Origin: Neoconidiobolus thromboides FSU 785
Lineage: Eukaryota > Entomophthoromycota > Entomophthoromycetes > Entomophthorales > Neoconidiobolaceae
NCBI GenBank assembly: GCA_025603075.1
Contig: MU626423.1
Span: forward strand, 1 to 43,597
DNA: 43,597 nt
Direction of reading: 5' to 3'
How positions within the stretch are numbered: the first letter of the stretch is position 1; each line of letters opens with the position of its first letter. This document shows positions 1 through 43,597 of this stretch, one piece after another. Both the position numbers and the translations under genes were made by a program. The notes under the pieces are model-generated. The model worked only from the letters and a program-made list of their open reading frames with translations, did not search any database and was not told the origin of the DNA.

Positions 1-2
1 TA

Positions 3-458
3 TTGGACCCAGTAAACCCATTAAAAGAAGGAAGTAAACTAGGAAATATAGCAAAGGATTTAACAAAACAAGTGACTATTAAAGATAATCTATTTTTCCA
101 AATTAATAAGGATACTTTGATTACATTGGAAACTTCTTTAGTTCCTTATGCACCAGGTTCTTCCATTTCTCATTTAGACAAATCCAAATATTTAAATACA
201 GCTGATTCTTTAATGTGTTATAGAATGGAAGATAAGGATATTTATGAAGTTATGAAATCGATTGGGACCTGGAATACAGCTCCTTATGGACCAAATACAT
301 TAGCTATTTTAGAAGCTATGGGATATACATTAACCAAAAATCCATCTCAAGAGCATTCTTATAATATGTTATTTACTTCAAAGAATTCATCATCAATTAC
401 TAATAATAGTAATTTGCTTTTATTTTTTATTATGTTAATTTTGAGTTTAATAAATTAA
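3..458 (+). CDS. C-terminal part of a predicted GPI-anchored surface protein (5' end outside window)
   Basis: This frame is open from the window edge to a TAA at 456-458 and gives 151 residues, so the N-terminal part and the true start lie upstream. I do not recognise the family. The body is soluble-looking, with one Cys in the stretch TADSLMCYRMEDKD and the motif NTAPYGPNTLAILEAMGY. The last ~25 residues are a Ser/Asn-rich spacer (NSSSITNNSN) followed by an uninterrupted hydrophobic tail (LLLFFIMLILSLIN). This layout is typical of a GPI-attachment signal, so the mature protein is probably on the cell surface or wall. It converges on DBR1 with about 510 bp between the stops. The reading frame is well supported. 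The function is not assigned. Confidence 0.6.
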   Translation: MDPVNPLKEGSKLGNIAKDLTKQVTIKDNLFFQINKDTLITLETSLVPYAPGSSISHLDKSKYLNTADSLMCYRMEDKDIYEVMKSIGTWNTAPYGPNTLAILEAMGYTLTKNPSQEHSYNMLFTSKNSSSITNNSNLLLFFIMLILSLIN

Positions 459-969
459 TCAATCTGAATCAGTTTCTTTTCTTTTCTTTTAACAAAGTAC
501 TTTTAAAATCGGCCTTGTCTCATTTCTTTTTCACCTTTCCACCAGTACTTATTGTTCTACCTAATTTGTAGGATTATTTTTGTTTTTCTTTTGGCTACAA
601 TAAAATATCCTATTAGAATATAATGTGTTTGGTGTTCTCCTAGGTTGTCTTATCCCATATAAAACTACTCTTTAATAACAAAAACTTAACTCTAACTTTC
701 TTTTTCTTAATATGTCACATTCTCATTTTCGCTTAGCTTTACTCCTTCTTACTTTACAAGGCGGATATCCTTGGTTCTTTCAGCACCTTTTGATTTCCTT
801 TTTTCTTAGAAAATTCAATCAGCTAACAATGGCAAAAATTCTACTTTTTATGAGATGTTTTTTGATTTGACATTTCTATAATTTTTAACCTCTGAAGTTT
901 CTTAAAAAAAATAAATTCAAAGAATAAAGACTTTGAATTAATAAGGTATTTATTTTTTATAAATGAGGT
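459..969. other. Intergenic region between convergent genes
   Basis: This is the 3' flank shared by the upstream surface protein (+) and DBR1 (-). It starts with a polypyrimidine stretch (tttcttttcttttctttt near 474-490) and is otherwise AT-rich. No open frame, RNA gene or repeat copy was seen. Confidence 0.6.
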
Positions 970-2954
970 TTATTGAAACAAATTATCTATACCTACCAAT
1001 TCACAAAATCCTTTTGTTTGAGAATTTGGATACCAATTTACAACTTTTGGTAAATTTTCAATAGTCTCTAAAGAAGTAGGAGCTTCCGTTTTAAAATTTA
1101 ATGGAATAGGGATCCCCAAACAATCTTTATTTAACTTATTTCTTTCTATAATTTCTTGTTGACATTGTTTTATTTTACTATTAACAATTTTTTTAATTAT
1201 AAAGTCATAGTTTAGTTCAGTATAAAATGATTACCTTTGCATACCCTCAAAATCCTGTATTTGTTTATTTATATCGTAATTATAATCTAAATTTAATAAA
1301 GGATGTAATGCTTTTGTTATAGCTAACCAATTGATGTCATAACATAATCTGCCTTTTGGTAATAAATTATATAATTCTTCATTTACTATTGGAATATCTA
1401 TAATCTAATAAGATTATATTAATTTTTTATCGCTATTATTAAAGTGTTATCATTATTACTTCAAGATATTTTCTAGCTTTCCCACCTTTGACTTGGCCAC
1501 ATTTATCTAATGATAAAAATTCTGTTGTTAATGTTGGTTCTTCTTCAAATGGTCTTTTTATGCTTCCATTTGCTAACTTGAAGTTAATACAAAATACAAA
1601 ATAAATGAGATGATATTTACCATTATCTACTATCGTTTCCTCATTGTTAATTTTTTCTTGACTTAGATTGTTTGAGTCATCTATAAACAATATAAAATAC
1701 AATAAGACGTCAAGAAACTAATTTTACCGCTGTTTTTTTGTTCTTTTTCCCCTTTAATATTTATCTTACTTTCTATACTAATTTCATTATCATTACCCAA
1801 ATTAATTTCCAATTCATCTGGATTAATTTCAATTTCATCCGAATTTATCTTAATTTCATCTAAATTAATCTCATCGTCTTCTAAACATTAAAGAATAAAA
1901 AAAATTATAAAAAATAATAATACAACTTTAATTATATTACCAATTCTCTGGTTCCTTTTATTTTGCTGTTCACCGTCATACTGACTGTTTTGGTGATAAA
2001 CTATTGCTTTAAACTTCACATGAAGATGAGCAGAAAACCAATATTGAGGTTTTAAATGATGTAGTAGATACTCACTTGCTGGGCTGCCCAATTGATTTTG
2101 GAATATCTTTTTACAAAAACATCAATATTTAATATTCATTATAATTATTAATATAATAGCTTACATCTTGCTTGAAAAAAGGTTTCAATTTACATAATAA
2201 TTGATGATTCCCATATTTTTCAATATTGTTTGGCCAATCATGGGATAACATAATATCTGGTCTTTGATTTAAAAATGATAGTTTGGTTACTTCATACTCT
2301 CTTGTATGATAAACGCTCCTTAAACTTGTAGGGTTGTATGGTGGTCTTTCATAATGTCCTTAGTATTGTAATGGCTTTATTTAATTTTCATGATAAAGAA
2401 TAGTTGGTTAAAAATATACCTTTGAAATAATCCCCTTCTTTATAAATCCCTGATAAACCTGATATCCTTAGTCCATTAAAAACAACACTTCCTGCTTTGC
2501 CTAAATAATAGATATTTTTGGCTACCCAGCCACCATAGAATCTAACAGCTTCCATCAATCAATCGTTTTCAAAAAAATAATAATTTATTTGTAACTTACA
2601 ATTCGGACAAATAATTCGAAGCTTCATGATTTCCTCCAATAAAGATGGTTAAATACTTTGCCTCTTTAGTACCATTATAATACTCATGAAAGTCATTCAT
2701 TTGTAAATATTTTTTTGGCACTGATAAACAGGATAAATCATTCGAATTCCTAATTGCCTGAAAATCACCACCGATAAGTACTAAATCTGCTCCGCCTCGT
2801 CTTTCCACCTCGGAATAAATTTTGTTCAATTCTCCATGACAACAACCTTCAATCGCTACCTTTAAATAGAAATTTTAGTTCAGGGTTAGTATGTTGGTTA
2901 TATGGGATGGTGAGTTACTTTAACTTGATTTTGAGTGACTATTGGGATCGACAT
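970..2954 (-). CDS. DBR1: RNA lariat debranching enzyme (Dbr1), 10 exons
   Basis: Dbr1 hydrolyses the 2'-5' bond of excised intron lariats in the nucleus. Splicing in silico gives exons 2954-2919, 2859-2600, 2541-2420, 2358-2165, 2106-1941, 1880-1728, 1680-1621, 1572-1460, 1404-1235 and 1177-970. They sum to 1482 nt, a 493-residue protein with consistent phases throughout. The metallophosphoesterase signature is complete: [10 protein letters not shown] at the N-terminus, [21 protein letters not shown] and [12 protein letters not shown]-terminal DBR1 domain follows (FLSLDKCG). Exon 6 encodes an acidic, low-complexity insert of repeated [12 protein letters not shown] units. The start is a 12-codon first exon ([12 protein letters not shown]), chosen because GTAACT follows it and a TACTAAC branch-point sequence precedes exon 2. 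The gene looks intact and housekeeping. Confidence 0.93.
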
Positions 2955-3239
2955 CTTTGGGGTTTTGTCGCAGCCGATGTTATTTGATTTTTTACAGAAA
3001 TTGAATCGAGTTTGATTCTGATGTCTATTGTGCTAAATTTGCTTCTCTTTTTGAAACTTTAGACTTTTGTTGATTGAAGTCAATGTCTAAAAAAAGGATA
3101 AATGGGTATAAGAGTCTAAATATAAGTTCAGATTTGTTGAACCAATAGTGTTCCCTCAATATATTTTTAATCTACTTAGAAAATTAAAATAATAAAATTA
3201 GCAAAGAAATTCTTTCAATTTTTAACAGATTATATATTT
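2955..3239. other. Upstream region of DBR1
   Basis: This is the short AT-rich region between the DBR1 start and the first F-box-like remnant. It presumably contains the DBR1 promoter. No clear TATA element or other feature is visible. Confidence 0.4.
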
Positions 3240-4330
3240 CATGATAGTATTAAAATTTGACCAATTATCAGATCTCATGCTAAAGGAAACATTCAAATTC
3301 TTATATTCAGAAGAATTGATTGATTTATGCTTTTCAAGTAAGCATTTGTTTACTATTGAGAGTAGTTAAACAATTCAGCTTGTTCAATATATAATCGAAA
3401 GAGGACCGAAAAATATTGAAGATACTAGAATAAACTCATTAAAGGAAATAGGGAATTGATGAAGTATGTAAACATAACTATTGAAGATATTGAATACTTA
3501 AACTAATGTCCAAATCTAAAGTCTATCATTTATGAAATATTATTTCACAGTAACAAGATTAAATTATATATCGAATTACAAAATTTAAAAAACTTAGTCT
3601 GGATGCTAATGACAACGCGCAATTATTAGACTTATTTGATGAATGTTTAGATAAACTTAGGACATTTGAATATAGGAAAACTAATACTTCAATCGAAGAA
3701 TATATTAAATGTTTGAATCTAGATAAATCAAAACCGCTTTAGTTAAACATCTGGAGATCTGGATCTCAATGGGCTAGACCAAATTAAAACAAGTTTCAAT
3801 AAGCTGAAAGTATTGGTTGAATTTAGATTAACCAGATTATATAATTAATAAAATTAATCCAAATATAAATTTTAACTCTAATTTAGAGCTGTCAGTTAAA
3901 GATAATTTTTATGATTTTGATATAAAGTGTTTAGGAGACTTGAAGCAGCTTAATAGTTTAAAACCAATAGATAGCATTAGGTTTAATTTATCTACTAATA
4001 ATGACTATAATGAGATAGGACTAATCGAAGAGACCAACATAGTTACTTTAGATAGCTTTAACCCAAAAAATAATATCAGTTATAGCTTCTTTAAATACTA
4101 GCTTCAAAAGAAGCTTATTATCTAGCAACTGACATTAAGATCAAAAGAGTCATTACTTTAATTACAAATATTCAAATTGTTCATTTTTCTCATATCACTT
4201 GTGATAAGCAACTATTTAATAATGTTGAGTTTAATAATCTTTTTTAGAACCAAGAGTATAATTTAGTTAAGTTTAGTTCTGTAAATTAAATTCAAGTTCA
4301 GAACTATATTATTACAATATAAGAATTTGT
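3240..4330 (+). pseudogene. F-box/LRR-like protein, decayed copy 1
   Basis: An ATG at 3241 opens a frame reading MIVLKFDQLSDLMLKETFKF, then LYSEELIDLCFSSKHLFTI. The spacing of Leu and hydrophobic residues resembles an N-terminal F-box (Leu-x-Asp...Ile/Phe...Leu...Leu...Cys). The frame hits a stop after about 43 codons. Further recognisable pieces follow with repeated stops and frame changes, including LRR-like text near 4020-4090 (TNIVTLDSFNPKNNIS). The DNA aligns by eye with two other damaged stretches at 5079-6080 and 7255-7680, so this is one member of a local family. F-box proteins normally recruit substrates to SCF ubiquitin ligases. The family call rests on a short motif and is moderate. 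The decay is directly visible. Confidence 0.55.
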
Positions 4331-5078
4331 TTATTTTATATCTTTATTCTCAAACCTTGGAATTGTTAAAAGTAATTATTTTTAGTTAAAAAACAAAATA
4401 TTGAATTTTATTAAGCATACTCTTATTATTCATTTATTACTTATAACACGTTTTCATAAATATAATAAAGATGCTTATAACTAATTATTAAATTATATCC
4501 CATCGTTGCTTTAAGTAAAATTGTAATGCACTAGCTTTTAATAATAAATGGCTATCTCTTACTAAGAATAAACTAGCCTTCAATAAAAATCAAATTTTAA
4601 TATTCCGACTACTTTTAAATGTAAATGACATTAATATGTCTAAAATTATGCTTTGTAATAATTACTTTAAATGAATTCCAAATAGTTCAAATCCTTTTTC
4701 TGATAATATACATTTCTAGGCGAAAAATTTAAATGAGGTTTTTTATTGTTTTTAAGTTGAGTGATATAATAAAATCTTACATAAGATAACGATATTTTTT
4801 TAGTTTTAATCAAATTATTACAAGGAAATATTCAAACACTATCTGGTCAGAGTCTAATGAAAATAAGCATAAAGCAAGAAATAGAGATTCAAAAGCAAAA
4901 ATAGGTGTATTCAACCAATAACCTTCACTTATATAACGTTTTTACATGTGGATATCTAAGTTTCAATTTTCAATTTTTGCCAAAAAGGCATTCCCATATC
5001 AATTTTGCACAAATTTTTTATTAGAAACACATATAGTAAATTATATCATTTTTATTTTTAAGTTTTATTTTATAATAA
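4331..5078. other. AT-rich spacer between F-box-like remnants
   Basis: Low-complexity AT-rich DNA with many stops in all frames. It may include eroded 3' sequence of the preceding copy. No gene, RNA or repeat copy was recognised. Confidence 0.4.
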
Positions 5079-5484
5079 AATGGTGTTGAAACTTAACTGA
5101 ATGTCCGATCTCTTATTAGAGGAGATATTTAAGCTCGTGTATCCAGGAGAACCAATTGATTCGTGTTTTCTAAGAGTTGTTTTCTATTGGAAGTAGAGTT
5201 GCTAAATATAACGCAACTTATTCATAATATGATCAACATTGGACTGATAGGCATTGAATGTACCAGAAGAAATTCATTAGAGAGAATGAAGAATCAATGA
5301 AACACATAGATATAATACGTAAAGATACTCAGTGTTTAAATTAATGACTAAATCTAAGATCTATCAATTAAAAAACCCAAATTATAGTAATAATAATGTT
5401 AACGACGATACTACTGGTAGTATTAATAACATTAGTGATGATATCAATTAAATATCCAAATGTCAAAGTATAAAGATTTCATAT

Positions 5485-5583
5485 GGGGATATATTTTTGT
5501 GTTTAAGAATTTTGTTAGCAAATTTTCCGCTTAGATAGCGCTTAAAAAATGGAAGAAATAATGAAGTTAAAAAAGACACTCCC
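5485..5583 (+). mobile_element. MITE copy 1 (orientation A), TSD ATAT
   Basis: Starts GGGGATAT and ends CACTCCC, with core TTTTCCGCTTAGATAGCGCT then TAAAAAATGG. It is flanked by ATAT at 5481-5484 and 5584-5587. It lies inside F-box-like copy 2, and copy 1 lacks it at the matching place. Confidence 0.88.
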
Positions 5584-5829
5584 ATATAGAAGATTTTGAT
5601 GATAGACAGACACTAAATTATTTAAAGAGGATATTTAAATAAACTCAGATCATTTGAATATGTTATAATAAATAACTTAATCAAACAATATGTCGAATAT
5701 TTAAATCCAAATATATTAAAGTCGTTAAAGTTGGATATAAATGGCGATTTAGATCTTGATGGATTAAGCACAACCAAGACAAAACTTAATAAGTCTAATC
5801 AAATTAATTACCTATAGATTTAAATGTAT

Positions 5830-5925
5830 GTGAGTGTTTTTGATTTCATTATTTTTTCTATTTTCTAAGCGCTATTTGAGTGGAAAATTTATTAGTAAAG
5901 TTCTTAAACACAAAAATACATCCCC
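5830..5925 (-). mobile_element. MITE copy 2 (orientation B), flanks GTAT/ATAT
   Basis: Starts GTGAGTG and ends CATCCCC, with core TAAGCGCTATTTGAGTGG. The flanks are GTAT (5826-5829) and ATAT (5926-5929), a one-base departure from a perfect duplication. It lies inside F-box-like copy 2. Confidence 0.83.
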
Positions 5926-6080
5926 ATATGATGTTTGACGAAACTAAGTCAAATATAAACTTTACTCATAATAAACTTAATGTTTTAACATTTCCAATAA
6001 TTTTGGTTTTAAGTATTTTGGAAATTCAAAGCAGCTGATGAGTTTAAAGTTAATGGGTACTATTTAATCATTTTAAACCG

Positions 6081-6675
6081 AAGGGACCAGTTTGTTTATG
6101 AGCAACTTGAAAATGAAGGGGCTCATTTTTAAAAACCGCCCCATTAGGATAGTTTTTAGGGATGTTGTGTTATATAAACTTGTACAGTGTAAATATATTA
6201 TTTTAGTGTTATGTATATATTAATACACAAAAACTAATCTGGTATTATTTTTTATAAACTTTTATTATCAAAATAATTAATGCTATACTATTTAGTATAG
6301 GTTGTGTTTTGATTTTTTTCAAAATTTTAAATAAGCAAGTGATCCATTATAACTCAAATAGTGCATATAGCTCATTTTAAAGGTAACTAGGTTTCAACAT
6401 ATTTTGAGATTATAATATTAAATGTAGTACAAGGTTTAATCTCTTCAATAAGTTTTGTTTCATACTATTTGATGTATTGTCCATTGAGTAGTAGCAAATT
6501 TACTTAAGTATTAAGCAAAAAATAAAGTTTGTTTTGATACATTTTATAAAATGTTTTTAATAAGTTTAGTTCTTTAGTTTTAAAAAAATTAAGTCATTAA
6601 AATATGACTAGGTTTATAACTCAATGAATAATCTATCCAACTGATATAAATTAAAGTTTATTAAAAATATCAAAT
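6081..6675. other. AT-rich intergenic DNA
   Basis: No gene was recognised. A short perfect inverted repeat, CTATACTA-TT-TAGTATAG, lies at 6283-6300. Confidence 0.4.
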
Positions 6676-6773
6676 GGGGCTGTTTTTTTTGGTTTCATAA
6701 CTTTTTCCATTTTTTAAGCACTATTTAAGTAGAAAAATTGTCAGTAAAATTACTAAGCAAAAAATACATCCCC
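6676..6773 (-). mobile_element. MITE copy 3 (orientation B), TSD AAAT
   Basis: Starts GGGGCTG and ends CATCCCC, with core TAAGCACTATTTAAGTAG. It is flanked by AAAT at 6672-6675 and 6774-6777. Because AAAT is not self-complementary, this is a direct repeat and not part of the terminal inverted repeat. Confidence 0.9.
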
Positions 6774-7056
6774 AAATCTTAAACTATATTTAGTGTTATG
6801 TATGACTTTGGAGTGTGGATAGCCCTAGTTGCTTTGATAAAATTTGAACGTTTCCAAAAAATATGTATTAATGCTTTTAAATGGGAGCTAGATTTTCAAT
6901 GCATTATACTGTATTGATATAAAATGTAGACTGAAGCTTGAAGTTTTTGATGATTTTTATCTGATATTATTTACTGTATTATCCATTGAGTTACAATAAA
7001 TTTAGTTTTAGTGTAATGTAACATATTTTGATAGGAAAAGCTACTAAAAAACATCA

Positions 7057-7155
7057 GGGGATGCTTTTTTTGGCTTCATCACTTTTTCTATTTTTTAAGC
7101 GCTATTTGAGTGGAAAAATTATCAGTAAAATTCTTAAACACAAAAATACATCCCC
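7057..7155 (-). mobile_element. MITE copy 4 (orientation B), TSD ATCA
   Basis: Starts GGGGATGC and ends CATCCCC, with core TAAGCGCTATTTGAGTGG. It is flanked by ATCA at 7053-7056 and 7156-7159. This is the most informative duplication in the set because its sequence differs from the usual AT-only target. Confidence 0.92.
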
Positions 7156-7254
7156 ATCACTATAATAATTTTTGTATACTAATATATACATTTGTTATTA
7201 AAACAGGATATTCACATTGTAAAATTTTAGATAATATAATATTTTTTTATATCA

Positions 7255-7680
7255 ATCCTTTTAGTCAAATCGGACCGGATGGACTGAGTTCAAATGGTAC
7301 TTGTTAATAAAGTGCATTAATTCAATTAACTATTAATAATAACTATGGCAAATTGGAATTAATTAAAGACACTAGTATCGTTACCTTAGGTAGGATTAAT
7401 CCAATAAATAAGATTAGTTGTAATTTTTTAAAAGCATCAACTCTAAAAGAAGTTAGCTTAATATATATGTCTATAAATTTAATAAATCAAAGTTCATTGT
7501 CATCTAGTATCCAAAGTATTTACATTGCTAATACACAATGTTGCGATGCATTTTTTGGTCACATAACTTTTAACAAATCTAATTTTCGTAAAAGAGGATA
7601 TGATTTAACTAGATATACGTATATCAAATAGATTCGAATTCAGTGCTGTAAGTTGATAACTACAGAATTTGTTTACTTAT
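7255..7680 (+). pseudogene. F-box/LRR-like protein, decayed copy 3 (C-terminal fragment)
   Basis: Two adjacent frames read the LRR-like text TSIVTLGRINPINKISCNFL, then TLKEVSLIYMSINLINQS, matching TNIVTLDSFNPKNNIS of copy 1 near 4035-4080. The DNA match continues downstream: 7540-7670 corresponds to 4200-4330. The longest open stretch is 7353-7631. The N-terminal F-box part is missing, and MITE copy 4 lies about 100 bp upstream. This looks like the 3' half of a third family member. The homology to copy 1 is clear by eye, while the protein family name is less certain. Confidence 0.5.
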
Positions 7681-8042
7681 CTCCTTCTTCTTGAATCTTG
7701 AAGTCATTAAAGCTTTACACTTAGCATCAAAAAAACAGCATCTAGGATTATGTCTTGAGCGTATAATCACTACCCTTTTAATATATATCTTACATTTAAT
7801 ATGTTATAACAAAGATCTCCTAAATGAATTATTAAAGTATATTCTATCATTGGTTTGGATAAGATTCTAGTAAATTGGTTTTTAATAATAAGGAACTTTT
7901 ACTGTTCTATATTTTATAATATTATATACTATTTTATATATAAGTATTATTAGCCGTAATGATCTTATGCTTTAAAACGATGACTTTAGGATAGCTATCT
8001 AATTTCATAATAGTTCAAATTCATCATTCTAATTATACATAT

Positions 8043-8141
8043 GGGGATGTATTTTTGTGTTTAAGAATTTTACTAACAAATTTTCCGCTTAAATAGCGCT
8101 TAAAAGGTGGAAAAAGTAATGAAATCAAAAAAATCATCCCC
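8043..8141 (+). mobile_element. MITE copy 5 (orientation A), TSD ATAT, first of a tandem pair
   Basis: Starts GGGGATGT and ends CATCCCC, with core TTTTCCGCTTAAATAGCGCT. It is flanked by ATAT at 8039-8042 and 8142-8145. The right ATAT is also the left flank of the next copy. Confidence 0.9.
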
Positions 8142-8145
8142 ATAT

Positions 8146-8242
8146 GTAGATGTATTTTTGTTTAGGAATTTCACTGACAATTTTTCCGCTCAAATAGCAC
8201 TTGAAAAGTGAAAAAAGCGATGAGGCCAAAAAAAACATCCTT
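8146..8242 (+). mobile_element. MITE copy 6 (orientation A), TSD ATAT, second of a tandem pair
   Basis: Starts GTAGATGT and ends CATCCTT, more diverged than copy 5, with core TTTTCCGCTCAAATAGCACT. ATAT at 8142-8145 is shared with copy 5, and a second ATAT follows at 8243-8246. The pair reads ATAT-element-ATAT-element-ATAT in one orientation. Confidence 0.87.
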
Positions 8243-8246
8243 ATAT

Positions 8247-9203
8247 GTAGCTCAAATCCATTTTATAATAAATGAATATTTCTTATAACTTAAGGCATTT
8301 TTACATAAGTTTTGATTGAATATTCTATTTGTTCTTTTCGATAATTTTCTTGAAATTTTTTTCAAATAAAGAGTTATACTAAGCTATCTTTTTCTTAACC
8401 CAGCACTTCTATCAGCTCTAGAAAAAAGCGTCAAAACACCTACCAATCCCCTTAGATTGAAATCTCATATCTATTCGTCATCCTGTGATGTTTATACTTC
8501 AAACATCATTGATTCATTTAAACCTTGTTTGTTTAATAGCTGTATTCCTTGCTTGATGTAAGAAGAAAACCTCGGTCATTATTTCCTGTACTTCTCTTTT
8601 TTCAGAGCAATATAGTTTGGTTATTGGCACTGTTTTTTTCTTACCCTCAATATCTGGATCTTTTCGCTAGTTTATATTCCTTTGTCCGCCACTCTAAAGC
8701 ATAATTATCTTTTTCTACTATACAATAATAGGATTTGTCTATTTATTAATCAAATTTCCTCATATAAATACACGTTGTTTTTAAAAATTGAGTACAATTA
8801 AAAAACATAATAAAAGATTTTTTGAAAAAAGAAATAAAAATAAACTAAATGACCTACATAATTTAGGCTGATCTATCAATATTTTTATGTTTTTTTTGTA
8901 TTTTTAATATAATAAAAGGTAATTATTAATATTGAAACAATTGTATATAAAAAATTCCTCAAGTTTTTCTCAAAAATTCAAAATCACACAACTTATATTA
9001 AAAGCTTTATAGTTGAAAAATTTAGCACGAAAAACACAATAAAAAGCAAAATATGATAGTCTAATCTTATACACATAGCAGATAAACAAAACTAAGTATT
9101 TTAGCAACTAAAAAAATATTTGTTAAACTTAACAGTCAAAAAATTACCCAAAAATTAGCTTTTTTTTAAATCGTATAACTTTTTAGAAAAAATACTACTA
9201 CTT
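8247..9203. other. AT-rich intergenic DNA
   Basis: Many stops occur in all frames. No gene, tRNA or repeat copy was recognised. Confidence 0.4.
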
Positions 9204-9298
9204 GGAGATGTGTTTTTTGGTTCATTACTTTTTCCATCTTTTAAGTACTATTTGAGCAGAAAAATTGTCAGTGAAATTCTTGAACAAAATACATCTCC
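9204..9298 (-). mobile_element. MITE copy 7 (orientation B), flanks ACTT/ATTT
   Basis: Starts GGAGATG and ends CATCTCC, with core TAAGTACTATTTGAGCAG. The flanks ACTT (9200-9203) and ATTT (9299-9302) differ by one base, which fits an old duplication. Confidence 0.83.
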
Positions 9299-9476
9299 AT
9301 TTAATGCTTCTATTTGAAGAGCTTTTTAAAGTTTTTTTAGATAAAGCTGCTATAGTATGAATTTGTATGCTGATTTGTTATTTTGAAGTTAAACATTTAT
9401 TACCATATAATACAAGGTTTTAACCTTTCAATTTTTTTTATTTAAAAAACTGTTAAAAATAGATAAAAATATATAT

Positions 9477-9575
9477 GGGGATATGTTTTTGTGTTTAAGA
9501 ATTTTATTAACAATTTTTCCGCTTAAATAGCGCTTAATAAATGGAAAAAATAATGAAGTTAAAAAAAACACTCCC
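9477..9575 (+). mobile_element. MITE copy 8 (orientation A), TSD ATAT
   Basis: Starts GGGGATAT and ends CACTCCC, with core TTTTCCGCTTAAATAGCGCT. It is flanked by ATAT at 9473-9476 and 9576-9579. It is one of the best-preserved copies. Confidence 0.9.
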
Positions 9576-9579
9576 ATAT

Positions 9580-10697
9580 TAACTCTAAATCAAGTTTTAA
9601 AAATGAACCTTTGGAATTTTTTAAAAAAAAATACAGTATATTACTATACACTATCTGCTATTTTTACTACCACATTCTCTTTTAGCTTTGTTTCCTTTTT
9701 TTTTAAAAATTTCAACTGTCCTTAAAAAGCAGAAATACCCTGTATCACATTAAGTTCAAGTCTATATATGCCATTCACCACTTTTTAGGTGAAAAAAACC
9801 AGAATTAAAGAATATTTTTATTTTTATCTTACTGGTATATATAACTTACGGCATGTAGGTCGAACAACTAATTCACTTTTAGATACCACCTTGGAAAAAT
9901 ATCTGGGCATTCTAAGGACGATAGGTTAGAAGGGGTCTATTGGAAAAGCTTATCTATATTAGAACTCATTAATTATAGCAAGAGTGAATGCTTAGAAATT
10001 AATATATGGAAGGTGGCAGTTATTTTGAGCATATACTCAAAGCTTTTATGCATGTAAGAGACTAAGGCAAGGGGGTTCTAGTTTATTTTGAAAAAAATAA
10101 ATATAAAAATTTAAATCGCTTTGAAGCTTGAATACAAAGTGATGGTGTTTTATAGTGGCCATGATGCAGTTGTAGAAAAAAACCTCAGTGAGAAAATGCA
10201 AAAATCTCAACAACACAAATAATTTAAATGTCAAAATTCAGTGACTATTGGTCTTTATTTTCCATATCTAAAAATGATTAGATCCGTTCCATTTGACATT
10301 AGAAAAAATAGGTTTCGACATTAATTTTGAGCATACCATTCCTAATCCTTTATTGCTCTCTACGGTTCTAATACCCTATATTTAAAGTCCTTTTAGGGAA
10401 CTATTGAAATATGTCCTATTGTTGAATTGGATAGAGTTATATTAATCCGGCCTTTAACTCTAATAAATTGCCCAATAATAATCTAACTTTAGTATTTTAA
10501 TATTCATAATGTTTTAGCTTCTTTTGTAATATTATTGATAGTTTAAAACTGCAATTCAAAGCATTCATATTGGCAACATCGTTTAATTTTATAATACTTC
10601 AAATTTGTTATTCAGATAACATTCAAACTTTAAAAATAAATTTAAAAAATTATTTTTATTTTACAACCAAGAAATAAGAAAAGCCCAATTAAAAAAT
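9580..10697. other. Intergenic DNA downstream of the AIF-like gene
   Basis: No gene could be supported. An open frame at 10046-10234 lacks any recognisable family and looks like chance. The 3' UTR of the minus-strand oxidoreductase lies at the right end. Confidence 0.4.
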
Positions 10698-11855
10698 TTA
10701 AACTTCAAACCCTAAACCCGCTTTACAAGCATCACGTCCCATATCTTTTAATAAATAGGTAGAACTGGTATTAGGCAGAGTAGTTTCAGTAAGAATACCC
10801 TCTTCAGCGAAAGCTAAGATCTTACCTGGGCCCAATAAAAGATAAAGGTGTTGAAAGAACTTTGGATATTCTTCTAATTTATCATCGTTTTTAACTACCA
10901 ATTGATGGATACTTCTAGCGGCATACATACCTTGATACATAGCACCACCTGCTAATTTGATTTCTTGGAAATTATTTACATCTCCAATAGCATAAATGTG
11001 AGAGTATTTTGGGGACTCTAATTGTAAGGTGGGGCGAATCTTAACCAATTTCTTTTCATCTAATACGTTATCAAGTTGTAATAGCTCGCTATTTGGGGCA
11101 CCAAAACCAGTACATTCAATCACCATATCACATTCAATAGTATTATTTTGACTAGTAGTCAATTTGTATCTTATTTTACCCTCCTCAATAATCTCTTCTT
11201 TGTTTAACAATCTTTGTTTAAACAATAAATTAACTTTAAACTCCTCTAAAACCTGTACTACTTTGTTACGAAACTCATCAGTAAAAGGACCAGGGATTGG
11301 TAATTCTCTGGAATGAAGTAAACTTACTTTCTTATCCTTGAAGTGGCAAGCTATATCACATGCCATTTCTACTCCTACTGCTCCACCACCGACTACTACG
11401 ATATCTTTGGCCTGTTCGATTTTTTTAGCGTAATCAAGTAGCTCTTCTTTAAGCTCAGAGTGAGTACTTGCAGCTGGCCAAATAGGTGGGCCTCTCAAAT
11501 AACCTGTAGCTAAGATTAAGTAATCAAAAGGATCCTGTTGACCATCTTCAGTAATCAAATGATTTTTGAAGATTTGGGTCACTTTTTTGTAAATAAATTC
11601 AACCTTCCCATCTTTGTAATAGGGTAACTCAATGTGTGGGGTATATAATGTTGGACCTAATTTGTCACCGGTCAAACCACGTGTCATACCTATGAGATGT
11701 ACAAATCCTTGACGTTTATCATATAATCGGATTTCAACGGGCGCTTCTGGATGCTCACTTTTGTTAGGGTAAAAGAAATTTACTAAATTGTATGCAGCAC
11801 CTAATCCTCCATAATTCCCACCTACAATTGCAATTCGAGTTATTCCTTTTGTCAT
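10698..11855 (-). CDS. AIF/AMID (FSP1-like) FAD-dependent NAD(P)H oxidoreductase
   Basis: This 385-residue intronless protein has the two-dinucleotide-binding-domain layout of the pyridine nucleotide-disulfide oxidoreductase fold. The N-terminal FAD-binding Rossmann motif is IAIVGGNYGGLGAAYNL (residues 8-24). LILATGYLRGP follows near 113-123. The NAD(P)-binding motif is DIVVVGGGAVGVEMACDIA (151-169), and the C-terminal FAD-contacting motif is YAIGDVNNF near 290. The length matches AMID/AIFM2-type proteins (about 370-390 residues) and is shorter than NDH-2 enzymes. Family members oxidise NAD(P)H and pass electrons to quinones or other acceptors. No signal peptide or transmembrane segment is evident. 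The start is the first ATG, with a TATA-like sequence about 40 bp upstream. It shares its strand with the neighbouring tyrosinase, 464 bp away. The physiological acceptor cannot be read from sequence. Confidence 0.88.
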   Translation of the reverse strand: MTKGITRIAIVGGNYGGLGAAYNLVNFFYPNKSEHPEAPVEIRLYDKRQGFVHLIGMTRGLTGDKLGPTLYTPHIELPYYKDGKVEFIYKKVTQIFKNHLITEDGQQDPFDYLILATGYLRGPPIWPAASTHSELKEELLDYAKKIEQAKDIVVVGGGAVGVEMACDIACHFKDKKVSLLHSRELPIPGPFTDEFRNKVVQVLEEFKVNLLFKQRLLNKEEIIEEGKIRYKLTTSQNNTIECDMVIECTGFGAPNSELLQLDNVLDEKKLVKIRPTLQLESPKYSHIYAIGDVNNFQEIKLAGGAMYQGMYAARSIHQLVVKNDDKLEEYPKFFQHLYLLLGPGKILAFAEEGILTETTLPNTSSTYLLKDMGRDACKAGLGFEV

Positions 11856-11890
11856 GTTAATAAAAGTTGAGACTAAAAATTATAAAAAAA

Positions 11891-11901
11891 TTATTTTATA
11901 G
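11891..11901 (-). promoter_or_regulatory. Candidate TATA element of the AIF-like gene
   Basis: The minus strand reads CTATAAAATAA here, about 36-46 bp upstream of the ATG at 11855. This is suggestive only, because the region is AT-rich. Confidence 0.35.
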
Positions 11902-12319
11902 TGGATTTTATCTGATGAGTCGGATTTAATATTTATTCTCTGGGATTTTGCTGTGGTTCCAATCAGATTCTTCTAAATTGAAATTCTAAATTTTATCTGA
12001 TTTAATGATAATCCGGATACTAGTTTGTTCATGTAATGCTTTATTAAGGAATTTATAGGATTTTCGAGAGTAAGAATAATTTAAAATTTAAACCCTATTG
12101 CTAAAATCAACGATTTGTTATTTTATAAAATACTCAACAAAACTTTAGTAAACGTCTCTAGTATCTATTGATCAGGGTCATTGTTTTGATATTTTTATGG
12201 ATTTAATAGTAAACTAGTACTATTTTAACATTAAAATAAATAAACTATGGTACTAGTAAATGGCAGGATGATTTATTTACTTAAATATATATATAATCTA
12301 TTGCTATAAACCTTTTTGT
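11902..12319. other. Intergenic DNA between tyrosinase and AIF-like gene
   Basis: This holds the 3' flank of the tyrosinase and the upstream flank of the AIF-like gene. No further feature is visible. Confidence 0.4.
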
Positions 12320-13477
12320 TTAAATAGGTTTATAATCCGGAAGGTCATTCAAAAGCTGTATAAACTGTTTGTAATTAGCTTCAAGCTCTCTTAAATAAGT
12401 AACATTCATGTTCTTCATAACAATTCTATTTTCAGGTATAGGCTCAACAAAAGGTATAATTTTCTTTTGACCAGAACGTGGTTTAAATATGGTAATTAAC
12501 TCCCCAGTGATGTATTTAATAACTAAATTAATTTGTGCAAGGATCACTCTAAAATTAAAAAATTCGGTAGTGGGTACAACAATAAATCCTAATATTGCCT
12601 TGATACTCTTTGAATTCGCATAATATCTCTTGTACTCATAGCAATAGCCATCACCTTTTGTGTTAAGTGTAGTCGCCACTGTTACATTGAGTCCATCAAG
12701 TATATCGTTTGAACTAACAGGCTTAAGTCTCTTTAATCCGCTATAGCTATTTGCTAAACTAGGATTACGCAATTGCCACTCATGCCATAAAAGATCAATG
12801 AAAGCATGATGCATATAAAATAACGGATCATTAGGTGAAAAGAAATCCGATAAATCACCTACAGCCCCACCGATATTGGTATGGATGACAGAATGAGGTA
12901 GATATTCGATTACATTTCTAAAGGTGATGTAATTCTTTGACGAAGCTATAATAGCTTCAATAGATTCTGGTGGGTAAAATGGAGTTACTTTATCCCCTTT
13001 GTTATAGTCCCTTTTTAAACAGTGCCTTTTTGGTACATTTACCATGAAATTAGCAAAGGGACCACTGGTTACACAGTGTGTATCTTTGTCACCATTCTTA
13101 CCAAAATACTCATCACTAAGTATAATAGAATTTGTTGGGTCATCGGAATCTAAAGACCAATCCCAATAAGGCAAGATAATGCTACTATCAATGGATTGCA
13201 AGTCTTTCTCAAACATGCGAAGGTATGCTCGATGCCATGGGAAAAATGAAGGGTTGAAATGGATCTCATTGAAATATATATTATGAATAGTTGAATACCC
13301 TGTAAATTTGTTATTTCCTTTATCACTGTTTAAGACTTTAATGGCGTTAAAGAATCTTTCTCTTTGATCTTTAGTTAGCTCTCGAATCTCTGGTCTTCTC
13401 ACTATCTGTTGACATTTACCTAATACCAATTGTAACAAGAGAATTAAAACGAAGGAACTTTGTAAAAATAATTTCAT
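12320..13477 (-). CDS. Secreted tyrosinase (type-3 copper monooxygenase)
   Basis: Tyrosinases oxidise phenols to o-quinones using a dinuclear copper site. The 385-residue protein begins with a signal peptide (MKLFLQSSFVLILLLQLVLG), so it is predicted to be secreted. The CuA region reads STIHNIYFNEIHFNPSFFPW followed by HRAYLRMFEKDL, with candidate ligands His in IHN, EIH and PWH. The CuB region reads LPHSVIHTNIGG, then NDPLFYMHHAFIDLLWHEWQ, with the HSVIH and HH ligands in the usual spacing. DPLFYMHHAxID is the diagnostic signature. A C-terminal tail of about 140 residues follows. There are no introns, unlike DBR1 or IQGAP here. Two decayed copies lie at 15820-16967 and 28310-29561, so this is the intact member of a small family. 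Melanin or cell-wall phenol oxidation is a plausible role but is inference. Confidence 0.92.
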   Translation of the reverse strand: MKLFLQSSFVLILLLQLVLGKCQQIVRRPEIRELTKDQRERFFNAIKVLNSDKGNNKFTGYSTIHNIYFNEIHFNPSFFPWHRAYLRMFEKDLQSIDSSIILPYWDWSLDSDDPTNSIILSDEYFGKNGDKDTHCVTSGPFANFMVNVPKRHCLKRDYNKGDKVTPFYPPESIEAIIASSKNYITFRNVIEYLPHSVIHTNIGGAVGDLSDFFSPNDPLFYMHHAFIDLLWHEWQLRNPSLANSYSGLKRLKPVSSNDILDGLNVTVATTLNTKGDGYCYEYKRYYANSKSIKAILGFIVVPTTEFFNFRVILAQINLVIKYITGELITIFKPRSGQKKIIPFVEPIPENRIVMKNMNVTYLRELEANYKQFIQLLNDLPDYKPI

Positions 13478-13511
13478 TTTTCTGCTAAATAATTTATGTT
13501 TTTTCTCATTG

Positions 13512-13520
13512 CTATTTATA
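13512..13520 (-). promoter_or_regulatory. TATA element of the tyrosinase gene
   Basis: The minus strand reads TATAAATAG, about 35-43 bp upstream of the ATG, implying a short 5' UTR. Farther upstream, gcctctttactgctttgat (near 13540-13560) recurs in similar form upstream of both tyrosinase pseudogenes (near 17050 and 29655), so the promoter region was duplicated with the gene. Confidence 0.55.
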
Positions 13521-14671
13521 TCATAAGAAAAAACTTAGCACAAATGCCTCTTTACTGCTTTGATGATGATGATATTCTTTTCTTAAATAGACTGAGGCAT
13601 ATTTATGAAGCGGCTTATAAAAAATGAAAAGGAACTCAATGTTTAGAATTTTAGCTTTAGTAATAACTTGAAATTTAAATTCTCATGATTATCTAAATTT
13701 AAAAGATTTTCGCTCTAACTGTAAGTTGAAGCTGGTTTAATAACAAACCTACAAAAAGAGTATATGATAATATAACTATTACTTCAATAACTTCAGCATT
13801 TTTAATTATCTGACTATTTCAGTTGTTTTTAAAAAAATTATGTTCAAAAATTAAATTTCAATTTTAGTTTTTGAGATTTTATTGTTTTGTTTTAAACTCA
13901 TTAAAAAAATGAAAGTGACATAAATCAGAAAACACGAACCTGTTTTAATATAGATAGGCAATTTTATACTGAGATTTTTATGCAGGTTTCATCAGGGATA
14001 GTCATTTTAGCCTGAAATCATGTAAAAGAAATTTCATAGAAATAAACCCTCACCTGTAATTTGAATACTATTACCTTGCTTTATTTTGTCCTGGCCATTT
14101 TATTTTAGTAAAATTACTTGTATGATTCCGGGTTAAAATGGCTGCTTCTACTGAAACCTATATAAAAATCTCAACATAAAGATGTCTCCTACCTACACCA
14201 AAGCCCAATATTAAATGAATAAATTGCTCAAAATTGTTCAAAATTATTATTTTTAAGACTAAGTTTCAATATTATTAAAAATATCAGAAATATCAAAAAT
14301 AAACTACTACAAACCAACCAAATGCTACAGTTTTGATTATTACTTACTCTTATTACAACTATGTTTAAAGCTTTATCTATTAGATAATTGAGATTTGATC
14401 TCATATTGTATTTTATGCACTATTTTTTAATATACCATGTTTTCACCTCATTGTTTATGTTTCTTTTAATTATCATGTATATTTAAATATATGCTTTTAA
14501 TAATTTTATACTCTTTAAAATAAATTAAAGTTAACAAAGCAAACAGAATGTAAGACAATCTGCACAAATAAAAATGATATTCAGAATACTTTGAATAATA
14601 AACCTGTACCAATTTTGTTTATTTATATGTCAAGTTCTTATTCTATATTTTTTTAAAAACACTTGAAATAT
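13521..14671. other. Upstream region of the tyrosinase
   Basis: AT-rich with no supportable gene. The proximal ~50 bp holds sequence shared with the decayed tyrosinase copies. Confidence 0.4.
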
Positions 14672-14762
14672 GGGAGTGCTTTTTAATTATTTTTTCCATT
14701 TTTTAAGCGCTGTTTAAGCGGAAAATTTGCTAGTAAATTCTTAAATATAAAAATACGTCCCC
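14672..14762 (-). mobile_element. MITE copy 9 (orientation B), TSD ATAT
   Basis: Starts GGGAGTG and ends CGTCCCC, with core TAAGCGCTGTTTAAGCGG. It is flanked by ATAT at 14668-14671 and 14763-14766. A second copy in the same orientation follows 24 bp downstream. Confidence 0.9.
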
Positions 14763-14786
14763 ATATATTAAAGTTTGTAGTACATA

Positions 14787-14882
14787 AGGACATTTTTTTG
14801 GTTTCACCACTTTTTCCATTTTTAAGCAGTATTTAAACAAAAAGATTGCTAATAAAATTCTTAAATAAAAAAATACATCTCC
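14787..14882 (-). mobile_element. MITE copy 10 (orientation B), degenerate
   Basis: Starts AGGACAT and ends CATCTCC, with core TAAGCAGTATTTAAACAA. The flanks CATA/ATAT do not match. It is more diverged than its neighbour, copy 9. Confidence 0.8.
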
Positions 14883-15254
14883 ATATAGCTTTATTTAGCA
14901 TCCTATTCACATAATCAAATTCTGCTTTTAGTTTTCTATATACCCTGTAAAGCTTTATAAAAAATTTAATAGTCGATTATAACAAAATAAGGTGAGTAAA
15001 AAGTCAAGAAAAATTTTTAGTAAAAAATTATTTTATGCTACAAAATAATAATATTTTAAAATATAATTTAAGACAGTGTAATGTATTTCATTTAAGTATA
15101 TTGATGAAAGAAATTTAGGGTTTAATTTAGTTTAATTTAATTTTTGCTTTAAATTCAAGGTCTTATGACTTGTGGCTACTTTAAATAGAACTGAGAGTAA
15201 ATCTATTAATTTAGTAATATTTTTTTGCTTGAGCTATTTTTGCCTTGAAAATAT
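14883..15254. other. AT-rich intergenic DNA between MITE copies
   Basis: Nothing recognised beyond the flanking repeat copies. Confidence 0.4.
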
Positions 15255-15351
15255 GGGGATGTATTTTTGTATTTAAGAACTCTACTAACAAATTTTCCAC
15301 TTAAATAGCGCTTAAAAAAGGAAAAAGTAATGAAGTTAAAAAAACACTCCC
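15255..15351 (+). mobile_element. MITE copy 11 (orientation A), TSD ATAT
   Basis: Starts GGGGATGT and ends CACTCCC, with core TTTTCCACTTAAATAGCGCT. It is flanked by ATAT at 15251-15254 and 15352-15355. A chance open frame (15206-15397, minus) runs through it and is not a gene. Confidence 0.9.
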
Positions 15352-15612
15352 ATATAGTTTTTTGGATTTTCTGACTCCTCAGTTTATTTAATTTCATGCT
15401 AATTATCTTGTAATCAAAAATTGAAGTTATTTATAAAGCACCTTTACTATAAACTAAATTATAACAGTAAAAATCCTTTCTAAGCTAATGCTCTTTTTTA
15501 GAGAAAAAATAAGTAGGTTATTGCTTGTAATAACAGATGTCTTTCATTTTTAAAATAATTATTTAGTGCAAAAAAGTGCTTGTAGCAATTCTGTATTCTT
15601 AAAATAAGATTT

Positions 15613-15713
15613 GGTAGTGTTTTTTTTTTGACTTCGTCATTTTTTCCATTTTTTAAGTGCTATTTGAGCGGAAAATTTGTTAGTAAAATTCTTAAATATA
15701 AAAATACATCCCC
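15613..15713 (-). mobile_element. MITE copy 12 (orientation B), TSD ATTT
   Basis: Starts GGTAGTG and ends CATCCCC, with core TAAGTGCTATTTGAGCGG. It is flanked by ATTT at 15609-15612 and 15714-15717. It lies about 100 bp beyond the 3' end of tyrosinase pseudogene 1. Confidence 0.9.
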
Positions 15714-15819
15714 ATTTGCTTAAAAAAGAGATTGCTTCAGAAATAACTTTCTAGCAAATGACAATAATTTATTTATTAATATTTTATTCGTAAATTTAAT
15801 AAAATAAAATAAAAGTATC

Positions 15820-16967
15820 TAAATAGTTTTACAATCTAGAAGGTCATTTAAAAGCTGAATGAATTGTTAATTAGCTTCAAGTTCTTTTAAATAAGTAACG
15901 TTCATATTTTTTATAATAGATATATTTTCTGACATTAGTTCAACAAAAGGTATAACTTTCTTTTGATTGGAACGAGATTTAAAAACAGTAGCCGATCCAC
16001 TAACAATGAATTTGATATATGAACTAATTCGCACAAGGATCACTCCGAAACTAAAATATCCAGCAATAGGCACAATGATAAATCCTAGGGTTGTTTTAGT
16101 ACTCTTGGTATTTATATAATATTTTTATATTTCTAACAATAGCTATCGCTTTTTATGTTAAAAGCAGAGGTTACCGTTACATTAAGTCCATGAAGTATAT
16201 CATTTCTACTAACTGATTTATTTCTTTTGATCCGAAATAGCTCTTTTCTAAATTAGAATTATATAACTGCCACTCATGCCAAAAAATATCAATAAAGGCG
16301 TGATGCGTATAAAATGATAGGTCATTAGAAGAAAATGCCTCAATTAAATCACCAAAATAGCCACCAATATTAGTACGGATGCTATCGTATAGAAGGTACT
16401 CAATCATCTTACTAAAGCTATTGTAGTTCTTTGATGACGCCATAATGTCTTCAGCAAGCTCTGGTGGATAAAATGGGGTCGTTCGTCTACCTGCATTATA
16501 ATCTCTCTTCAAATGATCCCTTGTTAGTGTGTTTACTATAAAATTCGCAAAAGGACCACTATCACACAATTTTTATGTTTATCTATTTTTCTACAAAAGT
16601 ATCCATCATTAAGTACTATCATATTTGTTGGATTATCCTAGTCAGCTGAGTAATCACAATAAAGTAGAATTATACTACTATCAATAGTCTGTGGATCTTT
16701 TTCAAAACTATTGAGATAAGCTCGACTCCATGGAAAAAACTAGGCTGTTGTAGATATCAAAAAACTGTTTACTATGTAGAGCAAAATACCTAGTAAATTT
16801 ATTATTCCCTTTGTCACTGTTTAAATTTTTTACGGCTTTGAAGAATCGCTACTTTTGATCCTTATCTAATTCCCATATCTCTAGTCTTCTTATTACACTC
16901 TGAAATTTTCTCAATGTCAGCTGAATCAAGATAAAAATATTAAATACACTTCTATAATAAAGTTCAT
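15820..16967 (-). pseudogene. Tyrosinase pseudogene 1
   Basis: The DNA aligns along its whole length with the intact tyrosinase at 12320-13477, from an ATG-equivalent at 16967 to the stop region near 15820. Open pieces are 16569-16177 (containing YTHHAFIDIFWHEWQ) and 16073-15867 (C-terminal tail), with frameshifts and stops between and before them. Copper ligands are also lost. The CuA motif reads FFPWSRAYL instead of FFPWHRAYL, and the first CuB helix reads YDSIRTNIGG where the intact gene has HSVIHTNIGG. Both the frame and the active site are gone, so it is non-functional as a tyrosinase. Confidence 0.9.
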
Positions 16968-18157
16968 TTTCTATCAAATAAGTTTTAGTCCCTTTTACTA
17001 CTGTTTATGATTAACTTCTAATGAAATATTAAAATAGTAACCTCAGCACAGATTTGCCTTTACTGCTTTCATTTAACAAGCCATATATATATTGAGTTCA
17101 ACATAAACTAGCTTAAACCCAAGGTTCAATTTTTTTCCAGTTTTGATAATCCAAATGTTTAAAATGAAGACCAACCAGCAACTTTAGAACAGTCACTTTT
17201 TTGTTTAATTTTAAATAGTTACCATTGGACTGTTTTTGGCTTAATACTTACACATTATAATATTTTCAAATTTTAAATGAAAATGGTCAAATAAATAGAG
17301 CAAAAATAGTATCTACATTTATCATTTAAGTTAACAAATGTTAACGTCTAGTCATAATAACGTCGCTGTATTTTAAATGATATTTATATACATGCCAATC
17401 CTATTTTAAATTAAAGGTATAAAGTTTATTTGGTAAATTTAACAATGAACAAAACCATTGATTTTGTAAATTACAAGGCTGAAAAATTTAACTAGTATTT
17501 TTTAAAATTTTATGCTGCATAGAAAATGAACAAAAAAAGTGAAACTAAAATCCAATTTTAAATTTTAATCCAGATTTTAAACTTAATCAATATTGATTAA
17601 ATCGCTATAAATCATTGTTTAAAAAATCACAAAAAATTGTTTATTAAAATTTGATAACTTTGGTACAATAATTTTTAGAGACTATGGGTAACTTAAAGGT
17701 CTTAAAAAAATTAAGTGTCACTATGAGCTAATTAGAATTTACTTGTTTTTTTAGAAAAACAACTATCATTTCTGATAAGGAAGTTGATTTTATTTCTTCA
17801 AAGTAGAATTCTATAGTAGTTGCTAGTGTAAGATTTGTAATCTCTCATATGATTTAATATCTGGTATGTTACAATACTTATCTGCTAAAACCCTAAAAAC
17901 GTTCCACTTCCACATCTTTAAACCTATTAATTATCACTCAAACTTTAAACTTAGCATGCCCCATCTTCAGAAAATGGACAAATTTATAGCCAATTGATTG
18001 GTTCTCAGTTTTATTACACTCAAAGCTAAATTTTAACATCAATTATAAAATATTGAAACTCAACAAATTCTATTTTTTTTTAGCTTTAAAATTTTAAATG
18101 CTAATAATCAACCAACTTTGATATTAATTTAATAATAACATAAAGCAATAAGGGAAT
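16968..18157. other. Intergenic region between divergent tyrosinase pseudogene and IQGAP
   Basis: AT-rich, with no supportable gene. A near-symmetric GTTAACAAATGTTAAC lies near 17335. The IQGAP promoter must lie toward the right end, but no clear element was seen. Confidence 0.4.
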
Positions 18158-21100
18158 ATGTTTAAAAAAAATAATTTAACGATATCTACTCCGGATACTA
18201 ATGAGGTCACCGGTAAATGGTTTAGACGATCCTATAAATTAATAATTAAACAAATAAACCATTTTCTAGGTCTTTCCGGTCGTCATCGTTTACAAAAAAC
18301 AAAACAAAGTCCGAGAAACGCTCGATATTTAAGAACAGGAAGTTGGGTTGATGTTGAAAGAAAAAATTTACAAGCTTACGAATATTTATGTCATATTGGT
18401 GAAGTTAAAGAGTATGTTTTATTATTATTATTATTTAATATTCATTCTTAGCCACTTTGGGATATTTATGTTAATGTTTTTAAATTAGATGGATTGAAAA
18501 AATTATTGGCGAAGAAATAGCACCTATTACTTCTTTAGACGAAGATATTAGAAATGGCATTGTCCTAGCTAAATTAGTTAAAAAATTTGAACCAGATTGT
18601 GTAAAAAGGATATTTGAAGTAAGTTTTGCTCATAAAAAGAAACAATTTATTTCCGATTTATGTTAACCTAATTATCTAGGATAAACGTTTGCAATATCGT
18701 CATTCTGATAATATCAATTATGTATTTTCAGCATTAAATAAGATTGGATTACCAGAAAATTTTAAGTTTGAGTTAACGGATTTATATGATAAAAAAAACA
18801 TCCCCAAAGTTATTTATTGCTTACATGCATTAAGTCATTTATTATATAAACGTAAATTGGCTCCAAGTATTAATAATTTAATTGGTTATTTACAATTTAC
18901 GGATGAACAAATTCACATAACCCAAAGACAATTAGATAACTCAGGGGTAGCTTTACCACAGTTTAAAAATGTGAGATCGCAATTAGCTAAAGAAATGAAT
19001 GAACCATTGACTAAATCCTTTGTGGAATATGATATTCAACAACAAACAGATAGTTTGAAAAAAGTTCAAGGTGTCATGAGAGGTTATTTAGTGCGTAGAG
19101 ATTGGATAAAAAGAGAAGAATTAATTGAAGATAAAGTGATTTCACTTCAAGCAATTAGTAGAAAAGTATTGGAGAGGAAGAAGTATTTGCATAAAGTTAA
19201 TGAAATAAAAACTCAAGTTGAACCAAAAGTAGTTACTATTCAAGCACTTTCTAGAGGTTTATTGAGCCGTAATAATTATTTACATAAAAAACAACAAGTT
19301 AGTGAAGTTGCTGAGAAAATTACTAAGGTATGTGTTTTAAAATAATTGTTTGTAATAATGTATTAAAATTTTTCTATTAGCTACAAGCCCAAGCTAAGGG
19401 AGTAGCAGTACGCTTAATATATTCTGAAAAATTAAAAGTAATACAAAGTCAATCAGCCAGTTTACCCGAGCTTCAAGGGTTATGCAAAGGAGTATTAACT
19501 AGAAAAAAAGTAAATTTGATTAAATCCAATTTAACTAGTGAAACCGTTAATAGCAGTGTTTGCTCATTACAAGCATTAATAAAATCCAAGCTAGTACAGA
19601 AAGAACACCAATTAAAATTAAAATCTATTAATGAAAAAGAAAATACAGTTGTTTCTTTACAAGCGCTTTCTAAAGCCGTATTAGCTAGAAGAAAAGATAA
19701 AGAAATTAAAGCTGAATTGAAAGTGGAGACTAATAATATACAAAATGTCCAATCTATTGCTAAAGGGTATTTGACAAGAAGGAAATTTGTAAAAGCTAAA
19801 GAAGAAATAATCGCTTCTAAAGAAGATATAATTAACTTACAAGCTATTGTTCGAGGCCATTTAGCTAGAAAAGAACAAAGTCATAAAATGGATGAGTTAA
19901 AAATGAATGAAACTAAAATCATTGATTTACAAGCCATGTGCAAACGTCATTTAACTACAAAAGCCTGGACAGAAAGACAAGAAATATTAAACAATAATTA
20001 TGAAAAAATCGAATTATTACAAGGTTTAGGTCGTGGTTTATTAGTTAGAAATAAATGGACTAAAAATTTAACTTTTTTAAATGAACAAGAAAGTAAAATT
20101 TGTCAAATTCAAGCTATGGCTAGAGGATTTATTCATCGTAACCAAGCTAATGCTAGATTAAATCATTTTGAACAACATGAAGATACAGTTATTAAATTAC
20201 AATCTATTTTTAGAGCCAAAATGGCCAAAAGAGCTTATTATGATATTGGTAAGAATAAAATTAATTTAATTAGATAGTATTAATATATTGAATTTGATTA
20301 GCAATGAAAGAAAACCCACCTGTAGCAGCAATGAGAAACTTTTTGTATTTATTGGATGACACAGATGCTGATTTTACAGCCGAATTGGAATTAGAAAAAT
20401 TACGACAAAAAGTAGTACAAACAATAAGATCTAACAAAACAACAGAATCAGAATTAAGTGAATTAGATATCAAAATAGCTTTATTAGTCAAAAATCGAAT
20501 TACACTAGATGAAGTAGTAAATTCCAGTAAAGGATTATTTCAATCCAAAAGAAATTCATTTGCATTAGATGGAAGTGGTAGCTTTAATTCATTTGGCTCA
20601 ATGAGTAGTACGAATGTATCAATTTCAGGCTTTTCATTAAAAAGTTTAGATAAAGAATCAAGAATGAAATTAAAAAATTACCAATCATTATTTTATTTAT
20701 TACAAATACACCCAGTTTATTTAGCTAGATTATTAGTTTATAATAAAAATCAAATGGGGGATCGAGGTAAAAAATTTATTGAGACAATTGTTCTAACCCT
20801 CTTCAATTTTGCCCAAAATAAAAGAGAAGAATATCTATTGTTGAAATTATTTAAAGTAAGTTAACAATAATAGCAATAATATTTTAGTATTAATACTTCA
20901 ATTGTTATAGCAAGCCATTGACGAAGAAATTAACAGCGTTAATAAAATTGAAGAATTTTTGAGAGGCAATCCAGTATTTATTCAATTGGCAGTTCATTAT
21001 AATCGAGGTGCAAAAGAAAGGAAATATTTAAGAGATTTACTTCAACCTTTAATTAAACCTATATTAGAAGATAAAGATTTGGATTTAGAAACAGATCCTG

Positions 21101-23304
21101 TTTGTGTAAGAATTTTTAATCATTATTATAAAATAAATGGAACAATAATTCATTAATTATAACTTGAATTATTTTAGATTTATCGTGGAGTAATTAGAGA
21201 AGAAGAATCTAAAACTGGGACAAAATCTAAAAAGAAATATAATGTTTCTAAACAATCTGCTTTAAATGATCCTGAAACAAAAGCTGCTTTTATTAAACGT
21301 AAGTTTGTTTATTTTTATATAGTGATTTATGTATTTATGTTTTGTTTTTAGATTTACAGCAACTTCGCTCAATTACCTCTTCTATGATTGATGCCATTTT
21401 AGATTCATTAGATTCCATGCCTTATGGTGTTAGATATATCGCTAAAGAACTAAAGAAAGCATTAATTGTAGATAATTTTATTTAAAAGATATTATATAAA
21501 TGATTAATAATGTTTTATTACAGGCTAAATTCCCTGAAGAAAGACCAAATACAATTATTAAAGTAGTAGGACATTTGGTTTATTATAGATATATTAATCC
21601 TGCTATTACGTAAATTTAAAATTGGGTTTTATATGTATTTTGTTTTTAATGATGTATTATTTAGAGCACCAGAATTGTTTGATGTCATTGAAACTGTAAT
21701 TAATCCAATACAAAGAAAAAATTTAGCTGAAGTAAATATTAGAATATTGTATTAAAGATGATCTAGTTAATCAATGTATTTTTTTAGATTGCCAAAATGT
21801 TAAATCAAGTTTCAATGGGCAAATTATTTTCAGATGAAAATATCTTTTTACAACCCTTAAATAATTTTATTGGTTTTACAGCTGAGAAATTTGCTCGTTA
21901 TTTTGAATCAGGTAAATTTAATAGAGTGTAATATAGTTAAATAAATTAATATTAATAATTTATTTCTATATAAATAGTAACTGAAGTAGATGAGCCAGAA
22001 ATCGTATTTGACATTGATGAATATTTAGACCAAGTAAATACAAGAAAACCAACAATTTATATTTCATACAATGAAATTATTTCTTTACATCGTTTAATCC
22101 ATGAAAATGCAGATATAATTGCAGTAGATGAAAACGATCCTATTCATAAAATACTTAATGAGTTAGGTCCTGCTCCTCAATTGATGAATTTTGATGATCG
22201 TACACTTGGTAAAGAAATTGCTTTAGTATTAACCGACCCTTTAACTAGTAATAACCGTAAGTATAAATTATTTATTTATTTAATAGTAGTTTATTTTATC
22301 TTATTTTTTAACCTAGAAAAAGCTGAAGTTGCCCAACAAATCTTTTTAGAAACTAAAAGACAAGTATTATATGTTATTAAAGTACAATCTGGTCAAACAC
22401 TGCATAGTATATTATTAAAAGAAGTATCAAAAGAAGAAGAAGTTAAATATTCTATAATACTTGATGAAGAAATATCGAATAACGAAAAAATCAATGATTC
22501 ACCATCACCTTCCGAATCATCTTCTAGTTCCATTGATCTTTTAACTTCTGATTTTTTGGCCAATTTAAGAAGGTAAAAATTCAATTTAATATTAATTATT
22601 GCATAATATTAACAATTTAATCTATTTTAATTAGACTTACTTTAACACAACTTAAACAACATATCTTAAAAAATATGGAAGATTTAGAATCTTATGGATT
22701 AGTATCAAAAGAAGATGGCTATCAATCGATTGTCAATGCTATTGCAAAAGATATTAAAAATAAACACCAACGACGCCAACAAAGATCAGAAGAATTCCGC
22801 AAAGTCCGACAAACTTTAGTGAATTTATCTGAAATCAGCAGTTTTTTATTAGAACAAAAAAAGTCTTACCACTCTTACATTTCCACTTGTATGTCTAATC
22901 TGCGTGCTGGAAAAGCACAAAAAAAACATCGAACAAGACCATTTTCACAACAGTATTTTCATGTTAAAGGTTTACAACGATCTGGCAAAATGCCTAAATT
23001 TGGATCTTATAAATATAAAGCCGATGAATTATATAAAAGAGGAATATTAGAATCTATCGCTAAATTCAATCCAAATGATTTTGGTAAAATGTCATTGACT
23101 ATTTCTTCAGATGAAATGGGTGTATTCCATGTAGAAGCAGCTTTACATGGGTTGAAGATTCCTAATGCTAAGGTAGAGTTAAGGTTTGATGAATTATTAC
23201 AAGCTCAGTTTGATAATGTTACAACATTGTCACTGTTTGATGAACAAGTCAAAGTCAATGTTAATTTATTGTTATATTTGATTAATAAGAAATTTTATAC
23301 GTAA
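18158..23304 (+). CDS. rng2: IQGAP/Rng2-type RasGAP-like cytokinesis scaffold, 14 exons
   Basis: IQGAPs organise actin and the cytokinetic ring. Exons: 18158-18411, 18489-18618, 18680-19327, 19381-20248, 20302-20855, 20911-21105, 21178-21298, 21352-21467, 21524-21609, 21665-21731, 21788-21911, 21978-22256, 22317-22572 and 22635-23304. The sum is 4368 nt (1455 residues) with every phase consistent. An N-terminal calponin-homology domain (about residues 65-200; AYEYLCHIGE, NGIVLAKLVKKFEPD, NINYVFSALNKIGLP) binds actin. About 13 IQ-type repeats (257-633, mostly LQxxxRGxLxR) should bind calmodulin or light chains. A RasGAP-related domain (about 745-1075) carries RGNPVFIQLAVHYNRGAKER and HLVYYRYINPAI. 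A RasGAP-C domain (1233-1455) ends the protein. No WW domain is seen, as in yeast IQGAPs. Length is close to Rng2 and Iqg1. Unlike animal IQGAPs, an Arg sits at the finger position (see findings). Confidence 0.94.
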
Positions 23305-23430
23305 ATGGGAGAGTTGAAGGAAAATAGGGAAGTTATTTAATAATAAACATAGTAATAATTGGATATTTGATTGAATTTTATGATTTTAATTTTGGTTTTT
23401 TGATTTGTTAATTTTTATAATTTAAAAAAC
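23305..23430. other. 3' flank of IQGAP
   Basis: Short AT-rich flank with no feature. Confidence 0.4.
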
Positions 23431-23482
23431 GGTCCTGTGGCCCAATCGATAAGGCGTCTGCCTGTCTACGCAACAGAAGATT
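23431..23482 (+). pseudogene. Broken tRNA-Arg(ACG)-like gene
   Basis: GGTCCTGTGGCCCAATCGAT then AAGGCGTCTG is a canonical 5' acceptor strand and D-arm of a eukaryotic arginine tRNA. The anticodon region reads CTGT-CTACGCA-ACAG with anticodon ACG, then AAGATT as in arginine tRNAs. There appear to be extra bases between the expected TCTG stem strand and the loop. The T-arm and the 3' acceptor strand (which should end about CAGGACC) are replaced by unrelated AT-rich DNA. It is therefore not a functional tRNA gene. Confidence 0.6.
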
Positions 23483-24150
23483 AATATTCCAAATTTATTC
23501 AAAGGAAAATAATTAAGAAAAAGCTTCATGTATTTAGCGTTCTTAAAGCAGTTGGCATAGTGGATGTATATAATCTTTCAGCTTATCTCCTAGATTTGAA
23601 AAACTCGTACTTTTCAAATTAGAAAGTAGCCAGAGAACTTCATTACAATTTGAATTTATGATACTTTCCTCAAAAGCTATTATCTTCTAAATTTTTAATA
23701 CTTTCTTTAAATTATTTAATAATTTTAATTAATGTATTTTATCATTTCATTTATTTATTTACAATATCCAGTCATTTTACTATTTATGATACTATACCAA
23801 CAATTAGTATCTTATTATTTTAGCACTTTGTTACTAATTTCTATTTCATTTTCAACTATTTTATTCACATTTTTCAACATTAATCTTGAACTATATACTA
23901 TTTCAATTTCAATTACTATTTTACATTCATAAAGATATCAATCAAAAGTTTACCATCAAACCAATAGTTTATTTTATATCAAATTCAAACTAAAATATTA
24001 AATCCACTAATTATTGAATTATGATCTAAAAATATACTACTAGAACTTCCTAACGTAAGTTCTATAGTTATTGAGAATTACTACTTGCTAGTAACTGAAC
24101 GCGGGGTTTAGTTTAAGAGATTAAATGGATACAGTTATTATTTGGGGTAT
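23483..24150. other. AT-rich intergenic DNA
   Basis: An open frame at 23732-23932 is a hydrophobic product of low-complexity AT sequence and is not considered a gene. Confidence 0.4.
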
Positions 24151-24255
24151 ACCTTCGTGGTTAGGCTAAAAGGTGCTTGGATATCTCCAGGAGACTGAAA
24201 CAATATACAGTTTGTCTGTGGAATAGAAGATTCCAGGTTCGACCCCGCCGGGGAT
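24151..24255 (+). pseudogene. tRNA-like sequence, degenerate
   Basis: ACCTTCGTGG resembles a 5' acceptor strand plus linker (tRNA-Trp in fungi begins similarly). AGATTCCAGGTTCGACCCCG near 24228-24247 holds a good pol III B box (GGTTCGA). The 3' CGGGGAT can pair partly with the 5' ACCTTCG. Between them CTCCAGG could offer a CCA anticodon, but no proper anticodon or T stem forms without assuming an intron and mismatches. It is probably a tRNA relic or a chimera of tRNA pieces. Confidence 0.35.
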
Positions 24256-24517
24256 TATAAACTGGGTAAGTACTTTTAGGGCAACTTTAAACTTTTGTCC
24301 ACTTTTTACGGTACTGGTTTTAAAAAACATATTTAAAGCTACTATAAAAGTGAGAGGTTATGTTGGAAATAGCCAATCAATATATAACTGGTTTTGAGCC
24401 ATCACTATTTTAAACCTTTAATAGTTCAGTACGTTTATTTTTTTAACATGAAATTTCCAACTTCACAATAAACTCAACTAATAATAAATATTAATTAAAA
24501 GGAACAATATTACAATA

Positions 24518-26610
24518 ATGAATGAAACGTATCGACGCTCATATTTTATATTTTTATTTATTTTGTATGTATTTTTAAATGTTCAAATGATGAATAATAC
24601 ACCATCTGAAAGAGATAACGATTTACATAAAAAAAGAATAAACTTTATCAATGGTACTATTACAAACTCAACATTTGATTCAACAGATTTTGGTTTACCT
24701 GAAGGATTAAAGAAATTTCAAAAAGTGATATTTGATGAAGAGTTAATTAAGAATTCAGAGGGCAAATTTTACCATGGGCTAAATGTCAGTTTTAAAGCGG
24801 ATTGGAATAAACAACTAGTAGAAAAAATAGACATGAAAAGAACATTACCAAAAACTGAAGAAGATCCAAATAATAATAACACAGATACAAGTAAATGGCG
24901 ACAAGGTATGAATGCTTCTGATACTGGGTACTTTAATTTCCAGTTACGTTCAAAACCTACTAAGTTTGATAAACACTTAACAAAAGACATTAAATTTTTA
25001 CAAGGGTATATTAATGTTTATACTGATATTGCACAATCCAACTCGTATACTTTTTTGATGGAAGGCTTCCATTTTCTGAAAAATGGCTCCGCTTATTTAC
25101 ATGGGTATTCATCAATCAATAATTATAATCCAATTAATGTGATGAAGCTGTTGCCTGATGAAGACACATTTAATACTGTAAAGAAATTTTATAATGAAAG
25201 TTATATAGATAGAATTTCTGTTTATGAAGATATTGGGCAAGATTTCTTCGAAAGTAGTAATTCAACATGTTATTTAGAAATGTTATTACAAATTAAACCA
25301 TTTGATAAAAAATATTCATTAGATCAAATATCAAGTTTAGAACAAGAATTAAAAGATCCAAAAGGTTTGCCAACGATACCATCTATTCCAGTCCATACAA
25401 ATTTTTTTATGTATTCCCCAAATTGTCCAGAAATTGTATTAACTAGTTATGATACAAAAGGAATTAAAACAGAGCTAGTTACTAATAAACAGACGAACTA
25501 TGCATTAATGGTAACTGCTTTGGGATTGTTTAGTACTTTACTATATATTAGTCAAATTGAATATACTTCTACAGCCTCAATGATATCTAAGTTATCTTGG
25601 TGGAGTTTTGTATTTTTTACCATTATTGATGGTTACTTTTGTTTAACTCATCTTACTGGAGCTGTTTTATTCCGTCCTGTTCGAGGCCTGTTCCTGGCTG
25701 CTGCATTTTTTTACTTTATACAAGTAGCCTTTTTTGAATTAAGATATTTGCAAATGATCTTGAAGATACAACGTCCTGAAAGTTCTAGATTAAGACAACA
25801 TCAAGAAGCTGGTTATTTGAATATTCATTTTTATATCTTTATTCTAATTGGTATGTTTATTGTTTATCAAACATTAACTAGTCGAGGTGTATTTCAACAA
25901 ACTATATTAAGGTGTTTCTGTTTTTTTATGTATTCTTTTTGGTTACCACAAATTTGGAGAAATTTAAAAAGAGGTACAAGTAAAGGGTTATCGTTGTCAT
26001 TTATTTTGGGAATCTCTTTGTTTAAATTAGCAATACCATTATATTTATTTGCTTGTCCAAATAATTTGCTAGAAATCAAAGATGCAACAGAAACCAATTA
26101 TTCTTGGGTTTATTATCTTACGTTTTATGTAATTGTACAAATTATTATTTTATTATCCCAAGATATATTTGGTCCAAGATGGTTTACCCCAAGCTTTATT
26201 TTCCCGCCAACTTATAACTATCATCCATTATCATCTGCTGCACCACCACTTGATGAAGAAGCTCCTATTGATCCTTTGGAATCGGATTGTACTATTTGTA
26301 TGCTACCTTTGTTTCCAGAGAATTCAGAGTCAGACTTTAAGAACTCAAAGGGAGCCACATCAAATCCTAATGATCCATTACTGTCTACTAATAATCTAAA
26401 TGTCAATACAACAGCTACCTCAGCTTTAAATAGATTCACTAGTTCAAGAGGTATTATGGTAGCTCCTTGCTTTCATCGTTTTCATACACCTTGTTTGGAG
26501 CAGGTAAGAGTTTATTTTGAATAGTTTGATTTTTTATTAATGATTTCTTTTAGTGGATGCGTATTAAACTTGAATGTCCAGTTTGTCGTGCTCAACTTCC
26601 ACCTATCTAG
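24518..26610 (+). CDS. TUL1: Tul1/Dsc1-type transmembrane RING-H2 E3 ubiquitin ligase, 2 exons
   Basis: Exons 24518-26503 and 26554-26610 (50-nt intron GTAAGA...TTTTAG) encode 680 residues. An N-terminal signal or anchor segment (YFIFLFILYVFLNV) is followed by a luminal domain of about 300 residues with many N-glycosylation sequons. A multi-span membrane block follows (about 329-560; includes ALMVTALGLFSTLLYISQIE, VRGLFLAAAFFYFIQVAFF, and WLPQIWRNLKRGTSKGLS). A C-terminal RING finger completes it: CTICM, then APCFHRFHTPCLEQ, then WMRIKLECPVCRAQLPPI. This is the architecture of Tul1/Dsc1, the Golgi E3 of the DSC complex, which ubiquitinates membrane proteins and, in fission yeast, is required for SREBP cleavage. 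The intron falls inside the RING, so the unspliced frame would lose the last zinc ligands. A low-complexity insert (about 600-640) separates the two halves of the RING. Confidence 0.9.
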
Positions 26611-26979
26611 TGGGTTCTTATTTTTTTCAAATAAAAAGCAAAGGAACAAAGATAAATGGTATAATTTAGTTGTATCCATTCGTGTATAATATAAAATAAT
26701 ATTTAATATTTAATATTTAATTTAATTTACATATAGATAGAACAGTTATAATAATAATAATAAACAATGGGACTTAAGTCCTCACTATAACAAAAGAGGA
26801 AAATAAGAGCAAGATTGACTTTACCAAAATCTATCTGCTTTGTGAGTTGCCGATATTCTTTAAACACAAAATAAGACTACTTAGAATTACAGCGCTGTCT
26901 ATATATAAAAAAATATAAGAAATTGATTTAAAAATAATCGAAAGTAAAACAAAAAAAGCAACTTTTTAATCTAAGATAA
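26611..26979. other. Intergenic region between convergent TUL1 and NAA38-like genes
   Basis: Contains the short AT repeats (AATATTT)n at about 26698-26725 and (ATA)n near 26748-26762. No gene was seen. Confidence 0.5.
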
Positions 26980-27373
26980 CTAATTGTATAAATACGCTTG
27001 AAATTGCTCTACCTCAAATTTCGTAATATATTTTTTACCAATAATAACGGAACCAACTCGACGAGTGACATCTAATTCAAATACCAATTGTTAGACCCCA
27101 TATAAAAAAAAGCTCTAAGTCTCAAAAAGTAAACTCCTTACCTCCTCTATATTCAGTAGAATAGGCCAAAACTACGTTCCCTTGCTTATCAGCACAAGTA
27201 AATGTACCAATAAAACTTCGACCATCTGTAATAGTTACTTTGGCTAATTTATTCATTTTTTGCTTTAATTTTTGGATATTGCCTGATGGGATAATATTTC
27301 TCTCATTTGATAATGGACCATTGAAGGTGGTAATTGCTTCAACTTCTTGAATATCTGGTAAGCTAAGTTTCAT
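26980..27373 (-). CDS. NAA38: LSM-domain protein, NAA38/LSMD1-like (NatC auxiliary subunit), 2 exons
   Basis: Exons 27373-27142 and 27071-26980 give 324 nt (107 residues) with matching phases. The intron runs from GTAAGG to ATTAG, with CTAAC before the acceptor. An Sm/LSM fold is visible: KVTITDGRSFIGTFTCADKQ then GNVVLAYSTEYRG (Sm1-like) and VGSVIIGKKYITKFEVEQ (Sm2-like). The TITDGR core and VGxVIIxGKxI pattern match LSMD1/Naa38, the small auxiliary subunit of the NatC N-terminal acetyltransferase, better than canonical Sm proteins. The start is set at the ATG of MKLSLPDIQEVE, because the frame upstream opens only with a GTG codon. An upstream non-canonical exon cannot be excluded. Confidence 0.75.
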
Positions 27374-27549
27374 TAACAAGTCGTTGTTGATGTTAGAAGG
27401 AAAATTAATGGACTTGAGAAAATATTGAATGTGAAACACCTTGGCTATTAATTCATAAGTTTTACTTTTTACACCATTCGATTATATTTTTAGCAAGTTA
27501 AATACTTCAGTACTATTAATAAAATTTTAAGCTTAAAGCTTAAAGCTAA

Positions 27550-27623
27550 GTTTCCGTGGTGTAGTTGGTTATCACATCTGTCTAACACACAGAAGGTCTC
27601 CAGTTCGAATCTGGACGGAAACA
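27550..27623 (+). tRNA. tRNA-Val(AAC)
   Basis: A complete cloverleaf is visible. Acceptor GTTTCCG pairs with CGGAAAC. The D-arm is GTGT...TCAC. Anticodon stem TCTGT/ACAGA encloses loop CTAACAC with anticodon AAC at 27584-27586. The T-arm TCCAG-TTCGAAT-CTGGA is followed by discriminator A at 27623. No intron and no encoded CCA tail. A T4 run at 27628-27631 is a pol III terminator. Confidence 0.95.
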
Positions 27624-27694
27624 CTTATTTTGATCTCAATCTTTTTCAATCAGGTTTTACAAGTCCAACAATCAGATTCCCTGGCTATTCAAAT

Positions 27695-27790
27695 GGGGAT
27701 ATTTTTTGGTTTCATTACTTTTTCCATTTTTAAGCCCTATTTGAGTGGAAAAATTGTTAATAAAATTCTTAAACACAAAAATACATCCTC
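27695..27790 (-). mobile_element. MITE copy 13 (orientation B), TSD AAAT
   Basis: Starts GGGGATAT and ends CATCCTC, with core TAAGCCCTATTTGAGTGG. It is flanked by AAAT at 27691-27694 and 27791-27794. It lies 71 bp downstream of tRNA-Val. Confidence 0.9.
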
Positions 27791-28309
27791 AAATATTGTT
27801 TTTAACTGTTGTCATTTTTTATCAATCCTACTAACTGCTTATTAAGAAAAAAAAATGCCAAGTTCCCGTATTCAAAACAAGTTTTGAAATAATATCTAAT
27901 TACAAAAATTATCACTAAAATGACTATAAGAGAGTTGTAACAGCTTCTCAAACTATTTGTATTCCTTAGTTGTAAAAATGTGCTAGTTTATCTTAATTTA
28001 AATGACTAAGCAATGTTTTATTACTGCAAAATTTTGTTGTTTCTTATAACAAAATATACAATTAAAATATTTCAAATATATATTATGATGGTTAACCAAT
28101 ATAGAATACAAAACATCAATTTTTAATATTGATTATTGAGAAATTAGTGTTTGAAATTAGTTTTTTTAGAATTTAAGAATAATTGTAATTAAAAATTAAG
28201 ATATATAATGTTTTGACATTAAACAAAAAATATAACAAGGCAGTAAGTTGCTTTGTAATTTATTTATTGGTGTATTCACTTTACAAAGTTTATTCGTGAT
28301 GACTGTATC
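27791..28309. other. AT-rich intergenic DNA
   Basis: No gene or RNA was recognised. Confidence 0.4.
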
Positions 28310-29561
28310 ATTTAAATAGGCTTATAATCTGGAAGATCATTTAAGAGTTGAATGAATTGTTTATAATTAGGTTCAAGTTCTCTTAAATGAGTAATGTTCA
28401 TATTTTTCATAATATATATTTTTTAACATTGGTTCAACAAAAGGTATAATTTTCTCTTGATTGGAACGAGATTTAAAAACAGTAATTAAACCATTAAAAG
28501 TAGATTTAGTATATGTACTAATCTGCTCAAGAACTACCCTAAGGCTAAAAAGCTGAGAACTAAGTACAAGAACAAATCTTAATGTTGTTTCAATGCCTTT
28601 AGTATCTGCACCATGTCTTCTGTATTCATAACGACAACCATCAACCTTTGTGTTAAAGGTAGATGTTACTGTTACATTAAGCCTATCAAGCTCATCATCC
28701 TTACTATACTACCTATTCCGCCTTAATCTACTATAGTTATTTACTAGTCTAGGACTATGCAACTATTACTCACGTCATAAGAGATCAATAGAAGTATGAT
28801 ACACATAAAACAATAGATCTTTGGGAGAAAAAGCTCAACTAAATCATCAAAATGACTACCTGTATCAGTATGAATATTATTATGGCGTAAATATTTAGCT
28901 ATATTTTTAAGAGTATCATAATTGTTTAATGATGCTATAATAGTTTCGATAGACTCTGGTGTATAAAATGGGGTTATTTGTCTACTTGCATCATAACCTC
29001 CCTTCAAATAATGCCTTATTAGTGTATTTACCATAAAATTAGCAAAGATGACACTGATTATACAATGTGTACCTTTGTTCCCATTTTTGTCAAAATAACC
29101 ACCACCAACGATAAATAAATTTACTAGATCATTGAAATCGATATACTAGTCCCAACAAAGTAAGATAATACTACTATTAACGAATTGTAAATCTTTTTTA
29201 AATACGGAAAGATATGGGGATGTATTTTTGTGTTTAAGAATTTTACCAACAAATTTTCCGCTTAAATGGTGCTTAAAAAATGGAAAAAATAATGAAAAAA
29301 AACACTCTTATATGCTCGATATCATGGGGAAAAAACAAAATTAAAATGGATCTTATTAAAATAGCTATTATGGAGATTTGACTATTCAGAGAACTTGTTT
29401 CCTTTATCACTATCTAAAATTCTTACGGTGTTAAAGAATCGCTGTCTTTGATCTCTACTTGGTTCTCAAATTATGGGTTTTCTTACTATCAGCTGGCATT
29501 TTCTTAATACCAATTGTACCAAGAGAAGTAAAATGAAAAAGGTGCGTAAAAACAAGCTCAT
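28310..29561 (-). pseudogene. Tyrosinase pseudogene 2, interrupted by a MITE
   Basis: The DNA aligns end to end with the intact tyrosinase, from an ATG-equivalent at 29561 to a stop-equivalent near 28310. The CuA tryptophan codon has become TGA and the next His codon is TAT (FFPWH to FFP-stop-Y). Several frameshifts follow, including one after DDLVELF that destroys the DPLFYMHH signature. The first CuB helix His pair is kept (HNNIH). A MITE copy (29216-29309) sits just beyond the CuA motif, splitting the codons equivalent to RAYL-RMF. It is beyond repair as a coding sequence. Confidence 0.9.
29216..29309 (+). mobile_element. MITE copy 14 (orientation A), TSD ATAT, inside a tyrosinase pseudogene
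   Basis: Starts GGGGATGT and ends CACTCTT, with core TTTTCCGCTTAAATGGTGCT. It is flanked by ATAT at 29212-29215 and 29310-29313. Removing the element plus one ATAT restores alignment to the intact tyrosinase (GCATAC-CTT there, GCATAT-CTT here on the coding strand), so this copy defines the element's ends. Confidence 0.93.
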
Positions 29562-30089
29562 TTTCATTAAATAATTTGCAGTCCTTCAGGTTATTATTTA
29601 TACTTAAATTTTATTAATATATAATAATATTAATCCTAACACAATTGAATTTATACTGCTTTGATCATAAAACCTTCCTTTTATCTAACCCTACCTGAAC
29701 CCAGTTTTTAAATTTGTCCATCTTTATATTAATCATAAGCCTGTCCCAGACTTAAAAACACGTTTTTAGTCATAATTACATATATAATAAAGGCATATAG
29801 TTGAAAGCTATTAAATAAAGAGCTTAAAGGATAGTTTTTATTTAATTGTCTTTATTTTATAGAAAACATGACTAAAAATATATATTTCTAAATCCCTGAA
29901 GCAACTTTTACAGCTAGTGTAGGTAACGATATAATCTTTTCATTTTAAGTTTATAATATACTAACATGACCATATTTTTTTATTTTGGAATTCAAACTAT
30001 AAAAAATTAGAGAATGTAGGATACTGACCATTCTTAAACTAAAATTTACCTAATGAAAAACCTACCTACATCTTAATCCTTGATAAAAA
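29562..30089. other. Upstream region of tyrosinase pseudogene 2
   Basis: Near 29650 it contains tatactgctttgat, a relic of the tyrosinase promoter region. Nothing else was recognised. Confidence 0.4.
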
Positions 30090-32100
30090 TCCTATTTATG
30101 GAGCACAATGAGAAATCAAAAAGAACTCAAAAGTCTTTTAGACTAAAAGCAGTTGAACGAATAAACGAAGTTGAATTGGAACTAGTCGAAATTTTTCCTA
30201 GTATCAGTAGTAATTTATTGCCCTATCTGACCAGTGAGCTTAGTAGTTTGGTAAAAAGCTATTTTATATGGTCAAAGGAATTCTTGATTATTTAAAAAAC
30301 TTGTTATTAAAAAATAGCCTCATTCAATCTCACTGATTTAGTCCGATTGAATATACCTCTTTCAAAATAGGTTATAAATCTCGCTTCTGCATTCGTGTAT
30401 TTCTCTTTCTATAATTAAGAAATAGTCAGTAAGTGATGCATCTAAATAACCATTTGGATTCTTCTCCAGGAAAAGAGTTGTAGATTGTCTTAAATAAAAT
30501 TGATGGAACTAGGCCTTGGGAATTTTTAGCTTGTTTTATCAAGGTTCATTGCCAATTTTTAGATCTAGATAGGATATGATTTACAGTTCCACAGCTAGAA
30601 AATATATTTGTAAAAAAAGGGCTAAGTTTATTGAAATCCATTCTTATACAATTAACATTGAATTTGGTAGAACTTCCGAAAGAGCATAAATAATTAATAT
30701 TTTGATAATAAGGATATCTAACAGATAATAATTAAAAATTATAACCCAAATTCAGAAATCGCGGTTGTACTCACTTTGATTGCAGAGGAACATATATGTA
30801 TATATAATTCCTTTTTAGCTAATATGTATTTGGGACATGAAATAAGGATGGTTGTAATGCTGCATATGATACCTGAAAAAAAGGAAAATGGTATTTATTC
30901 ATTTTTGAAAAACAGAGATGAAGATTCGTTAAAGGAAAAGTTGTGAGAAATTATAAAAAAATTTCATAACGGGGTATCTTAGCATGATCTTCTTTTAATG
31001 CTAAAATATACTAAATTGACCTTCTTTGTCCGTATAAAAAATAAAACAGTTAATCCCCCCATTTGCCTAGATTATGAATTGATAAAATCAAAAGCCTAGA
31101 CCCAAAAAGGGTGTTCAAAAGTACTCATACAACCGCGCAAGTACCATAATTCCTTATATTAGCAATAGAAAATCTTTTGAGTCATTATACTGCCCAAGGC
31201 CATTTCCTTATTATTCTCATGTTTCGCAATGTTATCATACCAAAAGAAGTATATTAGGAAAGAATTTAAACATGCATCCAATCAGTAGGTAGTATTTTAA
31301 TTTGAATAGTATGTTAAAAATGATCAATGAATTAGATCAAGAAATAGATAATTTGCCATTAGATTATAAAAGTTTTCACTTTTTGTCATCAAAGCAGTTA
31401 GATAAATTAAAGTCTTGTGATGTACTCCAACCAGGTGACACCAATTCATTAGGCTCCCATGGTTATTTAATGCTTTTGAGTACTAAAATTTATATCTTTA
31501 AGCCCATCTCGTATATAAATCACCTTCCCATCCCTTATTACACACACGAGTGTGGGATATTGGACTAGAAACAGCTGACAGATTATAGCAGCTATTTTCA
31601 AGACTATTTAATTGTAGTGATTTAAAGGGTAAATGTCCTTAGATAATTATTAATACAAGTATAGATTCAATTCCAACTGTCTATTTCTATTTCCATCTCA
31701 ATGCATTAGAGCAGTTCTATTTTTTTAAATCTCAAAATAAGCCAATTTATAGTAGAGTTCAATGATTGATTTATTGGATTAAAAGAGATGTAAATAAAAC
31801 TTGCTATTTTAAGAAAGTTTATAATCGAATTTATAAAAGAAATCTTCCAAAAGCTGTTTTTTGCAAAAATAAGCTTTAGTAGTATATTAGAATTGATATT
31901 TAATAGCTTTTTATCTTTGATTTTTTGGAAATATGGAATTATTTGCTGTTCGCTGTAATGATCTGAGAGTGTGTTTTTGAAACCTTGAGAAAGGCAAAAC
32001 TCTTAAATATTTTGGTTTCAGAGATAAACTTAAAAGAGATTGGAAGGAAGCAGCTGTATGATTATGACACTGGTAGTATGCAGAAGAGTTAAATAACATA
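30090..32100 (+). pseudogene. Fungal-specific (Zn2Cys6-type) transcription factor, decayed
   Basis: Pieces of one protein can be read in order across several frames. A basic linker plus coiled region opens at 30099 (SKRTQKSFRLKAVERINEVE). NMYLGHEIRMVVMLHMIPEK near 30820-30880 resembles the core pattern of the fungal transcription factor homology domain (WMYxGMAxRMAxxLGLH). FFVRIKNKTVNPPICLDYEL lies near 31022. An open piece at 31302-31568 includes HGYLMLLSTKIYIFKPISYI, resembling the L-Y-H-...-L-L-RPF helix of the same domain. Many stops and frame changes intervene, and no intact Zn2Cys6 cluster is visible. The family call rests on these motif resemblances in the right order. Confidence 0.55.
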
Positions 32101-32555
32101 ATTTTTAGATTAACGGGGGTACCCCAGTTTAAGGGGTGTTGACTTTAGTCTGAGTAAGTTGTATCTGATGCTCCATACTTAGTATTATATGGACTAATAC
32201 ATGAAAACAAACAAAATGAGTCAAAACAACGAGAGTAGGAACACTATCAGCTGAGAGTTTTGTATACCACCAATGGATGGTCCAAAGATCGTAAGAATGT
32301 TTTTTATTTCGATATTTTACTAAAAAAATTCTTTCAGTTTCATACTATATATAAAAAAAGCAATAGAATATAAAACATTCTTATCTATCTTTATTTACAA
32401 GTCGATTGTTTAACAGTTTTACAATATTTGTTAATGTAGTCATATTTTTGACTAAAAAATTCAATTAGTGATTTTTTCATATCTTTATGCTTAAAAAGTT
32501 GACAGTAATAAAACAGGAAAATAGCCTTTTATTTGATTTAAAGAATGGGGTATAT
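32101..32555. other. AT-rich intergenic DNA
   Basis: Nothing recognised apart from the MITE at the right edge. Confidence 0.4.
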
Positions 32556-32649
32556 GGAGATGTATTTTTGTGCTCAAGAATTTTACTAACAATATTTCCG
32601 CTTAAATAGTGCTTAAAAGATGGAAGTAATGAAGCCAAAAAATAACCCC
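32556..32649 (+). mobile_element. MITE copy 15 (orientation A), flanks ATAT/AATT
   Basis: Starts GGAGATGT and ends AACCCC, with core TTTCCGCTTAAATAGTGCTT. The flanks ATAT (32552-32555) and AATT (32650-32653) do not match perfectly. Confidence 0.83.
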
Positions 32650-33244
32650 AATTACTATAAAGTTATTACAATTTTATATAATGTTTTTTATTAAATAAGT
32701 TGTAAAAAGCTGTAATTATAATGATTGTGTAGTAAAATATCACTATCATAAAACACAAAAATAAATTTTGAAATTAATCATCAACCATCTGCTATTTTAT
32801 AAAGAATAAAGTTATTTTTAAAGAAAAAAATTAAAATTAGCTAAAACCAGCAGTATAGATTTTAAAAATAAATCAAACTAAGAACAACATCAATAATGCC
32901 AATAATAAAAATAAAGCTATCAAATATTAATAATAATTCAACTTACAATATATTAACATTAACGATCCAAAAAAATGTATCAAGCATTTGAAGAAATATA
33001 ATAATCCTATATCTAGAGTAGCTGTTTTATTGTAAATTGCACTATTAATATTCGAATATTAGATGTTAGCAATAAATAACCTACATGGCCTAGTTTTTTT
33101 TACAAATTACATACATTTATAAGTTAATATTAAAATAAGGTTACAAAAATTCCAAGGATAATGAGTGTACCATAAATATTTTACTTTTTATTAACTAACA
33201 TTGAGCATTACCAGCACGGCTGATATTACTTATTTTAGAACAAT
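32650..33244. other. Intergenic DNA and 3' flank of the LPMO gene
   Basis: AT-rich, no gene recognised. Confidence 0.4.
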
Positions 33245-34279
33245 TTAAAATCGACAACCTGGGTTACCATCTACGACTTTACATGAAGTAGTAGGTGGAC
33301 ATCCAACGCTATAAAAGGCACCGTAAGAGCAAATTTCAATGCCACTAGTTCCACAACGTAGGGAGCCGTGCTGGCACTTTTCCCCATTGGAAGGTGGAGG
33401 AGTTACTTTGGAAGGTATAGGTTGAGTAGGATACCCAGAAGATGGTAATACTTCAGTTGGGTAAACTGGGACTTGAGATTGAGATTGTGTAGTTTCGCTT
33501 GATGATGGGGCAACTGATGTTGCAGTCGTTTGTACAGGTGGTTGTGAAGTAGAAGTAGTAGTTTCTACTGGTGGTTGAGGTTGAGTTTGAGATGGGGTTT
33601 CAACTGGATAAGCTTGAGAGCTTGATTGGGCTGGTGGATTGACAGGGGCAGAATTACCGGAAGGTGAAATGGTTAACATTGGTTGAGCATCGAATTGATC
33701 TTTACCATAATCATTAGCAAAGCCTTCTGGGAAAGTAGAGTACCCTGGTAGATCAGCTACTAAAGCTTTACGACCAGTAATGCTACCATTATCTTTTCCA
33801 CCTTTAATAGTGATATCAGCACAATTCATATAAAGTTCGCGATTACCAGTTCGATTGATCCAGAACCAAGCAAAGGTAGCTTGACCATTTGGAGCATCTG
33901 CTGGAAGTGGTACATTATAAGTTAAACTATCTAACATACAAGTTCCCATCACAGTTTTTACAACAACAAAATCTTTGTCATTAAAAGATAATGCAAATTG
34001 ACAGTGACCGCCATTATGGTTAGCACCACCGTCAAGTGTAACTGGGATGGATTGGCCTGCCTGGGCGTCATAAGATGATGGACCCTTTCCATAACCACGG
34101 CATGGGTATGGGAATTCAGGCCCAAGTGGAGCAGTGTATGAATAGTCGAATTGGGATTCGGCATAATTTTTGTTATGTTTAGATCTTCTTGGTGGAGGAT
34201 AAGACATTTCCATATGGGATACAACTTGGTGCACAGCTCCAAGTAAGAGTAAAGATAATGAAAAATTTAATGAGACCAT
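33245..34279 (-). CDS. Secreted AA11-like lytic polysaccharide monooxygenase with C-terminal Cys-rich module
   Basis: LPMOs oxidatively cleave glycosidic bonds; AA11 enzymes act on chitin. The 344-residue intronless protein has a 21-residue signal peptide (MVSLNFSLSLLLLGAVHQVVS). Cleavage would expose His22 as the N-terminal copper ligand (mature HMEMSYPPPRRS). The second histidine-brace His is most likely His88 in GGANHNGGHCQFALSFNDKD. The axial Tyr is probably Y150 in NRELYMNCADITI. The order H1...CxGYG...NHxGGHCQ...FAWFWINRTGNRELYMNC follows AA11. A Ser/Thr/Pro/Gln-rich linker (about 207-300) joins a six-cysteine module of about 45 residues (CQHGSLRCGTSGIEICSYGA...GCPPTTSC...PGCRF). That module resembles fungal chitin-binding (CBM19-like) domains. 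A related gene starts at 43269. Substrate is inferred from family. Confidence 0.87.
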   Translation of the reverse strand: MVSLNFSLSLLLLGAVHQVVSHMEMSYPPPRRSKHNKNYAESQFDYSYTAPLGPEFPYPCRGYGKGPSSYDAQAGQSIPVTLDGGANHNGGHCQFALSFNDKDFVVVKTVMGTCMLDSLTYNVPLPADAPNGQATFAWFWINRTGNRELYMNCADITIKGGKDNGSITGRKALVADLPGYSTFPEGFANDYGKDQFDAQPMLTISPSGNSAPVNPPAQSSSQAYPVETPSQTQPQPPVETTTSTSQPPVQTTATSVAPSSSETTQSQSQVPVYPTEVLPSSGYPTQPIPSKVTPPPSNGEKCQHGSLRCGTSGIEICSYGAFYSVGCPPTTSCKVVDGNPGCRF

Positions 34280-34387
34280 GATTAATTGTTATATTACAAA
34301 CTTTTACAAGAATTAGATGATATGAGAATAATGTACAAATGCCAAATGCGAAATTTTAGCTAAAGAAATCGATTACCTTTGAATTGG

Positions 34388-34395
34388 TATTTATA
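34388..34395 (-). promoter_or_regulatory. Candidate TATA element of the LPMO gene
   Basis: The minus strand reads GTATAAATACC around here, about 110 bp upstream of the ATG. The second LPMO has TATAAAAAGG at a similar distance, which makes both more believable. Confidence 0.45.
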
Positions 34396-36076
34396 CTTTT
34401 TTGAATGGTTTATTAACATCCCTCCAGTTTATTCATCTCAAATTTTTGTGGTTAAACAAGATTGATGTTTTATTAATACATTTTCTATTTTGGTAGCCTT
34501 AACTTGAAATTTTAATAATAATCCCGCTTTTAAAGGGTTGAAATGTTCTATTTACTTAATTTAAATTGAAATACCACTCAATATGAATTACTAAATTTGT
34601 AGTCAGTTTAATTATGATGATTGTGAAAGTACTAGTTAAACTCAAATGTTTACCATCATTGATTATAAAAGAATAAAAGTTTAAGCTTTTTAAATTTAGA
34701 GGAAGTCAAATTTACACTGTGAATAGTGGTGACGACTAAGTCAATGAAGCCATTAATTTTACTACCTCAGTTTTATTCCATTACTAGCTAGTCACTGTGC
34801 TGGGATGGTTTCTTTATTTTGATCTTTAATAAAATACTTTTGAAGTTATTTTTTAATATAGTTCGACTTTCAAAAACCATATCACAATAAAGATGGTTTT
34901 ATTTTACTCACATGCAACTAAATATTATTATACATCATTAAAATGAAGCAAAAAGATCAAATAGTCGAGATTGATTTAGATCATGTTGCCACTGGATGAA
35001 ATTCTTTAAATACTTTTATAGTTTTAAATTAGTTAGTGAAAACATTTTAATATTAACGACTAACTGTTTAATAACTTTCACTACCGTTTTAAAGAAGTGG
35101 GTTAAGTTTTAAAAATGCCAGATTAACTATCTCAAGTAGATCGACACAATCTATTCTTTATTTATGAATACAGTTTAGCCATTTAACATCTAAACTCACT
35201 GTTGGATTGTTATTGCTATTTCTAAAACTTAATTAATTTTCAATTTATAAAATAGTCATTCATTGAGCTTTTTTTTTTATTAAAGCTCAATGAATACTAC
35301 TAAGAAAGTAAAATGATATAACAACTTAAATGAATTGGGACATGATATTTTTTTGGAATTTACTTTAATTAGGTATCAAGCAATAAAGAAAAATGCTTTT
35401 ATTGGAGTTGCCTTTTGTCTTCTATAAGTCGGAAAATACACAAAGTCTATAAAAAAATTATTAAAAATTAATAAATTTTAAAAAAACAATATGATATCAT
35501 TTAAGCTCTCATTTCAAAGGTTCTTTAATTAAAACTATTTAAAAATGAAAAAGGAATAATCAACCTAAAGCGCATCTCCATTCACCAGAAAAATATTAGT
35601 TGCAATAAGCATTAACTATTGAGTTATATTTTATTTATTATATTTTATATTGAATTTTTTACTACCCCTTTTCAAAACAAGTTAACAAAAGGTATATTAA
35701 TTTTATGCTCCCTTAATAAATCGCTAACAGATTATTTTAATTTTTGGAGTCAATGCTTCATTTTTAATTAAGGTTTTAAAATGCTTGATAAATAAAAAGG
35801 AGGTAATACAACAAAATAAAATAAAACTACTACTATCACTTATATAATGAAAATACTCTCCTAAACAGCCATTCTTTATTTTCATAAATTTAAAACAAAT
35901 CAGACCCTCTTTGTTTCAAGAAATTCTAGAAACAAAAAAGTTGGCCATATTAAATTAAGCTTTTTATTAAACCCCTCTTGTTCTTTACTATTTCCTAATA
36001 GAAAGGCATTTGCAAACAGTATTTTTATTGCTATTTAATAATTTATGTATATTTTTTGTGCCTTTTACAAAGTAAA
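34396..36076. other. Long intergenic region with a perfect hairpin
   Basis: No gene could be supported. The only clear structure is the inverted repeat at 35258-35295. Confidence 0.45.
35258..35295. repeat. Perfect 14-bp inverted repeat (hairpin)
   Basis: ATTCATTGAGCTTT (35258-35271) and AAAGCTCAATGAAT (35282-35295) are exact reverse complements around a 10-nt T-rich loop. AGT/ACT outside can extend the stem past one bulged C. It is not related to the MITE family. Confidence 0.8.
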
Positions 36077-36149
36077 GGGGATCTAGCTCACTTGGTAGAG
36101 CGCCCGCTTCGCATGCGGGAGGCACCGGGATCGATGCCCGGGTTCTCCA
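36077..36149 (+). tRNA. tRNA-Ala(CGC), with an atypical T-loop
   Basis: Acceptor GGGGATC faces GTTCTCC with one T-T mismatch and one G-T pair. D-arm is GCTC...GAGC. Anticodon stem CCCGC/GCGGG encloses loop TTCGCAT with anticodon CGC at 36110-36112. T-stem CCGGG/CCCGG is perfect, but the loop is ATCGATG rather than TTCGANN, so the pol III B box is altered. Discriminator A lies at 36149 and a T4 run follows at 36154-36157. The fold is otherwise complete. Whether it is functional is uncertain. Confidence 0.82.
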
Positions 36150-36406
36150 AAGCTTTTGGTTTTTAACGTAGAGCTGATGTTTGTATAATTGATCTACTGT
36201 ACTTTTAAGGATTTATGTTTATATCTTTTTAGGGTAGACAAGAAGTCATGTATTAGAAAAAGGTAATGCTTGAAACGTTAGTAGACAGAAAACAATCAGA
36301 GCATGTAAGTCTATCACATTGCTTTAGACTGAATCCAGTCCTGTGGTAAAGCTATTCAAGTTCTCAGCAAAGAAGCTCTTTCACTCTATCACCAAGATCT
36401 TTATAT

Positions 36407-36495
36407 GAGATGTATTTAAGAATTTTACCAACAATATTTCCACTCAAGTAGTGCTTAAAAGATGGAAAAAGTAATGAGATAAAAAAAACACCTTT
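36407..36495 (+). mobile_element. MITE copy 16 (orientation A), shortened, flanks ATAT/GTAT
   Basis: Starts GAGATGTATTTAAGAATTTT, lacking about 8 bases of the usual TTTTGTG segment, and ends CACCTTT. The core is TTTCCACTCAAGTAGTGCTT. The flanks ATAT (36403-36406) and GTAT (36496-36499) differ by one base. Confidence 0.8.
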
Positions 36496-37253
36496 GTATG
36501 ATTATATTAAATATAAAAACTATAATAATCTTAGGCTGATTGTAAAACAAATATACACTAATTTTGACGAAAATATTATAAAGCTGCTACTATTACAAAA
36601 ATACTAATATTATTATTTAAAATAGCTATAAAGTAGGATGTGGAACCTTAACAGCTGGCCTTTCACTCCATTTCTTTTACATTAGTTACCTTGTTTAAAT
36701 AAACTAATTGGGGGTTCGCCCTTTCAAGAACACTAAAAAAACCATAAAATAAAAGATATTATAAAATAACTTAGAAGTAATAAAACTAAAGTCTAATCAT
36801 AGGTTTAATGCTCTACAATGCTTTTATATTTATTTGCCTTTGTTGAAATTTAATAGTTAAAAAAGTAATCGTCTACTATATGACAAAACCAACAAACAAT
36901 ATCAATCTCAAATATTGTTCTAACTGTATGCATTTACTAAACATAATTTTTATACCTTTTTAATACTTTATCCAATTGTTTAAATTTATAGCAAAATTGA
37001 TATTTTTTTGATATAAAAATCAAAAATAATAATTTTTGGTACACAATTTTTAAAACAAAATGTCTAAAGTATAATTAAATTTATCTTTTATTTATAGAAG
37101 GTGATAAATGTTAGCTGTTGTTTTCTTTAGAAGCGAACGTTGTAGTCTTTTTTTACCAATTTATATTAATATCAATACCAGTGAGAGCTCTCTGCTTTTT
37201 TTAATCTTCAATTCTTTACTTATATTTGTAAATGTAATTATGAAAAAATAAAT
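36496..37253. other. AT-rich intergenic DNA between MITE copies
   Basis: Nothing recognised. Confidence 0.4.
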
Positions 37254-37349
37254 GGGGATGTTTTTTTGATTTTATTGTCTTCCAATTTTTTAAGCGCTAT
37301 TTGAGTGGAAGTTTATTAGCAAAATTCTTAAACAAAAAAATACATCCCC
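37254..37349 (-). mobile_element. MITE copy 17 (orientation B), TSD AAAT
   Basis: Starts GGGGATGT and ends CATCCCC, with core TAAGCGCTATTTGAGTGG. It is flanked by AAAT at 37250-37253 and 37350-37353. The terminal 8 bases of each end are perfect inverted repeats. Confidence 0.92.
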
Positions 37350-37353
37350 AAAT

Positions 37354-38056
37354 CTAATCTTATCTTTAAAAATATATAATAACAAAACATTTTTTATAGT
37401 GATGAATTTAAGTTATCAGTATCCGATTTCTTTTTAGTATACAGTTAGTATACGATACCATAAATTCTAGAGCTCTAAGTGAGCTAAAAGGGGTGGTAAT
37501 ATTTATGTATTTAATTAATTTTATAAAGCTTGAAATTGTCACAAAGATAGCAAACAACTAATTAAAATAAGCTTTGCATAATTTAAAAACTCGAAATTTT
37601 GAAAATTTAAAGTAGTAGAATTTTCAAACCTGTAGCTGACATTTTAAATAAATTAAAATGATATCAACTTTAAAAATTAAAATAGAAAAAGAAAAGGACA
37701 ATATATTAAATTTAAGGAGACATGAAAAACCAATAAAGTGGTAAGTAAGATATGAAATAAGTTAACTATATTTTAAATATTATGTTGAGTTTTTGCTAAG
37801 ATTATGCTTTATTAAAGTTCAATTTCAGTCATATACTATTTTCTATTAGATTTCAAAAATCAGAATTTAAATTGCTCCCAGACAATAAAAACCAAACAAA
37901 AGTTTTAATTTGCTGGAGCACAATAAAAGATTTAGTGGTTCAGTTTGATAACCCGAAAAGAAAAAAATTATATTAGCAAGTGGAATAATAAATATCTTTA
38001 ATGAATCGTTTAAGTAGAAATTTAATTAATGTCTTAGAGTAGAACTCTGGTAAAAC
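37354..38056. other. AT-rich intergenic DNA
   Basis: A short duplicated GTATAC motif (agtatacagttagtatac, near 37437) is present. No gene was recognised. Confidence 0.4.
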
Positions 38057-38863
38057 TCAAGCCTTTATCGTTGTTTGTGATCGAAATCTTTGTCTACATC
38101 TCAGCCTTACAATAGTACCTGAAAGGTAACTTGTTGCACCAATTGTAAAAACTGCGCTATATATAATTAATCCTATTGGTAGTCCAACCAAAGCCATACC
38201 CCCAGTATCAGTCTCAGCAAGTTCTTTGTTGAATGCACCTTGCTTGGCTGTGTTGGTATTCGTATTCACCTTATTTTCTGGAGTTGAATTTTGATTCAGA
38301 TTTCGAGAAACATCAATAGGTTCAGAAGTAGAATAAAAATAATCCGCCTTTTCTTCTAAGTCTTTGAATTCGTCCTTACCATCTAAAGCGACCTTAAAGC
38401 TATTTGGTTTAAGATTGTCAAAATTTAAACCTTTCTTAAAACCACCATAAATTCTAATTGTCACTGATTTATCTTCTTGTAGATCGTCTTTCAATCTTAT
38501 TATATAGTCATCGTTATATTGATCAACTACTGGTGGGTCATGACGCTCAACCTTTACTCCATTGTCTTTAAACCTAAAACTCAGGACAAATTTTTTATCA
38601 TAATTGGAGTAGTCTTTAAATTTTTTATTATGATAAATAGTAACATCGGCCCAAAATTTATTGTTAGTATTGTTGAAACTTTTTAACCCATAATTGATCT
38701 GTAGACCAAAGTCATTTTTCGGATCTTTTGCGTCTGTTGGAAGTGAGGCATAATCTGGTGAATTGCTGTTTTGATTGTTGTTGGTGTCCTGCCCCTGTAT
38801 TAATGATATTAAATTACTACTTATCAAAAGTATAGTAAAATAGAAAATATTAGTTAATATCAT
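38057..38863 (-). CDS. Hypothetical type-I membrane (surface) protein
   Basis: This 268-residue intronless frame has a clear N-terminal signal peptide (MILTNIFYFTILLISSNLIS, then LIQG). An Asn/Gln-rich spacer (DTNNNQNSNS) follows. The globular domain of about 130 residues is rich in alternating beta-type text (NKFWADVTIYHNKKF, YDKKFVLSFRF, KSVTIRIYGG), suggesting an Ig-like or carbohydrate-binding beta sandwich. After a Thr/Asn-rich stalk comes one transmembrane segment (GLPIGLIIYSAVFTIGATSY) and a short basic cytoplasmic tail (RLRCRQRFRSQ). No cysteine is visible in the ectodomain. I do not recognise the family. A cell-surface or wall-contact role is inference from topology only. Confidence 0.72.
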   Translation of the reverse strand: MILTNIFYFTILLISSNLISLIQGQDTNNNQNSNSPDYASLPTDAKDPKNDFGLQINYGLKSFNNTNNKFWADVTIYHNKKFKDYSNYDKKFVLSFRFKDNGVKVERHDPPVVDQYNDDYIIRLKDDLQEDKSVTIRIYGGFKKGLNFDNLKPNSFKVALDGKDEFKDLEEKADYFYSTSEPIDVSRNLNQNSTPENKVNTNTNTAKQGAFNKELAETDTGGMALVGLPIGLIIYSAVFTIGATSYLSGTIVRLRCRQRFRSQTTIKA

Positions 38864-39711
38864 TTAAAGAAATAAAAGGTAACTAAAGGATTTGTAACTT
38901 TTTTTTAATATTGAGAGTTATTGGTTGGTGATAGTAGAAAAAATTAATCTATTAGATGATAAATATCGTAATACGTTTGGTTCAAACAAAAGGTTAACAT
39001 TGTAAATTAAATATATTTTATGGAACCATTTGAATTTGAATTCTGATTTGAGTTCTGATTCGTTAAAATTGGGTTTTATTAATAGTGGTAAACTCAACTT
39101 AAAAATAATAATTTGTCCCTTGATATTATTTAAATAGTAATAAATCTCAGCAATTATATCATTTGTACTAGCCTTTATGGGTTCCTAGTAAAACTACTTT
39201 ATTTAATAAATTAGAGTAGAGTCATGGTAATCAATTAATAAAAATAGAACTATTTAACAAATTATCTGTTTAAAAGTAACTTTTAATAATATCTTATTCA
39301 GATACGGAGTAAAAACCATATTAACCAAGAAGACAAATATATAAAAACCCAAAACTTAGTTGAAATATTCTATCCTTACTCTTTGGAAGGAAAGTAGAGT
39401 ACCCTTCAACCTAATCCAGTTTAATAATTCAAGAAGGTTACCCAAGATGTGATTGCTTTTATTGTAGCTGTTATTTTTTGCATAATTTTTAAAATTGCAA
39501 AATTTTGAAAATTATTAGTAAAAAGATCCACTACAAATAATTATAATATATAAAACCTTGAAGCAGTAGCGATATAATATATTCAATATTTTATCAGTAT
39601 TTAGCTAATTTATTAAACACAACAGTATAAAACAAAGATTTTAAAAATTACTTACTTATCAATCGGGCTATATAGAAAACCTTTCTATATTGGTTTTAAA
39701 AAATATAATAT
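38864..39711. other. Intergenic DNA upstream of the surface-protein gene
   Basis: Holds the promoter side of the surface-protein gene. No distinct element was recognised. Confidence 0.4.
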
Positions 39712-39804
39712 AGGATGTCTTTTTATTCCATTATTTTTTCTATTTTTTAAACATTATTAAGTGGAAAAATATTAGGAAATTTCTTCAACAAAAAAGACAT
39801 CTCC
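39712..39804 (-). mobile_element. MITE copy 18 (orientation B), TSD ATAT
   Basis: Starts AGGATGT and ends CATCTCC, with a degenerate core (TTTTTTAAACATTATTAAGT). It is flanked by ATAT at 39708-39711 and 39805-39808. It is about 155 bp beyond the 3' end of the MFS gene. Confidence 0.85.
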
Positions 39805-39962
39805 ATATTATACCTATTATCTCTTAATAATTTTTTAGTGACTACTAAATGATATTTTAATGGAATTATAGGCTGTAAGCATCTCAGTTATCAAAAATCA
39901 AACTAAAAATATAATAAATGTTTATTAATTTAAAATAATCAATGCAAAAATGAACAGAAAAT

Positions 39963-41670
39963 TTATACAGTCTCTTTAGCGATCTTTGGTTCTAAAACAG
40001 GTTCAGATTTTACAAGTGGAATATGTATTAGGAAGAGAGAGGCAATAAATGATATTGTACAGAATGGGATCATAGTAATATAGGCATATTTTAATGCTGA
40101 GACATAAGATAGCTTATAAAGTAAAACTTCCTCTTCACTCAAAATAGAAATAGAGTCTAAAGAAGACGTCAAAAGCTTGGAGTCCAGCCCAGGTAAGCTT
40201 TCCATCAAATAATAATTCAATGCATTTTTATAAATCGATCCAATAATCGCTAATCCTAAAACCCCACCTAAATTAGCCGTAAAGTTTAATAATGAGGTTA
40301 CTGAGGCTACTTCTGACTCTTTGACTGCAGCTTGAGACAAAATTGTACAATTTTGAGTACATAAACCATAACCACAACCAATTAACAAAACAATGGTAAT
40401 TTCTTCAAATCGGGTAATATCTTTTCTTAATAAAAACATTAAACATACCCCTACTAATATAAGTCCCGTTCCTAATACATTAAATATTCTATATCTTCCG
40501 GTTTTTGAGGTATAATAGCCTGCTAATGCAGATAATATAACAATGCTAATCATCATTGGAAATAATTCGAATGCAGACATTGTAGCAGATTTGTTATTTA
40601 CAATTTGATGGTAAATAGGTATATAATTAACACTTACATAAAAAGGGAATCCATTTAATAAGTTTGTTATATTTGCAGATATAACATTCCTAGTGAATAT
40701 ACTTGAAGGAAGTATAGGCTCTTTTGCCACTCTTAATTCGACAAAAATAAATAATAAAAGTGATACAACTGAAATACCTAAAGGCACTAAAACTTCCCAA
40801 GACAACCAGGGATATTCATTTCCGCCCCAATTCAACCCTAGTAAAAGAAAAACTGTTGATACTATTATAGAAATTGATCCTAAAAAATCAATACGTTTCA
40901 ACTGAAGTCTAAGTGGTTGCATCTCTTGTTTAAAATTTAAAAATATAGCTGTTATCACAAGAGTTATTAAAGATATAGGTACATTTAAGTAAAAGTTGTA
41001 TCTCCAACTCAAGTTATCAGATATTAAACCGCCAATTACTGGTCCCGATACAACTGCTATGATAAAAAATATTCCAGTCATTGAAAGATATAAACTACGG
41101 CTCTTTAATGGAACAACATCAGATATTACAATAATTGCTAATGCTATTAAACCTCCTCCTCCAATACCACTAAAAGCTCTTGAGCCGATTAGCATGTGAA
41201 TACTACTTGAAGCCCCACACATTATAGAGCCAACCATAAATATAGTTAAGGCTGCTATTAATGTATTTCTTCGACCAAAAATGTCACTTAATTTCCCATA
41301 AAGTGGTATCAAAGCTGTTGTTGTGAGCATATAACTAGCAGGCAGCCAAGCCATATCACTCAACGCATTAAAATCAGACGCGATATGGCCAAGCGCAGCT
41401 GCCAAAATGGTATGGTCTAAAATCGATGTAAATATTACTAAAAAGAGGCTATAAAAATAAACATCGTTTCATATATATAAAAATACAAAATTACCCAAAC
41501 ATTAATAAGTGGAATCTTATCCCTGTTATTGTATATCTTGCGTCTTCTTTTTCAGTATCATTTTCTTTGAACTGTGTTTCTAAGCTTATTATTGAGCCTT
41601 CGTCATCAAACTTACTCATCCTAAACTCTTCTGGTTCTCCTTTGTTAATATCTTTGGATATATCTCCCAT
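39963..41670 (-). CDS. DHA2-family MFS transporter (14-TM drug:H+ antiporter type), 2 exons
   Basis: Exons 41670-41495 and 41448-39963 sum to 1662 nt (553 residues). The 46-nt intron runs GTAATT...TATAG and the phase is preserved by GG|C. A hydrophilic N-terminus (MGDISKDINKGEPEEFRMSK...) leads into TM1 with the DHA2 motif LDHTILAAALGHIASDF. Next come WLPASYMLTTTALIPLYGKL, the MFS motif A SDIFGRRN, and antiporter motif C GPVIGGLISDNLSWRYNFYL. The 14-span layout and length match fungal DHA2 plasma-membrane or vacuolar exporters of drugs or basic amino acids. The first exon is needed for a full TM1. A frame starting at the internal methionine at 41405 would lack the motif. The substrate cannot be told from sequence. 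Confidence 0.92.
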
Positions 41671-41711
41671 ATTGTAATAGTAAAATGTAGGATATCATTG
41701 AATTAAATTTG

Positions 41712-41723
41712 TTTTTATATATC
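41712..41723 (-). promoter_or_regulatory. Candidate TATA element of the MFS gene
   Basis: The minus strand reads GATATATAAAAA, about 42-53 bp upstream of the ATG at 41670. Suggestive only. Confidence 0.35.
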
Positions 41724-43161
41724 ATTTTACGTTGCATTAATCATAAGAAGGAAATTAAATTTAAACTGTTAAGTATAAATTTTAATCAAGGTTATTGTTT
41801 ACTTATTTCTATTTTAAAAAATCACAAATTAAACAAATTTGAGGCAATATTAACTTGTTTTGATTGGCAAACTCGAGTTATTTTTTCAATTATGTATGCT
41901 AAAATTTCCAAAGTTTCCTATGTAAATCATTAACTGCTACAATGAATTCAGCTTACTTTAGTCTATCATTAGTTTATAGACAATGATAAGTTTATTTTAG
42001 AATATTATAGCATTGATTAATTTAATATATGAAAATATAAATTACTTTTTATATTATTTTTAAAATAAATTAATTTAATACTATTAATTTATTTCATCCC
42101 TAAAGTATCAACTAAATTGGGCAAAAACTTCTTCAAGATATTATCCACTTTTTAGTTTTAAGTGGTAAATATGACTTAAGAAAAAAAACTGAGCTTTTGG
42201 TATATTATTTCTTATATAACCAAGTGGCTTTTTCTAGTATTAAAGTCATGAGATTAAGAAATTAGAAAAAAGTAAAACAATATAACGATAAACAACATAC
42301 ATTGAGGTTAACTGTTGAAGTACTCAAGCCTTGGTAGTGTAACTTGGGATTTTAAGCCGTATTGTTAACCTTTTAAAATATCAAGTATAACATTTAATAT
42401 TAGTATATTTACTTTACAATGTATAGACCTAAATTTGTCTATAAGATTAAAATCAACCATGTACAATTATTAAAATGAATTTAATAAATTAAGATGTTAT
42501 TTTCGAAAGTAAAGTGAATTCATCATATAATAATAACTGATAACTTTATTAGCTCCATATCAAGTTAAAAACACCATAACTTTATAAACAATAGATAGTC
42601 TAATAGGCCAACAAAACTAATAAAATGTAAGTCTCAAAGTTTGGGACAAATATTCAATAAAATATGCTATTATTTTTTGGTGAAACTTTTAAGCAAAATC
42701 AAATATAAATCGGGTTAGTTTTAATGTATCTGATATATGCAAAGTAATAATAACCTTATATCATCTGATAAAAAAAATCAAAGATTTGAATAAGGAGCAA
42801 TAACTCGGTAAAAGGTTATTATATTTCTAAAGTCTGACTTTTATTTAGGAAGGTAATACTTTATAAGGGTACTAGAGTTAATTAAATTTGAAATTTAAAA
42901 CTTCTATAAAAGTAAAAATTTTGAATTTAAAAGTCAAAGCCATTATTCTAAATAATAAATTTTTAAAGGAGAGCAAAAAATACTGGAAGTGACTGCTCAG
43001 TTTATATCTTATAATCATTAATTGTTCCTTTCTTTTATCCTTAACTTAGTCTTATTAAGATTAAAAAGAATTCACAAAGTGATATCATGTGGTTTAGTGG
43101 TGGGACCTTTATGAAAAACCGAAAAGACAAAAAACAAGTAATCCACCACTGCTTCAAACAA
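41724..43161. other. Divergent intergenic region between MFS and LPMO 2
   Basis: AT-rich. The short open frame at 41709-41933 has no recognisable family. No MITE copy was found here. Confidence 0.4.
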
Positions 43162-43171
43162 TATAAAAAGG
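43162..43171 (+). promoter_or_regulatory. TATA element of LPMO 2
   Basis: TATAAAAAGG lies 107 bp upstream of the ATG at 43269, a good TATA match on the correct strand. Confidence 0.55.
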
Positions 43172-43268
43172 AGCGAATATAACTCAAATAAACTTATCCA
43201 TTTTTACGATCTAAATTACTCTGTGAGAAATTTGCTATCTACCTCTTCATACAAATCTTGAGATAAAA

Positions 43269-43597
43269 ATGCGCTTCACCAATCAATTATTAATGTTAGC
43301 TAGCTTTGCTACTGTTTTCGGCCATATGGAAGTTACCAGCCCCGCCCCAAGACGTTCCCAGCATTTAGCCGGAAATAAAGAGCCTGTTGACTATGACATG
43401 AGTTCACCTTTAGGGGATAAATTTAGTTTCCCATGTAGAGGTTACGGTCCAGGACCATCCTCTGGATCATTCAAAGCTGGTAACTCCATTCCAGTAACAA
43501 TCGGAGGAGGTGCTATGCATAATGGTGGTCATTGTCAGTTTTCTATTACTTATGATAATAAGAACTTTGCTGTCTTAAAAACTGTGATGGGTAATTG
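43269..43597 (+). CDS. Second AA11-like LPMO (3' end outside window)
   Basis: The frame opens at the ATG at 43269 and runs to the window edge (109 residues). An 18-residue signal peptide (MRFTNQLLMLASFATVFG) is followed by His19, the predicted copper-binding N-terminus of the mature enzyme (HMEVTSPAPRRSQHLAGNKE). SFPCRGYGPGPSSG and AMHNGGHCQFSITYDNKNFA follow, corresponding to CRGYG and NHNGGHCQF of the LPMO at 33245-34279. The two are clear paralogues that differ in signal peptide and surface residues. Whether this one has the linker and Cys-rich module cannot be seen. Confidence 0.87.
   Translation, partial: MRFTNQLLMLASFATVFGHMEVTSPAPRRSQHLAGNKEPVDYDMSSPLGDKFSFPCRGYGPGPSSGSFKAGNSIPVTIGGGAMHNGGHCQFSITYDNKNFAVLKTVMGN

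Follow-up and report, generated by a model that had tools for sequence, protein, structure and literature searches.

A dispersed palindromic MITE with 4-bp target-site duplications in Neoconidiobolus thromboides and a candidate parent transposon

Short palindromic repeats lie scattered over one window (the whole analysed stretch of 43,597 nucleotides, contig MU626423.1) of Neoconidiobolus thromboides FSU 785, a small-genome fungus, and raise the question of what they are and which enzyme might have moved them. A repeat survey of this species reports, in the part of it drawn on here, 13.5% repeats, with Ty3 at 0.01% and with elements placed in an 'Unknown' class; the word Sola is absent from its main text (PMC11105155). 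Our literature search found no paper on this repeat or on the transposase described below, which is no proof that there is none. We find that the repeats are copies of an abundant non-autonomous DNA transposon, i.e. a miniature inverted-repeat element (MITE), ordinary in kind, the more interesting part being the fungal transposase family to which it may be tied.

Copies in the window and across the genome

Searching with a profile made from 34 copies with perfect ends, we find 18 copies between 5485 and 39804, eight on the plus and ten on the minus strand, the same count and split as in a preliminary description of this DNA. Of 17 full-length window copies listed, 11 have identical flanking 4-mers when a script places the ends; manual placement, with the ends allowed to move by at most 2 nt, gives 13 of 18 (ATAT 8, AAAT 3, ATTT 1, ATCA 1), a tally that reproduces the one given before. 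ATAT borders the plus-strand copies 5485..5583, 8043..8141 (perfect ends, with 100% identical copies on other contigs), 8146..8242 (in tandem with the former, one ATAT being common to both), 9477..9575, 15255..15351 and 29216..29309 (right end shifted by 2), and the minus-strand copies 14672..14762 (left end shifted by 2) and 39712..39804, the weakest profile match. The other duplications belong to minus-strand copies: AAAT to 6676..6773, 27695..27790 and 37254..37349 (perfect ends), ATTT to 15613..15713 (left end shifted by 2) and ATCA to 7057..7155 (perfect ends). No duplication was accepted for 5834..5925 and 14785..14882, both on the minus strand, or for 32556..32649 on the plus strand, since the matches TATG at 5827, CATA at 14785 and TATA at 32556 require poorer ends; at shifts of up to 2 nt, no identical 4-mer flanks 9204..9298 (minus) or the copy at 36398, a partial profile match at 36411..36490 (plus). 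A tRNA-Val gene occupies 27550-27624, and the copy 27695..27790 lies 71 bp downstream of it.

Genome-wide, the perfect 7-bp ends GGGGATG/CATCCCC give 507 matches and the reversed-pattern control none, so that the fixed terminal inverted repeats, previously described from the window, are far above chance. Length is 94-99 bp in 148 of 157 clean-ended copies, and the genome holds perhaps ~3,000-9,500 copies in all. The palindrome, too, is real but imperfect, as first described: folded as DNA, the copy at 8043-8141 reaches -13.8 kcal/mol (z = -2.98), and none of 200 shuffles does equally well.

The target-site duplication

Identical 4-mers flank 109 of the 157 clean-ended copies where re-pairing of flanks predicts 55.8, in a sample that over-represents young copies, since most of its loci were retrieved as best-scoring or perfect-ended hits. 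The excess persists where neither flank is ATAT, with 34 identical pairs among 49 copies vs 7.3 expected, while inverted 4-mer matches number 0 there vs 6.0 expected. AWWT accounts for 97 of the 109 identical 4-mers, ATAT, AAAT and ATTT being the three commonest, and the outer flank bases co-vary between the two sides of the element.

Empty sites were sought for 122 MITEs, with same-place loci, partial hits, eroded ends and copies near locus ends or with another MITE within 90 nt set aside, and 22 rows with an empty site correspond to 21 places (C53 occurs twice). At all 21 the empty site is found in a further copy of a repeat; the overlap measures exactly 4 at 13 of them, AAAT sites without a TA included. 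The modal overlap differs from 4 at the other eight (0 at three, 3 at two, and 2, 9 and -38 once each), four of which have identical flanking 4-mers nonetheless. The target duplication is thus 4 bp and mostly AWWT, in line with the earlier claim of true 4-bp direct duplications, and the genome-wide excess of identical flanks which that claim called for is present.

A 2.36-kb candidate parent

As noted before, the window appears to lack a transposase: no frame in it matches our new transposase profile. The suggestion made at that time, to look for a longer element bearing the same ends, has led to a good candidate elsewhere in the genome: a 2.36-kb transposon family, measuring 2,355 bp in the cleanest of its copies, with GGGGNTGTC as its ends and ATAT as its flanks. 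Its 5' end agrees with the left end of the MITE at 21 of 29 positions and its 3' end with the right at 22 of 29, vs 15 of 29 when the ends are crossed. This end-specific match spans positions 17-45 and includes GTTT at positions 17-20 in all four ends as well as a subterminal TCC common to both elements (42-44 left, 31-33 right). Positions 9-16 of the MITE are unlike those of the longer element (1/8 and 3/8 matching), so its immediate parent may be an unseen sister family. Where both ends of the parent, or of a shortened parent, could be read, the flanking 4-mers are identical at 8 of 15 places, all ATAT, which is so frequent there (~6.4 expected by re-pairing) that the count is no proof of duplication by the parent; the clear signal in its own flanks is a preference for ATAT sites. 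The frame of this element runs to ~560 codons and encodes a transposase without a Pfam name. A full uninterrupted frame is absent from every copy with frames listed, and the one at locus L090 is open for 566 codons, ~163 of which are N.

Judged by these ends, the 2.36-kb family is likely the parent of the MITE, and we hold this link to be firmer than the class of the parent, which is less certain (see below). Our best explanation, held with considerable confidence, is that the MITE copies represent the ends of a DNA transposon, with the 2.36-kb-type family as their likely source, a 4-bp AWWT duplication and an RNase H-fold transposase. A copy would then be made up of two parts of ~45 bp each, one resembling the longer element's 5' end and the other its 3' end. 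The parent's transposase, or that of a close sister, may recognise the shared subterminal GTTT and TCC motifs, excise the MITE and join it to target DNA by cutting ATAT-like sites with a 4-bp stagger, and gap filling would leave the 4-bp duplication. On this view the MITE would be mobilised in trans. An orphan abundant repeat of N. thromboides is now linked to a transposase-coding candidate parent, and a MITE made of two ~45-bp ends is a pointer to minimal end sequences.

Stowaway MITEs duplicate TA and go with mariner, whereas here we meet AWWT and a different transposase. In other respects our element resembles Stowaway, mariner-linked according to the part of the literature cited here (PMC6881990), and other MITEs with known parents, in being short and non-coding, with terminal inverted repeats, a target duplication and a high copy number, and it resembles Stowaway-type MITEs in having its ends in common with a longer transposase-coding element.

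A competing account, which we regard as a serious if lesser possibility, sees the MITE and the 2.36-kb element as sisters with different, related transposases, the parent of the MITE being lost or hidden in gaps and the likeness of the ends inherited. It would explain why positions 9-16 differ at both ends and is compatible with further transposase matches in this genome of just 36-60% identity. Moreover, L065 carries an isolated MITE-type left end of 36 bp (152-187) flanked by AAAT, and coordinate arithmetic puts it ~170 bp from a transposase fragment of 48% identity in C63. Against this account stand the end-specific match over positions 17-45 and the result that no longer element with the full MITE terminus was seen in the sequence examined, the ends there being truncated or unrelated, family-2 ends aside.

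The transposase family and its class

Relatives of the candidate parent's transposase were found in Smittium, Furculomyces and Dentiscutata. In alignment A3, D296, D378 and D420, and also E412, are invariant or near-invariant, and the structural model of one relative is that of a DDD/E enzyme with an RNase H fold. With a homolog as query, Foldseek returned a single PDB match at E <= 0.001, namely Mos1 (E 9.4e-4, TM 0.20/0.31), and no match in BFVD; no Sola entry figures among the 50 VIA-align matches listed, which include retroviral integrases, Mos1, Metnase and SETMAR. Mos1 (Tc1/mariner) and retroviral integrases, at ~11-12% identity, have only the fold in common with the homolog. No Pfam family exceeds its cut-off for four N. 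thromboides pieces and ten homologs, and no NCBIfam family was found for six homologs; as far as these searches go, the transposase family newly recognised here has a name in neither database. The nearest approach is PF25273 (DUF7869), which matches one homolog weakly over the catalytic region (E 3e-4; 20.9 bits, under the curated cut-off of 26) and, at E <= 0.1, 3 of 46 homologs but not the other 43; a literature search found no paper naming it. Pattern stretches numbered 38 in viral contigs and 82 in bacterial and archaeal genomes taken one per species, none confirmed as relatives.

Sola transposases are of the DDD type. The parent family is probably Sola2-like, a likeness drawn from target sites. 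According to the part of a dictyostelid study used here (PMC3627910), Sola2 elements of D. fasciculatum (DFa-1/2/3) and Polysphondylium pallidum (PPa-1/4/5) have 4-bp AWWT duplications, ATAT, AAAT and ATTT among them, and our MITE is like them in its AT-rich AWWT duplications and short imperfect terminal inverted repeats. As described there, these elements carry Fanzor1 genes, and the putative transposase of DFa-2 has 888 aa vs the ~560 codons of the 2.36-kb element. The first assignment had named Sola- or Ginger-like transposases or an undescribed group. AWWT sites, the RNase H fold and the conserved acidic residues favour its Sola-like or undescribed part, and its Ginger-like part finds no support, as the rve-type integrase core (PF00665) has 0 matches in this genome vs matches in 6 of 14 control genomes. 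That the parent's transposase should belong to an undescribed superfamily, not Sola2, marked by the boxes DFK[EQ]N, WxDxGxHFRS and ExHGKSxVDGHFG together with an upstream CxxC, with a 4-bp AWWT stagger, ends-only derivatives abundant in a compact genome and members in several early-diverging fungal lineages, we consider conceivable, if rather unlikely.

Other superfamilies were tried and rejected. PIF/Harbinger does not fit a duplication of 4 rather than 3 bp, a point made previously, and PF13359 (DDE_Tnp_4) has 0 matches in this genome and matches in 1 of 14 controls. For piggyBac, TTAA is absent from the 109 identical 4-mers; the PF13843 profile search gave no match in its own control genomes.

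Tc1/mariner, likewise set aside from the outset, deserves a closer look. The duplication might really be TA, with the outer A and T part of the element and a DDE_3 gene moving it: the centre of ATAT is TA, Mos1 is the homolog's top Foldseek match, the genome has 24 DDE_3 matches, mostly in long open frames, and at L049 a DDE_3 frame (466-2130) has a MITE (128-224) on one side and an oppositely oriented partial MITE (2276-2331) on the other. We judge this very improbable, as the duplication is 4 bp, the outer bases co-vary and empty sites overlap by 4, AAAT sites without TA included. MITE hits occur in 5 of 14 DDE_3 loci examined (8 hits in total), which we take, L049 included, as chance neighbours given the density of MITEs, and the new transposase profile matches 0 of these 14 loci.

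Finally, a structural or regulatory repeat, such as a hairpin RNA or a site for protein binding, that spread by means other than transposition is a barely credible account of the palindromes in spite of the hairpin they form, since two Rfam matches on the 8043 copy are far under their cut-offs (26.2 vs 83 and 23.2 vs 119 bits) and the MITE has fixed ends, 4-bp direct duplications, empty sites and ends in common with a transposase-coding element.

Fixed ends and a 4-bp target duplication

A profile built from 34 perfect-ended copies recovered all 18 MITE copies of the window (8 in plus, 10 in minus orientation), which is contig C166 in the 23.1 Mb, 392-contig assembly of this entomophthoralean fungus; none of the 18 overlaps any of the window's 14 open frames of at least 100 aa. 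The identical 4-nt flanks previously described for 13 of them (ATAT 8, AAAT 3, ATTT 1, ATCA 1) were found again with hand-chosen ends, for which shifts of up to 2 nt were allowed, and ends set by script gave identical 4-mers at 11 of 17 copies. Beyond the window, 227 profile matches in 282 kb of extracted sequence left 194 full-length copies after removal of 10 duplicates, 5 matches at edges and 18 partial ones, and 157 clean-ended copies after a further 37, whose ends are eroded, had been excluded. Identical 4-mers flank 109 of these 157, where re-pairing of flanks expects 55.8, in a sample biased toward young copies because most loci were taken as best or perfect-ended matches. Most (97/109) fit the consensus AWWT (ATAT 75, AAAT 15, ATTT 7), and copies with ATAT on neither flank have identical 4-mers in 34 of 49 cases (7.3 expected) and inverted 4-mer matches in none. 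As ATAT is centred on TA, we also tested a 2-bp TA duplication with outer bases owned by the element, and disfavour it: those outer bases that depart from A or T do so on both flanks together (both sides 8 versus one-sided 6 and 7, p 1.2e-5; in a second comparison, 4 versus 1 and 3, p 1.8e-5).

Empty sites provide a second test, independent of the flanks: many MITEs are nested in other repeats, for the most part the parent element, and MITE-free copies of these repeats exist. Among 122 MITEs examined, 21 distinct places had an empty site, and the overlap of the two flanks on that site is 4 nt (the mode) at 13 of the 21 and at 13 of the 17 with identical 4-mers; the other eight overlaps are 0 (three), 3 (two), 2, 9 or -38. 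This overlap means that 4 bp were duplicated, AAAT, ATAC and TAAT sites included, so that the true 4-bp duplication claimed in the preliminary description is borne out by flanks and empty sites alike. The MITE has fixed ends and a 4-bp duplication that is seen at empty sites too.

The strict pattern GGGGATG-N70..95-CATCCCC matches the genome 507 times (control 0). Scaled by the 3 of 18 window copies that fit it, this gives a total of about 3,000 MITEs (95% interval 1,200 to 14,000); window density extrapolates to about 9,500, and at 99 bp per copy the genome share is roughly 1 to 4%. Copies on other contigs are 100% identical over 107-108 bp, target duplication included, and at the three such loci compared, further similarity consisted of other MITE copies, besides two short stretches (37 and 39 bp). 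Judged by this identity, the movement was recent.

A candidate parent that encodes a transposase

That the autonomous partner lies outside the window proved a sound expectation: GGGGATG ends sought outside MITEs in the extracted loci led to a candidate parent elsewhere in the same genome, with a transposase gene. The first such element (locus L027, 619-1069), with ATAT at both sides, is a shortened derivative of 451 bp including a nested MITE, and the same end turns up at 40 scored places, L027 counted. The body of one parent copy runs into a coding stretch, a 93-aa piece of which has 105 genome matches, some being pieces of one copy. Locus L090 holds a whole element of 2,355 bp with ATAT at both sides and 490 bases given as N, a run (L090 1782-2271) that falls inside the longest open frame of the transposase, of 566 codons. 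End patterns with at most 2 mismatches found 100 3' and 102 5' ends (controls 0); by hand count from listed matches, 19 of the 100 3' ends and 15 listed 5' ends are no more than 350 bp away from a contig start (0.6 expected each). The assembly therefore tends to break inside parent elements, an effect expected of young, near-identical copies, and such breaks may be why no intact transposase frame was read. Both ends were read in 15 parents, full or shortened, and eight of these have identical 4-mers, all ATAT, which by itself is not above re-pairing; the preference for ATAT is clear, as it adjoins 16/32 5' ends and 6/13 3' ends (from 35 and 16 matches) and makes up 1.4% in the window. Further end pairs (contigs C27, C64, C76, C95) are spaced 810, 1115, 1594 and 1862 bp, so the shortened forms come in various lengths.

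Relation of the ends and classification

Counted from the terminus, MITE and parent ends agree at positions 1-8 (8/8 and 7/8), show no agreement at 9-16 (1/8, 3/8) and are again similar at 17-45, with MITE left matching parent 5' at 21/29 and MITE right matching parent 3' at 22/29, values reached by 0 and 2 of 82,320 non-MITE window segments. Extension to position 48 gives 21/32 and 23/32 (14 and 3 of 82,218 segments as similar), and a smaller sequence set 19/29 and 21/29 (30 and 2 of 82,448). Crossed comparisons reach 15/29, attained by 1.9 to 3.4% of segments, and hence the match is end-specific. In our reading, the palindrome noted in the preliminary description is largely two related transposon ends facing each other. 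The transposase may recognise subterminal motifs, move elements by cut-and-paste with a 4-bp stagger and mobilise the MITE in trans. Room is left for a sister family as the direct parent: the mismatch at positions 9-16 with the 2.36-kb parent favours it, as does a lone MITE-type left end flanked by AAAT (L065 152-187; C63 about 62769-62804, computed coordinates), a lead that sits near a transposase fragment of 48% identity and may mark the terminus of an autonomous sister family.

Transposases of the Sola group are of the DDD type and are not known to resemble other transposases. Of the earlier alternatives, Sola-like or undescribed, we hold the first with moderate confidence, as a Sola2-like family, on the AWWT duplications; a new transposase superfamily is left open. 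ATAT, AAAT and ATTT, the commonest duplications of the MITE, are among the AWWT duplications described for dictyostelid Sola2 elements (PMC3627910), and a listing across 257 species has Sola2 among the superfamilies confined to animals in that set (PMC4438587). A weak match to DUF7869 in 3 of 46 transposase homologs is a lead.

Other elements and genes

One repeat, about 470 bp long and running from TGTGAAAT to ATTTCACA, resembles a solo LTR (L061 2162-2630; L065 327-790 and 906-1366; L063 224-693); copies of it occur within the parent transposon and next to a truncated MITE end (L024 1195-1227). Despite this repeat, a genome search for rve integrase gave no match. The genome (G000) also has 24 matches to DDE_3, a Tc1/mariner-like domain (e.g. 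on C225, C162, C96 and C3), many in open frames of 343-555 aa; no clear terminal repeats were noticed in four loci self-compared, so domestication is possible. In L049 a 555-aa DDE_3 frame (466-2130) stands between a MITE (128-224) and an opposite-orientation partial MITE (2276-2331), which we take as chance, a captured gene being possible.

Within the window, a tyrosinase frame (PF00264) occupies 12320-13477, and further repeat copies (families D3, D4, D6) about 3.5 and 16 kb beyond it (about 15906-16971 and about 28400-29564) probably reflect local gene duplication. Frames at 18689-20277 bear IQ motifs, weakly match calponin homology and are probably fragments of a single ASPM-like gene.
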